From an uncultured Collinsella sp. (GTDB lineage Bacteria; Actinomycetota; Coriobacteriia; Coriobacteriales; Coriobacteriaceae): a stretch of 64,000 nucleotides of DNA. The stretch is from the NCBI GenBank assembly GCA_900541695.1, contig UQKL01000009.1, positions 29,758 through 93,757 of the forward strand, in the 5' to 3' direction. The position numbers and the translations under genes were made by a program. Of the stretch, positions 1 through 64,000 are shown piece by piece (the stretch's first letter is position 1; each line of letters begins with the position of its first letter). A model generated the notes under the pieces. That model had not been told where the DNA came from and ran no database searches. It saw only the letters and a list, made by a program, of their open reading frames with translations.

Positions 1-858
1 GAGTGCCAGCTCGCCTTCGCTCACGATGGCATCGGAAAGTGTCCGCTCCTCGTGCGTCAGCACGTCGGGCTCGGCAACGATAGCCAACACGCCCACCACC
101 GAGGCGGGATCGCCCGCGCGCACCATGGTGTCGCCCGAGCGCACGGTCAGGTAGATGCCGTAGAACGCCGAGCCGCCGTAGGTGGCATCGAGCGGCGTTC
201 CCACATAGGCGGACGCCGAGAGCCGCGGCGGCATCTGCGGCGCCAGTTCGTGCACCGGCGCGGCATCGCCCACGGCCGTGTATGTCGCACGCGGCAGCAG
301 GTCATCATCGTCGGCGTCGGCGCTGTACCACACGACCGGACAGCCCGAAAGACGCGCCAGCTGCGTTGCCATGGCATGGATAATTTGCTGCTGGTCGGCG
401 CACCGCTGCAGCATGCGGTTAGTCTCGAGCACCATATGCGTGCGACGGTCGCTGGCGGCAGCCTGCGCCAAGGCGCGGCGCAGGGCCAACGCAATCGAGC
501 TCGACACAAGCGAGACCACGAACATGATGAAGAACATGCCGGGATAGACGCGGTCGATAAGCGACAGCGAGTAGCGCGGGTCGACAAACAAGAAGTTGTA
601 GAGCGCCACGGCGGCAGCCGAGCTCAGCAAGCAATACAGGCGACTCCAGGTAAAGAATGCGCACAGCTGAACGGCGAACACATAGACGATCATGATGCTC
701 GGCGCGAGACCCGGATGGTCGAGCAGCGCGCCCACAATCGTCGCTGCGACCAGCAGCCCCGCCGATACGCAGGCGTCATACAGAGGAGTGCGGCGCGTCA
801 GCGTTGTGCGCCGCCACCAAAAGTTATCGGCAATATCGCCGTCCGCACGGACGTCCAT
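1..858 (-). CDS. KdpD-type sensor histidine kinase, 5' part only (cut by window edge)
   Basis: Reading leftward from an ATG at 858, preceded by a GGAGGG-type ribosome site, the frame stays open to base 1 (286 codons), so the gene continues outside the window. Residues about 20-125 are four hydrophobic segments followed by an arginine-rich turn, and include the DUF4118 signature 'YNFLFVDPRYS' seen in the membrane domain of KdpD. A GAF-like region follows; the kinase core would lie beyond the edge. KdpD proteins sense K+ limitation or turgor and phosphorylate KdpE. The large N-terminal cytoplasmic KdpD/USP domain (roughly 380 residues in E. coli) is absent: the membrane domain begins about 20 residues after the start. 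It lies downstream of kup and a small membrane protein on the same strand, which fits a K+ role, though the signal sensed is unknown. Confidence 0.8.
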   Translation of the reverse strand, partial: MDVRADGDIADNFWWRRTTLTRRTPLYDACVSAGLLVAATIVGALLDHPGLAPSIMIVYVFAVQLCAFFTWSRLYCLLSSAAAVALYNFLFVDPRYSLSLIDRVYPGMFFIMFVVSLVSSSIALALRRALAQAAASDRRTHMVLETNRMLQRCADQQQIIHAMATQLARLSGCPVVWYSADADDDDLLPRATYTAVGDAAPVHELAPQMPPRLSASAYVGTPLDATYGGSAFYGIYLTVRSGDTMVRAGDPASVVGVLAIVAEPDVLTHEERTLSDAIVSEGELAL

Positions 859-885
859 AGACACCGTACCCCTCCCTCAAAAACA

Positions 886-926
886 AAAACCACCACAAAG
901 GGGACAGGCACCTTTGTGGTGGTTTT
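886..926. repeat. GGGACAG-core hairpin, CCACCACAAAGG arm type
   Basis: A 16-bp perfect stem (886-901 with 911-926) carries the core GGGACAGGCA in its loop. It sits between the KdpD-type gene and the small membrane protein gene. Related copies with the same arms are at 42439-42474 and 44122-44164. The T-rich flank could let it act as a terminator. Confidence 0.8.
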
Positions 927-972
927 CCCTCGTGGTGGTTCTAAGTGTAAAGCCTTCTACGACCGGCAGTCG

Positions 973-1167
973 CTAGACAAACAGCACGTGCGCGAGCAGG
1001 GCACACACGCACACCGCTCCAAATACCAGTGCCACGATCGAAATTACGCGATCGGCCATGTCCATGTTGGCCCGATTCGTAAAGAACCGATCTTCGGCAG
1101 CGTCGACACGCGCCTCACGCATCATTTCGACCACCGCCTCACGGCCATCGAGCGCCTTTGTATCCAT
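973..1167 (-). CDS. Small single-pass membrane protein (64 aa)
   Basis: A 64-residue protein with a charged N-terminal half (AVVEMMREARVDAAED) and one C-terminal membrane segment (about residues 41-62, ISIVALVFGAVCVCALLAHV). The ATG at 1167 is chosen because GAGG lies 6 nt upstream; an ATG at 1197 and a TTG at 1200 would add 10 or 11 residues. It begins 60 nt after the kup stop and precedes the KdpD-type kinase, so the three may be one transcript. I do not recognise a family. A small partner of Kup or of the kinase is possible but is only inference from position. Confidence 0.6.
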   Translation of the reverse strand: MDTKALDGREAVVEMMREARVDAAEDRFFTNRANMDMADRVISIVALVFGAVCVCALLAHVLFV

Positions 1168-1227
1168 GTTTACCTCCCCGGCCTCATGCTTATCCATCAA
1201 AAACCAACTCCGTGTAGCCGCCGACGT

Positions 1228-3255
1228 CTACGGCCGCTCGTTGGGAGCCAGGCGCTGCATCTTGTTCACGGCCTTGAACTTGGTGAACAGCGGCACGTAC
1301 TCAAAGCTCACGTTGGAGTTCTCCAGGCCGTACCAGCGTGCAGGCGTGCCGGCGGCGCGGCGAATGATGTACTTGAGCGTGATGGCCGTACGCTCGCTGG
1401 GCTCCACATCGCTTTCGGGCGCCAGAAGCTTACGGATCAGGACGAACTTGAACGTACCGATGTTACCCGGATCCTTGTAGACCGAGTAGTCATGCGTCTG
1501 CGGCGGCAGCTCGCCGGTGGCAGCCAGGTCCTGAACAACCTGACGCAGGTAGGCATTGACGCGCTGGTTGATCTTGTAGCCCAGGTACAGATGCACGCGG
1601 AACACGTAGTCGGTGCCGAACGTCTCGACCGAATAGGCAAAGGTGTGCGGTTCGTCCATGGTCTCGACATTCACAAACCACCAGGCGCGGGCGCGCTTGG
1701 GATGCTTGTCCAAGATCGAATAGACGATATCGCGGTCGATGTAGTCGGTATGGGCGTCCTTGGTCAGGTACACGACGTTGTCGCTCATGCGCTCGTAACG
1801 GTCGTCGTCACGCAGGCGCTTGAGCTGCGGCAGGTAGCTGCGCAGCGGCAGCAGCGTAAACTGGCGCTGCTCGACCGCCGTGCCGTTGTACCAGCACACC
1901 ATAATGCCCATGATGAGTGCAGCCATGAGGATGGTGAAGTAGCCGCCGTGGAAGAACTTGGTGAGCGAGCTTACGAAGAAGAAGCCTTCGAGCAAAAGGA
2001 AGAAGGCAGCGAAGATCCACGGAGTAACCTTGAGCTTGCGCTCCTCGTGCAGGTAGAAGAAGAGCAGCAGCGTGGTGCACATCATAGTCAGCGTAATGGC
2101 AAGGCCGTAGGCGGCTTCCATATGCGCCGAGTTCTGGAACAGCAGCACCACGATGACGCAGCCGACAAGCATGACGTTGTTGACCATGGGGATGTAGAGC
2201 TGGCCCTTGGTCTCGGCAGGGTAGAAGACCTGCATGTGCGGCATAAGGTCCAGGCGGCTGGCCTCGGACACCAGCGAGAATGCGCCGGTGATGAGCGCCT
2301 GCGAGGCGATGATGGCCGCGATGGTGGAAAGGCCGACGGCAAACGGGCGCAGGCCCGGGGCGAGCATCTGGTAGAACGGATTGAGGTCGGCAATGCCCAT
2401 GAGCTCGGGGTTGGCAGCGTTGTTCATAAGCCAAGCACCCTGGCCCATATAGGAAAGCAGCAAGCAGCACTTAACGAACGGCCAGGTGGCGTAGATGTTG
2501 CCGCGGCCGACGTGGCCCATGTCGGAGTAGAGCGCCTCGGCACCGGTGGTGGCGAGGAAGCAGCTGCCCAGAATCATGATGCCCGCGTGGTTGTTGGGGC
2601 TTAGCAAAAAGGCGATGCCGCGCACCGGGTTGAGGCACAGCAGCACGGCGGGGTGTTGGAAGACAAAGAACAGACCCGTACCGCCCAGGAACAGAAACCA
2701 CAGCGTCATGATGGGGCCAAAGGCGTGACCGATCTTGGCCGTACCGATGCGCTGTACCAAGAAGAGCGCGATGATGATGGCGAGCGTAATGGCGACGACG
2801 CGGCCCTGGTCATCGCCCAGCACGGCATGGACCGCCGGGATGGTGCGCAGGCCCTCGATGGCCGTGGTAACGGTAACGGCCGGCGTCAGGATGCCGTCGG
2901 CGAGCAGCGCGGCGCCACCCAGCATGGCGGGGATGATAAGCCACTTGCCGCAGCGCTTGACCAGGCTGTACAGGGCAAAGATGCCGCCCTCACCATGGTT
3001 ATCGGCGCGCAGCGAGATGAGCACATACTTGATGGTGGTCAGCAGCGTGACCGTCCACACGACAAGGGAGAGCGCGCCAAGCACGAACTCCTCCGTCACA
3101 CTTCCGATGCCGCCGTTGCCGGCAACGAGCGCCTTGGTTACATACATAGGGCTGGTGCCGATATCGCCGTACACCACGCCCAGCGTGACGAGCATCGCCG
3201 AGATGCTCACAGGAATCGCAGCGTGCGAGGCTGCCTCCTTGGCCTTTTGTTCCAT
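1228..3255 (-). CDS. kup: Potassium uptake protein Kup (KUP/HAK/KT family)
   Basis: A 675-residue K+:H+ symporter of the cytoplasmic membrane, close to the family's usual length. The hallmark GVVYGDIGTSPMYV lies at about residues 26-39, followed by around 12 hydrophobic segments up to residue 440. The polar C-terminal cytosolic domain is typical of bacterial Kup. The ATG at 3255 has GGGAGG 10 nt upstream; a longer frame to 3273 lacks this support. A possible -10 (TATAAT) lies on the minus strand near 3295. No ydaO-type c-di-AMP riboswitch consensus was seen in the 150-nt leader. It is followed by the 64-aa membrane protein and the KdpD-type kinase on the same strand, suggesting a K+ homeostasis unit. 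Confidence 0.95.
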   Translation of the reverse strand: MEQKAKEAASHAAIPVSISAMLVTLGVVYGDIGTSPMYVTKALVAGNGGIGSVTEEFVLGALSLVVWTVTLLTTIKYVLISLRADNHGEGGIFALYSLVKRCGKWLIIPAMLGGAALLADGILTPAVTVTTAIEGLRTIPAVHAVLGDDQGRVVAITLAIIIALFLVQRIGTAKIGHAFGPIMTLWFLFLGGTGLFFVFQHPAVLLCLNPVRGIAFLLSPNNHAGIMILGSCFLATTGAEALYSDMGHVGRGNIYATWPFVKCCLLLSYMGQGAWLMNNAANPELMGIADLNPFYQMLAPGLRPFAVGLSTIAAIIASQALITGAFSLVSEASRLDLMPHMQVFYPAETKGQLYIPMVNNVMLVGCVIVVLLFQNSAHMEAAYGLAITLTMMCTTLLLFFYLHEERKLKVTPWIFAAFFLLLEGFFFVSSLTKFFHGGYFTILMAALIMGIMVCWYNGTAVEQRQFTLLPLRSYLPQLKRLRDDDRYERMSDNVVYLTKDAHTDYIDRDIVYSILDKHPKRARAWWFVNVETMDEPHTFAYSVETFGTDYVFRVHLYLGYKINQRVNAYLRQVVQDLAATGELPPQTHDYSVYKDPGNIGTFKFVLIRKLLAPESDVEPSERTAITLKYIIRRAAGTPARWYGLENSNVSFEYVPLFTKFKAVNKMQRLAPNERP

Positions 3256-3377
3256 AAGCCGGTTTCCTCCCAACTTTAACGTTCGAAGGGATTATAGGTA
3301 ATCGGCCCATGTTTTAATGCACTGTTTTCCCAGCTAGATAAAGATTTATACAGTCTTTAGGCTACCGCGGCGATATG

Positions 3378-3412
3378 GAATGTGACAAAGGGACCGTCCC
3401 CTTGTCACATTC
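3378..3412. repeat. GGGACAG-core hairpin, TGTGACAA arm type
   Basis: An 11-bp perfect outer stem (3378-3388 with 3402-3412) encloses GGGAC-C-GTCCC. It lies between the 3' end of the nitroreductase gene (3414) and the kup leader. A decayed relative is at 30316-30344. Confidence 0.75.
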
Positions 3413-3413
3413 G

Positions 3414-4262
3414 TCATTTTCCGAGCCAGTTTTTGAACCACCACTCCATGGAGCGGCTCATCTCGGCCATAAAGGGACTAGTGTGTTTGCGGGTGTAGAT
3501 ATCCACCACGCGCTCGCCCACCTCGCGGGCATGCGGACGGAACATCGCGTCCATCTCGGCCACCTGCGCATCCATGGTCGCGGCATCGGCGCGGCGATAG
3601 CGCTCCTCGTGCACCAGGTTCACCACGGGATGCGCGATCGCCGGGCGCTCCTTACGGGGCGTGCCGATGATGAGCATCGACAGCGGCATGGTATAGGGCG
3701 GCAGATCGAGCAGCTCGGCAACTTCCTCGGCGTTCTCCACGATGTCGCCAATGTAGCAGCTCCCCAGGCCCAGGGCCTCGGCGGCAACCACGGCGTTTTG
3801 CGCAGCGATCACGGCGTCCTGGGCCGCGATGGCAAAGTCGCCCAAACCCGGCGCGCGGCGGGGCGCCTTGCCCGTGCGCTCGACAAACTCGGGCTCAAAG
3901 CAGCCCACGTGCTCAAACAGATCGATCCACTTGGCATAATCGACCACAAATATTAGTGCCCAGGGTGCCTTGGCAATCATAGGCTGGTGGTCGCACAGGT
4001 CGGCCAGACGGTCCAGCGTAGCCTGCTCGCGAATGCTTACGATGGAATACATCATCATGGCGCCCGCCGACGGCGCGCGACTCGCCGCATGCAGGATCGC
4101 CGCACGCTGCTCGTCGGTCACCGCCACGGGGCGGTCGTCGTCATCACGCGCAAAGGCACGCGTAGACGAGCGATGCTCCAAGATGTCCAGCACCACGTTG
4201 CCCGTAGTCTCGACCGGATAGCCGTGCGTATCCACAGCCTTGGTGCAAACCTGCTCGCTCAT
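3414..4262 (-). CDS. Nitroreductase family protein
   Basis: A 282-residue FMN-dependent oxidoreductase-type protein. The FMN-binding start of the fold is seen as 'LEHRSSTRAFAR' (about residues 29-40), then 'ASRAPSAGAMMMYS' (about 59-72), and a glycine-rich 'EALGLGSCYIGDI' segment (about 145-157), all typical of the nitroreductase fold. About 60 extra C-terminal residues end in a tryptophan-rich tail (MEWWFKNWLGK). The ATG at 4262 follows GGGATGAGG. Substrates cannot be told from sequence; the family reduces nitro compounds, quinones or flavins with NAD(P)H. It faces the LTA-synthase-like gene across a 214-bp divergent intergenic region. Confidence 0.88.
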   Translation of the reverse strand: MSEQVCTKAVDTHGYPVETTGNVVLDILEHRSSTRAFARDDDDRPVAVTDEQRAAILHAASRAPSAGAMMMYSIVSIREQATLDRLADLCDHQPMIAKAPWALIFVVDYAKWIDLFEHVGCFEPEFVERTGKAPRRAPGLGDFAIAAQDAVIAAQNAVVAAEALGLGSCYIGDIVENAEEVAELLDLPPYTMPLSMLIIGTPRKERPAIAHPVVNLVHEERYRRADAATMDAQVAEMDAMFRPHAREVGERVVDIYTRKHTSPFMAEMSRSMEWWFKNWLGK

Positions 4263-4476
4263 AGCCTCATCCCTGCCATTTCTTTAAGAAGCCTTTACGT
4301 TTCCGTGTAATTCCCGTCCATTATCGCGCAGGTCGCCACTACATTGCGCCACACCGCCACACGTGCGCGTTAATATGGCTGGTTGTTGTGCGCAGCCACC
4401 AATTGCAGCGCATATCTTGGTAACAATCGGGTAAACCCCCGCTTTCGTAGGTTTTAAGTTTGTGAGGAGTCTCAGC

Positions 4477-6777
4477 ATGTTCGCTGCCGCCATCTCGCTC
4501 GTCGGTCTTGCGGCGACCGTCTACCTTGTTTTGCGCGAGGCCAAGGCCATTCGCGCTCAGTCGGGCACCGTTGCCAAAAGCGCTCTTGGGTGGAGCGTCG
4601 CCTTCGGCCTGTTCCAGCTCTTTTTGACCATTTGGAGCGCCATTGGCCTCGTCGCGCAAAACGAGCCGCTCGCCTTCGTAATGCTCATCCTGACCAACGC
4701 CATCCTCACCGGCTGCGCTTGGGCCAGCATCGCCCGCGACCGCATCGCCCCGCGCGTCTTTGCGTTCGCCGGGCCCGACGCCCCCGCCCCCACCGGCAAG
4801 CTCGCCCGCCTGCGCGGCGCCTTTGTGGGCAAACCGCTCGTCGCCGCCGTCTTGTGCCTGCTGCTCGCCGGCGTCTTTGCGCTGCTGGGCATGGAGGTCT
4901 CGTCCAACCACGACTTTACCTGGGTCTACCCCCTGTGCATCCTGCTCGAGTGGGCCATCATCACCACGCTCATGGTCGGCCTGTTCTTCCTGTTCCAGCG
5001 CCACGGCGCAGCTCCCGCGGTCCTGGCCTTTGCCCTCTTTGTCCTGGGCATTGCCGAGTTCTTCGTCATCACGTTTAAATCCATGCCCATCCAGCCGGGC
5101 GACCTTTCGGCCATCTCCACCGCCGCCGCGGTCGCCGGCACCGGCTACACCTTCTCGATCTCACTGTTCTGCGTGCTGTCCATGGGCTTTACCGCCATCG
5201 CCATGCTGCTATGCGAGTACGCCGGCCTGGTGGCACCGCACCGTCAGAAGGGCGCCGCCAACGCCAAGCGCATGCTGCTCACCAACCTGCTCGTCGCCGT
5301 GCTGTGCCTGGGCGGCGTGACCGCGCACGTCACGCTTATCGACTACTACAACACCCTCGGCATCACCGTCTACACCTGGCGCCCGCTCGAGAGCTACTGG
5401 CGCGAGGGCTACCTGCCCGCTTTCATTAGCGCAGCGCAGTCCATCAAGCCGCCCAAACCCGCCGACTACTCCGTCGACGATGCCAAGGCCACGCTCAAAA
5501 AGTACGCCAAGGCCTACGACAAGTCCGACGCGGCCAAGAGCGACGAGCGCGCCGCCGCAAAGGAGCAGTTCGACAGCGAGAAGCCCACGGTCATCGCCAT
5601 CATGAACGAGACCTTCTCGGATCTGTCGATCTACCAGAATATGCGCGCCGGCTACGAGGGCCCGCAGTACTTTAAGAACCTGCCCAACTGCCTCAGCCGC
5701 GGTAAGCTCTACGTGAGCGCCTACGGCGGCGGCACCGCCAATACCGAGTTTGAGTTTATGACCGGCAACTCCATGGCCAACCTGGGCTCGGGCGTGTACC
5801 CCTACACCATCTACAACATGGAAACGACCGGGAACCTGGCAGAGCAATTCAAATCGCTCGGCTATTCCACCACGGCCATGCACCCCAACCACGCGACCAA
5901 CTGGAACCGCGAGAACGTCTACAAGGACTTTGGCTTTGACCAGTTCCTGTCTATCAACGATTTCCAGGGCGCCGACACCCTGCGCGGTATGGTGACCGAC
6001 CAGGCTACCTACGACAAGATTCTTGAGCTGCTCGACCAGAACGCCGATCCGCAGTTTATCTTCGACGTGACCATGCAGAACCACTCGGGCTACGATACGG
6101 GTCTACTGCCGGCAGATAAGCAGATGCACCTGAACATCGACACGACCGACCTGGACGCCAAGACTGTCGAGGACGGCACGTTGTCCGATGTCGACGAGTA
6201 CGTCTCGTGCATTGAGCAGTCCGACCAGGCGCTGCGCTACTTCCTCAACGCCCTGAACAAACTCGATCGCAAGGTGGTCGTGGTGTTCTGGGGCGACCAT
6301 CAGCCGTTCTTCCCGTCCAAGTTCAACGACAAGTGGTTTACCGACGAGGATGACGCCACCCACCAGGAGCGCTTGTGGCAGACCGACTACATCATTTGGG
6401 CCAACTACGACGTTGCCGGCTGCGACCAGACAAGCGAGGTCGACGACCTGTCCACCAACTATCTGTCCACCCAGCTGATGCAGCTGATCGGCGCACCTCT
6501 CTCCGACTACCAGAAAGCGCACATGACGCTGCGCGAGTCGCTGCCCGCCATCAACTCCGTCGGCTACGAGGACGCCAGCCTGCGCTGGGCGCTCTCCTCC
6601 AACGTCACCGGTGACGACGACGCCGTCGCGGCTGCCACCAAGGCACGCGAGGATTACGCCAAGATGCAGTACTACGAGATGTTCCGCGACGGCAAGAACG
6701 TGTATACCGAGCACTTCCAGACCGAGGCCAACGAGACCGACCCCAACCTGGCACCGGGTACAACCAAGATCAAATAG
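4477..6777 (+). CDS. LTA synthase family phosphoglycerol transferase/sulfatase-fold enzyme
   Basis: A 766-residue membrane enzyme. Its N-terminal third holds several hydrophobic segments (to about residue 290), followed by an extracellular alkaline-phosphatase-superfamily domain. Motifs match LtaS: NETFSDLS at 377-384 with the probable nucleophile Thr379, 'GGGTANTEFEFMTGN' near 415-430, MQNHSGY with His536, and WGDHQP with His608, which should bind the catalytic metal and substrate. LtaS-type enzymes move glycerol phosphate from phosphatidylglycerol onto a growing cell-surface polymer. The ATG at 4477 is preceded by GAGGAG; a GTG at 4462 overlaps that site and is less likely. The exact polymer made is not evident. 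Structured repeats follow directly downstream. Confidence 0.88.
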   Translation: MFAAAISLVGLAATVYLVLREAKAIRAQSGTVAKSALGWSVAFGLFQLFLTIWSAIGLVAQNEPLAFVMLILTNAILTGCAWASIARDRIAPRVFAFAGPDAPAPTGKLARLRGAFVGKPLVAAVLCLLLAGVFALLGMEVSSNHDFTWVYPLCILLEWAIITTLMVGLFFLFQRHGAAPAVLAFALFVLGIAEFFVITFKSMPIQPGDLSAISTAAAVAGTGYTFSISLFCVLSMGFTAIAMLLCEYAGLVAPHRQKGAANAKRMLLTNLLVAVLCLGGVTAHVTLIDYYNTLGITVYTWRPLESYWREGYLPAFISAAQSIKPPKPADYSVDDAKATLKKYAKAYDKSDAAKSDERAAAKEQFDSEKPTVIAIMNETFSDLSIYQNMRAGYEGPQYFKNLPNCLSRGKLYVSAYGGGTANTEFEFMTGNSMANLGSGVYPYTIYNMETTGNLAEQFKSLGYSTTAMHPNHATNWNRENVYKDFGFDQFLSINDFQGADTLRGMVTDQATYDKILELLDQNADPQFIFDVTMQNHSGYDTGLLPADKQMHLNIDTTDLDAKTVEDGTLSDVDEYVSCIEQSDQALRYFLNALNKLDRKVVVVFWGDHQPFFPSKFNDKWFTDEDDATHQERLWQTDYIIWANYDVAGCDQTSEVDDLSTNYLSTQLMQLIGAPLSDYQKAHMTLRESLPAINSVGYEDASLRWALSSNVTGDDDAVAAATKAREDYAKMQYYEMFRDGKNVYTEHFQTEANETDPNLAPGTTKIK

Positions 6778-6797
6778 CGACACGTCTTAACTGGTTC

Positions 6798-6926
6798 GTC
6801 TGCCCGGCGGCGCGAAACGTAAGGTTCCCTGCTCGGACAGTCCTGCTCGCACGGAGAGCACATTAAGTGCTCTCCGGCTCGTGCGGAACTCGCGATGAAC
6901 CTTACATTCCGCGTCGCCGGGCAGAC
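6798..6926 (+). repeat. Long nested hairpin element A
   Basis: Outer arms 6798-6826 and 6898-6926 pair over 26 of 29 positions. They enclose an internal loop with CCTGCTC..ACAGTCCTGC on the left and GTGCGGAACTCGCGATG on the right. The inner hairpin at 6853-6875 has the loop context CACATTAAGTG. Internal-loop and inner-hairpin sequences recur in elements B and C, whereas the outer arms do not. It lies 20 bp after the LTA-synthase-like gene. Confidence 0.85.
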
Positions 6927-6980
6927 GCCTCGGTGTTGAAGCGCGGCTTGTCATGAAAGCATCCGCAACATATATAAGTT

Positions 6981-7003
6981 GAAGGCCACATTAAGTGGCC
7001 TTC
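6981..7003. terminator. Free-standing CACATTAAGTG hairpin (terminator-like)
   Basis: GAAGGCCACATTAAGTGGCC and its 3' pairing strand form a 9-bp stem followed by TTTG on the plus strand. It is the same inner hairpin as in elements A, B and C but without the outer arms, and could terminate the LTA-synthase-like transcript. Confidence 0.6.
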
Positions 7004-7011
7004 TTTGTATT

Positions 7012-7340
7012 CGGAAAGTGTATCCCGGAATCTGCCTTCGGAATGGGACGCAGTTTCCACTTGAGGGCCTGTCGGGAAAGCGCATCCCACTTCAAGAGTA
7101 AATTCCGGGTCGCACTTTCCGCTAAGGCTCTCAAGCGGAAAGTGCATCCCATTCCAAGCCTTAATTCCGGGACGTAGTTTCCGGACAAGACATCAACCGG
7201 AAAGTGGGGACCACTCTGAGCGCCGATTCTGGGACACACTTTTCGAAACCCCGCCCATCCGGAAAGCCCGTCCCACTCCGTATACATCCAGGCATGAAAT
7301 CATCAGCTTATTAGGCCTTCTATCAATAAAGAGACACCCT
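7012..7340. repeat. Tandem hairpin array, copy 1 (about 62-bp period)
   Basis: About four and a half degenerate units of roughly 62 bp. Each is an inverted repeat with arms resembling CGGAAAGTGCATCCCATTCC. The array ends in an AT-richer tail that includes CAGCTTATTAGGCCTTC (7302 onward). A shorter copy in the same orientation with the same tail is at 16684-16947. The two copies bracket the SipW/surface-fibre operon. No Cas genes are nearby and the units are palindromic and divergent, so this is not a CRISPR array. Confidence 0.8.
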
Positions 7341-7459
7341 CCCGAGCGGCGGGCTCGAAGTTCATCGCGAGTTCCGCACGCAAAGAAGGCCACTTAATGT
7401 GGCCTTCTTCTTGTGCAGGACTGTAGAGCAGGGAACTTCGTGCCCGCCGCCCGGGAGGG
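7337..7459 (-). repeat. Long nested hairpin element B
   Basis: Outer arms 7337-7362 and 7434-7459 pair over 24 of 26 positions. Read on the minus strand, the internal loops CCTGCTCTACAGTCCTGC and GTGCGGAACTCGCGATG and the inner hairpin (7383-7409, with CACATTAAGTG) match elements A and C. It ends 22 bp from the 3' end of the surface-fibre operon and may terminate it. Confidence 0.85.
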
Positions 7460-7480
7460 CGTTGCGTTTAGAAGATGGAC

Positions 7481-8179
7481 CTAGCGCTTGTTCCTCCGGG
7501 ACAAAAGAAGCGCGGCTATAAATGCGATGATTGCAAGCGTCAGCAACACCAAAAGCAACGTGAGTGTGCTGTCGCCCGTTGCCACGAGACCGAGCAAGCC
7601 GGGCTTCTTGCTGCCAGCAGACTGCACGGGGATCTTCTCGCCGTCGTCCTCGGCGGTAATCTCCCAGCGAATGGTCTTGTTTGCGTCGGCAAGCTCGTTG
7701 CCTACCGACGTCGGGACACTTAGTTGCAAATTGAGCACCGTGCTGCCATCGCTCGCAAACGTTGCGACCTGCGTGGGATAGGCAAACACGCTGCCCGGCG
7801 TTCCCGTCTGGAGCCAACCGGCAGACGCATCGCCCGCCGACGCTGTCAAGGTAATGGGCGACAGCAGGTGTGCCGTCTCGTGATCGACAACGGCCCGCAC
7901 AAACACGCGTACCTGGGACTTTACGCCCGTGGCACGAACCTCGATCTGCTGCTCGCGCACATCGCCGGGCATCAGATCTTTAAAGGCCAAAAACAGATCG
8001 GGCTCCCCCGAAGAGCCCGTCGCTCCCGAGACCGTCAACTGTCGCGCATTTCCGTCATAGGCAATCGCGGGAGCGTCGGCAAACGCACGAGCAGGCGCGG
8101 CGAGCGCGACAATGCAGAAAATGGCCGCGACCACGCAGCGCAAGGAAGTCGCAACGTCTTTGCGAATTGGGAAAGCCAT
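7481..8179 (-). CDS. Secreted surface protein with C-terminal membrane anchor / LPxTG-like signal
   Basis: A 232-residue protein and the last gene of the sipW operon. A basic N-terminus and hydrophobic stretch (about residues 14-34, ending ARAFA) form a signal peptide. A beta-rich ectodomain follows, and the C-terminus has LVATGDS (about 198-204), a 24-residue hydrophobic helix and the tail SRRNKR. This order resembles a sortase sorting signal with LVATG in place of LPxTG, but no sortase lies in the window, so it may simply be a membrane anchor. The ATG at 8179 follows the upstream stop (8182) at once and has a G-rich site ahead. Role inferred: a base or anchor for the fibre proteins encoded upstream. 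Confidence 0.7.
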   Translation of the reverse strand: MAFPIRKDVATSLRCVVAAIFCIVALAAPARAFADAPAIAYDGNARQLTVSGATGSSGEPDLFLAFKDLMPGDVREQQIEVRATGVKSQVRVFVRAVVDHETAHLLSPITLTASAGDASAGWLQTGTPGSVFAYPTQVATFASDGSTVLNLQLSVPTSVGNELADANKTIRWEITAEDDGEKIPVQSAGSKKPGLLGLVATGDSTLTLLLVLLTLAIIAFIAALLLSRRNKR

Positions 8180-8181
8180 AC

Positions 8182-8751
8182 TTACGCACCCCCATGCGGC
8201 GGCACCAGCACGCCGTCCTCGACTGCACAGCCCCATGCCTCTGCAACTGCATCGTCGGGCGTGGATTGAATTGCCTGGGTCGAAATGTCAACGACCAGGT
8301 TCTTCCCACCTGCTTTATGCTCAGTCACGCTCTTGATGAGCACATCGGTTTTGTCCATCGGTGAAACGGGAGACGTCCAGTAGTAGAATCCGTCGGACGC
8401 GACAACCCAAGAGGCGGCTCTGTTGGAAGCAGATGCCGTGGACACACTGCCCCAGTCAATGACGTAGTCGGTGCCGGCAACCGGCTCATCCCACAGGCGC
8501 GCGCCATCCTGGTCCTGCCAGTAGATATCCACCGCAACACGCAGGTATGCCGGGGCCGAGCCCTTGTTTGTAATCGTGACGTCGCTCTTCACGTTGTCAT
8601 TGAGGTTCTCGTCCACCGAAGGTGCCACCGAACCAAAGCCAAACTCGTTGACCAGCACCCCCGTAACCGAAAGCCACGCAAAGGTACCGGCGGCGCCAGC
8701 CAACAGGAGAACACCAACAAGGAGGGCAACGATCTGCTTGCGCTTAGTCAT
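8182..8751 (-). CDS. SipW-dependent TasA/camelysin-like subunit (third of three)
   Basis: A 189-residue exported protein. It begins MTKRKQIVALLVGVLLLAGA, then GTFAWLSVTG (about 22-31), the signal-peptide form cut by SipW-type peptidases and shared by TasA, YqxM and camelysin relatives. The mature part has a beta-sandwich look with 'VTITNKGSAPAYLRV' (about 58-72), typical of this family. Its ATG at 8751 lies 1 nt beyond the stop of the 1,820-aa gene, so translation is probably coupled. With two further subunits and sipW upstream, it is likely a fibre or surface-layer component; whether it is a major or capping subunit is not visible. Confidence 0.78.
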   Translation of the reverse strand: MTKRKQIVALLVGVLLLAGAAGTFAWLSVTGVLVNEFGFGSVAPSVDENLNDNVKSDVTITNKGSAPAYLRVAVDIYWQDQDGARLWDEPVAGTDYVIDWGSVSTASASNRAASWVVASDGFYYWTSPVSPMDKTDVLIKSVTEHKAGGKNLVVDISTQAIQSTPDDAVAEAWGCAVEDGVLVPPHGGA

Positions 8752-8752
8752 C

Positions 8753-11700
8753 CTAGTCCTCCCTCCTCAGCGTGCCGTTTTCCCAAACATTCTTGGCACG
8801 CGAGCTGCCATCGACCCATTTGTCATTCGCGCGCGTGTTGACGCACGTCACCACCGCATCGCCCGCGCTCGAAGCAGACGAAATCGTCAGCTCGGCAGAT
8901 TTACCGGGCGCCTTGCCCGGCGTGCTCAGCTCGCCCTCGTAGCGCCATGCCCAATTCGTGTCTTCCTCGACGGTATAGATGCCCGTCGGCGCGGCAAATT
9001 GCACGCTGCCGACATACCAGGTCTCGCCGTCTTCGTCGCGCCTCTCGCTAACTTTCACCTCGACCATGCGCGTCTCGGCAGGAGAATCCTCCGACGCCTT
9101 GCGTGCCACCTTAAAGCGGAACGTTTGTCCCATGGCGCTGGCATCGGTGGTCTTTTTGACGATCGTCAGCGCATGGGTCTTGGCGAAGTCGAACACGGCA
9201 TTGCCGTCGCCTTGCTTGCCTTCGCCCGTCTTCTTGGACTCCAGGCGGTTGGCCAAGTCGAACGAACCGTTACCCGAGCCCAAGCTGTAGAGCGAGACAT
9301 ACTGGTCGTTAACGGGTTCCTCCGTCATGGACGCATCAGGACCGTAGCTCGCCCGCTTAACGGTAACAGTCAGCTGCGTCCCCATAAACGGCTCAGCAAA
9401 GCAGACCTTAAAGGGTGCTTTGTCGGCGCTATTGTCGACTGTGTTGGCGGCGTTGGGATCGAGCAGCCATTTAAGCTGCGCGGTGGTCATGGTTACGTGG
9501 TTCTCGGGGTCTGATGTATCCTTGGCGACCACGCGATACGTCACGGGATACAGGTCCATGTCGCCCTTAACCGACTCGTCCTTAAACTCATCCCAAGACT
9601 TCGCAGCGCCACCGTCAGGCACATATCGCCACTCCAGGAAGAGTTCGCGCACGTCACCGCTGGCCGCCCGTTCATCGAGCAGCGCGACGATCTTGGAGTG
9701 GGCGTCCGGGTCGTATGCCACGGACTTTTTCTCCATCTCGGGATTGCCGTCGTTGTCATAGACCGGGTTGCCGCTCTCATCCACCTTGGGAACATCGACG
9801 TTATGGACAAAGCCGGCGCCCGTCGCGCGCTCGCCGTCCGAGTCGACCGTCGCCGTAAAGACGACCGACCCGTCGACACCGTGATAGCGAACCTTATACG
9901 GCGCGATCTTGTACACCGCGGTGTAGGTCACGCTCTCAAAGGGCTCGCTGCCCTCGAGGGGATACTTCTCGTCATCGGTCAACAGGGTGTATTTGCCATC
10001 GGAATCATAGTCGCGCGACCAGCCGGCAAAGTCGTACTTGGTGCCGTCAATGCCCACAACCTCCTTGACAGCCTTGACCTCAAGAGAAATCTGGTCGCCG
10101 GAATCAGTACGGCCGAGACCGCGGACAAGAGCAGGATTCGCGAGATTTGAGTCGATGTTCGATTGAACGGTAACCAGGCTGGGACGGTAGACCGGGTACA
10201 GCTCCATGGGGGCCCTGACCACGGTAGAAGCACTCACCATGCGGATACCCTCCGACCAAGCGACATAGCCCTTGCCAGGTGCCGGCTTGGCTTCCGTCCA
10301 GCCCACGAAGGCGTTGAACGCACCTCCTGTATCCCTATCGATAGCGCTGACGTCATAAGTGGGCTTCGGGATGCTGCCATCAAGGTTGCCGAGCATATCG
10401 CCTTGCTGAGCAACTTTGCCGTCAACATCTTTGGCATTGAGATGGTACACGACCGCCAACGGCGAATAGTACGCCACAAATGTATAGGCCCCGCCGGGTT
10501 CCACCTGATGGGAATACGAGTTATCGCCGTTAGGTTCGATCTCTTCAGCTTCGCCATTCGGAAGCTCGATCTCAACCTTCTGCAACTTATACAGCTCACC
10601 GCCTGCTTTATAAACCGGAGTCGTGACGTCAGGGGTCACCGTTGCCGTAGCAGGGTCGGTGCCCGCGTTGATAACGGGATCGATGTCGTACCTAGGCACA
10701 TTGACCTTGTCCGTGCCCTTAAAACCGGCGCGATACAGGTTGGTGGTGTACCTAACATCGTACTTCGCGTACACCGGATAGGCATCCTGCCACTGGGTGA
10801 CCTTAAAATCTGGTTTCACCAGATACGGTTCGGCCTTATCCGGGTCAGAAGTGGTGAAGGAATCGCCCTCGACATCGTAGATATACTTCCAGACGTCAGA
10901 ACCCTTCTGGACCTCGGCGGTCGAAATCCAGCCCAGGAACTTATAGCCCGGCACGGCCATGTCGGCATCGGTCGGGGAAGCTTCGAGGGTCAGGGGGCTC
11001 TCATACGATCCCTTCTCACCATCTTCTGTCTTTTCGGCCACTTTAACCGACTTATTAACATGCGGGTAGTAATACGTGAACGTCGGATCCGCCCCGTTCA
11101 CCTTGGTCTGCAGCAAGTTACTCTCATAGCGCCGCGTGGCAGTCCTCACGACATTATCGCCCTTGTTGTAGAAATTAACGTCCGTGGTAATCATCGCGCG
11201 AACGTAGTACTTCTTATCTGTACGCACCATGCTCTCGATGGGATTTTTCACATATGTCCAATATTCACCATCGCGCTCAAGCGTCCAGAAATTCAGGCGA
11301 TAGCGATCATTCACCGGTTTGACCGTTACGTTCAGCGAAGCCGAAGTCCAAGTATCGCTTAGCGTTGCAGCGCCTGGAAAATCGGTATCGGCATAGAGAT
11401 TTTTTAGAGTATCGGCTCCCGTATCGTTTTTAACGTTGTGCGAGTACGCGTTAAGGGGACTCACGACAAGGGTTTCCTTCGTGAAGCGCGTGCCACACGT
11501 TTCATAACTATCCTTTATACCGTGGTCAACATGCTCCGGGCCCCAGTGGACGACGTTTTCACGCACGAAGGTACTACCGACGTTTTCCTCAAAGGGCGTT
11601 TGATAGCGATTCCAAACGGAACAAAGTAGCTTGCTGTCCGTAAACTCATGGTTGGTATAAGCCCGAACGTAATAATCCACTCGGTACTCAAAGCGGGCGA

Positions 11701-14215
11701 TGTAGGTATGCGGCGCGGTTAAATCGACATCGGCGGGGAGCGTATAGCTGGGGTCGCGGCTTACGCGCACCTCGAGCGGGGCATCCTCGGTTCCCTTGTT
11801 TTCATACCAACCCAGGAAACGATAGCCGTCGGGCAGCTGGCCCTCCTCGGATATAGCTTTACCGGATACGTCGAGCACCTGTACGGTATACGCGCTTGTG
11901 CCATCTTCTGCAGTCTCAACCTTAACGTCAGTTTTGCCCACACCGTCGCGCCGAGTCTGATCGTCGGTTGCATCCTGCTCATTGCCCTCAAACACCGTCA
12001 TGATGTTCGACACATAGTCGGTGTACACCGGATAAAAATCGGTAGGACCAAGCACAGTGATCTCGGTGCCGGCAGGATAGAACGCACCGGCATTTTTTAG
12101 CTCGGCGAGCTGGGTCGAGGTAATGGCTGCATAGCCACCGTTCATCTGAGCCTCTTCGCTCGGCTTCGTTGTCCAACCGATAAAGGTGGCGCTGGAAGAC
12201 AGCGTGCCACGATCGGTAGGAGCGGCGGGGTTGAGCTTCGCGCCGTAGCGATACCAATCGCCCGATTTGTCGTGTGCAGTGCCGCTCTGGCAATCGAGCG
12301 TTTCGCCCTGGACGTTATAGAACAGCACCTGCGCCTCGTACGAAGCGATAAACAGGTCATTGCCCTTAAAACCGTCGACCCCCTTGGCATTATCGGCGGT
12401 ATAGGTTGACGTTTTCTCGTGCGCCTCGCTCTTCTGGACCTGCTTGCCGGCAGTCACCGCAGCGTCATCGGTCTTGCCGTTAAACCAGCTGTTGTCATGA
12501 TCGATGCGGTTCACTTTAACCCCGGGCTCGCGGAACCAGCCCATAAAACGGTAGCCGCCGTTCTCCTTGGTCAGGCCATCAGGCTTTGCGGAGGTATCCT
12601 GCTTAAACGTTACCGATGTATCGCCCTGGGCCAAGCCCTGAGCCGTTCCCGCCAGCACGGCGCTCACGGCAAAGGCATACGGATCCGAGGTCGCCTGATC
12701 AATACCGAGTTTGGTTGCCGTAATAGTCGCGGTACCCGCACCGGGAAAATCGATCGTCGCCTTAACGCTTTGGCCATGCACGGGGATATTCAGCTTGTAA
12801 TCCATCGCCCATTCGTTTGCATGGTCGCCGCCCAGATAATCGTTATTGGCAGTCGAGCGCATGGTGCCGGCACAGAAGTCGTAGTCGTGCTCTTCCCATA
12901 GCTCACGCGTGGTATAGCGCTCGTCGTCCCACGGGCCATAGCCGTCGCCCTTGGTGGTACCGTCGCCGCCAAAAGAGGGGATCTTCTTCTTAGCCGCGGT
13001 ACCCTGGCTGCTGCCGTTTAGGCTCACGCTCGGCTTAAAGTAGCACTCGGTGACCGTGGCGTCGCTCTTGTTGGCGCGCGCAGCAATACCGCCCAGGTTC
13101 ACGTCGTTTTGGATGATGGGGATCACGGCGATGGGGTTGTATTGACGCGAGCTCAGGTCACCTGCAAAGTGGCTGCGGACGAGCTCATTGCCTTCTTTGG
13201 TTAAAATACGACCCGCCAGGCCACCCGCCCACGCGCGCGTCACGGCGACAACGCCCACGTACGACGCGGCATAGCTGTAGCACTGGGCCGTCGAGAAGCA
13301 GTCGATGATCTTGGCGTCACCTGCCATGCAGCCCACAAAGCCCGAGGCGTACACGTTGTTGCCGCCCAGGGCGCCAATGGCCACGTCGTACTTATTGGTG
13401 ACGTCGGTCATGCCCTTCTCGGCAATCGAGCCGTCGTCCTTACGCGTCGGCGTCACGCGGCAGTACTCGATAGTCGATTTCTCAACGTAGCCGGCAAACG
13501 CCGCCATATACAGACCCTCACCGCCGAGCGCCTGCACGCCCGAAGTCGTGTTGTTAACGGCGCGGCCACCACGTACCTCGCAGTTATAGAGGGTACAGCC
13601 GTCGAGCTCGCCGGCGATGAGACCGCCCTCAAAGCCTGCGTTGGTAATGAGGTTGAGAGCATTGTTGGCGCAGGTCACGTGCAGCGTGCTCTCCATGACC
13701 ATAACGTTTTCGAAACGCGTATTGACGGCCTTGCCCACGATAATGCCACCGCGGAAGTCCGCCCACACGTTGGCGTCCTTGACCAGGAAGTTTTTGATGG
13801 TGGCACCGTTGGTCTCGGCAAAAAATCCCGTATCGCGCTCGGGGTCAAAAGCGTCTTTATCGTAGTTCAGGCCCTCAACGGTGTGGTTTTGACCATCGAA
13901 CACGCCCTTAAACGGATGCTCCTTGTTACCAAACGACAGATGCTTAACGGTGTTTACAACGATGTCTTTCATGTCGTCGCTGTCGAGCTCAATGTCGTTA
14001 TCGAGATAAACGTGCCAGCCGGACGTATCGCGCTCGCGCGACAGCGCCACACACGACAAAAAGTCAGCCTCGTTTTTGATGTGGAATTCGTTTTTGTTCT
14101 CGGGCACGTCCTCGGCATGCACCGCCGTCGGCAGCGCCATAACGCAGCAAATGGCAATCGTCGCGACGGCAACTAGCCTGCTAAGCACGCCCCGGTTCAT
14201 GTTCTTGATCTTCAT
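8753..14215 (-). CDS. Giant modular surface protein with GLUG/beta-helix, InlB-like and Cna-B-like modules (1,820 aa)
   Basis: The signal peptide (residues 1-34, ending AVHA) is followed by a beta-helix-like region (about 40-430) with GLUG-type turns such as 'AGGLAGRILTKEG' and 'FVGCMAGDAKIIDCFS'. A long array of InlB-B-like repeats follows, each with an F/L-x-GW core (YRFMGWFREPG, ATFIGWTTK, YRFLGWYENKG, YKFLGWISTAE, YDFAGWSRD) and a closing Y-x-A-x-Y/F strand. Near the C-terminus, 'HALTIVKKTTDASAM' to 'GIYTVEEDTNWAWRY' is a Cna-B/SpaA-like domain. The end (NDKWVDGSSRAKNVWENG) has no sortase motif or membrane helix. The ATG at 14215 has GGAGG upstream, 3 nt after the previous stop. Likely role: adhesin or stalk shown with the co-encoded fibre subunits. 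The ligand is unknown. Confidence 0.82.
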   Translation of the reverse strand: MKIKNMNRGVLSRLVAVATIAICCVMALPTAVHAEDVPENKNEFHIKNEADFLSCVALSRERDTSGWHVYLDNDIELDSDDMKDIVVNTVKHLSFGNKEHPFKGVFDGQNHTVEGLNYDKDAFDPERDTGFFAETNGATIKNFLVKDANVWADFRGGIIVGKAVNTRFENVMVMESTLHVTCANNALNLITNAGFEGGLIAGELDGCTLYNCEVRGGRAVNNTTSGVQALGGEGLYMAAFAGYVEKSTIEYCRVTPTRKDDGSIAEKGMTDVTNKYDVAIGALGGNNVYASGFVGCMAGDAKIIDCFSTAQCYSYAASYVGVVAVTRAWAGGLAGRILTKEGNELVRSHFAGDLSSRQYNPIAVIPIIQNDVNLGGIAARANKSDATVTECYFKPSVSLNGSSQGTAAKKKIPSFGGDGTTKGDGYGPWDDERYTTRELWEEHDYDFCAGTMRSTANNDYLGGDHANEWAMDYKLNIPVHGQSVKATIDFPGAGTATITATKLGIDQATSDPYAFAVSAVLAGTAQGLAQGDTSVTFKQDTSAKPDGLTKENGGYRFMGWFREPGVKVNRIDHDNSWFNGKTDDAAVTAGKQVQKSEAHEKTSTYTADNAKGVDGFKGNDLFIASYEAQVLFYNVQGETLDCQSGTAHDKSGDWYRYGAKLNPAAPTDRGTLSSSATFIGWTTKPSEEAQMNGGYAAITSTQLAELKNAGAFYPAGTEITVLGPTDFYPVYTDYVSNIMTVFEGNEQDATDDQTRRDGVGKTDVKVETAEDGTSAYTVQVLDVSGKAISEEGQLPDGYRFLGWYENKGTEDAPLEVRVSRDPSYTLPADVDLTAPHTYIARFEYRVDYYVRAYTNHEFTDSKLLCSVWNRYQTPFEENVGSTFVRENVVHWGPEHVDHGIKDSYETCGTRFTKETLVVSPLNAYSHNVKNDTGADTLKNLYADTDFPGAATLSDTWTSASLNVTVKPVNDRYRLNFWTLERDGEYWTYVKNPIESMVRTDKKYYVRAMITTDVNFYNKGDNVVRTATRRYESNLLQTKVNGADPTFTYYYPHVNKSVKVAEKTEDGEKGSYESPLTLEASPTDADMAVPGYKFLGWISTAEVQKGSDVWKYIYDVEGDSFTTSDPDKAEPYLVKPDFKVTQWQDAYPVYAKYDVRYTTNLYRAGFKGTDKVNVPRYDIDPVINAGTDPATATVTPDVTTPVYKAGGELYKLQKVEIELPNGEAEEIEPNGDNSYSHQVEPGGAYTFVAYYSPLAVVYHLNAKDVDGKVAQQGDMLGNLDGSIPKPTYDVSAIDRDTGGAFNAFVGWTEAKPAPGKGYVAWSEGIRMVSASTVVRAPMELYPVYRPSLVTVQSNIDSNLANPALVRGLGRTDSGDQISLEVKAVKEVVGIDGTKYDFAGWSRDYDSDGKYTLLTDDEKYPLEGSEPFESVTYTAVYKIAPYKVRYHGVDGSVVFTATVDSDGERATGAGFVHNVDVPKVDESGNPVYDNDGNPEMEKKSVAYDPDAHSKIVALLDERAASGDVRELFLEWRYVPDGGAAKSWDEFKDESVKGDMDLYPVTYRVVAKDTSDPENHVTMTTAQLKWLLDPNAANTVDNSADKAPFKVCFAEPFMGTQLTVTVKRASYGPDASMTEEPVNDQYVSLYSLGSGNGSFDLANRLESKKTGEGKQGDGNAVFDFAKTHALTIVKKTTDASAMGQTFRFKVARKASEDSPAETRMVEVKVSERRDEDGETWYVGSVQFAAPTGIYTVEEDTNWAWRYEGELSTPGKAPGKSAELTISSASSAGDAVVTCVNTRANDKWVDGSSRAKNVWENGTLRRED

Positions 14216-14218
14216 AGG

Positions 14219-14866
14219 CTAGTTCGCCTCCGGCCAACCCACAACGTCAAGTACGTCGAGGGCGGTATCGCTTGCCTGCTGGTTTTTGGCCTGCACGGCC
14301 TGAACATCGATATCGAGCCTGAATGAGCCGCCGCGCGCGGCATCGTGGTAGTCGTCCACAAAGCGCAGCGAGTCCATGAGGCTTTCCGTCATGGCGCCGG
14401 GGTCGAGCGTGCCGCCACGCCCGGCCAATCCGCGGTAGTAGTACCACCCATCGCCGCCATCGACCCACGGGAACCCCTCGCCCGCGTTCACATGAAACGC
14501 AACGCTGCCCGAAGCATCCGCGCTCGAACCGTCGGGCGCCACCGACGTCATGCGCAGACGCGCGCGAACGTACTCAGGCTGCGTGCCAGCGTTCTCCACG
14601 CGCACAATGCGGCTGATGTCAGAACCCCCGGCCTTGGTGTCGGGATAGTCCCCGTGCTCGTTGGGCTCAAACGGAATCTCCTCGCCCTGCTCGTTGAGGG
14701 TGTATTCGCAGACTCGTACCTTCACGCTGCCAAACGATAGAACGTTGTTCGCCGGAACCATATCAACGGTAAAAGCCAGCGTGCCGCACAGACACGCCAG
14801 GGCCAACAGCGCCATCGCGGCAAGCGCCAAGGTACGTTTCTGATTGTCGGAAAGATTGTTGAGCAT
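14219..14866 (-). CDS. SipW-dependent TasA/camelysin-like subunit (second of three)
   Basis: A 215-residue exported protein whose N-terminal hydrophobic segment runs into CGTLAFTVDMVPANN, a SipW-type cleavage region. The mature domain contains 'RIVRVENAGTQPEYVRARL' (about 85-103), the family's extracellular beta-strand motif, and 'WYYYRG' like other camelysin-related proteins. The start is uncertain: the ATG at 14866 is used, while a TTG at 14878 would add four residues; neither has a strong ribosome site. A terminator-like hairpin (14896-14946) separates it from the first subunit gene, which could lower expression relative to that subunit. Confidence 0.75.
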   Translation of the reverse strand: MLNNLSDNQKRTLALAAMALLALACLCGTLAFTVDMVPANNVLSFGSVKVRVCEYTLNEQGEEIPFEPNEHGDYPDTKAGGSDISRIVRVENAGTQPEYVRARLRMTSVAPDGSSADASGSVAFHVNAGEGFPWVDGGDGWYYYRGLAGRGGTLDPGAMTESLMDSLRFVDDYHDAARGGSFRLDIDVQAVQAKNQQASDTALDVLDVVGWPEAN

Positions 14867-14895
14867 TACGTTCGCCAATCGTCGATAAGGGGGGG

Positions 14896-14946
14896 ACCGA
14901 GATCCCGGCCCGAAAATGGGGGTGGGGAGCGGACCGGGATCTCGGT
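14896..14946 (-). terminator. Strong hairpin within the sipW operon
   Basis: A perfect 13-bp GC-rich stem (14896-14908 with 14934-14946) lies just after the first fibre subunit gene. It lacks a clear T-run, so it may act as an attenuator or an mRNA 3'-stabilising stem that makes the upstream subunit the most abundant product. Confidence 0.6.
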
Positions 14947-14962
14947 GGAGGGGGTTGGATTA

Positions 14963-15649
14963 CTACAGGTCCTTAGCCCAATCCTTGGCAGCAGCCTCAG
15001 CAGACGCAGCCGAGCCCTCAGTGGTGCTGTCTGCAGCGTAAACGAAGCAGTTGACCGTCATCTTGGCATCCTTGGCGAAATCCTTTTGCTCGGTCTCCTT
15101 GGGCGTAGTCACATTGCTGAACAGCTCACCGGTCCACTTGTCCTCGGTCTTGCTGGCAATAAGCGGAGTGGCCTCGGTCTCATTGCCAACATAAACGAAA
15201 AGGCCACCGAGATAATGAGTCGGTTCGCCCTCAACAGCGGTCGCCTCAACGGCCTTCCAACCCTTGTTAATGGTGAAGTAAGTCGTCTTGGAATCAGCAG
15301 TCCCAGCAGACGCTGTCTCGTTCTTCACGAAAACGTACACATAAGCGTTTTCGGACCCCTTGCCAATACCGACATTAGGATTCTTAGGAACAGACACGCC
15401 AGGGGCGAGCTTGGAGTCCGCAACCCAGTTAGTCTCGGTCAGATTGCCGTTGACCTTAGCCTTGTCATCCGGAATCGGCTGATCCGGATTATCAGGATTA
15501 GTGGTGGGGTGGTTGATGCCCGCAGTAGTGAAGTTGTTGGTCAGGCTCGACTGCGCCGTCAGCCATGCATAGGTACCCACGCCGGCAGCCAGCACCAACA
15601 GCAGCAGGGCGGCAATGATGCCGTAGCGCTTTTTCTTCTTGTTTTCCAT
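14963..15649 (-). CDS. SipW-dependent TasA-like major fibre subunit candidate (first of three)
   Basis: A 228-residue protein beginning MENKKKKRYG, a hydrophobic helix and GTYAWLTAQSS (about 25-35), the classic signal for SipW-type cleavage. The mature chain is rich in Thr, Ala and Lys with 'NAYVYVFVKNET' (beta strand) and ends in a charged helix. ATG 15649 has AGGAAGAG 6 nt upstream; a longer frame to 15685 is not needed. It is the first gene after sipW and is followed by a strong hairpin, the arrangement expected for the most abundant subunit. The family forms amyloid-like or pilus-like fibres (TasA) or surface proteases (camelysin); which applies here cannot be told. Confidence 0.78.
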   Translation of the reverse strand: MENKKKKRYGIIAALLLLVLAAGVGTYAWLTAQSSLTNNFTTAGINHPTTNPDNPDQPIPDDKAKVNGNLTETNWVADSKLAPGVSVPKNPNVGIGKGSENAYVYVFVKNETASAGTADSKTTYFTINKGWKAVEATAVEGEPTHYLGGLFVYVGNETEATPLIASKTEDKWTGELFSNVTTPKETEQKDFAKDAKMTVNCFVYAADSTTEGSAASAEAAAKDWAKDL

Positions 15650-15719
15650 CGTTCTCTTCCTTTCGAGAATCGTCTTCCCCGGCAACGGCCCCTACCGCCG
15701 CCGACGCTTTTCCCTGCCG

Positions 15720-16277
15720 CTATGAACGCCGCTCCCTCGCATGCACGCGGGCATGCTTGCCCGCAGGCTCGTCGGGAACCATCCGATCGAGCACTATCGA
15801 CGCCGTGATCAGCAGCGCCAGAACGGCAACCACAACAAGCAAACCAGGCATCGTCGTGCAATATGCGTTGACGAAGCCCAGGTAAGGGACACAAAAAGAA
15901 ACAGTGCCGATAACACTCGAAAAAGGCGTCTGCTCGGCATCGTGCATGATGCTTCCGTCTGCATTTTTGTTCGCAATTCCCTGCGTGCCGATCATCTGCG
16001 CGGCAGGGTCGATCTCGTACACCTGGTGCGTCACCACGGCGCCGTCCGATCGGTAAAAGGTTGCATTGTCGCCCACGGCAATATCCGTTGGCTCAACCTG
16101 GCGGACAAACACCATGGAGCCAACGGGAAGCTCGGGTTCCATAGAGCCCGAAAGCACAGCAAAGGGCGTGTATCCAAATGCGCGAGGCACAAAAGAAACA
16201 ACGGCAAGGGCTATGACAAGCGCGAACGCCAAGCTACTCAAAAGTGCAATAAATCGTTTGAGTCTACGCGCCGTCAA
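15720..16277 (-). CDS. sipW: SipW-type (ER/archaeal-like) signal peptidase I
   Basis: A 185-residue membrane protease with a transmembrane helix near residues 10-30, the catalytic motif SGSMEP (Ser45) and 'GAVVTHQVYEI' with His84. The Ser-His dyad replaces the Ser-Lys pair of ordinary bacterial enzymes and marks the SipW/S26B group. A second membrane helix lies at about 143-165. It should cut the signal peptides of the TasA-like proteins encoded next. The start is a TTG at 16277, with GGGGGA about 12 nt upstream; an in-frame ATG is not available. It heads the operon, 120 nt after a promoter with good -35 and -10 boxes. Confidence 0.9.
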   Translation of the reverse strand: MTARRLKRFIALLSSLAFALVIALAVVSFVPRAFGYTPFAVLSGSMEPELPVGSMVFVRQVEPTDIAVGDNATFYRSDGAVVTHQVYEIDPAAQMIGTQGIANKNADGSIMHDAEQTPFSSVIGTVSFCVPYLGFVNAYCTTMPGLLVVVAVLALLITASIVLDRMVPDEPAGKHARVHARERRS

Positions 16278-16403
16278 AGTGATAATTCATCCCCCTTGAG
16301 GACCTATTCGACCCATCCAAAGGTCAGCAAGTTTCAACAGGAACCGCAAGGCGCTTGAAAAGTGAGTCCGAAATAAGCCAATTTGGAATCTTTTCGTAAT
16401 AAA

Positions 16404-16432
16404 AACATAGCGATGTGCTACACATTTTTCAA
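16404..16432 (-). promoter_or_regulatory. Promoter of the sipW surface-fibre operon with flanking inverted repeat
   Basis: On the minus strand TTGAAA (16427-16432) and TATGTT (16404-16409) are 17 bp apart. An inverted repeat TAGCGAT/ATCGCTA (16408-16414 and 16439-16445) surrounds the -35 and could be an operator. The region 16300-16680 is clearly AT-richer than the neighbouring genes. Confidence 0.65.
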
Positions 16433-16576
16433 TGTTTTATCGCTAAATGCTACTTATTTTGGCGTAAGTGGTCATTTATCCCCAAATTAGTCTGTTTTAT
16501 CCAATACTTATAACTAACCCCCTACGCAACTTCCCCATAGAAGGTTCGATTTTTTGCGGAACTAAAATAATGGTAG

Positions 16577-16585
16577 CCCCCCCCC
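16577..16585. repeat. Homopolymer C9 tract upstream of the sipW operon
   Basis: Nine consecutive C (G9 on the operon's strand) lie about 150 bp upstream of the predicted -35 in an AT-rich gene-free region. Such tracts can slip and alter expression, but here the distance from the promoter is large. Confidence 0.6.
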
Positions 16586-16683
16586 ACATTAAAACAAATT
16601 GCTGGAAGTGCCCTTTATTTCCGACCCCTTTTACTGGAGTTTTATGACAGCCCCATCTAGTTCGCAGCCCATAACCCTCTGAG

Positions 16684-16947
16684 AACCGTGTCCCAGAATT
16701 CACGTCCGGAGTGGGATACGGCTTCCGCTTGTGCCCCCGTCGGGAAACCACATCCCACTCCGATCACAAATTCCGGGTCGCACTTTCCGCCAAGACCCTC
16801 AACGGGAAACCGCATCCCATTCCAAAGGCAAATTCCGGGACGCATTTTCCGAAACCCCACCCATCCGGAAATCCCATCCCACTCCGCGCACATCCGGGCA
16901 TAGAACAATCAGCTTATTAGGCCTTCCATCAATAAAGGGGCGCCCTC
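16684..16947. repeat. Tandem hairpin array, copy 2 (about 62-bp period)
   Basis: About three degenerate palindromic units with arms like CGGGAAACCGCATCCCATTC. They are followed by the same AT-rich tail as copy 1 (CAATCAGCTTATTAGGCC, then a TCAATAAAGG-like end). It is in the same orientation as the array at 7012-7340; together they bracket the 9-kb surface operon. Confidence 0.8.
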
Positions 16948-16960
16948 GTGTCACGAAAAA

Positions 16961-16981
16961 AGCCTCGAGAATCTCGAGGCT
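16961..16981 (-). terminator. Terminator of the flavodoxin-like gene
   Basis: The stem AGCCTCGAG/CTCGAGGCT is followed on the minus strand by a run of six T (16955-16960), 45 nt after the stop codon at 17026. Confidence 0.85.
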
Positions 16982-17025
16982 TTCACATTTGTATTGTTTT
17001 GCACGAAGGACCGCGAACGGCGAAG

Positions 17026-17577
17026 CTACTCTCCCAGCACGGCCTTCTTGGCGGCTGCAGCCATGTTGTCCAGGTCTTCCTTGGTGGGATGGTCCTTCGC
17101 GGCAACCCAGTTGTCGAGCAGCATCTTAAATCGGGCGTTTTCGGGATCTTGCTCGAGCATGGCCTCGTAGCGCTGCTTGACCGCGGGGCCCATCTTGCCC
17201 TGGCACATCGCCCAGCCCGCAAGCTCGGCATCCCCAGCCAAATTGGAAGTTACGCGATCAATAATCTGCTGGTAATAGCTCTGGTCGGCACCAAAACCGC
17301 AGGTGCCAAACAGGAAGACGCGCTTGCCGTGCAAGGCAGAGAGCAACGCCGCGACCGAAGGCGTGCACGCGCCCTTGTCGCACCAAAAACCGACGAGCAC
17401 TGTGTCGGCCGCGCAGGCGCCCTGCGCCTCGAGCGCAACCTGATCTGCATCCGCATCGTCGCTCAACGCCGCGGCATGGACAAACTCAACGCCCGCAGCC
17501 TGCAGAGTGCGCTTGATCGCACCCGAAACCATCCTGGTATTACCGCTCTTGCTGTTGACCACCAAAGAGCATGTCAT
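17026..17577 (-). CDS. Flavodoxin-like fold protein
   Basis: A 183-residue protein starting with a flavodoxin phosphate-binding loop, 'LVVNSKSGNTRMVSGAI' (about residues 5-21), which contacts FMN. 'VLVGFWCDKGACTP' (about 61-74) and 'VFLFGTCGFG' (about 87-96) match the 50s-loop and beta-4 regions of flavodoxin-like proteins. The extra C-terminal helical region of about 60 residues is longer than in a simple flavodoxin. The start is ambiguous: ATG 17577 or GTG 17583, with GGGGGAAA about 9-14 nt upstream. It probably carries electrons for an FMN-dependent reductase elsewhere; no partner is adjacent. It has its own terminator. Confidence 0.8.
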   Translation of the reverse strand: MTCSLVVNSKSGNTRMVSGAIKRTLQAAGVEFVHAAALSDDADADQVALEAQGACAADTVLVGFWCDKGACTPSVAALLSALHGKRVFLFGTCGFGADQSYYQQIIDRVTSNLAGDAELAGWAMCQGKMGPAVKQRYEAMLEQDPENARFKMLLDNWVAAKDHPTKEDLDNMAAAAKKAVLGE

Positions 17578-17739
17578 AGTCACGTTGCTCGTTTCCCCCA
17601 AAACTAAAGCCGCTAATGCAATTTATTAGATGAATATCTTAGTACTAACGTGACAGATGTAAACCACCGTCTGTCGATTGGCGACGCAGACGACATCTTT
17701 GGACAGATTTCGGACAATATGTGCTTCGGATTGAAGCCG

Positions 17740-17877
17740 GCGCAGAGTGTTTCACGGATGGCCGGAAAACTGTTTCACAAAACATCGTCAAATTGTTTCA
17801 TATAGTATCGTCAATTTATTTCACGAAATACCGTCAAATTGTGTCATGGTTTTTCGTCAAAATGTTTTACGCCCTGG
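17740..17877. repeat. Six 23-bp iterons upstream of the DUF4143 ATPase gene
   Basis: TGTTTCAC-like octamers recur at 17748, 17771, 17794, 17817, 17840 and 17863, exactly 23 bp apart. From the third unit on, each is preceded by CGTCAA (17786, 17809, 17832, 17855). The array ends 46 bp before the ATPase start codon, so it probably binds a regulator of that gene or overlaps its promoter. Confidence 0.85.
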
Positions 17878-17923
17878 TAAGATGCTATAAAACAAAATGT
17901 TTCTTTGAATGGCGGGAAGTACG

Positions 17924-19189
17924 ATGACTAGGTATATGAGTAGATGTATCGATCGCTCAATCGAACGCGATCTTGGCATTTTTGGTGCCGTGCTCATTCA
18001 GGGACCGAAGTGGTGCGGAAAGACGACTACGGCCCAGCGATTCGCCGAATCATCGCTGTCTCTCTCTGACCCTGCCGGAGACTTTGCCGCACTGCAGCTT
18101 GCCAGGATCGACCCAGCTCAAGCAATAGTCGGCGCAACGCCGAGACTCATCGATGAGTGGCAGGAAGAGCCAAAACTGTGGGACGCAATACGTTTCGAAT
18201 GCGATCGTCGAACCGGTGAGCCAGGGCAGTTTTTGCTTACGGGGTCAGCAACACCAAACGATGCCGACCAACCGATGCACAGCGGCATCGGGCGCATATC
18301 ACGCTTGCGCATGGAAACAATGACTCTGGCCGAACTCGAGGTTTCCTCAGGGGCGGTCTCGCTCGAATCGCTGCTTAACGGATGCCCCATCAAGGCGGCA
18401 CTTGGATCCATCAACGGCATCGCCGATATCGCCGATTTGCTATGTCGCGGTGGTTGGCCTCAGGCGGTTGGCAAGACGACTGCCGATGCAATGCGTATAT
18501 CCGCTGCCTACATCGACGGTGTCTGCGAATCGGATGTTTCGAGGGTTGACGGCGTGAAGCGTGACCCGGAGAAAGTCAGGGCCCTTCTGTCTTCGCTTGC
18601 GCGCAACGAATCCACTCTTGCCGGCGAAAAGTCTCTTGAGAAAGACCTCGGCGGTGATGTATCGAGAAGTACGCTGCGGCGCTATACGGATGCCTTGCGC
18701 AGAATACACATCATCGATGATATCCCGGCTTGGCATCCGGCGCTCAGGTCGCCGGTAAAGCTGCGGCAAAGCGCAAAAAGGCACCTTGCCGACCCTTCGC
18801 TTGCCGTTGCGCTGCTCGGAGCAAATCCGGAGTCATTGGCATCTGACCCGAAGACGCTGGGACTGCTCTTCGAATCCCTCGTCCTGCACGACCTTAAGGT
18901 CTATGCAGCCGCAAATGACTCATCGGTGTCCCACTACCACGACGCCGACGATCTCGAGGTCGACGCCGTTATACACAGGCGCGATGGAACTTGGATTGCC
19001 GTGGAAGTAAAACTCGGAAGTCCGCAGATCCCCGAGGCATCTGCAAACCTGCTTCGGCTCGAGCGCAAACTTGTCGAGCGTGGCGAGAGACCGCCCGCGG
19101 CCAAGCTCATCGTCATCGGGTTCGGCATGCCGGTCCATACGACGCCCGAGGGCATCATCGTTGCACCCGTTGACACGCTCGCGCCCTAG
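17924..19189 (+). CDS. AAA ATPase with C-terminal DUF4143
   Basis: A 421-residue protein. The N-terminal AAA_14 domain has Walker A 'GPKWCGKTTTA' (about residues 27-37), a Walker-B-like 'PRLIDEWQE' (about 73-81) and sensor 'QFLLTGSATP' (about 103-112). The C-terminal DUF4143 domain, with a nuclease-like 'DLEVDAVIHR...WIAVEVKLG' core (about 347-367), resembles a PD-(D/E)XK fold. The ATG at 17924 gives the usual N-terminus (MTRYMSRCID); an ATG at 17909 has no ribosome site. These proteins are common in gut bacteria and their role is unproven; defence or toxin-like functions have been suggested. The array of six 23-bp repeats just upstream is unusual and suggests self-regulation. Codon use is a little less GC-rich than in its neighbours. 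Confidence 0.85.
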   Translation: MTRYMSRCIDRSIERDLGIFGAVLIQGPKWCGKTTTAQRFAESSLSLSDPAGDFAALQLARIDPAQAIVGATPRLIDEWQEEPKLWDAIRFECDRRTGEPGQFLLTGSATPNDADQPMHSGIGRISRLRMETMTLAELEVSSGAVSLESLLNGCPIKAALGSINGIADIADLLCRGGWPQAVGKTTADAMRISAAYIDGVCESDVSRVDGVKRDPEKVRALLSSLARNESTLAGEKSLEKDLGGDVSRSTLRRYTDALRRIHIIDDIPAWHPALRSPVKLRQSAKRHLADPSLAVALLGANPESLASDPKTLGLLFESLVLHDLKVYAAANDSSVSHYHDADDLEVDAVIHRRDGTWIAVEVKLGSPQIPEASANLLRLERKLVERGERPPAAKLIVIGFGMPVHTTPEGIIVAPVDTLAP

Positions 19190-19216
19190 CGCTGCGTCAC
19201 ACGTCCCGCGTCTTGC

Positions 19217-21076
19217 TTACTGGGCAAACTGGCTGCGGTAGAGTTCGGCGTAGAAGCCGCCTGCCGCTAGCAGCTCGTCGTGCGTGCCACGCTCGATAAT
19301 CTCGCCATCGCGCATTACCAGGATGCAATCGGCGTTGCGAATCGTCGACAGGCGGTGTGCCACGACAAAGCTCGTGCGGCCAGCCATGAGCTCGTCGAAT
19401 GCCGCCTGCACCTGCAGCTCAGTACGCGTATCGATGCTCGACGTTGCCTCGTCCAGCAGCAGAATCGCCGGATCGGTGAGCATGACGCGCGCGATGCACA
19501 GCAGCTGCTTTTGACCCTGGCTAAACGTGCCGCCGTCCTCGCCGATCACCGTGTCGTAGCCGCCTGGCAGCTGCACGATAAACTTGTGCGCATGAGCGCG
19601 CTCGGCGGCTTCGATAACCTGCTCGCGCGTGGCTCCCGGACAACCGTAAGCGATGTTGTCCGCCACCGTGCCCTCGAACAGCCAAGTGTCCTGCAGTACC
19701 ATGCCAAAAGCACGGCGCAGGCTCGAGCGCGTGTAATCGCGCGAAGCCTTGCCATCGACCATGATGCGCCCAGCATCGATATCGTAAAAGCGCAGTAGCA
19801 GGTTGATGAGCGTCGTCTTGCCGCAGCCCGTGGGGCCGACCAGGGCAAAGCGCGTACCGGGCTTGGCATCGATGCAGATATCCTGCAGCAGCTTGCGGTC
19901 GGGCACATAGCTAAAGTCCACGTGTTCAAAGGTCACCTCGCCCTGCGGGGCGGCAAGCTCTACGGCATCTGGCGCATCGGGCTCCTGCTCGCGGGCATCG
20001 AGCAGTGCAAACATGCGGCGCGCCGAGGCATACGCCGTCTGGATTTGCGTGATGACGTTGGTAACCTCGTTGAACGGCTTGGTGTACTGGTTAGCATAGG
20101 ATAGGAATATCTGAACGCCGCCCACCGTAAGCGCCGCCGGCACGCCCGTGATTACGCCCGCGCAGCCGATCACGGCGACCACGGCATAGATGATGTTGTT
20201 GATAAAGCGCGTGCCGGGATTAGAAAGCGAACCCATAAACTGCGCGCGCTCACCTGCCGTATAGAGCTCGGCGTTGAGCGCGTCGAAGCGCGCTTGGGCG
20301 TTGGGGCCGTAGGCAAACGCATCCACCAGCTTTTGCTCGCCCACATACTCCTCAATATGACCGCCAAGCTGGCCTTGGATGCGCTGCTGTGCCGTAAAGC
20401 TCTTGTTGGAAAGCTTGGCGATGGCGCCGGCTGCAAAAATGGAAAGCGGCGTGACGAGCACCACCACGAGCGTCATGGTCAGGTTAATGGAGAGCATAAA
20501 CGCGAGCGTGCCAACGATGGTGATAACGCCGGTGAAAAGCTGGGTAAAGCCCTGCAGCAGACCGTCGCCCACCTGGTCGACATCGTTGACCACACGGCTC
20601 ATAAGGTCGCCGTGGGCATGGCTGTCGATAAAGCTGAGCGGCATGCGGCTGAGCTTGTCGCTCGCCTCCACGCGCATGTCGCGCACCGTCTCGTAGGACA
20701 GACGGTTAACGCAGTAGCCCTGCAGCCACTGGAAAGCCGCGGCTCCCACCACGACGAGTGCGAGTTTGGTAACGAGCGGCAGCAGCGCATCGAAGTCCAC
20801 CTGGCCCGCGGCAACGATCAGGTCGATGCCCTCGCCGATGAGGATGGGCGTGTAGAGCTGCAGGATCACCGAGATGGCGGCGCTCACAAACGACGCCGTA
20901 AACGAAATACGGTGCGGACGAACGTAGCCCATCAGGCGGCGAGTCACCGCACCCACGGGATAGCGCTCGGGATCGCCGGGCTGGCGCGGACCGTCACCCA
21001 GGTCGTTGAGGTTATCGTTGCCGGATACGTTGGCCGTCATCGTGGCGACCGAACCGGAGGAAGTGTACGGATTCAT
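19217..21076 (-). CDS. Heterodimeric ABC exporter, canonical half (permease-ATPase fusion)
   Basis: A 619-residue half-transporter. Six membrane helices (about residues 55-340) precede an ATPase domain with Walker A GPTGCGKTT (about 413-421), signature FSQGQKQ and Walker B 'ILLLDEATSS' with the catalytic Glu, then the switch His in 'VVAHRLS'. The start overlaps the stop of the upstream half-transporter by 4 nt (ATGA), so the two are co-translated. The partner at 21073-22935 lacks the catalytic Glu, as expected for a TM287/288- or LmrCD-like pair. Exported substrate unknown; such pairs often move drugs, lipids or peptides. Confidence 0.92.
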   Translation of the reverse strand: MNPYTSSGSVATMTANVSGNDNLNDLGDGPRQPGDPERYPVGAVTRRLMGYVRPHRISFTASFVSAAISVILQLYTPILIGEGIDLIVAAGQVDFDALLPLVTKLALVVVGAAAFQWLQGYCVNRLSYETVRDMRVEASDKLSRMPLSFIDSHAHGDLMSRVVNDVDQVGDGLLQGFTQLFTGVITIVGTLAFMLSINLTMTLVVVLVTPLSIFAAGAIAKLSNKSFTAQQRIQGQLGGHIEEYVGEQKLVDAFAYGPNAQARFDALNAELYTAGERAQFMGSLSNPGTRFINNIIYAVVAVIGCAGVITGVPAALTVGGVQIFLSYANQYTKPFNEVTNVITQIQTAYASARRMFALLDAREQEPDAPDAVELAAPQGEVTFEHVDFSYVPDRKLLQDICIDAKPGTRFALVGPTGCGKTTLINLLLRFYDIDAGRIMVDGKASRDYTRSSLRRAFGMVLQDTWLFEGTVADNIAYGCPGATREQVIEAAERAHAHKFIVQLPGGYDTVIGEDGGTFSQGQKQLLCIARVMLTDPAILLLDEATSSIDTRTELQVQAAFDELMAGRTSFVVAHRLSTIRNADCILVMRDGEIIERGTHDELLAAGGFYAELYRSQFAQ

Positions 21077-22935
21077 TTAGCAGCCCTCCTTTGAGCAAGT
21101 TGGCGCAGGGGGGCAGTCGGGGCGGGTGTGGGCGCCGTACTCCCCTGCTGACCCTCGAGCTCCTCGCGGCGAAGCTGCGACTGACAGATTTCGCGGTAGA
21201 GCTGGCAGGTCGCGTACAGCCCATCATGCGTGCCCAGGCCCGCGACCGAACCGTGATCGAGCACGCAGATCATGTCGGCATCGCGCACGGTCGAGACGCG
21301 CTGGCTCACGATGACGGTCGTGAGCGGCAGCCCGCCCTCGGCGGCACCGCGCACGCTGCGCGCGCGGATGGCATGGCGAAGCGCTGCGTCGGTCTTAAAG
21401 TCGAGCGCCGAGGCGGAATCATCCATAATCAGAATCTGCGGCGAGCCCACCAAGGCACGCGCAATGGTCAGGCGCTGGCGCTGGCCGCCGCTGAAGTTCT
21501 TACCGCCCGCCTCGACCGGGGCATCTAAGCCCTGCGGCTTGTTGCGCACGAACTCACTGGCCTGCGCCATGTCGAGCGCCGCCCACAGTTCCTCATCGGT
21601 CGCCGCCTCGTCGCGCCAGGCGAGGTTGCTGCGGATGGTGCCACTCACCAGCGACGCGCGCTGCGGTACGGTCGCGACCACGTGGCGCAGCTGATCGAGC
21701 GGCCAGGCGCGCACGTCGGCACCCATCACGCACACGCTGCCGGTGCTCGCATCGTACAGGCGCGGGATAAGCGAGACGAGCGTGGACTTGCCGCTGCCCG
21801 TGCCGCCGATAATGCCAAGCGTCTTGCCCAGCGGCAGTTCCAGGGTCACATCGCTCACGGCATTTGCCGCGCCGGCGCCAAACGAGAAGCTCGCATGGTC
21901 AAAGCTCAACGCAGGGACCGGAACAGTGCCACCCGCCAATTCGCTCGGCTCGGGCAGCGCGACCGGCTGGTTGCCCTCGTCGGTGATACTCGGCTCACAA
22001 TTGAGCACCTCGTTGATACGCGACGCGCTGGCGCTCGCCTTGGTAAAGACAACGACCAGGTTGGCGACGTAGACGATGGAGGTGAGGGTCTGCGTCATGT
22101 AGTTCACAAACGCCATGACCTGGCCCTGCGTAAGCTCACCCACGTTGACCTGGATGCCGCCCACCCACAGGATGGCGCACACGCCCAGGTTCATCATCAA
22201 AAACGTGACGGGGTTAAGGATCGACGAGAGCTTGCCCACTGCGATGGCGGTATGGGCCTGGTCGTCGGCGGCTTGGGCGAAGCGCTCACGCTCGTGATCT
22301 TCGCGCACAAAGGCGCGAACCACGCGGGCGCCCGAAAGCCCCTCGCGGCAAATGAACGCAATGCGGTCGAGCTTTGCCTGCAGCTGCCTGTAATACGGAA
22401 TGCAGCGCGCCATGACAAACCAAAACACCAAGCCAATGGCGGGCGTGCAAATCAAAAAGATCATGCCGAGCTTAAGGTCGATGGCAAGGGCCGCGCACAT
22501 AGAGCCCACCGCCAAGAAGGGCCAGCGGATGAGCATGCGCACGCCCAGCGCCACGGCAAGCTGCACCTGGTTGACGTCGTTGGTGATGCGGGTGATAAGC
22601 GAGGGCGTGCCAAAGCGGTCGAGCTCGGCATAGCTCAGCTTATTGATGTGCTCGTAGAGCGCGCCGCGAATGTCGGTGCCCATGCCCTGCGAGGTGAGCG
22701 CCGCCATCTTTTGGCAGACGAGCGTAAACGAAATGCCGATCACAGCCATGGCGCCAAGCAGCATACCGTAGTGGACGACGGCGTTGACATCGTGTACGCC
22801 AATACCCTTATCGATCATCTGGGCAATCACGAGCGGCGTAAGCAGGTCAAAGATCACTTCGATCAGCTTGCACGCAGGGCCAATCACCATATAGCGGCGA
22901 AACTTGCCACCAAAACGCCTGAGCAGCTCAATCAT
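21073..22935 (-). CDS. Heterodimeric ABC exporter, degenerate-site half
   Basis: A 620-residue half-transporter with six membrane helices, Walker A GGTGSGKST (about residue 382), signature FSGGQRQR and Walker B 'ILIMDDSASALD' (about 503). In that Walker B Asp replaces the catalytic Glu; the switch position reads 'VSQRVS', with Gln in place of His. These changes mark the non-hydrolysing site of heterodimeric exporters. ATG 22935 follows AGGGAG by 9 nt; a TTG at 22968 is less likely. The C-terminus has a Pro/Ala-rich tail after 'QSQLRREE'. Its stop overlaps the start of the canonical half. Confidence 0.92.
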   Translation of the reverse strand: MIELLRRFGGKFRRYMVIGPACKLIEVIFDLLTPLVIAQMIDKGIGVHDVNAVVHYGMLLGAMAVIGISFTLVCQKMAALTSQGMGTDIRGALYEHINKLSYAELDRFGTPSLITRITNDVNQVQLAVALGVRMLIRWPFLAVGSMCAALAIDLKLGMIFLICTPAIGLVFWFVMARCIPYYRQLQAKLDRIAFICREGLSGARVVRAFVREDHERERFAQAADDQAHTAIAVGKLSSILNPVTFLMMNLGVCAILWVGGIQVNVGELTQGQVMAFVNYMTQTLTSIVYVANLVVVFTKASASASRINEVLNCEPSITDEGNQPVALPEPSELAGGTVPVPALSFDHASFSFGAGAANAVSDVTLELPLGKTLGIIGGTGSGKSTLVSLIPRLYDASTGSVCVMGADVRAWPLDQLRHVVATVPQRASLVSGTIRSNLAWRDEAATDEELWAALDMAQASEFVRNKPQGLDAPVEAGGKNFSGGQRQRLTIARALVGSPQILIMDDSASALDFKTDAALRHAIRARSVRGAAEGGLPLTTVIVSQRVSTVRDADMICVLDHGSVAGLGTHDGLYATCQLYREICQSQLRREELEGQQGSTAPTPAPTAPLRQLAQRRAAK

Positions 22936-23147
22936 GTATAGGCGCTCCCTATCATCATCTCTCTTCAATCTGATTCATGATAGTACGGAGAGCCCTGGAG
23001 ATGCGTAAGCAACTCGTTACAGATGTAAGGGCGACGTTCGCTAGCGCCCAAGGCATGTAGCAGCCGATGTTTTGGCAACGCCAGCGAGCGGCATAACGCC
23101 AGGGATTCAATTATCAGATAAATGTGACCCTTCAGGCGGTTTTGGTC

Positions 23148-23252
23148 GGCTACCCGCGAGTGCCGGCAGGGCGCTTGGTAGTCGCGCGATCCCGCAGGCG
23201 AAGCCGAGGACCAGCGAGACACCAAGCGCCCTGCCGGCACTCGCGGGTAGCC
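23148..23252 (-). repeat. Long nested hairpin element D
   Basis: Perfect 32-bp arms (23148-23179 with 23221-23252) enclose a 41-nt loop. Read on the minus strand the loop contains GGTCCTCGG and CCTGCGGGATCGCGCGAC, which resemble the internal loops of elements A-C and match element E. It lies just beyond the 3' end of the SRP RNA gene and upstream of the ABC exporter pair. Confidence 0.85.
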
Positions 23253-23265
23253 GCGGCACCAAAAA

Positions 23266-23384
23266 GCGCCTGCGCACTCGATGGATTCGGATGCCCGACA
23301 GAGGCTCCTTATGGCTGCTTCCTTCCGGACCTGACCAGATTCGGAACATGTCGTCATCCGAACCCATCGAACGCGCTAGGCGCT
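23266..23384 (-). ncRNA. ffs: Signal recognition particle RNA, small bacterial type (4.5S)
   Basis: On the minus strand the conserved Ffh-binding domain GGTCAGGTCCGGAAGGAAGC and the following CAGCC are present at about 23310-23335. The flanks form one long rod: the 5' side with CGATGGGTTCGGATG pairs with CATCCGAATCCATCG on the 3' side, then GCGC with GCGC further out. The 3' end runs into TTTTT (23261-23265), giving a terminator. Ends are estimated from pairing and the promoter, within a few nucleotides. The RNA works with Ffh and FtsY in co-translational membrane targeting. No Alu domain is seen, as usual for the short form. Confidence 0.95.
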
Positions 23385-23390
23385 CGGTAT

Positions 23391-23419
23391 ATCTTACCCG
23401 CTCTCGCTCGCCACGGCAA
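23391..23419 (-). promoter_or_regulatory. Promoter of the SRP RNA gene
   Basis: TTGCCG (23414-23419) and TAAGAT (23391-23396) on the minus strand are exactly 17 bp apart and place the start of transcription at about 23384, at the base of the SRP rod. Confidence 0.8.
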
Positions 23420-23490
23420 GATAGCTAGTTTGGGACAGGGCTTTTTTGACTACTTTTTGGCTATCCAAGCTAAACCGAACGATCATTTTA

Positions 23491-25266
23491 CTAGAGTCGG
23501 CCGAGGTCGTAGGATCGGGCGGCGGATTCACCGGCGCAGATGAGGTTGGTTATGGCTTCCTGGGAATCGAGCGCCAGCTCAAGGCCCATGGGTCTGCGAC
23601 AGACTGGCAAAACCAGGTCGATGCCCTGCCCATACACCGCATCCAGGTTGTCAGCACGACCGCCCACGACAGCGGCTACCGACTTGCCATATCGCTTGGC
23701 GCGACGCGCCACGCCCACCGGTGCCTTACCGGCGGCGGATTGCTCGTCCATATTGCCCTCGCCTGTAATGACCAGGTCGACATCACGCACGCGCTCATCA
23801 AACCCCACGAGATCGAGCACCGTCTCAACGCCCGAACGCAACTCCGCCCCGAGCGCCAGCAGCGCGGCACCCAGGCCGCCAGCAGCACCGGCACCGGGCA
23901 CGCCGAGCACCGAGCCAAATGTCCGTGCACCCTCGGGCACGCGCAACAACCCCTGAGCCCGCGCCCCGGTAATCGCTGCATCGAGCAGGCGGCCGTAGCC
24001 GACCATCCAGCTGTCGTACCTGCTCAGCACCTCGGCATCACCCGTCGGCAGACCCTTCTGCCCGCCAAACACCGCCAGTGCGCCTCGACGCCCCACGAGC
24101 GGATTCTCGACATCGGAAAGCACGATGATACGCGCGCCATTCAGCGCCCGAAGCGCCGGTGCCAAATCGATACTCGTCACGTGTTCAAGGCCCGCGAGAC
24201 CGGGGGCGATATTGCAGCCACACTCATCGACAAGGTGGGCGCCCAGCGCCTGCAGCATGCCGGCGCCACCGTCGTTGGTGGCACTGCCGCCCAGACCAAT
24301 ATAGATAGTCTTTGCACCCGCGCGAAGCGCACGAAGCATCAGTTCGCCCACGCCATAGGTTGTGGCCGCCAACGCCGCCGACTCCGTGCAAGGTGAATAC
24401 CCAATACCCGCCGCCTCGGCCATCTCGATGACCGCGGACTCGTGCTCGCCGTCCACCAGCATCCGGGCAGACACGCGATAGTCCAAGGGGCCTGCAACCT
24501 CGCAGGTTGAAAGCTCGCCACCGCGTGCGGCGATGGCGTCGAGCGTTCCCTCGCCACCATCTGCCAGCGGCAAAGCGCCCAGCTCGGCATCGGGCCACAC
24601 ACGGCGCACGCCTTCGGCAACGGCCTCCTCCGCCTGCGCACTCGACACGCTGCCCTTGAAGGAGTCGATCGCCAGCAGCACACGGCGGGGCCGCCGCTGC
24701 ACGGGGCCAAAGTCGACCGTCTCGTCGGTGAGATCTCCAACACCCGCGAGCGCCTCGGCGTGAGACGCATGCGCCTCAAGGTTCAAACCGCAACCGACGC
24801 CGTCGACACCGCGCAGGCCAGCAAAATAGCTGCTCAGCACTTCACGGCACTCGCCTGCCAGCACGCCGGCGGTCACATTAAACCGATGGTTCAGGCGCGA
24901 ATCGGCATTGAGGTCGTACAGCGAACCCAGCGCGCCCGCCTTGGCATCGGTCGCGCCATACGCGCAACGCCCCACGCGCGCGTTAACCATAAGCCCCGCG
25001 CACATACAGCAGGGCTCGAGCGTCACGTAGACCGTGCAATCGGAAAGGCGCCAGCGTCCAAGCGTCTGAGCGGCGGCACACAGGGCCAAAAATTCGGCAT
25101 GCGCCGAAGGATCCTGGTCGAGCTCGCGGCGATTATGCGCCCTCGCGACAATCTCGCCCGCGCGCACTACCACGGCACCAATCGGTACCTCGCCCACCGC
25201 AGCGGCGGCGCGCGCCTCCGCCAGCGCCTCGCGCATGAACTTCTCGTCGATTTCGGTGATCGTCAT
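23491..25266 (-). CDS. Fusion of tRNA adenosine deaminase (TadA) and glycerate 2-kinase family domain
   Basis: One 591-residue frame holds two enzymes. Residues 1 to about 155 are TadA: the zinc ligand and proton-shuttle motif HAE (His56, Glu58), the PCCMC zinc motif with Cys86 and Cys89, and 'GEVPIGAVVV'. TadA makes inosine at the wobble base of tRNA-Arg(ACG). Residues about 195-591 form a glycerate kinase of the GlxK/GarK type ('LLAIDSFKGSVSSAQ', 'ADGGEGTLDA', 'GLGGSATNDGGAGM'), which phosphorylates D-glycerate. A 40-residue linker joins them. ATG 25266 has GGGAAGG upstream. The two reactions are unrelated, so the fusion is odd; no frameshift or internal stop suggests an artefact. tRNA-Ser starts 51 bp away, divergently. 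Confidence 0.9.
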   Translation of the reverse strand: MTITEIDEKFMREALAEARAAAAVGEVPIGAVVVRAGEIVARAHNRRELDQDPSAHAEFLALCAAAQTLGRWRLSDCTVYVTLEPCCMCAGLMVNARVGRCAYGATDAKAGALGSLYDLNADSRLNHRFNVTAGVLAGECREVLSSYFAGLRGVDGVGCGLNLEAHASHAEALAGVGDLTDETVDFGPVQRRPRRVLLAIDSFKGSVSSAQAEEAVAEGVRRVWPDAELGALPLADGGEGTLDAIAARGGELSTCEVAGPLDYRVSARMLVDGEHESAVIEMAEAAGIGYSPCTESAALAATTYGVGELMLRALRAGAKTIYIGLGGSATNDGGAGMLQALGAHLVDECGCNIAPGLAGLEHVTSIDLAPALRALNGARIIVLSDVENPLVGRRGALAVFGGQKGLPTGDAEVLSRYDSWMVGYGRLLDAAITGARAQGLLRVPEGARTFGSVLGVPGAGAAGGLGAALLALGAELRSGVETVLDLVGFDERVRDVDLVITGEGNMDEQSAAGKAPVGVARRAKRYGKSVAAVVGGRADNLDAVYGQGIDLVLPVCRRPMGLELALDSQEAITNLICAGESAARSYDLGRL

Positions 25267-25317
25267 CGTTCGCCTTCCCTGTTGCAAATTCAAAACGATG
25301 CTATCATTACGACTCAC

Positions 25318-25407
25318 GGAGAGATGGCAGAGCGGTTGAATGCGGCGGTCTTGAAAACCGTTGAGCGCGAGAGCGTTCCGGGGGTTCGAATCCCCCTCTC
25401 TCCGCCA
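25318..25407 (+). tRNA. tRNA-Ser (anticodon UGA)
   Basis: The acceptor GGAGAGA pairs with TCTCTCC, the anticodon loop reads CTTGAAA with anticodon TGA, a long variable arm typical of tRNA-Ser follows, and the T loop is GGTTCGAATCC. The CCA end is encoded (25405-25407). It sits between the divergent tadA fusion and the TetR gene. Confidence 0.97.
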
Positions 25408-25409
25408 CC

Positions 25410-25994
25410 TTAGTGATTCACCGGCGTCATGGTGCGCTCAAACAGCGCATCGACCACGTCGGCTATCTCGGGTCGACGCTCAAGATCGTGACCCGACTCC
25501 CACCAATTTGTGAACAGTCGAATAATGCCACCGGCGATAAACTCCGATGTCGTCTCGAGCGAAACGGGCGCCAGGGCATCTTCGGCAAGCGAGCTCATCA
25601 CACGCTCGCGGATGGAACGCGCAATGCGGTCGCAAATCATGCCGGTCAGCATGCCCGACATGCTGCTGGCCAAAAGGTTATCCATGAGCTGCTCATGCGC
25701 CAGAATCATATTCATGGCATCGTCAAAGACCTCATGGCGAAGCGCCCGTACGTCATCAAGCGGCTCCGCGTCCGCTGCATCGGTCCGGTTTTGCGGCAAG
25801 CCCGTCATAAGCTCATCGATATAGAAGGCAAAGTAATCGTTTTTATCGCGAAAATGCTTATAGAACGTCGTGCGGCGAATCAGGGCCCGGTCGCAAAGCA
25901 TGGCAACCGTCAAATCCTCAAACCGATGCTCTTCCAAGAGCTCGGTAAAAGCATCGAACAGGGCACGATAGGTTTTCTTGATGCGAAGGTCCAT
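25410..25994 (-). CDS. TetR/AcrR family transcriptional regulator
   Basis: A 194-residue regulator. The N-terminal helix-turn-helix is visible as 'FEDLTVAMLCDRALIRRTTFYKHFRDK' (split: FEDLTVAMLCDRAL, then RRTTFYKHFRDK), about residues 28-55, with the FYxHF signature of TetR proteins. The remaining helical domain, which includes 'GGIIRLFTNWWESG', would bind a ligand and dimerise. The ATG at 25994 is favoured over one at 26006 because of ribosome-site spacing; the longer frame to 26267 runs into the lemA promoter region and is not used. The 3' end is 3 bp from the tRNA-Ser CCA end. Target genes are not evident; lemA is divergent. Confidence 0.85.
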   Translation of the reverse strand: MDLRIKKTYRALFDAFTELLEEHRFEDLTVAMLCDRALIRRTTFYKHFRDKNDYFAFYIDELMTGLPQNRTDAADAEPLDDVRALRHEVFDDAMNMILAHEQLMDNLLASSMSGMLTGMICDRIARSIRERVMSSLAEDALAPVSLETTSEFIAGGIIRLFTNWWESGHDLERRPEIADVVDALFERTMTPVNH

Positions 25995-26205
25995 CCATAT
26001 CGCCATCCTCAAGGTGTAGACAGCATTCCTTAATTTGTCGCATATCTTACACCTGTACCACCCGTTCCATATTGGCGGCCCCTCCTTGGCGGAAACATAA
26101 CGCTTACCGGAAAGTTCGGTATCGCCAAAGGTTGCGGGTATACTAGTAGCGTTACACCAACGGCAGCCGGCGCAAAACGCCGCTGCCATTCGAAACGGAG
26201 ACATC

Positions 26206-26757
26206 ATGCTTCCCGTCATCATCGGTATCGTTGTTGTCGTTGTGATCGCCAGCGCCATCGCCGGCATCTACAACAACATGGTCACCAAGCGCAATCGCAT
26301 CGATAATGCCTGGCAGAACATCGACACGCAGCTGCAGCGCCGCAACGACCTGATCCCTAACCTGGTCGAGACCGTCAAGGGCTACGCCAAGCACGAGCAG
26401 GACACGCTCGCCGCCGTAGTCAACGCGCGCAACGCCGCCGTGAGCGCCACCACCCCCGAGGCCAAGATGGAAGCGGACAACGTGCTGACCGGTGCGCTGC
26501 GCCAGCTCTTTGCCGTCGCCGAGGCCTACCCCGACCTTAAGGCAAATACCAACTTTACGCAGCTCCAGTCCACGCTCGAGGACACCGAGAACAAGGTGAG
26601 CTACGCGCGCCAGAGCTACAACGATTGCGTGCTCAGCTACAACAACGCCATCCAGACGTTCCCGGCTGTTATCTTTGCCGGCATCTTCCAGTTTAAGGAG
26701 CGCCAGGGCTTCGAGGCCGCCGAGGCCGCCCGCCAGGCACCAACCGTCAAGTTCTAG
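26206..26757 (+). CDS. lemA: LemA family membrane protein
   Basis: A 183-residue protein of the LemA family, whose usual length is about 185. An N-terminal membrane helix (about residues 3-22) is followed by the family hallmark 'NAWQNIDTQLQRRNDLIPNL' (35-54). The antiparallel helical bundle then includes 'ENKVSYARQSYND' (about 130-142), and 'FQFKERQGFEAAE' near the end. The cytoplasmic function of LemA is not settled. It stands alone with its own terminator (26792-26830) and is divergent from the TetR gene. Confidence 0.93.
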   Translation: MLPVIIGIVVVVVIASAIAGIYNNMVTKRNRIDNAWQNIDTQLQRRNDLIPNLVETVKGYAKHEQDTLAAVVNARNAAVSATTPEAKMEADNVLTGALRQLFAVAEAYPDLKANTNFTQLQSTLEDTENKVSYARQSYNDCVLSYNNAIQTFPAVIFAGIFQFKERQGFEAAEAARQAPTVKF

Positions 26758-26791
26758 TGAGCCGTTGACGCATCCACAACCGTTTTTGCAT

Positions 26792-26830
26792 AAACCGCCC
26801 CGTCGAATGCATACTTCGACGGGGCGGTTT
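26792..26830 (+). terminator. Terminator after lemA
   Basis: A 16-bp stem (26792-26807 with 26815-26830) with a 7-nt loop, ending GGGGCGGTTT, lies 35 nt after the lemA stop. Confidence 0.85.
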
Positions 26831-26855
26831 CCTTTGTCGCGAAGGTCCCCCTCAA

Positions 26856-27068
26856 GGCGCCGTGCATTTTTGTGAGTATTCAGCATGCCCGACAGCTTCG
26901 AGCGCCACGATAAATGCCAAAGACCGCGAATATTCCTGCAAATCAAACGCTATCAGCCCATAGCCCCGCCCATCATTCGTAGAAAACATCGATAAATCCC
27001 GATTTTTCGCCCGAGGTCGGTATGCAAGGGCCTTCGATTGCAGAATACTCGCAAAAATGCACGTCGCC
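26856..27068. mobile_element. MITE-like unit with 26-bp terminal inverted repeats
   Basis: The ends 26856-26881 and 27043-27068 are inverted repeats matching at 24 of 26 positions, built around GTGCATTTTTG and GAGTATTC. The 213-bp unit has no reading frame of note. It lies in the gene-free stretch between lemA and ilvE. No clear target-site duplication was identified and no transposase is in the window. Confidence 0.55.
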
Positions 27069-27102
27069 ACCACCCCCCACATGGCTCGAAGCAAAACAAA
27101 AG

Positions 27103-27120
27103 CGCGGCCAAAAGGCCGCG
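27103..27120. terminator. Small GC-rich hairpin between lemA and ilvE
   Basis: CGCGGCC-AAAA-GGCCGCG forms a 7-bp stem. It has no T-run on the plus strand and AAAACAAAA (a T-rich 3' side for minus-strand RNA) next to it, so it could back up termination of ilvE. Confidence 0.4.
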
Positions 27121-27177
27121 TACCATCTTTAATTCAGATCTATATTGCCCGTAACGGCAGTACCGAGGTAACGCAGT

Positions 27178-27298
27178 CCCGAGGGCAACCTACCTTTCCG
27201 GCGCACTCCGCAGGACGAAAGAACCTCCGCCGCACGAAGTGCGCAGCGGAGGTTCTTTCATGTCCGAGGACGCGCCGGAAAGGTAGGTTGCCCTCGGG
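27178..27298 (-). repeat. Long nested hairpin element E
   Basis: Perfect 27-bp arms (27178-27204 with 27272-27298), an internal loop (minus strand GTCCTCGGACATG and CGTCCTGCGGAGT) and a perfect 14-bp inner stem (27217-27230 with 27246-27259) capped by a small hairpin. It lies 18 bp after the ilvE stop and may terminate it. The GTCCTCGG and CCTGCGG loop sequences match element D. Confidence 0.85.
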
Positions 27299-27316
27299 CC
27301 GGACATACAAGGCAGC

Positions 27317-28369
27317 TTATGCGACGGTGTAAACCCAGTTGTGCTTATCCTCGACAGCACCGGACTGAATACCAGTCAGGGTCTCGCGAAGCTTCTTCAT
27401 CACGGGGCCGATCTCGGTGCAGCCAGCCGGGAAGGTCACGGTCTCATCGGCACCGTAGACCTTGTTGTCGATCTCGCCCACCGGGGAGATGACGGCAGCG
27501 GTGCCGCACAGGCCGCATTCCACAAAGGTGCCGGCCTTGACCTCGGCCCACTCGACGGGACGCTGGTCGACGGTCATGCCCAAATCCTCGGCAACCTGAA
27601 CGAGCGAGCGACGGGTGATGGAGGGCAGGATGGAGTCGGTGTGCGACTGAGGAACGACGAGGGTGCCGTTCTCCTTCACGAACAGAACGTTCGCGCCACC
27701 GGTCTCCTCGACATAGGTGCGGGACTCGGAGTCGAGATACAGGTTCTCGGCATAACCCTCGCGATGGGCCTCCATCGTGGGCTTGAGGGACATGGCGTAG
27801 TTCAGGCCGGCCTTGATATTGCCGGTGCCGTGCGGTGCGGCGCGGTCGTACTCGGAAACGCGCAGCTTGACGGGCTTGAGGCCGCCCTTAAAGTACGGAC
27901 CGACCGGGGTCACGAGAATGCGGAACGTGTACTCAGGAGCGGGAGCCACGCCGATCACGTCACCGGAGCCGATCATAAACGGACGCACGTACAGGGTCGC
28001 ACCAGAACCGAAGGGCGGAACCCAAGCGGCGTTGGCAGAAACGACCTGCTTGACGGCCTCAACAAACTTATCCTTGGGGAACGGGGGCATCTCGAGGCGC
28101 TGGGCAGAGTTATACATGCGCTCGGCGTTCATGTCGGGACGGAAGCAGACGATGCTGCCGTCCTCGGCGGTGTAGGCCTTCAGGCCCTCAAAGACCTCCT
28201 GGCAATAATGGAAGATGCCGCCGCACTCGGAGACATGCAAGGTGTGGTCGGTGGTCAGGCCGCCCTCGTCCCACTCGCCGTCCTTCCAATGAGCCTCGTA
28301 GCTGTAATCGGTCTTCATGTAGCCAAAGCCGAGGCTACCCCAATCGATATCCTTCTTCTCGACAGTCAT
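27317..28369 (-). CDS. ilvE: Branched-chain amino acid aminotransferase
   Basis: A 350-residue fold-type IV PLP enzyme that makes or breaks down valine, leucine and isoleucine by exchange with 2-oxoglutarate. Visible signatures are 'FEGLKAYTAEDGSIVCFRPD' (about 73-92), the PLP-lysine region 'GTGNIKAGLNYAMSLKP' (about 180-196) and 'NLYLDSESRTYVEETGGANV' (about 207-226). The ATG at 28369 has AAGGAG 7 nt upstream; the longer frame to 28519 is leader. A TACAAT-like -10 is seen near 28535 on the minus strand, giving a leader of about 150 nt. The leader has no clear run of branched-chain codons and no T-box motif. Confidence 0.93.
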   Translation of the reverse strand: MTVEKKDIDWGSLGFGYMKTDYSYEAHWKDGEWDEGGLTTDHTLHVSECGGIFHYCQEVFEGLKAYTAEDGSIVCFRPDMNAERMYNSAQRLEMPPFPKDKFVEAVKQVVSANAAWVPPFGSGATLYVRPFMIGSGDVIGVAPAPEYTFRILVTPVGPYFKGGLKPVKLRVSEYDRAAPHGTGNIKAGLNYAMSLKPTMEAHREGYAENLYLDSESRTYVEETGGANVLFVKENGTLVVPQSHTDSILPSITRRSLVQVAEDLGMTVDQRPVEWAEVKAGTFVECGLCGTAAVISPVGEIDNKVYGADETVTFPAGCTEIGPVMKKLRETLTGIQSGAVEDKHNWVYTVA

Positions 28370-28598
28370 ATGTCGCTCCTTACATACACAGTTGCATACT
28401 CGCGAACTCGCACGCAAGGACCGAGGCCGACCGCGTCGCAACGTCGCACGCCCGGAGCGTAGAGCCGGACGGGACACGCGAACGGCATCAAAGCCAATGG
28501 CACGTCGATTCGCATGCACGAGATTGTACTCCGCACGCGCGTCGGATAAAACGTTTTTCTTTAACTAACTAAAGTATTTTCATTTGACCGAAACTAAA

Positions 28599-28629
28599 GA
28601 GGCCCGCCACCGTAAACGGTGACGGGCCT
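28599..28629 (-). terminator. Terminator after the DedA gene
   Basis: The interrupted stem AGGCCCG-CACCG with CGGTG-CGGGCCT (28599-28629) is followed on the minus strand by CTTTAGTTT, 30 nt after the stop. Confidence 0.8.
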
Positions 28630-28658
28630 CAACGACACGATTTGTGCGCCGGCTCGAG

Positions 28659-29306
28659 CTATGCGTTCTTTTTGCCCAGCTTAGCCTTAACCAAGCCGAC
28701 CACGGTCGGGATGATCGACACGGCGACAATGCCGATAATCAGCAGCTCAAAGTGCTCCTGCACAAAGGGAATGCCGCCAAAGAAGTAGCCCAGCAGCGTA
28801 AAGACCGTCGACCAGGTAATGCCGCCCAGCACGTTAAAGACAACGAAGTTGCGCCAATGCATGCCGCCCATGCCGGCGATAAAAGGCACAAAGGTGCGGA
28901 TGAACGGGAAGAAGCGGCCGAGGAAGATGGCCAGATGGCCCCACTTATCCAGGAAATCCTCGGACTTTTTGATGCGCTCGGGCGTCATGGCCTTTACCTT
29001 GCCCGAGGCGATGATCTTGCGGCCAAAGAAGTGGCCGATCATAAAGTTGCACTGATCGCCCAGGATGGCTGCGGCCCATGCGGTGGCCAGAAGCGCCACG
29101 ATGTTAAAGCCGCCGTTGTGGGCAAAGAAGCCCGAGGCAAACAGCAGCGAGTCGCCGGGAAGGAACGGGAAGAACACCACGCCTGTCTCAATGAAGATGA
29201 TCAGGAACACGCAGCCGTAGGCCATAAGCGGGCCGGCGGCGATCCAGCTGGCGATCGCAGCGCGCGGATCCTTAAGCAGCTCGGCAATGAAATTGATGAA
29301 ACCCAT
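28659..29306 (-). CDS. DedA family membrane protein
   Basis: A 215-residue integral membrane protein of the DedA/VTT family. Signatures include 'FFPFLPGDSLLFASGFF' (about 44-60), with the family's F/Y-xPGE/D-like loop, and 'LGRFFPFIRTFVPFIAGMGG' (about 127-146), which carries the conserved arginines. DedA proteins are implicated in moving undecaprenyl phosphate or phospholipids across the membrane and in envelope integrity. ATG 29306 has GAGAGG about 9 nt upstream. It is monocistronic, divergent from cysE. Confidence 0.93.
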   Translation of the reverse strand: MGFINFIAELLKDPRAAIASWIAAGPLMAYGCVFLIIFIETGVVFFPFLPGDSLLFASGFFAHNGGFNIVALLATAWAAAILGDQCNFMIGHFFGRKIIASGKVKAMTPERIKKSEDFLDKWGHLAIFLGRFFPFIRTFVPFIAGMGGMHWRNFVVFNVLGGITWSTVFTLLGYFFGGIPFVQEHFELLIIGIVAVSIIPTVVGLVKAKLGKKNA

Positions 29307-29529
29307 GAAGTAAAACCTCTCAGTTGTGGGCGCGGATACGTCCAAGTTGACCAGTATACGGTTGCGGCGCGAGCACGGGCCAAACCCCTCAAAAGTCTTA
29401 CTTCATTACCAGCAAGTTTGCATAACTGACACCTGTCGCGCAAAGCCGCCAAGATTGTTCTTCCTAATCCCTAGCGAATCGCTATACTTTATTGAATCGC
29501 ATTGCCATGGCGCTAAGGGAGGGCGGCCG

Positions 29530-30234
29530 GTGAGCTTTATCAATACCATTCGCGAGGACATCAAGACCGTCCAGGCGCAGGACCCCGCCGCACAAAGCGG
29601 TCTGGTCATCTTCCTTTCCTATCCTGGCCTGCACGCCAAGTGGAACCACGTGCCCGAGCACTGGCTCTGGGAGCACGGTCATCGCTCGCTCGCCCGTGTG
29701 CTCTCGCAAATCACCCGCCACATCACCGGCGTCGAGATTCATCCCGCCGCACAAATCGGCAAGCATTTCTTTATCGACCACGCCATGGGCGTCGTCATCG
29801 GCGAAACCACCGTCGTGGGCGACAACTGCGTGCTCTACCAGGGCGTTACGCTCGGCGGCACCGGCAACGAGACCGGCAAGCGCCACCCCACCCTGGGCAA
29901 CAACGTCACCGTGGGCACGGGCGCCAAGGTGCTCGGCAACATTCGCATCGGCAACAACGTCAAGATCGGCGGCAACTCGGTCGTCGTCAAGGACGTGCCC
30001 GACAACTGCACCGTCGTGGGTGTGCCTGGGCGCATCATCAAGCGCAACGGCTGCCGCGTGTTCGAGGAGAGCTTCGACGCCAAGCAGCATCGCGAGTACA
30101 TGCCCGACGATGCCGCCGAGCAGAGCGCCCTCAACCGTCAGGGCATCACCGAAAACGCCCGTCGCGTCAAGGAACTCGAGCAAGAGGTGGCCGAGCTCAA
30201 AGCCCTCGTCGCCAAGCTCGTGGACGAGCGCTAA
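29530..30234 (+). CDS. cysE: Serine O-acetyltransferase
   Basis: A 234-residue enzyme that acetylates L-serine with acetyl-CoA, the first step of cysteine synthesis. The N-terminal helical part (1-60) includes '[16 protein letters not shown]'. It is followed by left-handed hexapeptide repeats with the catalytic region '[20 protein letters not shown]' (about 81-100) and '[13 protein letters not shown]' (about 106-118). A C-terminal coiled coil (about 205-234, [16 protein letters not shown]) is longer than usual for the short EpsC-type form. The GTG at 29530 has GGAGGG upstream; the longer frame back to 29326 runs through a promoter-like TATACT near 29483. A bidirectional terminator follows. 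Confidence 0.93.
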
Positions 30235-30272
30235 GGCCGCGGGCAGCCGCCACAGCATGAACGCCAACACAA

Positions 30273-30308
30273 AAGGCGCGCTGGGGAATCCGCCCCCGGC
30301 GCGCCTTC
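30273..30308. terminator. Bidirectional terminator between cysE and the ABC exporter
   Basis: The stem AAGGCGCG...CGCGCCTT (30273-30308) has an inner GGGG/CCCC pair, TTCTTTT on the plus side and TTTTGTG on the minus side. Confidence 0.8.
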
Positions 30309-30315
30309 TTTTCGA

Positions 30316-30344
30316 TGTGGCATGCGGGACTGCCCCTTTGTCAC
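30316..30344. repeat. Decayed GGGACAG-core hairpin
   Basis: TGTGGCATGCGGGACTGCCC followed by CTTTGTCAC is a degenerate match to the hairpin at 3378-3412. It ends at the 3' end of the ABC exporter gene. Confidence 0.45.
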
Positions 30345-30345
30345 C

Positions 30346-32352
30346 TTATGCGAACTGGCTTAGGTAGAGGTCGGCGTAAGCGCCCTCGGCAGCCAGCAGC
30401 TCCTTGTGCGTACCCTGCTCGATGATATTGCCGTGGTCCATGACCAGGATGAGGTCGGCATCGACGATCGTCGACAGACGGTGCGCGATCACAAAGCTCG
30501 TGCGCCCGCGCATGAGCGCGTCCATAGCACGGCCGATGGCGAGCTCGGTGCGCGTGTCCACACTCGACGTCGCCTCGTCCAGGATGAGGATCGCCGGGTT
30601 GTTGAGCAGCACACGCGCGATGGTCAGCAGCTGACGTTGGCCCTGGCTGATGCTCTCGGCATCGTTAGCCACACGCGTGTCGTAACCCTGCGGCATAGTG
30701 CGCACAAAGAAGTCGACCTGAGCGGCACGTGCGGCCGCGACAATCTCCTCGCGCGTCGCCTCGGGACAGCCATAGGCGATGTTCTCGGCAATGGTGCCAT
30801 CGAACAGCCAGGCGTCCTGCAACACCATGCCAAACTGCTGGCGCAGCTCGCCGCGGTCCATGCGGCTCGTGTCCACACCGTCGAGGGTAATGCGGCCACC
30901 GTCGATCTCGTAGAAGCGCATGAGCAGATTGATGAGCGTGGTCTTACCCGCACCCGTGGTTCCCACCACCGCGATCTTTTGGCCCGGCTCGGCGGTAAAC
31001 GACACGTCGCGCATGAGCGGCTTGTCGGGCGCATAGCCAAAACGCACGTGTTCAAAGGCAATACGGCCCTCCACCTTGCCCGGCAGCTTGGCGGCGGCCG
31101 CCGGCAACGGATCGGCTTCCATCTCGGGCTCATCGAGCAGGTCGAACACGCGCTCCGCACTCGCCAGCGCGCTCTGCAGCGAGTTGAAAGTGAATGACAG
31201 CTGCGTCATGGGCTCGGATGCCTCGTAGATAAACTGGAAGAACGCCTGGAACACGCCGACGGTCATGTGGCCAGCAACCAGCATGCTGCAGCCCACCAGC
31301 GCAATCACGATCTGCGCCAGGCGGCCGATAAAGCGCACCGCGGGGCCGACGGCGTTAATCATGAAGTCGGCCTTGGTGCTCACGCGCGCCAGCTCCTTCG
31401 AAGCCTCGTGCACCTCGGCAGAACTCTGGCGCTCACGGTTGAACGCACGAATCACCAGACGGCCCGAGTAGCCTTCCTCGACCGCGCTCGTAATCTTGGA
31501 CACCCACTCCTGGCGCTCGCCCGTCACATCGTGCGTGCGGCGCGAAACGACCTTCGTCACCAGCAGCGAAAGCGCCGTAAAGAACAAAAAGACAAGCGTG
31601 AGCGGCACGCTAAACACGAACATCACGCTCACGGCGCCCACCACGGTACCGATCGACACCAGAAGCTGCAGCAAGCCGCGCTGCATGCTCTCAGACATCT
31701 TGTCTAAGTCGTTGGTCGCACGGCTAACGACCTCGCCGGGACGATGCGCATCAAAGAAGGCAAGCGGCAGACGGTTGAGCTTTTGAGCGATGCGGTTACG
31801 CAGGTGCAGGTTAAGGCGTTCGGCCACGCTCGACATCAAAAAGCTCTGGAGCGCGTAGAACGAGGCAGCGGCCGTCCAGATCATAAAGTAGATGAAGATG
31901 GTCCTGCCGCAGTTCTCCCAGGTGATGTTGAAGGTGGTGTCGTTGGCAAACGCCACCTGAATGTGGCCCCACAGCTCATCGATCACGCGGGCGCTATATG
32001 CCGGCGCAGCGGTGTTAAAGATGGCATAGAACACGATGCTCGCGAACACGATATAGAAGCGCCAATGGTCACCGGCAGCCTCGCTCCACAGGCGGCGCAC
32101 CGTCGCCCAGGTGTCGCGGGGTTTCTCGTCCTCGTCCTCGTCGTCCACATCGCGCATGCGCTCTGCCTCAGCGCGGGCGCGCTCGTCCTCGGCGCGTTCG
32201 TTTTCCTCGTAGAGCGCTTGGCGGCGAGCCTCGCGCTCGGCTGCAGCCTTGGCGGCCTCGTCCAGCTCGGGTGCTACGGCAGCCGTTTCCTCAACCAGTC
32301 CCGCGGCAACGGCGTCATCAACGCTGGCCTGCTTCCTGAGCTCCTCGGTCAT
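30346..32352 (-). CDS. MarR-linked heterodimeric ABC exporter, canonical half
   Basis: A 668-residue half-transporter with six membrane helices (about 95-390) and an ATPase domain carrying Walker A GTTGAGKTT (about 465-473), signature ISQGQRQ, Walker B 'ILILDEATSS' with catalytic Glu (about 592) and the switch His in 'VIAHRLS'. The first 90 residues are an unusual, highly charged, probably coiled-coil cytoplasmic extension (runs such as ERAEDERARAEAERM) absent from the paralogue at 19217. ATG 32352 has GGGAGG upstream and lies 1 nt past the stop of the partner gene. It is the third gene of the operon marR-ABC-ABC. Confidence 0.92.
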   Translation of the reverse strand: MTEELRKQASVDDAVAAGLVEETAAVAPELDEAAKAAAEREARRQALYEENERAEDERARAEAERMRDVDDEDEDEKPRDTWATVRRLWSEAAGDHWRFYIVFASIVFYAIFNTAAPAYSARVIDELWGHIQVAFANDTTFNITWENCGRTIFIYFMIWTAAASFYALQSFLMSSVAERLNLHLRNRIAQKLNRLPLAFFDAHRPGEVVSRATNDLDKMSESMQRGLLQLLVSIGTVVGAVSVMFVFSVPLTLVFLFFTALSLLVTKVVSRRTHDVTGERQEWVSKITSAVEEGYSGRLVIRAFNRERQSSAEVHEASKELARVSTKADFMINAVGPAVRFIGRLAQIVIALVGCSMLVAGHMTVGVFQAFFQFIYEASEPMTQLSFTFNSLQSALASAERVFDLLDEPEMEADPLPAAAAKLPGKVEGRIAFEHVRFGYAPDKPLMRDVSFTAEPGQKIAVVGTTGAGKTTLINLLMRFYEIDGGRITLDGVDTSRMDRGELRQQFGMVLQDAWLFDGTIAENIAYGCPEATREEIVAAARAAQVDFFVRTMPQGYDTRVANDAESISQGQRQLLTIARVLLNNPAILILDEATSSVDTRTELAIGRAMDALMRGRTSFVIAHRLSTIVDADLILVMDHGNIIEQGTHKELLAAEGAYADLYLSQFA

Positions 32353-32353
32353 G

Positions 32354-34090
32354 CTACTCACCTCCCTTCATCTGCGATTCCGCGATGGCGCGGTACACCT
32401 CGCAGGTTTCCATAAGCTCGCCATGCGTGCCCAAGCCCACAACCTCGCCGTCCTTGAGCACGACGATCTGGTCGGCGTGCAAGATCGTCGAGATGCGCTG
32501 GGCGATGATGAGCACCGCGGCATCGCGCGTCTCGTCCTGCAGCGCATGGCGCAGTGCCGCATCGGTCTTAAAGTCCAGGGCCGAAAAACTGTCATCGAAG
32601 ATATACAGATCGGCATGCTTCATGAGCGCACGGGCGATTGCCAAACGCTGGCGCTGACCGCCCGAAAAGTTCGTGCCGCCCTGGGATACCGGCGTATCGA
32701 GCCCCTGCGGCTGATCGAGCACAAAGGTGCTCTGGGCAACCTGGAGCGCATGAAGCATGTCGGCCTCAGTTGCGTCTTCATTGCCAAAGCGCAGATTGCT
32801 TGCCACGGTGCCCGAGAACAGCCATGCCTTTTGCGGCACATAGGCAATGCGCCCGCGTATCTCGCCTTGCGAAAGCTCGCGCAGGTCGACGCCGTCTAGG
32901 CGAATGGCGCCCTTGGTGGCATCGTGGAAGCGCAGCAGGAGCTTGGCCACCGTCGATTTGCCCGAGCCCGTCGAGCCGACGATCGCGGTCGGCTGACCGC
33001 GGCGACAGGTAAAGCTCAGATTGCACAGCGTGTCCTCGTCGGCGTCGTCAAAACGAAACGACATATGATCGAACACGGCGACCGCGTCGGCTCCGTCTGC
33101 GGACTCAGGCGCCCCGTCGCCCAGCGTAGCCTTGCCGTCCACGATGCTCGGCTCGATTTCGAGCACCTGCTGCGCACGGTTGAGGCACGCCGCGGCGCGC
33201 GGAAGCGTCAGAATCACCATCTGCGCCATCATCACAAAGAAAAGAATCAGGATCGCGTATTCCAACACGGCCGAAATGCTGCCGATTTGCATGGCGTGGA
33301 CGCCCACGCGGTTGCCGCCCACCCACAGCACCGCCACCTCGGCGATGTTCATCAAAAAGAAGCTGGAGCTGTCGAGGCCCACAAACAGGTGGTTGACCTT
33401 GATGGCGTTGGCCGCGTAATCGCTAAACACCTCGTCCAGGCGCTGCTCCTCGTGGCGCTCCTTGTTAAATGCGCGGATGACGCGCACGCCCACGATGTTC
33501 TCGCGCAGCACCACGTTCATGCGGTCGATAAAGCTCTGCAGGCGCATAAAAATCGGCGCGGCGTTAGCCACCGTAAAGACCGCCGCCACCAGCACGATCG
33601 CAACCACCACGCCCAGCAGCGTGCCCATGGCGGGATCGATGAACCAAGCAAAAATGATGCCTGCCACGGCCAAGAATGGCACCGGCAACACCAGCTGAAT
33701 CGTCTGAAGGACAGCTTGCTGAATCACGTTGATGTCGTTGAGCGAGCGTGTGATCATCGAACCCGTGCCAAAGCGCTCAAAGTCGCTGGCGGACAGCTCG
33801 AGCGACTTGTCGTACACGGCATTGCGGATATCGCAGGCCACGTTGGCGGCCAGGCGCGCCGAAAGATAGCAGCCCAGCACCGTGCCGCCGCTGGCCATGC
33901 CGGTCGCGATAAGCATGTACAGGCCGTTACGTAAAATATAGTCGACATCGCCCGTGGTAATACCGGTGTTGACCATGTTCGCCAGCATCGTGGGAACCAA
34001 CAGCGTACCGACGTTATCTATCAGCACCGCAAACAGCGTCACCGCAATCAGACCGCGGTACGGCCTCATAAACCTCATTAAGAGTCGCAT
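32354..34090 (-). CDS. MarR-linked heterodimeric ABC exporter, degenerate-site half
   Basis: A 578-residue half-transporter: six membrane helices, Walker A GSTGSGKST (about 372-380), signature FSGGQRQR, and Walker B 'LYIFDDSFSALD' (about 497). In that Walker B Asp stands in place of the catalytic Glu; the switch reads 'IIAQRIS', with Gln for His. As in the pair at 19217-22935, this is the inactive-site subunit of a heterodimer. Its ATG overlaps the last 13 nt of marR and has GAGGGGG upstream, so expression should follow MarR control. Such operons usually export drugs or envelope compounds; substrate unknown. Confidence 0.92.
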   Translation of the reverse strand: MRLLMRFMRPYRGLIAVTLFAVLIDNVGTLLVPTMLANMVNTGITTGDVDYILRNGLYMLIATGMASGGTVLGCYLSARLAANVACDIRNAVYDKSLELSASDFERFGTGSMITRSLNDINVIQQAVLQTIQLVLPVPFLAVAGIIFAWFIDPAMGTLLGVVVAIVLVAAVFTVANAAPIFMRLQSFIDRMNVVLRENIVGVRVIRAFNKERHEEQRLDEVFSDYAANAIKVNHLFVGLDSSSFFLMNIAEVAVLWVGGNRVGVHAMQIGSISAVLEYAILILFFVMMAQMVILTLPRAAACLNRAQQVLEIEPSIVDGKATLGDGAPESADGADAVAVFDHMSFRFDDADEDTLCNLSFTCRRGQPTAIVGSTGSGKSTVAKLLLRFHDATKGAIRLDGVDLRELSQGEIRGRIAYVPQKAWLFSGTVASNLRFGNEDATEADMLHALQVAQSTFVLDQPQGLDTPVSQGGTNFSGGQRQRLAIARALMKHADLYIFDDSFSALDFKTDAALRHALQDETRDAAVLIIAQRISTILHADQIVVLKDGEVVGLGTHGELMETCEVYRAIAESQMKGGE

Positions 34091-34578
34091 GTGTCCCCCT
34101 CGCCCTTATCGTCAGCCTCGTTCTCGGCGGCCACTTGCCGTTTAAATGCCTCGCACTCTTCGTTCAGAACATGGGAGAATTTACCGACCAGGCGCATGAT
34201 CTCGCGCTGTTCCCACGGCTCGAGCGCTTCGAATGCCTGTTGCTCGGCTTTTTGCGCCGGTAACGCGTAGCGCTTGGCAAACCGCACGCCTTCTTCGGTC
34301 AATCGCACAACCTTGTTCTTACGACTGCCCTCGGCAAACTCCAACGTCGCAAGCCCTCGCGCCCTAAGCGTCTTGATCGCCGAATTGATGGTCTGTTTGC
34401 TGTAGAACCATTCACTCGTCAGCCGACTCACGGCAACGCTTCCGCCCGCTGCACTCGCGTCGACGAGCATCCAGTAGGCGCAGTCCGAAAGACCGCAGGT
34501 ACGCGCGAACTCCGAATAGATACGGTCAAGCCCGTTAAGCATCCGGTCGAAATCGACCAGGCTAACTGCACTATTCAT
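34078..34578 (-). CDS. MarR family transcriptional regulator
   Basis: A 166-residue regulator with a winged helix-turn-helix: 'AVSRLTSEWFYSKQTINSAI' (about 49-68), then 'LRARGLATLEFAEGSRKNKV' as the wing, followed by helices for dimerisation. The C-terminal tail is acidic. The start could be ATG 34578 or ATG 34590, with GGGAGAG between them. It heads an operon with two ABC half-transporters. Two near-identical 18-bp sites lie right upstream (34595-34612 and 34629-34646), strongly suggesting self-repression, relieved by a ligand that the exporter removes. Confidence 0.9.
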   Translation of the reverse strand: MNSAVSLVDFDRMLNGLDRIYSEFARTCGLSDCAYWMLVDASAAGGSVAVSRLTSEWFYSKQTINSAIKTLRARGLATLEFAEGSRKNKVVRLTEEGVRFAKRYALPAQKAEQQAFEALEPWEQREIMRLVGKFSHVLNEECEAFKRQVAAENEADDKGEGDTCDS

Positions 34579-34594
34579 CTCTCCCACCATTCGA

Positions 34595-34646
34595 TAGTCC
34601 GAGTTTTGACCAATTTATATCTCTACATTAGTCCGAGTTTTGACTA
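34595..34646. promoter_or_regulatory. Two probable MarR operator sites
   Basis: TAGTCCGAGTTTTGACCA (34595-34612) and TAGTCCGAGTTTTGACTA (34629-34646) are direct repeats 34 bp apart. Each is an imperfect palindrome (TAGTC...GACTA). An AT-rich -10-like segment (TATAAA on the minus strand) lies between them. Confidence 0.75.
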
Positions 34647-34702
34647 TCGTCAATACGCTCGTTGTTTATGGTCGGCTCTACATAAGCATATCGACAAAAA
34701 AG

Positions 34703-34731
34703 ACCGCCGGCGCGGGGGCGGCGCCGGCGGT
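34703..34731 (-). terminator. Terminator after the 96-aa gene
   Basis: The perfect 11-bp stem ACCGCCGGCGC/GCGCCGGCGGT is followed on the minus strand by TTTTTT, 29 nt past the stop at 34760. Confidence 0.9.
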
Positions 34732-34759
34732 CACGCGAGAATAGCGATGTATTTGCCCG

Positions 34760-35050
34760 TTAGGCAGCGACGGCCTCGTAGACCGTTGCGCCCGCAAAGC
34801 TGTCGTGCAGGCTCTTGCCGCAGATCCAAGGTAGCTCGACGACCTCGCAGACCGTGTTGACCAGCTCGGAGCAATCAGTAAAGTGGCCCTTATCGTTGAG
34901 GGTCTCGCAATCCTGAACACGCCAATAGCCATCGGTGTGCGTGATGTAGTACTCGTGATCGTTGATCGACACGAAAGCGCGCGTCTTGGAACGCAGCAGC
35001 TTCAGAAATCCTTCGAAGTCAGTCTCGACGACATCTCCAGCCTGGAACAT
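34760..35050 (-). CDS. Hypothetical protein (96 aa)
   Basis: A small acidic soluble protein starting at ATG 35050 with a strong GGAGG 8 nt upstream; the frame to 35080 only adds leader. It contains 'FVSINDHEYYITHTDGYWRV' (about 36-55), a compact beta-rich stretch, and three Cys (CETLND, FTDCSEL, WICGKS). No family is recognised. It has its own good terminator, so it is probably an independent expressed gene. A cytoplasmic role is inferred from the lack of signal or membrane segments. Confidence 0.75.
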   Translation of the reverse strand: MFQAGDVVETDFEGFLKLLRSKTRAFVSINDHEYYITHTDGYWRVQDCETLNDKGHFTDCSELVNTVCEVVELPWICGKSLHDSFAGATVYEAVAA

Positions 35051-35344
35051 GATAGTTACCTCCTGGCCCAGCGCCACCACAGCGCATTGATTAACGTTGG
35101 TACCCCTTTAGTAAAACCTTTATCAATTGATATGCGCCCCTGTTTTAGGCAAGTGGTAAAAAACCGCAGGGTAGACGGGATAAAACGTTTAACCATCTCA
35201 TCAGTTTCTCACATTCTTGCCGCAGTTTTATGCAAGCCGACTTTTCCGATTGGTGGCTATTGCTGTTTGGGCCCTCTGCGCGATTACGGCTACGGCACGA
35301 CGGGTAAGAACGGAGCATCTGCAACGTCATCGCTAGGAGAACCC

Positions 35345-35872
35345 ATGGAGACCATCGAAGCGCTCATCCATCGCCGTAGCTGCCGCAACTACAGCGATCG
35401 CCCCGTCGAGGCAGAAAAGCTCGCACGCATTATCGAGGCAGGCCAGTACGCGCCGAGCGGCATGGGGCGTCAGCCGGTCACGTTCGTCGCCGTCACCGAC
35501 CCCGCGACCGTCGAGCGTCTCTCGCAACTCAATGCGCAAGTCATGGGCAGCAACGGCGATCCCTTCTACGGTGCCAAAACCGTTGTGGTGGTACTGGTCG
35601 ACCGCAGCGTGCCCACGCATCTGGAAGACGGTTCGCTTGCCATGGGCAACCTGCTCAATGCTGCCTATGCGCTGGGTGTTGATTCGTGCTGGATTCATCG
35701 CGCCCACGAGGTTTTCGATTCGCCCGAGGGCCTGGAGCTGCTGGCCAGCTGGGGCCTGCCCGCCGACGGAAGCCTGCGCGGTGTTGGCAACTGCATTCTG
35801 GGCTACGCCGAGGACGCACTCCCCAAGGCCAAGCCTCGCCGCGACAACGTGGTGTATGTTCCGCCGTTCTAA
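35345..35872 (+). CDS. Nitroreductase family protein (short form)
   Basis: A 175-residue FMN oxidoreductase of the compact nitroreductase type: 'LIHRRSCRNYSDRPVEAEKL' (about 7-26), 'AGQYAPSGMGRQPVTFV' (about 32-48) and 'GNLLNAAYALGVDSCWIHRA' (about 101-120) mark the FMN site and dimer helix. ATG 35345 has AGGAGA 6 nt upstream. The last codons (VPPF and stop) lie inside a repeat whose other copy sits next to glmS at 40.43 kb, so either the repeat took up this gene end or insertion reshaped the C-terminus. The 290-bp upstream region holds no other gene and no clear promoter. Confidence 0.9.
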   Translation: METIEALIHRRSCRNYSDRPVEAEKLARIIEAGQYAPSGMGRQPVTFVAVTDPATVERLSQLNAQVMGSNGDPFYGAKTVVVVLVDRSVPTHLEDGSLAMGNLLNAAYALGVDSCWIHRAHEVFDSPEGLELLASWGLPADGSLRGVGNCILGYAEDALPKAKPRRDNVVYVPPF

Positions 35873-36021
35873 CGAACGGCGGACCCGTTGACGCTGCGCG
35901 AGCCGCATTAACGCCAATCTGACGTTCAATTTCGAGGGCGCGACCAAAAGGTCAGCGCCCTCTCATTTCACGTCACCTTGGCGCAAATGCGGCCCGCTCG
36001 CTGTTGGTGCCTGACATCGAG
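35858..36021 (+). repeat. 160-bp palindromic repeat, copy 1 (inverted relative to copy 2)
   Basis: Nearly identical, in opposite orientation, to 40271-40434. It folds into a long imperfect hairpin from GCGAGCCGCATT to AAATGCGGCCCGC. The strong centre GAGGGCGCGACC-AAAA-GGTC-GCGCCCTC (35934-35962) could terminate transcription in both directions. Confidence 0.85.
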
Positions 36022-36035
36022 TGAGCCACTGTCTT

Positions 36036-36071
36036 GGGCAGCTAAAAGGCCCCGTCCCATATTTGCTGCCC
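36036..36071. repeat. GGGAC-core hairpin, GGGCAGC arm type
   Basis: The arms GGGCAGC (36036-36042) and GCTGCCC (36065-36071) enclose a minus-strand GGGACGGGGCC. The layout matches the other GGGACAG-core hairpins. Confidence 0.6.
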
Positions 36072-36081
36072 CACTCGCAAC

Positions 36082-36657
36082 TTATCTTGCCGATGGAGTT
36101 GTCGTCGTTTCGTTCGTGTGAGTCGTTTTGGCGCCGTCGCCTTGTTCGTCCTCGTCCTTTTGAGCATCGGCAATGGTGGCAGCAGCTGCGACCATACCGC
36201 GCTGGGGCGCCACACCCGTCTGGTCTTGTGCGCCTTCAACAAGCTCCGTGCCAGCATGCGCAAGTTCAGGCGATTTGAAAATCGCGCCCAGACTCGCGCC
36301 GTCGCCGGCATATCCGAGCGCCGCGAGCGCGATGACGATTATCGCGGCAACGACCACGATCGGCACGTAACGATGCCAGCCTGCAGGATTGAGGCCGCTA
36401 CGGCGGGCAGCACCGCGGCTGATGTAGCCAAGCGTTCCATCGTGCTTGAGCTTTGAGCCCACCACGCGCCTTCGTCCCCACAACGAGGACTCGGCCTGCA
36501 TGGCCAAGCGAGCGCTTGCCGAAGGATAGCCATATTTTGTGCGCTTGAACGAGCCGTCGAACCCCGAGGCGCTTTTGCCCCACGTCCGCGAAGTCGTACG
36601 CCGGCCGACCGGCGCCGCACTTCGCTTTGTTCGGTTCGTTTTTGAAGTCTCCGCCAT
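36082..36657 (-). CDS. Hypothetical membrane-anchored protein (191 aa)
   Basis: The ATG at 36657 has GGGGGAGT just upstream. The first 95 residues are basic and Ser/Arg/Thr rich (cytoplasmic). One membrane helix follows (about 99-119, YVPIVVVAAIIVIALAALGYA), and the rest is an external Ala/Thr/Asp-rich tail ending TNETTTTPSAR. No family is recognised. Low-complexity ends like these are poorly conserved. It lies in the segment between the two inverted 160-bp repeats, just after the degenerate regulator gene on the same strand. Confidence 0.6.
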   Translation of the reverse strand: MAETSKTNRTKRSAAPVGRRTTSRTWGKSASGFDGSFKRTKYGYPSASARLAMQAESSLWGRRRVVGSKLKHDGTLGYISRGAARRSGLNPAGWHRYVPIVVVAAIIVIALAALGYAGDGASLGAIFKSPELAHAGTELVEGAQDQTGVAPQRGMVAAAATIADAQKDEDEQGDGAKTTHTNETTTTPSAR

Positions 36658-36740
36658 ACTCCCCCGCACGCCGTAACACAATCGAAACAATGCTTCTTTG
36701 GACTGTATCACACGCGCCGCACGCGGTCACGGCGCCTCGC

Positions 36741-37958
36741 TCAGCGGTCGTTGTCCTTCAGCAGGCGCCATAAAGTCGTGCGGCTTATACCGAGCACCTC
36801 TGCCGCACGTGTCCTGTTGCCGTGAAGGTGCTGCAGGACCAACCGTGCGACATCGCGCTCGGTATCGGCCAGGGGACGCAAGATGTACAAATCGCTTTCG
36901 AGCGCCGGGGCGCCAAAGGTCGCGGTCTTGATAACGTCCTCCTGGGCAAGCACCTCTTTCGCCACGGCACGCTCCACCGTACCCGCCCCCACTAATATAT
37001 AGAGTCGTTCAGAGACTTCACGCAGCTGCAGGTAATTGCGGGGCCAACGGTACGCATCGAGCGTCTCTGCCGCGGCGGCGGACAACATGGGGGCACCCGT
37101 CTTAAACATATCTGCCAGATACCCCAGATAGCGCGCAACCTTTTCCGACGCGCCGCCCTGCTCGGCAATCGCCGGCGCCACACTCACTGCACAGGCCAGA
37201 CGCTCGGTTACAAAAGCAGCCTGATCGCTTTCGCCGCCGCCCGGCATATCGTTTGCCGTCAACACCACATGGCAACGAGTTGCGAGCACCGTGTCGATCA
37301 TTGCGGACACGAGCTCGCGCAGACGTTGGGGGCCAACAGCATGCCAGCCGCCCATGCAAAGTGTCAGCCCCGTTTGGAATAGCGGCGATTCGGAACTTTT
37401 GAGCAGATGGCGCCAGCCGCGATCCGTAAGCTCATCGAGCGCAACGGACACAAAGGGCTGATCGGCATAGGGTCCATCCAGGTACAGGCGTTTTGCAATC
37501 TGATCCTGCCCCGCGCCCAGCTCGCCCTCGAGCATAAGGGGCACCCCACGCGCATAGCTCCCACGTACGGGGGCAGCGACCGCCGCCGCATCTTCGACGA
37601 TGCCGTACGTGCTCGACGCGTAGCGAGCCTCGACTTCGTCGGCATTGAGCCACTCGATGCCCGCATGCGTCACAGCGGCGCGCACCTCATGCGCCACGAC
37701 CACCCAAAGCGCTCCGCGCTCCTTGGCCGTCGGGCGCACCGTCAAGCTCAACCGCACGCCCTCGTGGCCCATCACCAGGCGCGCCCCATCGCCCACGCGA
37801 GCGAGACGCTCGGAAACAAAAGCGGCGATATCCTGCTCGAGTGCCGCGTCACTCATAGTCGAGATCACAACGCCACCGCGCTCGTCGACTGCCAGCGCCG
37901 ATACTCCGGCTGCGGACAATGCCTCAATCAGAATCTGCAGCTTGGCATCGCTATCCAT
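36741..37958 (-). CDS. Regulator with degenerate sigma-54-activator-like AAA domain and Fis-type HTH
   Basis: A 405-residue protein. The N-terminal 125 residues form a sensor-like region. Residues about 130-340 follow the layout of bacterial enhancer-binding proteins, but Walker A reads 'LEGELGAGQDQIA' (Gln for the essential Lys) and the Walker B place reads LCMGGWH (no Asp-Glu). There is no GAFTGA loop to touch sigma-54. The C-terminus, 'HGNRTRAAEVLGISRTTLWR', is a clear Fis-type DNA-binding motif. It therefore probably binds DNA without ATP-driven activation of sigma-54 polymerase. ATG 37958 has AGGGG 7 nt upstream. Targets are unknown. Confidence 0.75.
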   Translation of the reverse strand: MDSDAKLQILIEALSAAGVSALAVDERGGVVISTMSDAALEQDIAAFVSERLARVGDGARLVMGHEGVRLSLTVRPTAKERGALWVVVAHEVRAAVTHAGIEWLNADEVEARYASSTYGIVEDAAAVAAPVRGSYARGVPLMLEGELGAGQDQIAKRLYLDGPYADQPFVSVALDELTDRGWRHLLKSSESPLFQTGLTLCMGGWHAVGPQRLRELVSAMIDTVLATRCHVVLTANDMPGGGESDQAAFVTERLACAVSVAPAIAEQGGASEKVARYLGYLADMFKTGAPMLSAAAAETLDAYRWPRNYLQLREVSERLYILVGAGTVERAVAKEVLAQEDVIKTATFGAPALESDLYILRPLADTERDVARLVLQHLHGNRTRAAEVLGISRTTLWRLLKDNDR

Positions 37959-38083
37959 GATTTGCCCCTGTCCGCGGCGACATGCAACCGCCGACGGTCG
38001 CACGACCGAATGTTTCAAAATTGAACGATATTACTCACCAAACACTATAGGGCAAAAGTCGCCGTCCTGCGAGTATATGAATT

Positions 38084-38109
38084 GCCCCGCATCGCCATCC
38101 TGGCGGGGC
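38084..38109 (-). terminator. Hairpin downstream of the YeiH gene
   Basis: GCCCCGC/GCGGGGC (38084-38090 with 38103-38109) lies 115 nt past the YeiH stop. It has no T-run, so it is a weak terminator at best. Confidence 0.4.
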
Positions 38110-38172
38110 GATAAGAGCTCTTCGGGACCTATCAACCTGCGGACAAGCCATACCCGCAAGAGCTCCTATCGC
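38108..38172. repeat. Palindrome between the regulator and YeiH genes
   Basis: The arms 38108-38126 and 38153-38172 pair over about 18 positions around GAGCTCTT/AAGAGCTC. The 26-nt loop contains ACCTGCGGAC, which can also pair with CCGCAGGT at 38177-38184. It resembles the larger nested hairpins but is not clearly the same class. Confidence 0.55.
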
Positions 38173-38224
38173 TCCACCGCAGGTATGCGCTCGCCAGCAC
38201 GCAACACGCAAATCAGCTACTTCT

Positions 38225-39259
38225 CTACCAGATTCCCAGCACGTGCTGCATTCCCAAACTCATGCATGCAATGCCAATCCAGCAGCAAAAGCCCAACGCG
38301 ATGGGTTTGCCGCCCTTTTTGACCAGCTCGACGATATCGGTATTAAAGCCAATAGCCGCCATGGCCATCACGATAAAGAACTTCGACAGCTCCTTGATGG
38401 GCGCCGTAATGGACGCAGGAAGCTGAAGCACCGTGGTGATCACGCTCGCCAGCACAAAGAACAACACAAACATGGGAAACGCACGTTTAAGCGAGAACGT
38501 GCTTTTGGCGTCGCCGCCGGCCTTGCGCGCCAGATGCATCTGCCAGCATGCGAGAGCCAATGTAATGGGAATAATGGCCAGCGTCCTGGTGAGCTTAACC
38601 ACTGTGGCGCTTTCGAGCACATTGGCGCCGGGATGCATGCTATCCCAGGCGCTCGCCGCAGCCGTTACCGACGAGGTGTCGTTGATGGCGGTGCCGGCAA
38701 ACAGGCCAAAGCCCTCGTTGGTCAGCCCGAGCATGCCGCCGAGCGTCGGAAACACGAGCGCCGCGATAACGTTAAACAGGAAGATGACCGAAATGGCTTG
38801 GGCAATCTCGCGATCGTCGGCATCGATGACGGGCGCGGTCGCAGCGATGGCCGAACCGCCGCAAATCGACGAGCCCACACCCACAAGCGTCGCAATCTTG
38901 CCCGGCACGTTCATAACGCGGCAGAGCACGACGGCGATGACAAGCGAGGTCGAGATCGTCGCCACGATAATCGGCAGCGACTGGGCGCCCTTGGACAGAA
39001 TCTGGGAGAGGTTCATGCCAAAGCCAAGCAGGATAACCGCGTACTGCAAGACTTTTTTAGACGTATAGGTGACACCGGCGGCGAGCTGTTCGCGACGATT
39101 CTTGGGAAAGACGAGCGCCAGGACCATGCCAAAGAGAATGGCAAATACCGGACCGCCGACCACCTCAATTTGTTTGCCGAGCAACGTCGCGGGAATGGCG
39201 ATGATCAGGCAGAACAAGACGCCTTTCCAGCGCTCGCGTACGATATTCGCCAGTTGCAT
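38225..39259 (-). CDS. YeiH/UPF0324 family putative sulfate exporter
   Basis: A 344-residue membrane protein with about ten helices and the family's motifs: 'LQYAVILLGFGMNLSQIL' (about 71-88) and 'VGVGSSICGGSAIAATAPV' (about 126-144), plus 'GTAINDTSSVTAAA' (about 189-202). UPF0324 members are proposed anion exporters (sulfate-type compounds); this is not well proven. ATG 39259 has AGAAGGA upstream. A GntR regulator is divergently encoded 193 bp away, the usual arrangement for local control. Confidence 0.9.
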   Translation of the reverse strand: MQLANIVRERWKGVLFCLIIAIPATLLGKQIEVVGGPVFAILFGMVLALVFPKNRREQLAAGVTYTSKKVLQYAVILLGFGMNLSQILSKGAQSLPIIVATISTSLVIAVVLCRVMNVPGKIATLVGVGSSICGGSAIAATAPVIDADDREIAQAISVIFLFNVIAALVFPTLGGMLGLTNEGFGLFAGTAINDTSSVTAAASAWDSMHPGANVLESATVVKLTRTLAIIPITLALACWQMHLARKAGGDAKSTFSLKRAFPMFVLFFVLASVITTVLQLPASITAPIKELSKFFIVMAMAAIGFNTDIVELVKKGGKPIALGFCCWIGIACMSLGMQHVLGIW

Positions 39260-39452
39260 ATGAGATTCCTTCTTTCTATTTCACGTTTGCGACGGCTTAT
39301 GATACGGCAATGTTGAGCACAGCCCTGCGCAAATACAGACTAAGATGCCGCAATAGTTCTCGGGCAACAGCCGAATTACCCACCGCGGAGAGCTGGTTCG
39401 CGGCATAATAAACAACTGACATATGAGTTTGATAGAACAGTTGCGAGGCGCT

Positions 39453-40154
39453 ATGGAAGAATCGATGCACGTCGGCGAGCAGGAAACGAGCCTACAGGAC
39501 CAGTCCTACCACACCATTCGACGCAAAATCGTCTACCTGGACTACAAGCCGGGCGAAAAGCTAGGCGTCAAGCAGCTTTGCGACGACCTGGATATGGGGC
39601 GCACCCCTGTGCGCGAGGCACTGGTGCGTCTGGCGCAAGAGAGCCTGGTGCGCACCGTGCCCCAAAGCGGCACCTATGTCTCGCCCATCAACCTCACCTT
39701 TGCCGAGAGCGCCTGCTACATTCGCGAACACCTGGAAAAACAGGTGATTGTGGAGTGCTGCGCCCGTGCCACCTCGGCAGGCATCGAGCAGCTCGACCGA
39801 GCCATCGCGCTGCAGGAAAAGGCCATGGCCGAAGAGGATCGCATCGGATTCTTTTTAAGCGACAACCTCATGCACCGCATGATCTTTAGCATCGCGTGCC
39901 GCAGCACCGTGTGGTCGTGGCTCGAGGCGACCAATGCCGACCTGGAGCGCTTCCGCTGGCTGCGCGCCGCCACGCAGAGGCTCGACAATCAGGAGATTGT
40001 TAACGAGCACAAGCAAATCCGCCGCGCCATCGCCGGCCGCGACCCCATCGAGGCGAGCTTTTTGGTCAGCAAGCACCTGCATATGATGTTCCGCAACCAG
40101 ACCGAGGTCCTGGACCAATATCCCAAGTATTTCGAGACCAGCAAGCTCCGCTAA
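39453..40154 (+). CDS. GntR family regulator (FCD type)
   Basis: A 233-residue regulator. The winged helix-turn-helix lies at about 15-75: 'LGVKQLCDDLDMGRTPVREA', 'LVRTVPQSGTYVSPI'. The all-helical FCD ligand domain follows, with 'HLEKQVIVECCARA' and 'NEHKQIRRAIAGRD', whose His and Asp residues bind a metal in many members. The ATG at 39453 has GCGAGG 6 nt upstream; an ATG at 39423 adds ten residues but has no ribosome site. It is divergent from yeiH and probably controls it in response to a small carboxylate or related ligand. Confidence 0.9.
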   Translation: MEESMHVGEQETSLQDQSYHTIRRKIVYLDYKPGEKLGVKQLCDDLDMGRTPVREALVRLAQESLVRTVPQSGTYVSPINLTFAESACYIREHLEKQVIVECCARATSAGIEQLDRAIALQEKAMAEEDRIGFFLSDNLMHRMIFSIACRSTVWSWLEATNADLERFRWLRAATQRLDNQEIVNEHKQIRRAIAGRDPIEASFLVSKHLHMMFRNQTEVLDQYPKYFETSKLR

Positions 40155-40189
40155 CCTGCCAAAAAGGGACAGGTTTATTTCGGCAGGTT
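40153..40189. repeat. GGGACAG-core hairpin, AACCTGCC arm type
   Basis: The arms AACCTGCC (40153-40160) and GGCAGGTT (40182-40189) enclose AAAAAGGGACAGGTTTATTT. It starts at the GntR stop codon. The same type occurs at 47212-47248 and, reversed, at 44187-44225, each with a conserved flank TTTATCTGGG. Confidence 0.8.
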
Positions 40190-40204
40190 TTATCTGGGCA
40201 AATG

Positions 40205-40246
40205 CAACAAGGCCCGACTCCGCCACAACGGAGCCGGGCCTTGTTG
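40205..40246 (+). terminator. Terminator after the GntR gene
   Basis: CAACAAGGCCCG...CGGGCCTTGTTG with an inner CTCCG/CGGAG stem, 50 nt past the stop. Confidence 0.8.
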
Positions 40247-40270
40247 TTGGCGCGTTTCGACAACAGAGCA

Positions 40271-40434
40271 CTCGATGTCAGTCGTCAACAGTGAGCGAGC
40301 CGCATTTGCGCCAAGGTGACGTGAAATGAGAGGGCGCTGACCTTCTGGTCGCGCCCTCGAAATTGAACGTCAGATTGGCGTGAATGCGGCTCGCGCAGCG
40401 TCGACCGGTCCGCCGTTCGGCAGAACGGCGGAAC
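40271..40434 (-). repeat. 160-bp palindromic repeat, copy 2
   Basis: Inverted copy of 35858-36021, ending 6 bp from the glmS stop. The central stem GAGGGCGC...GCGCCCTC (about 40331-40360) may terminate glmS. Differences from copy 1 are scattered single bases. Confidence 0.85.
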
Positions 40435-40439
40435 AACAA

Positions 40440-42287
<1,848 letters not shown>

Positions 42288-42396
42288 AGGATAAATCCCT
42301 TCGCTCGCGTGACTGCAAAACGCCCACGCACGACGGGCGCTGAGACGTATAACGTCCGAGTATTGTACTCACACAAACGCAAGCTGATATACCAGA

Positions 42397-42422
42397 AGTG
42401 GTATCTTAAACTGGATACCACT
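42397..42422. promoter_or_regulatory. Inverted-repeat operator candidate upstream of glmS
   Basis: AGTGGTATC (42397-42405) and GATACCACT (42414-42422) are perfect inverted repeats. They lie 30 bp upstream of a minus-strand TACAAT (42362-42367). The TGGTAT/ATACCA core is reminiscent of GntR/DasR-type amino-sugar sites, which would suit glmS, but the match is loose. Confidence 0.55.
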
Positions 42423-42438
42423 CGATGCACACACCCTA

Positions 42439-42474
42439 CCACCACAACGGTAACAGGCACCTTTGCTGTGGTTG
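42439..42474. repeat. Decayed GGGACAG-core hairpin, CCACCACA arm type
   Basis: CCACCACAACGGTAACAGGC and the following CACCTTTGCTGTGG correspond to 890-922 with several changes. It lies between glmS and the ABC permease gene. Confidence 0.55.
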
Positions 42475-42482
42475 GCACTCCC

Positions 42483-43130
42483 CTAGGGACGCAGGCGGCG
42501 TTCGAGCCGATTGCCCAGGGCCGTGAGTGCCATAACAATGACGTAGTAGACCACGGCCACCACTAAAAACGGTTCAAAGGCTCGATAGGTGAGCGCCTGC
42601 ACGCTCTGGGCGGCGCGCATCATATCCATCAGGCCGATGGTTGCCACCAGCGAGGAGCTCTTGAGGACCGTGATCACTTCGTTGACCAGAGCAGGGGCAA
42701 TCGAGCGCATCGCCTGCGGAACGATGATCTTGCGCATCATGGGAACATAGCGAAGCCCGATGGCCCGAGCGGCATCGTACTGCCCCCGGTCAACGCCCTC
42801 GATACCACCGCGCACCGTCTCGGACACCGTCGCTGAGCCGTTGAGCCCCAGCGTAATGGCACCGGCGGCAAACATCGAAATTTTGAAGCCCGTGAGCTGC
42901 GGCGTCGCAAAGTACGCCAAAAAAAGCAACACGATGAGCGGCACGCCGCGAAAGATAGAGGTGTAGCAGTTGAGCACCGCACGCAATGGGCGACAGGGCA
43001 AAACCTTGAGCACGGCAATGAGAAAGCCCAGGACGAGTGCTAGGGCCAGCGCGGCGGCCGTCACCTGACAGGTCACGACCAGGCCGCTCATAAACATCGG
43101 TATATATGGTTCTAGCAGTTCAAACTTCAT
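42483..43130 (-). CDS. Amino-acid ABC transporter permease (HisM/GlnP type)
   Basis: A 215-residue inner-membrane permease of the polar amino-acid uptake family: helices at about 12-36, 52-70, 78-98 and 180-205. The ATPase-docking EAA loop reads 'GQYDAARAIGLRYVPMMRKI' (about 120-139), followed by VPQAMRSIAP. ATG 43130 is preferred because AAGGG sits 7 nt upstream; ATG 43136 is too close. The binding-protein gene lies 34 nt upstream on the same strand. No ATPase gene is adjacent, so it must borrow one, perhaps that at 50903-51667. Confidence 0.9.
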   Translation of the reverse strand: MKFELLEPYIPMFMSGLVVTCQVTAAALALALVLGFLIAVLKVLPCRPLRAVLNCYTSIFRGVPLIVLLFLAYFATPQLTGFKISMFAAGAITLGLNGSATVSETVRGGIEGVDRGQYDAARAIGLRYVPMMRKIIVPQAMRSIAPALVNEVITVLKSSSLVATIGLMDMMRAAQSVQALTYRAFEPFLVVAVVYYVIVMALTALGNRLERRLRP

Positions 43131-43163
43131 CAGCATGCCCTTGGCGCGCGCCTCACCGGCTCG

Positions 43164-44045
43164 CTATTTTCCGGCAACCGTCGACGTACCGGAAGCGGAA
43201 TAGTCGCCGTTCCACATGAAGTCGGCGCCCACATACTGCTTGATGCAGTCATCGATGGTGCCGTCCTCGAGCATCTCGCCGATGCATTCGTCAAGCGCCG
43301 CGACAAATCCGGCACCCTTCTTGGCCATCAGGCGGTACACGCCCACGTGATCGCTCGTCTCGGAGCGATCGAGCAGGCCCAGCACCAGGCCCTCATTCGC
43401 ATCGCGCATGGACTGGCCCTCGGCGCCGTCACACAGGTAGGCATCGATGCGCCCGGCGAGCACCTCTTGCAGGCACTGGTCGCCACCGTCGTACGTGTGA
43501 ATATCAGCATCGGGCATGACCTTGGCGATGAACTTGTTCTGCACGGTACCGGTGGTGCAGGCGATAGACTTGCCGACGAGGTCCTCAACGCGCTTGACGG
43601 GATCGCCGCCGAGCGTGAGAACGCCCACAAGCGGCTGATAGTAGCCGCGCGTGAAGTCGTAGGTCTGCTCGCGCTCTTCGTTGGAGCTCATCGCCATGGT
43701 AAAGGCCTTGTCATCGCTCTGCACCGATGCAAGCGTGGCGGCAAAGTCCTGCGGCTCAAAGTCGTAAGAAAAGCCCAGGCGCGAGACCATCTCGTCGGCA
43801 ATGGCGATATCCAGGCCGACAACCTTCTGCTTGCCGTCCGACTGCGTCTCCAGATAGCGATAGGGCGCAAAGGCATCGTCGCCCACAAAGGTGAGCTTGG
43901 CGCCCTTGATATCGTCGCCCGCAACCGCGGCAGAACCGGCGGCAGAGCCCTTGTCAGCGCCACTGCCAGCGCAACCGCTCGCCGCAACCATTGCAGCACC
44001 GGCGATCAAACCCAGGAAATCACGACGAGAAACAGCGCGAGTCAT
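43164..44045 (-). CDS. Amino-acid ABC transporter substrate-binding lipoprotein
   Basis: A 293-residue SBP_bac_3-type protein. The N-terminus MTRAVSRRDFLGLIAGAAMV has a twin-arginine-like SRRDFLG. A lipobox AASGC follows (Cys about residue 25), then a Gly/Ser/Ala-rich tether. The ligand domain has 'GDDAFAPYRYLE' (about 55-66) and 'VVGLDIAIADEMVSRLG' (about 75-91), and the family's 'AYLCDGAEGQ'. The ATG at 44045 has AAAGG upstream; the longer frame to 44150 runs into repeats. It captures an amino acid or related solute at the outer face of the membrane and passes it to the permease encoded next. Confidence 0.92.
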   Translation of the reverse strand: MTRAVSRRDFLGLIAGAAMVAASGCAGSGADKGSAAGSAAVAGDDIKGAKLTFVGDDAFAPYRYLETQSDGKQKVVGLDIAIADEMVSRLGFSYDFEPQDFAATLASVQSDDKAFTMAMSSNEEREQTYDFTRGYYQPLVGVLTLGGDPVKRVEDLVGKSIACTTGTVQNKFIAKVMPDADIHTYDGGDQCLQEVLAGRIDAYLCDGAEGQSMRDANEGLVLGLLDRSETSDHVGVYRLMAKKGAGFVAALDECIGEMLEDGTIDDCIKQYVGADFMWNGDYSASGTSTVAGK

Positions 44046-44121
44046 ACCAAAGCCTTTCAATCTACGATCAAAACGGCTTCTATTGTAGACACTCCACTGT
44101 TTAACGCGCAGCCCAGCCGCG

Positions 44122-44164
44122 CCAAAACCACCACAAAGGGGAACAGGCACCTTTGTGTGGTCTG
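44122..44164. repeat. GGGACAG-core hairpin, CCACCACAAAGG arm type (third copy)
   Basis: Arms around CCACCACAAAGG (44129-44140) and CCTTTGTGTGG enclose GGAACAGGCA, a one-base insertion relative to the copy at 886-926. Lies in the divergent region between the binding-protein and LacI genes. Confidence 0.75.
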
Positions 44165-44186
44165 GACTCCGGTGTTTGCCCAGATA

Positions 44187-44225
44187 AAACCTGCCAAAAT
44201 AAACCTGCCCCTAATTGGTGGGTTT
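44187..44225. repeat. GGGACAG-core hairpin, AACCTGCC arm type (reversed)
   Basis: The arms AAACCTGCCAA and TTGGTGGGTTT pair at 9 of 11 positions. On the minus strand the core reads AGGGGCAGGTTTATTTTGG, and TTTATCTGGG flanks it as in the copies at 40153 and 47212. Confidence 0.7.
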
Positions 44226-44255
44226 TGACACCCTGGGAACGGGCGATGCTACAAT
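44225..44255 (+). promoter_or_regulatory. Promoter of the LacI-family regulator gene
   Basis: Perfect TTGACA (44225-44230) and TACAAT (44250-44255) with a TG two bases ahead (extended -10). The 19-bp spacing is long, which the extended -10 may offset. The start codon is 36 nt downstream. Confidence 0.6.
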
Positions 44256-44290
44256 CTGACTCGTACTTGAAACGCATCAAAGGGGCCGCT

Positions 44291-45403
44291 ATGGCAAAGG
44301 TAAAAATCAGCGACGTCGCGCGCGAGGCAGGAGTCTCGCTGGGCACGGTATCCAACGCGCTCAACCACCCCGAAAAGCTGCGCCCCGAGACCCTCAAGCT
44401 CATCAACGAGACCATCAATCGCCTTGGCTACCTGCCCAACCAAAGCGCTCGTCAGCTCGCGGGCGGCGCCACCAAGTCCTTTGGCCTGGTCCTCCCCCGT
44501 CTCGACCATGGCTTCTCGCTCCAAATTGCCAGCGGCGCCCATAACGAGGCCCGCAAGCACGGCTATGACCTGCTCATCGCCAACGCCGATAACGACGACA
44601 TCCTCGAGGACCACTACCTGCGCTATTTTATGGGCACGCAGATGTCCGGCGTCATGGTCCAGCCCATGGCGTCCCCCGACTGGCACCCCGCCATGACCAA
44701 GATGCCCGTGCCGATCGTCCATCTGGACATCCACTGTTCCGAGCCAGGTTACTACGTGGCCGCCGACAACGAGGCACAGGGACGCATTATCGCCGAGCTT
44801 GCCATCGCCCGCGGCGCACACCATATCACCGTTGTGGGCAGAGCGGCATTTATGCAGCTCACCCTGCGCGTGCTTGGCATTCACAAGGCCCTCGCCCTGC
44901 ATCCCGATATCAAAATTGAGGTCATTGACGCCGGAGAATGGAATACCGCTGCCGATGGTTACAGCATCGGCGCTCAGATTGCCGAGCGCTCTACCGGCGA
45001 GCGTCCCGATTTTGTCATCGGCCTTACCGATGTATTGGCCTCGGGCGTTATCTCGGCGTTGACCGACAAAGGCATCTCCGTCCCCGAGCAGCTTCGTGTG
45101 GCCGGCTGCGACGGCAACCCGCTTGCATGGAGCGGGTCGGTCCCCCTCACCACGGTGGCACCCCCGGGCTACGAGATTGGCCGCAAGGGTGTCCAGCTGC
45201 TCATGGAGCAAATCGAGAACAAGGCGCCGGCAAAAACCAAGCACATCCGCATTGGTTCCGCAGCGCGAACCGTTACTGCGGTCACAGCCGCCGAGGACAT
45301 CAACCGTCAGGAACTCGTGCGGCCGTTCCTCTTGGAGCGCGCCAGTACCCAGGCGAGCAGCCAAGCCGAAGCCACCGCCATCAACCTCGGCGCGTATCTA
45401 TAG
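44291..45403 (+). CDS. LacI family transcriptional regulator
   Basis: A 370-residue regulator. The N-terminal helix-turn-helix is textbook: 'KISDVAREAGVSLGTVSNAL' (4-23) and the hinge 'LGYLPNQSARQLAGG' (about 45-59). A periplasmic-binding-protein-like sugar domain follows ('FGLVLPRLDHGFSLQIASGA', about 64-83; 'VAGCDGNPLAW'). The C-terminal 30 residues extend past the usual end. ATG 44291 has AAAGGGG 7 nt upstream. It is divergent from the amino-acid binding-protein gene. LacI members usually sense sugars, so control of that transporter is not assured. Confidence 0.93.
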   Translation: MAKVKISDVAREAGVSLGTVSNALNHPEKLRPETLKLINETINRLGYLPNQSARQLAGGATKSFGLVLPRLDHGFSLQIASGAHNEARKHGYDLLIANADNDDILEDHYLRYFMGTQMSGVMVQPMASPDWHPAMTKMPVPIVHLDIHCSEPGYYVAADNEAQGRIIAELAIARGAHHITVVGRAAFMQLTLRVLGIHKALALHPDIKIEVIDAGEWNTAADGYSIGAQIAERSTGERPDFVIGLTDVLASGVISALTDKGISVPEQLRVAGCDGNPLAWSGSVPLTTVAPPGYEIGRKGVQLLMEQIENKAPAKTKHIRIGSAARTVTAVTAAEDINRQELVRPFLLERASTQASSQAEATAINLGAYL

Positions 45404-45430
45404 CACGTCAGCCAGTATGCCAAAACGCCA

Positions 45431-45476
45431 CTTAAGCAAAAGAGGGCCGACTATTGCCGAACCTCTTTTGCTTAAG
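45431..45476. terminator. Bidirectional terminator between the LacI and HAD genes
   Basis: The perfect 15-bp stem CTTAAGCAAAAGAGG/CCTCTTTTGCTTAAG (45431-45445 with 45462-45476) lies between two convergent genes. Confidence 0.75.
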
Positions 45477-45516
45477 CGCAAAGTCAACCGATTGTTCGTT
45501 TCAGCTCCGCAATTGT

Positions 45517-46167
45517 CTAGCGCACGGCCTTGACCGCCGCCGTAAGGTCGAACAACGTATCGAGCACGGCCTCGCAGCCATCCACCACGTCCTGCGGCAG
45601 CGGCACGATATCGGGGACGGCAAAGACGTGGCAGCCGGCCGTAATACCCGAGACGCAGCCGTTGCGCGAATCCTCGACCACGGCACATTCCTCGGGAGCA
45701 AAGCCCGCACGCTCACAGGCGAGCAGATACATCTCGGGGTCGGGCTTGCCGTGCACGACGTCCTCGCCGCAGGTCACCGTCTCAAACTTGTCAAAAAGAC
45801 CGACCATCTTAAGGTTGCGCTCGGCCGTAGCGAGGCGCGACGACGTCGCAAGGCCCACGTGATAGCCCGCAGCCAGCAGCTCGTCTAGGCACTCGGCGGC
45901 ACCGGCCTTAAGCTCCAGTTCGGTCTTGACCATCTCGTCGCGAATCTTCTTGTGGCGGACATAGACCGCCTCGGTGGTTTCGTGGCTGCCGTAATGCTTA
46001 TCAAGGATGTCCATGACATCGGGCAGCGTGCGACCGATAAACTGATGGATCAGCGCTTCATCAATCGCGACCCCCAGCTCGGCAGCGCCCGCCTTCCATG
46101 CCTTGATGCCCAAACGCTCGGTATCGACCAGCGTTCCGTCCATGTCAAAAATAACAGCCTTGATCAT
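45517..46167 (-). CDS. HAD family phosphatase (beta-phosphoglucomutase-like)
   Basis: A 216-residue HAD hydrolase with all motifs: 'VIFDMDGTLVDTE' (about 5-17, nucleophile Asp9 and acid Asp11), 'GLATSSR' (about 108-114), the lysine in 'VVHGKPDPEMY' and 'AVVEDSRNGC' (about 159-168). The helical cap after motif I matches the beta-phosphoglucomutase/YniC type. It should dephosphorylate small sugar phosphates or isomerise hexose phosphates; the exact substrate is not visible. ATG 46167 has GAGGGG 7 nt upstream, and the longer frame to 46248 is leader. It is divergent from larE. Confidence 0.9.
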   Translation of the reverse strand: MIKAVIFDMDGTLVDTERLGIKAWKAGAAELGVAIDEALIHQFIGRTLPDVMDILDKHYGSHETTEAVYVRHKKIRDEMVKTELELKAGAAECLDELLAAGYHVGLATSSRLATAERNLKMVGLFDKFETVTCGEDVVHGKPDPEMYLLACERAGFAPEECAVVEDSRNGCVSGITAGCHVFAVPDIVPLPQDVVDGCEAVLDTLFDLTAAVKAVR

Positions 46168-46272
46168 ATCGATCCCCTCACCGGATTGCATTACTGCCAC
46201 TCTAGCGCACTTTACAAACTTGTATATAACGTATATAGCATATTGCACTTTCGTTACATAAGCGGAAGTCTT

Positions 46273-46300
46273 ATGACAGGCAGCCCGGTAGGATTATAGT
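46273..46300 (+). promoter_or_regulatory. Promoter candidate of larE
   Basis: ATGACA (46273-46278) and TATAGT (46295-46300) are 16 bp apart and 35 nt upstream of the larE start codon. Confidence 0.55.
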
Positions 46301-46334
46301 TTTCGACCGAGTACTCAATGGTAAGGATCGTTTC

Positions 46335-47213
46335 ATGCTTTCAGACACTACTGCACCTGCAGAGGAGCTTCAGGACAAACTCACGACGCTCGAGCAGCTG
46401 CTTTTGGCATACGGGCGCGTGGCTATCGGGTTTTCCGGCGGCGTTGACAGCAGCTTTTTGGCCGCCGTATGCGCCCGCGTCATGCCTACCAATACCCTCC
46501 TCGTCCATCTCACCACGCCGCTCATCGGCACGCCCGAGCAGGCTTCGTTTGAGCAGTCCGTTGATGGGCAGGCCAATGAGGGGCCGCATTTTAAGCTCCC
46601 CGTGCTCAATCTTTCGGTGGATCAGCTGCAGCTCCCCCAAGTAGGCTGCAACGATGCTAATCGCTGCTACCACTGCAAGCACGCCGGCTTTACCGCCATC
46701 GTCAACCACGCCAAGTCGCTCGGCTTTCCCACCGTCATCGATGGCAGCAATGCAAGCGATCGCGGTGACTACCGCCCCGGCATGCGTGCGGCAGAAGAGC
46801 TCGGCGTACGCTCACCCCTTATGGAGGTCGGCTTTACCAAGGACGAAGAGCGCGAGCTGCTGCGCGCATGGGGCTATCCCGTTTGGAACCTGCCGGCGGG
46901 AGCATGTCTTGCCACCCGCGTCCCCACGGGCGAGGAGCTTACGCGCGAGAAGGTCGATTTAATCCGCGCCTGCGAGGATTACCTGCACGATCTTGATCTG
47001 GCACAGGTACGCGCGCGCTTAATCGGCGGCTGCATGCATATCGAGGCCGCACCCGCAGATGTCGCCAAGATTGCTGCCCTCGGTGGCAACGCCGTCGATG
47101 CCGAGGGCAAAACCCCGCTGCCCGCCGCCATCGAGTCCGCGCTGCGCGAGCTGGGCTGCGACCATATCTCCCCCGAGGTCACCCCCTACATTCACGGCAA
47201 CATGAACCAGTAA
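46335..47213 (+). CDS. larE: ATP-dependent sacrificial sulfur transferase LarE
   Basis: A 292-residue PP-loop enzyme. 'AIGFSGGVDSSFLAAV' (30-45) binds ATP, and the sulfur-donating region is 'PAGACLATRVPTGEE' with Cys191. Two more cysteines in CNDANRCYHCK (Cys111, Cys114) give the three-Cys set seen in LarE forms that hold a [4Fe-4S] cluster and use it to pass sulfur. The single-Cys form instead sacrifices its own sulfur. LarE thiolates the nickel-pincer cofactor precursor used by lactate racemase and related enzymes. No larA, larB or larC is in this window. The ATG at 46335 has AAGGAT upstream. Confidence 0.9.
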   Translation: MLSDTTAPAEELQDKLTTLEQLLLAYGRVAIGFSGGVDSSFLAAVCARVMPTNTLLVHLTTPLIGTPEQASFEQSVDGQANEGPHFKLPVLNLSVDQLQLPQVGCNDANRCYHCKHAGFTAIVNHAKSLGFPTVIDGSNASDRGDYRPGMRAAEELGVRSPLMEVGFTKDEERELLRAWGYPVWNLPAGACLATRVPTGEELTREKVDLIRACEDYLHDLDLAQVRARLIGGCMHIEAAPADVAKIAALGGNAVDAEGKTPLPAAIESALRELGCDHISPEVTPYIHGNMNQ

Positions 47214-47248
47214 CCTGCCAAAAAGGGACAGATTTATTTTGGCAGGTT
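47212..47248. repeat. GGGACAG-core hairpin, AACCTGCC arm type
   Basis: AACCTGCCAAAA and TTTTGGCAGGTT form a 12-bp stem around AGGGACAGATTTA. It begins at the larE stop codon (the AA of TAA), as the copy at 40153 does with the GntR gene. Confidence 0.8.
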
Positions 47249-47416
47249 TTATCTGGGGAAACGCCAGACAGCCCCATATACACAACCGCCGCAGCTCCAT
47301 ATGAGGCAAATGAATCAGCAGCGTCTATTCCAAATCTTGAGTATTTGTTCGGCGGGACGGCCTCTGCCGGCTCCTGCTAGACTGGTAGATTCCCAACCGT
47401 CCATCCAGGAGCCTCA

Positions 47417-48400
47417 ATGTCGCGCAAGTCCGCTTACAAGCAAGTGCTTTCCATCGGCACCGCCGTGGTGCTGGGGTTTGCGCTGTTCACAGGGTCGCTC
47501 GACGGAGCGCCCAAGCTGTTGTCGCCGCAAAGCGATGAGCAGGCAGCGGCTCTGGCCGAAAAACAAAGCGAGAGTCCCAGCCGCACCGACGACGAGGCAG
47601 ACCTGGTCGCTCGACTCGAATCGGGAACAGCGAGCTCCTCGGTCTCTCAAAATAGCCAAGACTCTGGCGATGACTCAGATTCCGCCGCGAGCGACACCGA
47701 TGACGACGCCTCCGCGGACAGTGCCGCCACCCCTATCGACGAGGTCGAAAACCCCGATCTCGACCGCGCCCGCGGCGTATACCTCAGCAGTATTCCCGAC
47801 TACGCGGGTAACCCCTATGTTGCCCTGCGCGCCGATAGCACGCACCCGCTCGGCACACCATCATTCACGCTCGATGAATACGAGCGCGCCACAGAAGAGG
47901 GCTGCTTTAAGAAGTTCTCCAAGCTCGACAGCTTGGGCCGCACCCGTAAAGCGCTCGCCTGCGTGGGCCCCGAATCGCTCGGTCAAGGCGAGCGCGGCGA
48001 TATCTCGCGCATCCACCCCGCCGGCTGGCACCAGCAGCGCTACGACTTTATTCCGGGCCAGAGCCTCTATAACCGCTGCCACCTTATCGCCTGGTCGCTC
48101 TGCGGCGAAACCGCCAACCGCAAAAATCTCCTCACCGGCACGCGCCATCTCAACGAGACGGGCATGCTGCCGTTTGAAGAGCAGATCCTCGGCTACATCC
48201 GCGACACGGGCAACCACGTGCTCTATCGCGTCACGCCCATGTATAACGAGGAGGAGCTTGTCTGCCGTGGCGTGCGCCTTGAGGCGCAATCGGTCGAGGA
48301 CCACGGCAAGACCCTCTGCTTCCACGTATATTGCTACAACCTGCAGCCGCATGTGCAGATCGACTACGCCACCGGCCGCAATCAGGCCTCGGGAGACTAG
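47417..48400 (+). CDS. Secreted DNA/RNA non-specific endonuclease (EndA/Sda1-like)
   Basis: A 327-residue protein. Residues 1-30 are a signal or anchor helix (VLSIGTAVVLGFALFTGS). Residues 40-105 are an acidic, Ser/Asp-rich linker, and the rest is a beta-beta-alpha-metal nuclease. The catalytic motif is 'YNRCHLIAWSLCGETANRKN' (about 218-237), whose His is the general base and Asn the Mg ligand. This is the NRCHLIA variant of DRGH found in streptococcal extracellular DNases. The product is probably exported and degrades nucleic acid outside the cell for nutrition or defence. The ATG at 47417 has AGGAGC upstream. Confidence 0.87.
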   Translation: MSRKSAYKQVLSIGTAVVLGFALFTGSLDGAPKLLSPQSDEQAAALAEKQSESPSRTDDEADLVARLESGTASSSVSQNSQDSGDDSDSAASDTDDDASADSAATPIDEVENPDLDRARGVYLSSIPDYAGNPYVALRADSTHPLGTPSFTLDEYERATEEGCFKKFSKLDSLGRTRKALACVGPESLGQGERGDISRIHPAGWHQQRYDFIPGQSLYNRCHLIAWSLCGETANRKNLLTGTRHLNETGMLPFEEQILGYIRDTGNHVLYRVTPMYNEEELVCRGVRLEAQSVEDHGKTLCFHVYCYNLQPHVQIDYATGRNQASGD

Positions 48401-48464
48401 GGCCGACCGCGCCTCCCGTAACCAAAAAAATGATCCGTTTTCCTCCGTCCCCAAGGGATCAAAT

Positions 48465-48493
48465 AAGGCCGCCCCGGTTACCCAGGGCGGCCT
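48465..48493. terminator. Terminator between the nuclease and EF-G-like genes
   Basis: AAGGCCGCCC/GGGCGGCCTT with a 9-nt loop followed by TTTCG. The two genes are convergent, so it may serve both. Confidence 0.85.
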
Positions 48494-48529
48494 TTTCGTC
48501 AGCACCTACATTGCAGGCAACGCCACACG

Positions 48530-50605
48530 CTACTTGGCGCGACCCTCCTCATAGCGCTCGACCAGCTTGGCCTGAACGTCATAAGGCACCTGCTCGTAGC
48601 CGGCGGGCTTCATGGTAAAGTCGCCCGTGCCGCGCGTGATGGAGCGCAGACGCGTCGAATAATCCGTCAGCTCGGCCAGCGGCGCCTGGGCAATAACAAC
48701 GGTGTCGCCGCGTTCATCGGTCTCCATGCCCGTCACGCGACCGCGCGAGGCCGAGATATCGCCCATCACGGCGCCGGCGTAGCTCTCGGGGATGGTCACC
48801 GTGATTTCCTCGATGGGCTCCAGCACCACCGGGTCGGCATCGGCGCATGCCTTGCGCAGGCCGATGCGAGCCGCCGCGCGGAACGCCATCTCGTTGGAGT
48901 CGACGCTGTGATACGAGCCGTCGTACACAGCCACGCGGATGCCAGTAAGCGGGTAGCCGGCAATAATGCCGTCCTTCATGGTCTCCTGAACGCCCTTGTC
49001 CACGGCGGGAATGAGCGAACGCGGAATGCGACCGCCCACGACCTCGTCTACAAACTCATAGCCATCGCTCGTGCCGTCGGGCCCAATGAGTGGCTCAACG
49101 CGCAGCCAGCAGTCGCCATACTGACCGGCACCGCCAGTCTGCTTCTTGTGGCGACCCTGGGCACTTGCCGTGCGGCGAATGGTCTCGCGATACGGAATAC
49201 GGATCGGCACGCTCTTGGCCACGACCTTGGTGCGATCCTCAAGGCGATTGAGCAGGACCGAAACCTGCGCCTCACCCACGGCGGAGATGATAGTCTGGCC
49301 GGTCTCCTCGTCGCGGTCGATGCTCATGGTCGGATCGGCCTTGCAAGCCTTCTCGATAAACGTGTAGAGCTTCTCTTCGTCGCCGCGATTCTCGGCCTCG
49401 ATGGCGATACGGTACTGCGAGTTGGGGAACTTAAACGCCGCAGCCTCGACCTTACCGGTAATCGAGAGCGTATCGCCCGTCTCGGCAGCCAGCTTGGGCG
49501 CCACGATGATATCGCCGGCATACGCGTGCCCGACCTCGGTCATGTCGCGGCCGCACATCACATACAGGTGAGCCAGACGCTCGCCCTTGCGCGTGCGCGC
49601 ATTGACCAGCTCAAGGCCCGGCTCAAGCGTGCCCGTCAGCACCTTGATAAAGCTGATGCGACCCTGCTGCGGATCGGCCAGGGTCTTAAACACAAACGCC
49701 ACCGGGCGGTCATCGTCACTCGAGATCTTGAGCGAATCGCCGTCGATGAGCGGCATCTCGCCGTAGTCCGTCGGCGCCGGGAAGTACGTGGCGATGTCGT
49801 CCATCAGCGAGTTGACGCCCTGCTCCTTAATGCAATCGCCTGCAAAGACCGGCACAAAGATGCGCTCGGCGATCGCCTTCGACAGCAGGCCCTCGAGCTC
49901 TTCCTGCGTCAGCGTCTCCTCGCCTTCCAGGTATTTCATCATCAGCTCGTCGTCGGCCTCGGCCACCAGCTCGCACAGATGGTCATGGGCCTGTTCGGCC
50001 TGGGTACGATACTCCTCAGGAATCTCCGACTCAACGGCTTCAGCGCCGTTGCAATGGCGCGCCTTCATGCGCACCAGGTCGATGATGCCGTCAAAGTCCT
50101 CGCCCTCGCCCCAGGGAAGGGTCACGGCGCCCAGACGCGTACCAAAGCGCTCCTGCAGCAGGTCCATCGTGGTCGCAAAGCTGGCCTCGGAACGCGACAG
50201 ACGGTTTACGAACACCGCACGCGCCAGACGCAGGTCCTCGGCGGCATACCAGAGCTTAACCGTCGTAGGCTGCGGGCCGGCCTCGGCGTCGACAACAAAC
50301 AGAGCCGTCTCGCAGACGCTCATCGCGGCATAGGCGTCGCCGATAAAATCGGGATAGCACGGGGCATCGAGCACGTTGATGCGCGCGCCCTTCCAGTCGA
50401 TCGGCGCAATGGTCGTCGAGATGGAAAATGCACGCTTGACCTCTTCGGGGTCATAGTCAAGCGTGGGCTTGGTGCCGTCGTGGCCGCCCAGGCGGGCGGT
50501 CTTGCCGGAAAGGTGGAGCATGGCCTCGGCGAGTGAAGTCTTGCCCACCCCGCCTTGGCCTACGAGCACCACGTTCCTTACGTTACCGGTCTTGGGAGCA
50601 CCCAT
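48530..50605 (-). CDS. Elongation factor G-like GTPase
   Basis: A 691-residue translational GTPase paralogue with EF-G domains I-V. P-loop GQGGVGKTS lies at 16-24. The G3 place reads 'DAPCYPDFIG' instead of DTPGHVDF, lacking the catalytic His, and the G4 place reads 'FVNRLSRSEA' instead of NKMDR. Domain IV 'GRHKKQTGGAGQYGD' (about 483-497) and domain V 'EITVTIPESYAGAVMGDISA' are conserved. GTP binding seems possible but hydrolysis and base specificity are probably altered; it is unlikely to be the main EF-G. The ATG at 50605 has a perfect AAGGAGG upstream; the longer frame to 50716 is leader. Similar EF-G-like proteins are widespread and of unknown role. Confidence 0.9.
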   Translation of the reverse strand: MGAPKTGNVRNVVLVGQGGVGKTSLAEAMLHLSGKTARLGGHDGTKPTLDYDPEEVKRAFSISTTIAPIDWKGARINVLDAPCYPDFIGDAYAAMSVCETALFVVDAEAGPQPTTVKLWYAAEDLRLARAVFVNRLSRSEASFATTMDLLQERFGTRLGAVTLPWGEGEDFDGIIDLVRMKARHCNGAEAVESEIPEEYRTQAEQAHDHLCELVAEADDELMMKYLEGEETLTQEELEGLLSKAIAERIFVPVFAGDCIKEQGVNSLMDDIATYFPAPTDYGEMPLIDGDSLKISSDDDRPVAFVFKTLADPQQGRISFIKVLTGTLEPGLELVNARTRKGERLAHLYVMCGRDMTEVGHAYAGDIIVAPKLAAETGDTLSITGKVEAAAFKFPNSQYRIAIEAENRGDEEKLYTFIEKACKADPTMSIDRDEETGQTIISAVGEAQVSVLLNRLEDRTKVVAKSVPIRIPYRETIRRTASAQGRHKKQTGGAGQYGDCWLRVEPLIGPDGTSDGYEFVDEVVGGRIPRSLIPAVDKGVQETMKDGIIAGYPLTGIRVAVYDGSYHSVDSNEMAFRAAARIGLRKACADADPVVLEPIEEITVTIPESYAGAVMGDISASRGRVTGMETDERGDTVVIAQAPLAELTDYSTRLRSITRGTGDFTMKPAGYEQVPYDVQAKLVERYEEGRAK

Positions 50606-50845
50606 GATGACCTCCTTGCAGGGCCGCGCGCAATGCGCGACGCCAACGGGGAGAGTTCGCGGTCGGTGCCGTCCCGGGAGCAGCATGGTCGGCAGCCGAG
50701 CCGACTCACCCTCCAAATGTCCTATGCCACCACCCTACCCTTGCATCCGCCTGTCCATGCACACCTTTCGGCGCACGTATGAATACAGACGGCGAGAGGC
50801 CAGAGCAAACGTGCGAGGCGATTATTAAACCCCATCGATACAAAT

Positions 50846-50884
50846 AAAAGCCGCCGCAGGCCGTAAGACCTGCGGCGGCTTTTT
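50846..50884. terminator. Terminator after the amino-acid ABC operon
   Basis: A 15-bp stem (50846-50860 with 50869-50884), AAAAGCCGCCGCAGG type, with T-runs on both strands, 20 nt past the ATPase stop. Confidence 0.9.
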
Positions 50885-50902
50885 CTCAATATATAGCTGA
50901 GC

Positions 50903-51667
50903 CTAGCCCTCGATACGGCTCAAGAACTCACGGGTACGTTGCTCACGCGGGTGATCGATAACCTGCTCGGCAGGACCCTCCTCGACAATGCGACCGCCGT
51001 CCATAAAGACCACGCGGTCGGCAACATCGCGCGCAAATTGCATTGCGTGGGTCACGATCACCATCGTCATATTCTGCGCGGCAAGGTCTTTAATGACACG
51101 CAGCACCTCGGCCGTTAGCTCGGGATCGAGCGCCGAAGTCGGCTCGTCAAAGAACAAGATCTCCGGGTCGAGCGCCAAGGCGCGGGCGATACTCACACGC
51201 TGTTGCTGACCACCCGAAAGCTCACATGGCACCTTGTTCTCGTTGCCCGTAAGCCCCATCTGCGCGATCAACTCACGCGCACGCGCTTCGGCCTGCTCGC
51301 GCGGACGCTTGAGTACGCGAACCGGAGCGTCGGTGATGTTTTTCATCACCGTATAGTGCGGGAACAGATTGTAGTTCTGAAACACCAGACCAAACCGCGA
51401 GCGCGCCTGTTTAGGCACATCGCCCTTTGCGTACACCGCGCCCGAACCCGCATCCGTCGCGACGGCAAGGTCGCCAAACGAAAGCGAGCCACCGTCGAGC
51501 GTCTCGAGCAGCGTGGCGCAGCGCAGCAGCGTGGACTTACCGCCACCCGAAGGCCCGATAATCGCCACAACCTCGCCACGCTTTACCTCGAGTGAGATAT
51601 CCTTGAGCACCTTATTGCCGCCAAACGCCTTGCGCGCGTTCGCTATATTCATTACCGAATTAATCAT
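50903..51667 (-). CDS. Polar amino-acid ABC transporter ATP-binding protein
   Basis: A 254-residue ATPase of the GlnQ/HisP type. Walker A is GPSGGGKST (about 37-45), 'FQNYNLFPHYTVMKNI' holds the Q-loop (about 92-107), signature LSGGQQQR, Walker B 'ILFFDEPTSALDP' and switch 'VIVTHAMQF'. ATG 51667 overlaps the permease stop by 8 nt; ATG 51652 would also be possible. It is the last gene of the operon binding protein-permease-ATPase and energises import. It may also serve the orphan permease at 42483-43130. Confidence 0.95.
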   Translation of the reverse strand: MINSVMNIANARKAFGGNKVLKDISLEVKRGEVVAIIGPSGGGKSTLLRCATLLETLDGGSLSFGDLAVATDAGSGAVYAKGDVPKQARSRFGLVFQNYNLFPHYTVMKNITDAPVRVLKRPREQAEARARELIAQMGLTGNENKVPCELSGGQQQRVSIARALALDPEILFFDEPTSALDPELTAEVLRVIKDLAAQNMTMVIVTHAMQFARDVADRVVFMDGGRIVEEGPAEQVIDHPREQRTREFLSRIEG

Positions 51668-52313
51668 GGTAGTAATCCAATTTTTTCTCGGCGGCGCCCA
51701 GCAGCATCTCGACCACAAAGTTAAAGACCCAGTAGATCAGCGCCGCAATCGCAAACGGCACCATGCTCACCTGCGAGGCAACCAGCGCCTTGGCGGTCGA
51801 GAACATCTCACCCACGCCAATGGCAAACGCCAGCGACGTGTCCTTGACCAGCGTGATGATCTCGTTGCCCATCGCCGGCAGAATACGCTTGGCGACCTGC
51901 GGCATCACGATATACAGAAACGTCTGCGTGCGCGAATAGCCCAGCACCTCGGCGGCCTCATATTGACCGCGCGGAATCGACTGCAAGCCCGAGCGATAGA
52001 TCTCGGCAAAGTAGCCGGCGTAGTTGATGATGAACGCCACAACGCACGCCGTCCATTTGGAATCGGGCGTGAGCGAGATGCCGAACACGTAATACGGGGC
52101 AAAGTAGATGGCAAACATCTGCAGCATGAGCGGCGTACCGCGCATGACCGAAATGTAGATGCGCGCAATCCAGCGCAGCGGCGCGACCTTGCTCATGCGC
52201 ATAAACGCCACGGGAATTCCCAGGGGAATCGACCCGAGCAGCGTCAGCACAAACAGCTGCAAACTGACCAAGAATCCCTGGCCAAGCATCTGCATCATGA
52301 CTTGGATAGACAT
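51660..52313 (-). CDS. Polar amino-acid ABC transporter permease
   Basis: A 217-residue permease of the HisM/GlnP type with about five helices. The ATPase-docking loop reads 'GQYEAAEVLGYSRTQTFLYI' (about 121-140), followed by VMPQVAKRILPAMGNE. Its ATG overlaps the stop of the binding-protein gene (TAATG), and its own stop lies inside the start of the ATPase gene, so the three are tightly coupled. Confidence 0.95.
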   Translation of the reverse strand: MSIQVMMQMLGQGFLVSLQLFVLTLLGSIPLGIPVAFMRMSKVAPLRWIARIYISVMRGTPLMLQMFAIYFAPYYVFGISLTPDSKWTACVVAFIINYAGYFAEIYRSGLQSIPRGQYEAAEVLGYSRTQTFLYIVMPQVAKRILPAMGNEIITLVKDTSLAFAIGVGEMFSTAKALVASQVSMVPFAIAALIYWVFNFVVEMLLGAAEKKLDYYHD

Positions 52314-53173
52314 TATTTCAAAACCCAGTTGTCGAAGGATAGACCGTAATCTGCATATTTATCACACAGGTCCTTGACCGTGCCGTCCTCATAGAGTGCC
52401 TTGAGCGACTCGGTCACGGCATCGGCCGACTTGGTGTCGCCCTTCTTAAAGCCGACGGCGTAGTGCTCGCTGGACAGCGGCTCATCAAGCTGTGTATAGG
52501 CATCGGGCTTGGCGGCAAGCTGATACTGGGCAATCGAGAGGTCACAGGCGACGGCATCGACTGCACCACTCTCGAGCTGCATAAACGCCGTGTTGTACTC
52601 ACCGATGGTATCGAGCGTGGCAAACGTCGCGGCCAAATCCTTCTGGTCGCCCTCGAGCACATCCTGTGCAGCGGAATCAGTCTGGGTAATCACGGTCTTG
52701 CCGGCAAGATCGTCCCAGCTCTTGATGCCTGCATCCTTCTTTACCACCAGCACCTGCTCGTTGAGCATGTACGGCTCGGAGAACGTGTAGTCGTCCTCGC
52801 GGCCCTCCATGGTAAAGCCGTTCCAGATACAGTTGATGGCGCCCGAGTTGAGCAGCGTATCCTTGGCATCCCAGTCGATGGCCTCGTATTTGACCTCCCA
52901 GCCCTGCTTATCGGCAACAGCCTTGGCCAAATCGAGATCAAAGCCGGTGTACTCGCCATCGTCGCCCACAAAACCATACGGAGGATAGGACTTATCAAAG
53001 CCCACCACGAGCTTCTTGGACTCCGCAGCGCCCTTCACATCCTTGGCCGCGGCAGAGCCAGCGGCGGAGCCCTTGCCGGCGCCACCGCCGCAACCGACAA
53101 GACCAAGGCCAAGCACCGTGGCGAGCGAGCCGGCTAGACCAACAAACTGACGACGAGACATATCGGTGTTCAT
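52313..53173 (-). CDS. Polar amino-acid ABC transporter substrate-binding lipoprotein
   Basis: A 286-residue SBP_bac_3 protein. MNTDMSRRQFVGLAGSLATV carries a twin-arginine-like SRRQF, then lipobox LVGCG (Cys near residue 28) and a Gly/Ala/Ser tether. Ligand-domain signatures are 'VVGFDKSYPPYGFVG' (about 56-70), 'YTGFDLDLAKAVADKQG' (about 75-91) and 'GKTVITQTDSAAQD'. This fits uptake of a polar amino acid; which one is not clear. The ATG at 53173 has GGGGGA 7 nt upstream. It heads the operon; the upstream region holds element C. Confidence 0.95.
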   Translation of the reverse strand: MNTDMSRRQFVGLAGSLATVLGLGLVGCGGGAGKGSAAGSAAAKDVKGAAESKKLVVGFDKSYPPYGFVGDDGEYTGFDLDLAKAVADKQGWEVKYEAIDWDAKDTLLNSGAINCIWNGFTMEGREDDYTFSEPYMLNEQVLVVKKDAGIKSWDDLAGKTVITQTDSAAQDVLEGDQKDLAATFATLDTIGEYNTAFMQLESGAVDAVACDLSIAQYQLAAKPDAYTQLDEPLSSEHYAVGFKKGDTKSADAVTESLKALYEDGTVKDLCDKYADYGLSFDNWVLK

Positions 53174-53265
53174 GGTATTCCCCCTTGATGACACTTTAGT
53201 TAGGTAAAGTGAGTCATGTAACGTTCAGAATCATACACTTTAGCGTGATAGAGCACAAGGCGAGT

Positions 53266-53404
53266 TTGCCCGCCGCGTGAGGGGTGTGGGGGTTAAGTTT
53301 CCTGCTCTACAGTCCTGCTCACGACGGAGGCCACATTAAGTGGCCTCCTGTTCGTGCGGAACTCGCGATAAACTTAACCCCCACACCCCTCACGCGGCGG
53401 GCAA
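53266..53404 (+). repeat. Long nested hairpin element C
   Basis: Perfect 35-bp arms (53266-53300 with 53370-53404). The internal loop is CCTGCTCTACAGTCCTGCTC on the left and GTGCGGAACTCGCGAT on the right. The inner hairpin at 53326-53348 contains CACATTAAGTG. It lies between two divergent genes, so it is not simply a terminator of either. Confidence 0.9.
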
Positions 53405-53511
53405 CCGTCGTTGGGCTTATCACTGACACGAATAAACCGCTTGTATATCGTCTGCTGGCTTGGCACGGTACAATACTTGCAGCTTTAATTCATGAATTAG
53501 TGGAGTTATTG

Positions 53512-54960
53512 ATGGCAGAATCTCGTGCGGAGCGTAGGGCTCGTCGTGCTTTGATCGAGGCGGCTGAGGGGTCGGAGGAGAAAAAATCTTCTAAGAAATC
53601 CAAGTCGTCTCAGGATGCGAAGGGCAAGTCAGCCAAAGGCAAGGCTAAGGCCAAGCGTCCCGGCTCTCGTCGGAGCGAGGACAAGGCATCTCAGACTCGC
53701 TCCAAGCGCTCGCATATAGATCAGGTTTCGTCTGCGCGTAAGGCTGTGGATCCCAAGTCTCCCTGTCCGATCATGAAAGCTTGCGGGGGGTGCACGGCGC
53801 TCAATCGTCCTTATAAAAAGCAGTTGGCAGCTAAGCAGGCTGTTATGGAGGAGCTTTTTGCTGCTCTTTGCGAGCGCGAGGGTATTAGCGTCGACCCCAT
53901 TCGCGGTATGGGCGTCACCCTGGGCGACCCGGGCAAATATCCTGCGCCGCGCGGGTTTCGCCATAAGGCCGCCACTCCCTTTGCCCCCGGCAGAGAGGGC
54001 GCTGTCCGTTGCGGTTTCTTTGAGCGCGGCACGCACAAGATCGTTGCCGTACCCGAATGCCCCGTCGAGGCACCGGGTGCCCGTCAGATTCTCAACGGCA
54101 TCGCACGCGAAGCTGAGCGGCTGCATATTCCCGCCTTTAATGAGGACAAGCATCTTGGTTTGCTTCGCTATGCCGTCGTCCGCTGCGGCTGGCGTACCGA
54201 CCAGGTCATGGTCACGCTCGTGACCGCTCAGCGCGACTTGCCGCATGCGCAGGAGTTCTTTGAGGCTGTCGCCGCACTCAATCCGCACATCGTCACCGTC
54301 GCCCAAAACATCAACGGACGTCCCGGCAACGCCATCCTCGGCGAGGAAACCCGCATTGTATATGGCGCCGAGTGCATGCGCGACCAGCTGCTCGGTTGCG
54401 AATTCGATATCTCCCCTACCGCGTTTTATCAGACCAACCCGCAACAGACCGAGCTGCTCTATCAGCTCGCTATCGACGGCATGGATTTGCACCAGGGCGA
54501 TGTGCTCATGGATGCCTACTGTGGCAGCGGTACCATCGGCCTGTGCGCAGCCAAAGCCGCCCAGGACAAGGGCATCGGCATTATGCTGCTTGGCGTGGAG
54601 CGCAACCACGCCGGCATCGCTGACGCACGTCGCAACGCCGAGCTCAACGGCCTTACTCGCAACGCATGGTTTATGGCCGACGATGCCACCGATTACATCC
54701 TAGATGCCGCCGACAACAACGAGCGGATCGATGTCCTTTCCATCGATCCGCCGCGCGCCGGCTCCACCCCCGAGTTCCTCGAAGCTGCCTGCGCACTTAA
54801 GCCGCGCCGCATCACCTATATCAGCTGCAACCCCGTGACCCAAGAGCGCGACCTGCATCAGCTCTTCGACGAAGGCTATCGCCTGCTCAAGATCACGCCC
54901 GTCGACATGTTCCCCCATACCGACCACACCGAAACCGTAGCGGTCCTCGAACGCCGCTAA
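53512..54960 (+). CDS. rlmD: 23S rRNA (uracil-5-)-methyltransferase, RlmD/TrmA type
   Basis: A 482-residue enzyme with an unusual N-terminal Lys/Ser/Arg-rich extension of about 80 residues (EKKSSKKSKSSQDAKGKSAK and similar), which probably binds RNA. The catalytic part starts with an iron-sulfur motif CPIMKACGGC (about 85-94). The SAM site is 'LMDAYCGSGTIGLCAAKA' (about 336-353), then 'SIDPPRAGSTPEFLE' and the nucleophile Cys439 in SCNPVTQERDL. It methylates C5 of a uridine in 23S rRNA; RlmD or RlmCD cannot be told apart here. The ATG at 53512 has TGGAG upstream; the frame back to 53284 runs through element C and is not coding. Confidence 0.88.
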   Translation: MAESRAERRARRALIEAAEGSEEKKSSKKSKSSQDAKGKSAKGKAKAKRPGSRRSEDKASQTRSKRSHIDQVSSARKAVDPKSPCPIMKACGGCTALNRPYKKQLAAKQAVMEELFAALCEREGISVDPIRGMGVTLGDPGKYPAPRGFRHKAATPFAPGREGAVRCGFFERGTHKIVAVPECPVEAPGARQILNGIAREAERLHIPAFNEDKHLGLLRYAVVRCGWRTDQVMVTLVTAQRDLPHAQEFFEAVAALNPHIVTVAQNINGRPGNAILGEETRIVYGAECMRDQLLGCEFDISPTAFYQTNPQQTELLYQLAIDGMDLHQGDVLMDAYCGSGTIGLCAAKAAQDKGIGIMLLGVERNHAGIADARRNAELNGLTRNAWFMADDATDYILDAADNNERIDVLSIDPPRAGSTPEFLEAACALKPRRITYISCNPVTQERDLHQLFDEGYRLLKITPVDMFPHTDHTETVAVLERR

Positions 54961-54986
54961 CCAACCTCAGTAGATTTTTGGGACAA

Positions 54987-55020
54987 GAAAGGGGGCGACC
55001 CGTCTGGGCCGCCCCCTTTC
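54987..55020. terminator. Bidirectional terminator between rlmD and the PHP gene
   Basis: GAAAGGGGGCG (54987-54997) pairs with CGCCCCCTTTC (55010-55020), with an inner CC/GG pair. T-rich flanks lie on both sides of these convergent genes. Confidence 0.88.
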
Positions 55021-55037
55021 TTGGTTTATTAATTCCG

Positions 55038-55859
55038 CTACATCCCCTTGCGCAGGTCGCACACGCCGGCTGCCGCCATCTCGCGCAGCAGCGTCTCGCG
55101 ATCGCGCGTCACGATCAGATCCAACGGGAAGTGAATCTCGTCGAGCATCTTGCGAGCGTAATCGAGCTTACCAATGGCCATGCCAATGTGCGCATCGGTC
55201 GAAACGCCAATGCCCACGCCCAGCTCGGCGCAGCGCTCAGCGATCTTGCGGCATACGGCCCAATGCTCAGTGTCAACACCGTGTTCAAGACTATGGTTGT
55301 TGATCTCGATAATCTTGTGCTTGGCCTTAGCCGCCAACAGCACCTCGTCGATATCGAACGGCACGCCCGAACGCCCCGTGTGACCCAGCATGAACACCTT
55401 GGGGTGCTCCAGGGCATTGATATACATCTCGGTCGCCTGGGCCAGCGTCGCGCCCTCAGCAATCTGTGGATTATGCACGCTTGCAACCAAATAATCCAAA
55501 TTACGCGTAACCAAATCGAACAGCGAATGCTGACGACTGTACGAATCGCCAGCGATATCGAGCGTGACAGGAGTGTCCTCGCCAAACAGGCTTCCGTCCA
55601 GCGAAACGATATCGGCCTCGGCACCACGCAGCACCAGCACGCCGCTCCAAATGCGCGGCCAGATATCCTGGTTGATAAAGAATTGGTAACTGCGCAGGTC
55701 ATTGGGACAAGCCGTAACCATAGAGCTCAGATGGTCGGCAGACCCGAGCACCTGCAGGCCACGCTCTGCCGCCCAGTACACATTCTCCTCAATGGTCGAA
55801 TATGCATGCGCAGAGAACATCGTATGGGTATGAATGTCACAAGAAAGCAGGTAGGGCAT
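55038..55859 (-). CDS. PHP domain phosphatase (YcdX-like)
   Basis: A 273-residue metal-dependent hydrolase of the PHP family. Metal ligands are seen in 'CDIHTHTMFSAHAYST' (about 7-22), 'GSADHLSS' (about 39-46), 'RGAEADIV', 'VASVHNP' (about 125-131), 'IEINNHS' and 'GVSTDAHIG' (about 217-225). This pattern matches E. coli YcdX and related phosphatases with a trinuclear zinc site. The physiological substrate is unknown. It is the only gene of its transcript; the terminator at 54987-55020 follows. Confidence 0.9.
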   Translation of the reverse strand: MPYLLSCDIHTHTMFSAHAYSTIEENVYWAAERGLQVLGSADHLSSMVTACPNDLRSYQFFINQDIWPRIWSGVLVLRGAEADIVSLDGSLFGEDTPVTLDIAGDSYSRQHSLFDLVTRNLDYLVASVHNPQIAEGATLAQATEMYINALEHPKVFMLGHTGRSGVPFDIDEVLLAAKAKHKIIEINNHSLEHGVDTEHWAVCRKIAERCAELGVGIGVSTDAHIGMAIGKLDYARKMLDEIHFPLDLIVTRDRETLLREMAAAGVCDLRKGM

Positions 55860-56024
55860 CAGGTCTCCTTATCTGGCACGGCCGTCGCTTATATTCATTG
55901 TACGCATTGCCTTCGATAGTCGTAAAACCACTCCATCCCAAAGACACAACGTCCATGACAACGGGGTCCGGCTTAACACCAAACCCCGTTTCACGTAAAA
56001 CATTGTAGGCAGAGCGCTTTACTT

Positions 56025-57209
56025 TTAACGATACTCGTCCGCCAACTGTTTCCAAGCGGGTAGCGAATTGACAATCGTTTCGTAACTCACGCAATAGCCC
56101 AGGCGGAACCAACCCGGCATACCAAAGCTGTCCGAGGGAACCGCAAGCAACTCATACTTCTTTGCGCGCTCGCAAAACGCATTCGCATCGGGCTCCAATG
56201 CTTTCACCCATAGGTAGAACGCGCCATCCGGCTCAACATAGGTGTAGCCATACTCCGCTAGTGCGTCGGTAAGCGCGGTGCGGTTGCGTGCATAGGCCTC
56301 AACGTCACTCGGCTCATCGATGCAGTCGATAATTACGCGCTGAAAGAGCGCCGGCGCGCACACGAAGCCCAGCGTACGGGCGGCACCGGCAACGGCCGGC
56401 ATCAGACGGGCAGCCTGCGGATTGGTGTTGGGAACCAAGATCCACCCCACGCGCTCACCCGGCAGCGACAGCGACTTGGAATACGAGTAGCACACGATGG
56501 TGTGCTCGTAGATCGAGGGCACCCAAGGCACCTCGGCACCGTACACGATCTCGCGGTACGGCTCATCCGAGATGAGCATAATCGGATTCTCGGGATCGCG
56601 CTGAGCGTTGGCCTCGCGCAGAACATTGGCCAGTCGCGTCAGCGTGTCGCGCGTATATACGGCACCGGTCGGGTTGTTGGGCGAGTCGATAATGACGGCT
56701 GCCGTCTTGTCGGTGATCGCCTTGAATACGTTATCCACGCTCAGCTGGAATGTGTCCTCGTTGGCAAGCGCCTCGACACACGTGCAGCCGGCCTTCTCAA
56801 TCCAAACGCGATACTCCGGAAAGTACGGGGCGATAACAATAACCTCGTCGCCCGGATTCGTAACGGCGTTGAGCGCGCAGGTGAGCGAAGCCGCGGCACC
56901 CACCGTCATAAAGACGTCTTTGCCCTCATAGCTCGTGCCAAAGCGGCGGTTGAGCGATTCGGCCACAGCGGCACGACATTGCGGCAGGCCCGGTGCGGGC
57001 GTGTAGCCGTGCAGCTGGTCGCTCGGCAGCTCCAGGGCCTTCTTAATGGACTCCGCCACAGCAGCGGGTGCCGGAACGCTCGGATTGCCCAGCGAAAAAT
57101 CGAATACGTTTTCCGCACCGATCTGCGCCTTGCGCTCAAGGCCATAGCTAAAAATCTCACGGATGATGGAGCTTTCCGCACCGCGAGCATACATGGTTTC
57201 GTTGATCAT
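56025..57209 (-). CDS. Pyridoxal-phosphate-dependent aminotransferase (class I/II)
   Basis: A 394-residue fold-type I enzyme. 'DFSLGNPSVPAPAAV' (about 38-52) begins the substrate pocket, 'TVGAAASLTCALN' (about 101-113) binds PLP phosphate, 'IDSPNNPTGAVY' (about 165-176) carries the PLP-pyridine Asn, and the Schiff-base lysine is in 'SYSKSLSLPGERVGW' (about 242-256). Aspartate- or aromatic-type transamination is likely; specificity cannot be read. The ATG at 57209 has AAAGGGG 8 nt upstream; the longer frame to 57308 enters a palindromic repeat. Confidence 0.92.
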   Translation of the reverse strand: MINETMYARGAESSIIREIFSYGLERKAQIGAENVFDFSLGNPSVPAPAAVAESIKKALELPSDQLHGYTPAPGLPQCRAAVAESLNRRFGTSYEGKDVFMTVGAAASLTCALNAVTNPGDEVIVIAPYFPEYRVWIEKAGCTCVEALANEDTFQLSVDNVFKAITDKTAAVIIDSPNNPTGAVYTRDTLTRLANVLREANAQRDPENPIMLISDEPYREIVYGAEVPWVPSIYEHTIVCYSYSKSLSLPGERVGWILVPNTNPQAARLMPAVAGAARTLGFVCAPALFQRVIIDCIDEPSDVEAYARNRTALTDALAEYGYTYVEPDGAFYLWVKALEPDANAFCERAKKYELLAVPSDSFGMPGWFRLGYCVSYETIVNSLPAWKQLADEYR

Positions 57210-57274
57210 CTGTTCCCCTTTCGCATAGGCGGTATTGTACGCTTTAGTTGAGCAAAGTGCCGCAGCAATGTTAA

Positions 57275-57324
57275 TTGGGGCCAGACTTAAATGCGTGAAA
57301 ACGCTCATTTAAGTCTGTCCCCAA
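57275..57324. repeat. GGGGACAG-bearing hairpin, TTAAATGA arm type
   Basis: TTGGGG (57275-57280) pairs with CCCCAA (57319-57324), and AGACTTAAATG (57283-57293) with CATTTAAGTCT (57306-57316). The GGGGACAG motif is read on the minus strand at the base of the stem rather than in the loop. Confidence 0.65.
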
Positions 57325-57352
57325 TCAACAGATGGCCCCATATCGCTAAAAA

Positions 57353-57384
57353 AAAGCCTCCGCAGGTTTCCCCGCGGAGGCTTT
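57353..57384 (-). terminator. Terminator of the tilS-hpt-ftsH group
   Basis: AAAGCCTCCGC (57353-57363) pairs with GCGGAGGCTTT (57374-57384). On the minus strand it is followed by a T-run (57346-57355), 12 nt past the ftsH stop. Confidence 0.9.
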
Positions 57385-57395
57385 CGCCACAAAGA

Positions 57396-59534
57396 CTATT
57401 TGTCGTCGTCGGCGTCGGCATCGGCGTTGACGGCATGGTCATCGCCAGCGCCATCGGATGCCACTTCGGCATCCTCCTGCATGGCCGCCTGCGCAAAAGC
57501 CGCGGCATCAGCCGCCAGCTCCTCCTCGCTCATACGAGGCGCGCGCTTTTTGGTCGGCATACCGGCCGCCTTGGCATTGCGCTCCTCCTTGGCCGCCAGG
57601 ATATCGCCCTCGCGCTCAAGGTAGGCATCCCACTCGTTGTCGAGCAGGGCATTCACGGCGTCGCCTTCGACGGTCTCGCGCTCAAGCAGCACCTTCGCCA
57701 TCAGATCAAGCTGATCGCGACGGGCATCCAGAATCTCGACCGCGCGGCGATGGGCCTCGCGCATAATGCGCTGGACCTCGATATCGATGCGACGCGCCGT
57801 CTCCTCGGAGTAATCCTGGTGATCGGCGTAATCGCGGCCAAGGAACACCTGATGCTGCGCCTCGCCAAACACTTGCGTGCCGAGTTCCTCGCTCATGCCC
57901 AGGCGCGTGACCATCTCGCGTGCCATCTTGGTCGCGCGCTCCAGGTCGTTGCTCGCGCCCGACGTGATGTCATCGCACATGAGCTCCTCGGCAACGCGGC
58001 CGCCCAAGAACACGGCAAGCTCGTCGAGCATCTCGTTCTTGGTCTTGAGGAAGTGATCCTCCTGCGGAAGCTGCAACGTGTAGCCCAGAGCCTGGCCGCG
58101 GCTGACGATCGAAATCTTATGAACCGGATCGGAGTGCTCCAAGATGTGACCCACCAAAGCGTGACCGCTCTCATGATAGGCAATCGTGGTGCGCTCGGCC
58201 TCGGTCATCACGCGACCCTTGCGTTGCGGTCCGGCAATCACGCGCTCCATCGACTCCTCGACCTCGTCCATCGAGATCACGGAACGATGGCGGCGAGCGG
58301 CCAGCAGCGCAGATTCGTTGAGCAGGTTTGCCAGATCGGCACCGGTAAAGCCAACGGTCATCTGGGCGAGCTTCTCAAACTTAACGTCCTCGTCCATCGG
58401 CTTATTCTCGGCATGTACGCGCAAGATCTGCTCGCGACCCTTTACGTCCGGACGGTCGACCGTGACCTGACGATCAAAACGACCGGGGCGCAGCAATGCC
58501 GGATCCAGAATATCGGGGCGATTGGTTGCGGCGATCAGGATGACCGACTCGCTTTCCTCAAAACCGTCCATCTCGACCAGCAGCTGGTTGAGCGTCTGCT
58601 CGCGCTCGTCGTGACCGCCGCCCAGACCGGCTCCGCGCTGACGTCCCACGGCATCGATCTCGTCAATAAAGATGATCGACGGAGCCTGAGACTTGGCCTC
58701 CTTAAAGAGGTCGCGCACGCGGCTGGCACCGACACCCACGAACATCTCGACAAAGTCAGAACCAGAGATGCTAAAGAACGGCACGCCCGCCTCGCCGGCA
58801 ACGGCCTTGGCCAGCAGCGTCTTACCGGTACCCGGAGGGCCCACCAGCAAAACGCCGCGCGGGATCTTGGCACCCAGTTTGCGATAGCGGTCCGGATCGC
58901 TTAGGAAGTCGCGGATCTCCTCGAGCTCCTCGACGGCCTCGTCCACGCCGGCCACGTCCTCGAACTTGACCTTGGGACGCGTAGCCTCGTTGGTCTTGGC
59001 ATTGGTCTTGCCAAACTGCATGTTCCTGTTATTGGCGCCCATCATCTGGCGCATAAAGTAGAACATGATGGCGATCAGGGCGATCGTCGGCAGCACGCTC
59101 ATCGCCAGGTCGCCCCAAAAATCGGGGTCGTTGGTGTTGACGATGTACTTGGTATCGGGGTGCTCCGCCATAAGCTCGGCAAGCGAATCGGAGCCGACAT
59201 AGGTCGAGGAGAAGCTCTTGAGCTCGCTCGTATCGCCCTTGTCCTTTTTCGTCTTCCAGTAATGCCCCGCCACGCTTCCGTCTTGAACCGTATAGGTCAA
59301 ATCTTCGACGCGATCCTGCTTAATGGCACTGACCATCTCGCTCGTCGCGAGCTTAACGGTATTGCTGGAGTTGGCAAAGCCGGAACCCATATTAAAGAAG
59401 GCATAGCCCAGAAGCGCGCAAGCCAAAAGAAAATACAGCCAGCCCGTACGCGTGGGCTTCTTGCCTCCGGGCATCCCCGGAATCTTTGGGTCCCGGGGAG
59501 TCTGGGGATTGTTGTCGTTACGGTCGTCGGGCAT
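57396..59534 (-). CDS. ftsH: ATP-dependent zinc metalloprotease FtsH
   Basis: A 712-residue membrane-bound AAA+ protease. Two membrane helices (about 31-50 and 146-165) flank an external domain. Walker A GPPGTGKT is at 232-239, Walker B IIFIDEID at 287-294, the second region of homology at '[20 protein letters not shown]' (336-355) and the zinc motif HESGH at 454-458. It degrades membrane and regulatory proteins. The C-terminus after residue 640 is an acidic, Ala/Asp-rich tail longer than in many homologues. The ATG at 59534 follows the hpt stop by 1 nt, with GGAGG inside the end of hpt. It forms a conserved group with hpt and tilS. Confidence 0.97.
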
Positions 59535-59535
59535 C

Positions 59536-60084
59536 TTACGAATAAACCTCCGGTTTCAAAATGCCCAGATACGGAAGGTTGCGATAGCGCTCGGCATAGT
59601 CGAGGCCGTAGCCCACCACAAAGGCATCGGGGCAATGGGTTCCAACATACTTGGGCGTGATGGCCGAGGTACGGTCCTCAACGTCCTTCCACAGGAAGGC
59701 AGCGACCTCCAGCGAAGCGGGCTTGCGGCTCTCGAGGTTCTTCATCAGGTACTTGAGGGTCAGGCCCGAGTCCAGAATGTCCTCGACGATCAGCACGTCG
59801 CGACCACGGATGTCGATATCCAGGTCCTTAATGATACGCACGATGCCCGAAGACTTCACACCGTCGCCATAGCTCGAAACAGCCATGAAATCGATGTTGG
59901 TCGGCAGCTCGATCTTGCGCATCAGGTCGCCCATAAAGACAACGGCGCCGCGCAGAACCGCGATCAACACCAGATCCTTACCAGCGTAGTCGCGCGTAAT
60001 CTCCTCGCCCAGGCGAGAAACGATACCTTCGATATCCTCCTGCGTAAACAGAACCTTCTCGATATCCGGATGTTGAGAAGCCAT
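59536..60084 (-). CDS. hpt: Hypoxanthine phosphoribosyltransferase
   Basis: A 182-residue purine-salvage enzyme that joins hypoxanthine or guanine to PRPP. The PRPP loop is 'VLIVEDILDSGLTL' (97-110). 'LRGAVVFMGDLMRKI' (about 44-58) and 'AAFLWKDVEDR' (about 128-138) hold the pyrophosphate and base contacts, and 'FVVGYGLDYAERYRNLPYLG' (about 154-173) is the family's C-terminal signature. An extended -10 (TGCTAGAAT on the minus strand, 60142-60147) lies about 60 nt upstream of the start, so hpt-ftsH can be transcribed apart from tilS. Confidence 0.96.
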   Translation of the reverse strand: MASQHPDIEKVLFTQEDIEGIVSRLGEEITRDYAGKDLVLIAVLRGAVVFMGDLMRKIELPTNIDFMAVSSYGDGVKSSGIVRIIKDLDIDIRGRDVLIVEDILDSGLTLKYLMKNLESRKPASLEVAAFLWKDVEDRTSAITPKYVGTHCPDAFVVGYGLDYAERYRNLPYLGILKPEVYS

Positions 60085-60141
60085 GACAACCCTTTCTTGT
60101 GCTTAATCGCCCACACACCGCCGTATGGACGCGAACTACAC

Positions 60142-60147
60142 ATTCTA
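60142..60147 (-). promoter_or_regulatory. Extended -10 of the hpt-ftsH promoter
   Basis: TAGAAT on the minus strand preceded by TG with one base between. No good -35 is seen at the usual distance, which extended -10 promoters can tolerate. Confidence 0.5.
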
Positions 60148-60232
60148 GCAGCGCACGGGGTATATTTTCCAGCCCGCGCATCATCAGCGCTGGAATACCG
60201 TCAACGCCGCACAGAAAAGCTGGTACGAGGGG

Positions 60233-61771
60233 CTAATCCGCGTCAACCACGCGAAGCAGATAGGCCACACGCGTCGCCGCCGTGCACTTAAAGCGTTCGT
60301 CCGCGCGAACTCCGGCGACCCACACCACGGCACCTCCCGGCGCCGCCCTCACCATGGGCACGCCGGCGCGCTCGGAAACGGGAATGCGAGCCTCTCCTAG
60401 CAAGTCGGATACCTTCTTGCTTCGGCCACTCATTCCTAACGGGCACATCACGTCTCCCGGTGCGGGACCGTCCACCCATAGGCGCGCCAATCGCGCCTCG
60501 GCAGGGATCTCGCCACGCGAGCCCGCCAGGATCCGCTCGCTATCGCTGTCGGCAAAACCCAGGGCAGCCGCGTCTACCAAAGCTGCCACTTCCCCGGCAG
60601 CCGCAAGCTCACGGGCGCGGCGCACGATATCGCATCCCGGTTCAACGGCCATCGGCTCTGCGACCAGCATACGTCCCCCGCCCAACGGCAAACGACCGGG
60701 TACGGTAACCCAGTCCGCGACCAGGCCCTCGCGAGCCACCGGAGCCTTAAACGCCAGCATGCCAAATTCGACGCGTGCGTCAATCCCCGCCGGAAGCGTG
60801 ACCGAGCCTGCGCCCTCGGCAACGCAGGAAAGGACTCGCTCCACATGTCGCATCTCTGGACGAGCGTCCGGATCGATGCGTTTGATCGCCAGTCGCACGA
60901 TGCGCCGCGCGATTACCACCTCGGCCGCAGCAAGGCGTCTGGCATCGAGCACTAGCGCACCCGCCGCCTCCTTGCGCAGGCAGCTTCGAAACGCCTGTGC
61001 CGACAGCTGGGATAGAAACGCATCTTCGTCACCAAGGATCTCGCAGGCGGCGCCAATCGTCTTGCACACGCTCGCATTACGCTGTGCCACCACTGGCATT
61101 ACCCGATGGCGCACGTAGTTTCGCAGATACGAGATATCCTCATTGCTCTCGTCCTCACGCCACGGCTGACCATGTACCTGTAGATAGCCCACGAGCTCGC
61201 CATGAGTTAGGTCGAGCAAGGGGCGCACCACGATATTCCTCCGGTGAGGAATGCTCGATAGGCCAGCGGGCCCTGAACCCTTAATCGCGTTCATCAAAAA
61301 CGTTTCCGCGCGATCCGAAGACGTGTGCGCGGTGCAGATACGAGCCGCCGTTCGCGGTGCCCCCGTCTGGGCGCAGAGCTCGCGAACATACCTCCGCGCC
61401 GCGGCATAGCGCACCTCGCGGGCCGCGGCCTCAATATTGCCCGACTCCCCATCAAAATAAGCGTGCTCCACGCACAGCGGTAAACCATATTTCGCGCAGA
61501 GCTCACGCACAAAGGCCTCGTCGCCATCGGACGCCTTGCCGCGCAGATGATGGTTTACATGCAGCACATGCAGGCGCTCGCGAGCAATGGGGGCAACACC
61601 GCGTCCGTCTTGGATATCCAGCTTTGATGTGCACGCCATAAGAAGCAGTGCCGTCGAGTCCGCGCCGCCTGATACCATGAGCACGACAGGAGCAGCCTGC
61701 TGCCTCGTCCGGGTCTCATCGACTGCCCCAGGCACGGCATGGTGTCCATAATGCTGAGATACCGTAGGCAT
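60233..61771 (-). CDS. tilS: tRNA(Ile)-lysidine synthetase TilS
   Basis: A 512-residue PP-loop ligase that changes C34 of tRNA-Ile(CAU) to lysidine so that it reads AUA. The ATP-binding motif is 'LMVSGGADSTALLL' (31-44), followed by 'LHVLHVNHHLRG' (about 67-78) and 'ICTAHTSSDRAETFLMN' (about 147-163), all TilS signatures. The C-terminal domain that holds the tRNA, with 'MGMSGRSKKVSDLLGEARIP'-type lysine-rich sequence (about 455-475), is present. The ATG at 61771 has GAGGAGG upstream. It is followed by hpt and ftsH, the conserved order known from many Gram-positive bacteria, and is divergent from the MBL gene. Confidence 0.95.
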   Translation of the reverse strand: MPTVSQHYGHHAVPGAVDETRTRQQAAPVVLMVSGGADSTALLLMACTSKLDIQDGRGVAPIARERLHVLHVNHHLRGKASDGDEAFVRELCAKYGLPLCVEHAYFDGESGNIEAAAREVRYAAARRYVRELCAQTGAPRTAARICTAHTSSDRAETFLMNAIKGSGPAGLSSIPHRRNIVVRPLLDLTHGELVGYLQVHGQPWREDESNEDISYLRNYVRHRVMPVVAQRNASVCKTIGAACEILGDEDAFLSQLSAQAFRSCLRKEAAGALVLDARRLAAAEVVIARRIVRLAIKRIDPDARPEMRHVERVLSCVAEGAGSVTLPAGIDARVEFGMLAFKAPVAREGLVADWVTVPGRLPLGGGRMLVAEPMAVEPGCDIVRRARELAAAGEVAALVDAAALGFADSDSERILAGSRGEIPAEARLARLWVDGPAPGDVMCPLGMSGRSKKVSDLLGEARIPVSERAGVPMVRAAPGGAVVWVAGVRADERFKCTAATRVAYLLRVVDAD

Positions 61772-61819
61772 TTGCTTCCTCCTCTATTCGTCCGCACCCA
61801 TTGTATCCTTTGGAATCTT

Positions 61820-62629
61820 ATGTCTCGTCTGCACCTTCATATCCTCGGCAGTGGCTCTAAAGGCAACTGCGCACTCATCGAGGGCCCGCAGGGGCTCATT
61901 ATGGTCGATGACGGACTGTCTCGCCGCGAAACGCTCAAACGCATGGCGGAACTCGGACTGTCGGTAGACGACGTGTACGCCCTTGTTGTCACCCATGAAC
62001 ACAGCGACCACATCAAGGGGCTTGAGGTATGGTGCAAGCATTGGAATGGCCCAGTCTTTTCCAGCAGAGGAACGCTCACGTCCAAAGAAAGCCTCGCACA
62101 TCTACCTGTCGAGGAATTCGACCCAGGTGACGCCCTCTCTATTGCCGGAGTCCACATTCAAACATATTCGACATCCCACGACGTCGTTAATCCCGTCGGC
62201 TACCGGTTTGACGCTCAGGGTGATTCAATTGGCTTTGCCACCGACACCGGCGAGTTGTCGAAGCATGCCATCGATACGCTCAAGGACTGTCGCATTCTCG
62301 CACTCGAAAGCAACCACGATGTAACCATGCTGCGTCAAGGCGACTATCCTCGCTTTCTTCAGGAACGTATCCTGTCTGTAAAAGGGCATCTCTCCAACGA
62401 TCAGGCCGCCGATGCCGCACGCGCGTTGGCAACCGATCGCACCGAGCAACTTATCGCGATGCACATTAGCCAAGACAACAATCGCCCAAGCCTGACCGTC
62501 AAAAGCTACGCAAGCTCCCTCGACGCAACGCTCGACAACGAGCTTGGCAGCACCGCCACCCGCGTTGAGGGGCTGCATAAACTCACGATACGTCCCGCCG
62601 GACAATATCGGCCCATGACCATACAGTAA
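61820..62629 (+). CDS. MBL-fold metallo-hydrolase (YycJ/WalJ-like)
   Basis: A 269-residue metallo-beta-lactamase-fold protein. 'LGSGSKGNCALIEGPQG' (about 9-25) is the typical start of the YycJ group, followed by the metal motif 'VTHEHSDHIKGLEV' (about 57-70). 'GFATDTGEL' (about 141-149) and 'LALESNHDVTML' (about 161-172) are also group hallmarks. YycJ relatives act as 5'-exonuclease-like enzymes linked to DNA repair or envelope control in Firmicutes. The walKR neighbours usual there are absent here. The ATG at 61820 has a weak GGA upstream; the frame back to 61739 overlaps tilS. A strong terminator follows. Confidence 0.88.
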   Translation: MSRLHLHILGSGSKGNCALIEGPQGLIMVDDGLSRRETLKRMAELGLSVDDVYALVVTHEHSDHIKGLEVWCKHWNGPVFSSRGTLTSKESLAHLPVEEFDPGDALSIAGVHIQTYSTSHDVVNPVGYRFDAQGDSIGFATDTGELSKHAIDTLKDCRILALESNHDVTMLRQGDYPRFLQERILSVKGHLSNDQAADAARALATDRTEQLIAMHISQDNNRPSLTVKSYASSLDATLDNELGSTATRVEGLHKLTIRPAGQYRPMTIQ

Positions 62630-62636
62630 ACAGCAA

Positions 62637-62667
62637 AGGGGGCTGGGAATCACTTCCCAGCCCCCTT
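62637..62667. terminator. Terminator between the MBL and hsp20 genes
   Basis: AAGGGGGCTGGGAA pairs with TTCCCAGCCCCCTT around a 4-nt loop. The genes are convergent, so both transcripts may end here. Confidence 0.9.
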
Positions 62668-62699
62668 AACGTAGGCACCGATTTTAAAAGCCGATAGCC

Positions 62700-63131
62700 T
62701 TAATCGATGGAAATCTTCGTAACGTTCTTCTTCTCGACAATCTTAGGAACCGTAACGGTAAGGATGCCGTCAGCGTACTTTGCAGAAAGGCCCTCGCTCG
62801 AAGCATCCTTCAGGTACACGCCGCGCGTCGCGCTGTACGAGCTGAACTCCTTCTGCAGGAAGTTCTTACCCTCGTTCTCCTCGTCTTCCTCGACATTCAC
62901 GCTAATGGACAGACGGCCCTCGTTAAGCTCGACATCGATATCGTCCTTGGCGACGCCGGTCAGATAAGCCTTGACCTCATAGCCATCGCCCTTATCCTCA
63001 ACGTCAACGGGGAACGCCTTAGAGGCAATCGAGCTGTTCGCTAGGTCGCTCATATCATCAAAGAGATCAAACAACGAGCTAGCAGAGGGACGAACACCAA
63101 AAACCGAACGATAAGGAACCATGCTTGCCAT
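62700..63131 (-). CDS. Hsp20/alpha-crystallin family small heat-shock protein
   Basis: A 143-residue chaperone. The N-terminal arm is 'SLFDLFDDMSDLA', and the alpha-crystallin domain (about 35-130) includes 'VKAYLTGVAKDDIDVELNEG' (about 53-72). The C-terminal pair-forming strand is 'YADGILTVTVPKI' (about 118-130), close to the A-x-x-x-G-V-L signature. It holds unfolded proteins during stress. The ATG at 63131 has AAAGGAG upstream. The leader (63132-63180) can pair CTGCCAC with GTGGTAG next to the ribosome site. No CIRCE or HAIR operator was found. Confidence 0.93.
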   Translation of the reverse strand: MASMVPYRSVFGVRPSASSLFDLFDDMSDLANSSIASKAFPVDVEDKGDGYEVKAYLTGVAKDDIDVELNEGRLSISVNVEEDEENEGKNFLQKEFSSYSATRGVYLKDASSEGLSAKYADGILTVTVPKIVEKKNVTKISID

Positions 63132-63409
63132 GACTACCACTCCTTTAAGGGACTGCCGAGCCATCTTCTAGGTGGCAGGGACTTCTTTTGACGCTCTAAT
63201 ATATGCCCATCCATTTCTTATATATACATTTTGATATAAAGTTTTTTAAGTCTATTTCTATAAGCATATCTAAGTCTGGTCGACTAAGGTTTTAACGAAG
63301 CTAAAGTTCTTTGAACCGTGCCTTAAATACCATATACGCGGCCTGTCAAAACGAAGCGGAGGGCTTACAATGAGCGCATACACGTTGTTAATGACAACCT
63401 AAGGGCATC

Positions 63410-63880
63410 ATGGACGATCAGACCTCCGACAATTCGTTTGAGTCGCTGCAGAACGATAGTTCTGCCTATTCACAGCCCATACGCTACCATCGTCCCCATA
63501 TTTCCCAAGAGCCCATTAACGATGCAGAGCCTGAGTATGTAACTCGCAATCGATATCAAACCCTAGAAGAATCTCAATCAGCGCGCAGACACATGGGTGT
63601 CGCCTCGAGCGATCCGGTGTATCTAAAAGATGCCCCCTTATCCAAAAACAGCGCAAGCAGCCAGGAGCAGACACAAACACCCACAAAGCAACATCGCAGA
63701 GGGCCCCGTCCCAAGCAAACTCTAACGCATTCCGCCCGCTATCTCGAGACGCCTAAGCAGGGGAAATCGATATTTACATCGTCAAACAGACGGCGCAGAC
63801 AGCACCGTCTCCAAATTGCGCTCTTGATCATTGCCATCGTGGCAATCGCGCTGGTCATTCATTTTGTTTTCTTCAAATAG
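63410..63880 (+). CDS. Hypothetical tail-anchored membrane protein (156 aa)
   Basis: The ATG at 63410 has AAGGGC 5 nt upstream. Residues 1-128 are polar and probably disordered (Gln/Ser/Asp rich, then a basic segment SNRRRRQHRL). The C-terminus is a single hydrophobic helix (about 134-155, QIALLIIAIVAIALVIHFVF). The layout is that of a cytoplasmic protein anchored by its tail, or a divisome/envelope adaptor. No family is recognised. Base composition is clearly less GC-rich than in neighbours, and a strong terminator follows at 63932. Confidence 0.65.
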   Translation: MDDQTSDNSFESLQNDSSAYSQPIRYHRPHISQEPINDAEPEYVTRNRYQTLEESQSARRHMGVASSDPVYLKDAPLSKNSASSQEQTQTPTKQHRRGPRPKQTLTHSARYLETPKQGKSIFTSSNRRRRQHRLQIALLIIAIVAIALVIHFVFFK

Positions 63881-63931
63881 AAAAGGCTATTAAGCCATAG
63901 AGGCGTTTAGCTCATATCGACCAAACGCAAA

Positions 63932-63959
63932 AAGGGGGAGGCCGCGAGGCCTCCCCCTT
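63932..63959. terminator. Terminator near the right edge
   Basis: AAGGGGGAGGCC pairs with GGCCTCCCCCTT around GCGA, 52 nt past the small membrane-protein gene. The last 40 bases of the window show no gene end that can be supported. Confidence 0.88.
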
Positions 63960-64000
63960 CTACATTCCCAATGGCGGCTCGGTGCCGTCCACCGGTCAGC

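Follow-up and report, generated by a model that had tools for sequence, protein, structure and literature searches.

Long nested hairpins in a 64,000-nucleotide stretch of Collinsella DNA (the window) belong to a family of palindromes that is dispersed through intergenic DNA of the order Coriobacteriales, stands at gene edges and has apparently not been described before. The explanation that is favored, with a little better than even confidence, is a REP/BIME-like palindrome family that is maintained at the level of DNA, by copying between the arms of each hairpin and by recombination in its core. In this family nature offers base pairs that covary almost totally, likely, at least in part, through DNA copying between arms; because covariation is a main acceptance test for new structured RNAs, the family can serve as a calibration set as well as a warning. 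As a repeat of gut bacteria that extends across an order, has allelic forms and a flipping core, and keeps a fixed polarity at the edges of genes, it also makes the mutation of palindromes and their use by the cell testable in natural populations.

The five hairpins of the window are real and a chance origin is far off: all were found where the sequence-only reading had placed them, their RNA folds range from -82.7 to -107.3 kcal/mol, with z between -10.0 and -16.2, and when each element was shuffled 200 times, 0 of its shuffles folded as well as the native sequence. An inverted-repeat search gave outer arms of 27-35 nt in all five, which, as that reading had described, are unlike between copies and self-complementary (90% in A and B, 100% in the other three). 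The host lineage is the Collinsella aerofaciens complex. Element A (6797..6927, plus strand; arms 6797-6827 and 6897-6927, core 6829-6895) lies in sense orientation 20 bp 3' of the stop codon of a sulfatase-domain gene (4477-6777, plus strand) and forms an inverted pair with element B (7334..7462, minus strand; arms 7334-7363 and 7433-7462, core 7365-7431 on the minus strand), which lies in sense orientation 22 bp 3' of the stop codon of the gene at 7481-8179 (minus strand). Element C (23147..23253, minus strand; perfect 33-nt arms; minus-strand sequence GGTCCTC[GGCTTCGCC]TGCGGGATCGCG) is in sense orientation about 22 bp past the 3' end of the SRP RNA (23275-23370, minus strand), and element D (27178..27298, minus strand; perfect 27-nt arms; minus-strand sequence GTCCTCGGAC[inner]GTCCTGCGG) is in sense orientation 19 bp 3' of the stop codon of an aminotransferase class IV gene (27317-28369, minus strand). 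Element E (53266..53404, plus strand; perfect 35-nt arms, core 53302-53368) is flanked by divergent genes for a solute-binding protein (52313-53173, minus strand) and a methyltransferase (53551-54960, plus strand).

The five had been read as having the same build, and they do form one class with a fixed loop core, but they fall into three sequence types: A, B and E, with near-identical cores, are type I; D is type II; and C is less certainly a divergent third type, provisional because its membership, judged by eye and by folding, rests on motif resemblance, since among 43 Collinsella genomes the exact C core pattern was found in 1, the nearest relative of the window. The motif that had been described as shared is in place, but in B, C and D it is on the minus strand. 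The inner sequence that had been said always to occur in A, B and C, CACATTAAGTG, is present in A, B and also E, but absent from C (23148) and D; a fourth copy, at 6987-6997, is part of a terminator-like hairpin outside any element. Each copy is a nested palindrome whose constant portion is an asymmetric internal loop. The type I core consists of ACAGTCCT and TGCGGAACT surrounding an exchangeable inner stem-loop, and outside it are arms of about 20-49 bp whose sequence changes from locus to locus, so that elements of 105-165 bp have the core in common and not the arms.

Many further copies were found in relatives of the host, as the sequence-only reading had expected. Type I occurs in 14 and type II in 13 of 39 genomes. 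In the order, a pattern scan found type I in 116 of 247 genomes, and a covariance model, with up to 15 candidates per genome scored, found matches in 129; G002, G050, G058 and G172 are among the genomes in which the model had no match. A phylum sample of 396 genomes gave 23 positives, of which three are outside the order (one of them in the same class), versus three genomes with hits in the reversed control, so a spread beyond the order was not accepted. Among the three, G369 (L375) has arms that are clear by eye, G472 has weak arms and G251 looks like a chance match. An origin from phages was rejected because none of the 39 viral stretches in which the pattern occurs has arms scoring at least 10, and an origin from plasmids because the single record, 899,693 bp long, contains murB and tsaD and appears to be a piece of chromosome. 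The sequence-only reading had recognized no named family, and none of the elements in the whole window or in ten other loci has an Rfam match at gathering score, and literature searches found no earlier description of these hairpins. Weak hits to miRNA families at 7018-7164 fall within another repeat.

The position of the elements relative to genes is polar. Among 56 copies in ten genomes, which represent ten other genera, a coding sequence lies no more than 45 bp from the left end in 43 and from the right end in 3; 33 of the 56 are in sense orientation within 45 bp after a stop codon and 10 are in antisense orientation directly ahead of a start codon. With five elements from other Collinsella genomes added, 35 of 61 placed elements follow a stop codon at a median distance of 15 bp and 11 are antisense with a start codon no more than 45 bp away. 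This set, reached through the covariance model built on Collinsella copies, misses arms scoring below 13 and cores that depart from the regular expression, includes orthologues, draws about 20 elements from one genome (G102) and covers part of the model matches listed. Genes were called by codon-score scripts, with ten of the start-adjacent protein names confirmed (two as relatives only) in addition to a few gene positions. Placement after stop codons in the sense orientation, repeated in the window, where all elements except E sit 19-22 bp past the 3' end of a gene, would suit a structured cis-acting RNA of untranslated regions, in which selection on the RNA duplex would preserve the pairing of the arms and the loop would bind a protein or resemble a ribozyme. 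The nearly invariant core also fits such an RNA, but the antisense copies directly ahead of start codons and the lack of an Rfam match do not, and this explanation is possible but on balance unlikely. The genes behind the 11 start-adjacent antisense copies are cysS (2), leuS, valS, thrB (2, the second of which, at L306, was named from the start of its sequence only), pyrE and genes for a phosphoglycerate-dehydrogenase-like protein, a C69 dipeptidase, triose-phosphate isomerase and a sensor-kinase-like protein. The aminoacyl-tRNA synthetase and amino-acid genes among them might recall a T-box-like amino-acid sensor on the strand opposite to the core, but no Rfam T-box was found in ten loci that included both cysS, leuS, valS and one thrB, and most copies are 3' of unrelated genes; such a sensor is very improbable.

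Base-pair covariation, which had been named as a check, is almost complete: 23 of 24 base pairs in the arms covary, with 388 two-sided and 11 one-sided cells, although two of five measures are not clearly above shuffles. Pairs changed on both sides number 27 versus 24.6 in shuffles (15 of 500 shuffles as high), and further pair types number 69 versus 67.9 (219 of 500 as high). The strong covariation speaks for the cis-RNA, but G.U, which an RNA duplex would tolerate, is not in excess on the core strand: mismatches at 4,916 positions of 168 arm pairs are 31 G.T, 48 A.C and 23 other, in a count that favors well-paired arms because cores with an arm score below 12 were left out. The class in sense orientation after stop codons likewise has no excess (15 G.T, 21 A.C). 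Over 37 nearest-allele tree edges, which leave out arms scoring below 14 and three edges below 0.5 identity and which join some neighboring loci through shared flanks, the changed pairs of near-identical alleles are 24 two-sided, versus 1.39 expected by coincidence, and 27 one-sided, and there are five paired-indel positions. These coupled changes suggest that one arm was copied from the other; since the arms change together in this way, matching changes need not be proof of RNA structure. Because 27 of the 51 changed pairs are still one-sided, copying would not be immediate; selection that keeps the arms paired could be at work as well, or in its place. Of the earlier proposal that selection on structure had shaped the arms, the keeping of pairing while the arms change stands, but not selection as the sole reading, given the two-sided changes, the paired indels, the lack of a G.U excess and the inverted cores described below. 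That reading had also counted descent-related arms with unpaired changes against its class, and this was found to some extent: the arms of orthologous copies share descent, and one-sided changes occur beside two-sided ones.

The core is inverted inside kept arms at L113 and in L329 versus L335, and less surely in L022 versus L230 and L233; inversion between close alleles is another point against the cis-RNA. Inner hairpins have been exchanged between elements, and unmatched arms are joined in two elements, L346 and L087. The favored explanation, arm copying with core recombination, would need self-complementarity of the outer arms and hardly any particular sequence. A replication intermediate would fold and the polymerase, by template switching, would copy one arm from the other, by which arm mutations would become paired and the core would occasionally be inverted, while recombination through the near-identical core would swap inner hairpins and alleles. 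Two-sided changes without a G.U excess, paired indels and core inversion are all expected from such copying without selection on RNA. Template switching is reported to homogenize the arms of inverted repeats and to invert spacers (PMC8604942; PMC8794818); the hairpins treated there are at single loci, whereas here an order-wide family has a conserved core. The left-end polarity at genes falls outside what arm copying explains. Arms group by locus with few exceptions, and no stem sequence is common to all copies; left arms have a degenerate consensus near the core only, which suggests some selection on sequence. Seven pairs of elements taken as separate loci have at least 13 proximal bp in common, but one of these, L329/L335, is really one locus with an inverted core, and the pairs are too few to claim that arms spread between loci; in L041/L063 the inner segment is also common.

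Mobilization of the folded single-stranded element by an enzyme of known class, foremost the REP-associated Y1 transposase (RAYT), would account for the dispersal of the copies and for the empty site observed at locus 2a, and 144 of the 247 genomes have Y1_Tnp genes. Inspection by eye showed GCAG or GTAG ahead of type II arms, and a GCAG or GTAG before the palindrome is a feature of REPs. However, G006, G047, G096, G102 and G215 have 12-35 model matches without a Y1_Tnp match; both core halves never occur in 20 Y1_Tnp loci from other hairpin surroundings; and arms are common to different loci in few cases. A search for Y1_Tnp in the 247 genomes gave no link and no dedicated mobilizing enzyme was found, so that this mobility is improbable. 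Copying of the arms from the target on insertion was also rejected, with neither arm present in three empty 2a sites. At two other loci the variants looked as if the whole intergenic stretch had been replaced.

In kind, the closest known repeats are REP/BIMEs, which are likewise short palindromes repeated across intergenic DNA, often just past stop codons, and which also form inverted pairs, as do A/B, 2a/2b, L007 and L306. By analogy with REPs, the elements may, as hairpins or cruciforms flanking coding sequences, act in cis on mRNA ends, ribosome release or supercoiling. The attC sites of integrons keep their structure over varying stem sequence, have extrahelical bases and are positioned after genes, and by this description the present elements resemble them; but conserved parts are at the hairpin base in attC, which occur in cassette arrays, and inside the hairpin here, where single sites stand at conserved loci. 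MITEs, Correia elements and ERIC/RU repeats are, like these elements, short, dispersed, non-coding and able to fold; terminal repeats are common to their copies, whereas in the present family it is the terminal arms that are not shared. REPs are described as 20-40 bp long with a tagged sequence in common (PMC3733652), and differ from the Collinsella elements, which are longer, with a common core and unshared arms, and have no link to RAYT. A tentative reading, rather unlikely, is that a putative dedicated enzyme or binding protein of Coriobacteriales reads the internal loop on the folded single strand or cruciform while the arms are renewed by copying; since only folding would then matter, almost any arm sequence would be allowed, and the elements would be a class of repeats defined by shape, fixed inside and free outside, that marks gene edges. 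Collinsella-1 RNA (RF01700) is found in the same order but has another structure; it gave the sole Rfam hit in the ten other loci, at 22-171 of L255, away from the element.

The five hairpins proposed in the sequence-only reading are all present in the window, at 6797..6927 (A, plus strand), 7334..7462 (B, minus strand), 23147..23253 (C, minus strand), 27178..27298 (D, minus strand) and 53266..53404 (E, plus strand), and in each case none of 200 shuffled sequences folds as stably (z -10.0, -10.5, -12.7, -14.8 and -16.2). Outer arms of 27-35 nt enclose a core and an exchangeable inner stem-loop; the arms of C, D and E are perfectly self-complementary, as had been claimed, and those of A and B are 90% paired. 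A core of ~67 bp, CTGCTC..CAGTCCTGC[inner hairpin]GTGCGGAACTCGCGA, is common to A, B (minus strand) and E, which constitute type I; on the minus strand, the core of D (type II) is GTCCTCGGAC[inner]GTCCTGCGG and that of C (provisionally a third type) is GGTCCTC[GGCTTCGCC]TGCGGGATCGCG. From inspection by eye, aided by folding, we take UCC:GGA pairing with an extra purine alongside and an asymmetric loop adjoining the inner stem to be the putative motif common to A through E. C is the weakest case: among 43 genomes of the genus, its exact core is present in one, the nearest relative of the window, which has the entire element unchanged.

The elements were expected to recur in relatives, and they do: the type I pattern matches 14 of 39 genomes, all from a single genus, and copies number as many as 18 (eight forward and ten reverse in genome G001), whereas its reversed control has no match in the 39 genomes. 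Type II is found in 13 of the 39 with 5-9 copies each. When 44 type I copies were used to build a covariance model, its matches extended to 129 of 247 genomes of the order, spread over 38 of 99 genera. A pattern without structure, ACAGTCCT-N12-42-TGCGGAACT, matches 116 of the 247 (33 of 99 genera), with no reversed-control match among the genomes listed. CAGTCCT is exact in 27 of 28 distant copies listed from ten genera and CAATCCT in the other, with differing arms. Across the phylum, the same pattern matches 23 of 396 genomes, three of them outside the order, and its reversed control matches three genomes; judged by eye, arms are clear in one of the three out-of-order genomes, which is of the same class, and weak in another. 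The family is therefore one of the order Coriobacteriales, perhaps extending to the class. None of 39 viral stretches examined that carry the pattern has arms. At the E locus, where named records at 89-96% protein identity belong to Collinsella aerofaciens and other Collinsella, all 22 orthologues have an element, truncated in three by the end of a contig, and the elements fall into three or more allele classes; the count leaves out a 23rd match (G022), which is short and lies at another place.

The arms of orthologous elements are related to one another, and, judged by sequence, arms depart from random because left arms have a degenerate consensus near the core, about TAAGGTTN, preceded by a G-rich stretch. 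The test of covariation that had been suggested gave a strong signal in an alignment of the 44 copies. Of the 24 arm pairs, 23 are changed on both sides. Two-sided changed cells number 441 in the structure as a whole, versus 133.4 in shuffles; the arms account for 388 of the 441 and have just 11 one-sided cells. Two further measures hardly exceed shuffles, namely pairs changed on both sides (27 versus 24.6) and further pair types (69 versus 67.9). The sequence-only reading had attributed changing arms with kept pairing to selection on structure; the covariation stands, but other evidence favors copying between arms as its source. RNA on the core strand would favor G.U mismatches. Among 168 distinct arm pairs (4,916 positions), 98 are perfect and the mismatches are 31 G.T, 48 A.C and 23 other, the opposite of the RNA expectation, with a difference that is not significant (P 0.07). 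Between nearest alleles of identity at least 0.90 (37 edges), 24 pair changes are two-sided and 27 one-sided, compared to 1.39 coincidences by chance, and five positions are paired indels; at identity of at least 0.95 (23 edges), 11 are two-sided and 11 one-sided, compared to 0.34. The core is inverted within kept arms in locus L113 versus beta alleles at the E locus and in L329 versus L335, and, with less similar arms, in L022 versus L230 and L233. Strand symmetry, coupled pair changes and inverted cores thus argue for copying between arms at the DNA level. In two reports, template switching between inverted-repeat arms homogenizes the arms and inverts the spacer (PMC8604942), and creates and maintains hairpins (PMC8794818). 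Copying of one arm from the other would yield both paired arm changes and a flipped core, and we infer it to be the main cause of arm covariation; selection for pairing, to which the covariation itself is favorable, may also contribute, and both processes could shape the arms together. Covariation this strong may not need an RNA, a general lesson because of which the family is rated above an ordinary repeat.

Alleles also recombine. Inner hairpins are unlike between orthologues with similar arms (L016 versus L018, L007 versus L014), L346 has the left arm of one allele and the right arm of another, and the arms of L087 are likewise unmatched; a crossover within the core would produce such unmatched arms. 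Arms are weak in 14 of 150 cores examined. In G008 (locus L046), element B has recombined with a nearby terminator-like hairpin and half of B is lost. That hairpin, at 6980-7005 of the window (GAAGGCCACATTAAGTGGCCTTC), has the loop common to the inner hairpins of the elements. Comparison of strains for presence or absence, as had been suggested, revealed that G015, G010 and G013 lack the element at locus 2a (one of an inverted pair, 2a/2b), with neither arm left. At L057, 14 genomes of the complex are without the element and retain a short hairpin, GGCGGAG..CTCCGCC, with a stem that matches the outer arm of an allele in which the element is present.

The elements are polar with respect to genes. 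A, B and D are sense and lie 19-22 bp downstream of a stop codon (of a sulfatase-domain gene, the minus-strand gene 7481-8179 and an aminotransferase class IV gene, respectively), C is about 22 bp past the 3' end of the SRP RNA, also sense, and E is between divergent genes. Among 82 type I entries, many follow a stop codon in the sense orientation, others being antisense or farther off; of 16 type II entries, 14 are sense at a distance of 8-28 bp past a stop codon. A set of 61 copies comprises 56 from ten genera other than Collinsella and five from other Collinsella genomes. In 35 of the 61 the left end follows a stop codon by at most 45 bp (median 15 bp), and in 11, antisense, it precedes a start codon by at most 45 bp; the right end is near a coding sequence in five. 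Among the 56 copies, which are not all independent, 43 left ends (33 stop, 10 start) versus three right ends (two stop, one start) adjoin genes (P 5e-10). The 11 genes whose start codon adjoins the left end are cysS (2), leuS, valS, thrB (2), pyrE, and genes of a phosphoglycerate-dehydrogenase-like protein, C69 dipeptidase, triose-phosphate isomerase and a sensor-kinase-like protein; the thrB of L306 is assigned from only the first part of its sequence. Inverted pairs recur (A/B, 2a/2b, the L007 pair and L306). Because both sense and antisense placements are found, a role on mRNA alone fails to account for the polarity of the left end. Any function ascribed to the elements would be inferential.

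A candidate mobilizer, Y1_Tnp, is encoded in 144 of the 247 genomes, with none in G006, G047, G096, G102 and G215 despite 12 to 35 covariance-model matches in each; both core halves never occur together at 20 Y1_Tnp loci examined, seven of which have one half and several of which have other hairpins. REPs are 20-40 bp and tagged according to PMC3733652, and PMC12306157 places them partly near stop codons, those within 15 nt being said to stall ribosomes; Collinsella and Eggerthella are mentioned in neither. The elements do not qualify as REPs, since their stems have no common sequence and no link to a RAYT was found; they may still work in the way REPs do. Some Y1_Tnp genes adjoin GGGGACAG or GGGGACGTG hairpins, and GGGGACAGACTTAAATG hairpins at L032 (4205) and L064 (4154) resemble a hairpin at 57269-57330 of the window (TGTTAATTGGGGCCAGACTTAAATG); these are perhaps a genuine RAYT-linked REP family. 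No Rfam family matches at the elements, in agreement with their proposed status as no named family, and searches of a collection made up mostly of open-access papers turned up no earlier description.

Other repeats and records were encountered. A dispersed repeat of inverted CGGAAAGTG..TCCC units, at 7012-7290 and 16692-16777 of the window, is unrelated to the hairpins and gives weak miRNA-family scores in Rfam. Collinsella-1 RNA (Rfam, 43.2 bits) is at 22-171 (minus strand) of L255, whose genome belongs to a different family within the order. NZ_OY725717.1 (899,693 bp), a record labeled as C. aerofaciens TSDC17.2-1.1 plasmid 6, has murB, galE, tsaD and 12 E-core-like places, and looks like a piece of chromosome. 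Another hairpin, with conserved arms, is present in three copies in Collinsella tanakaei ET30 (L161, 1930-2304 and 6069-6217).
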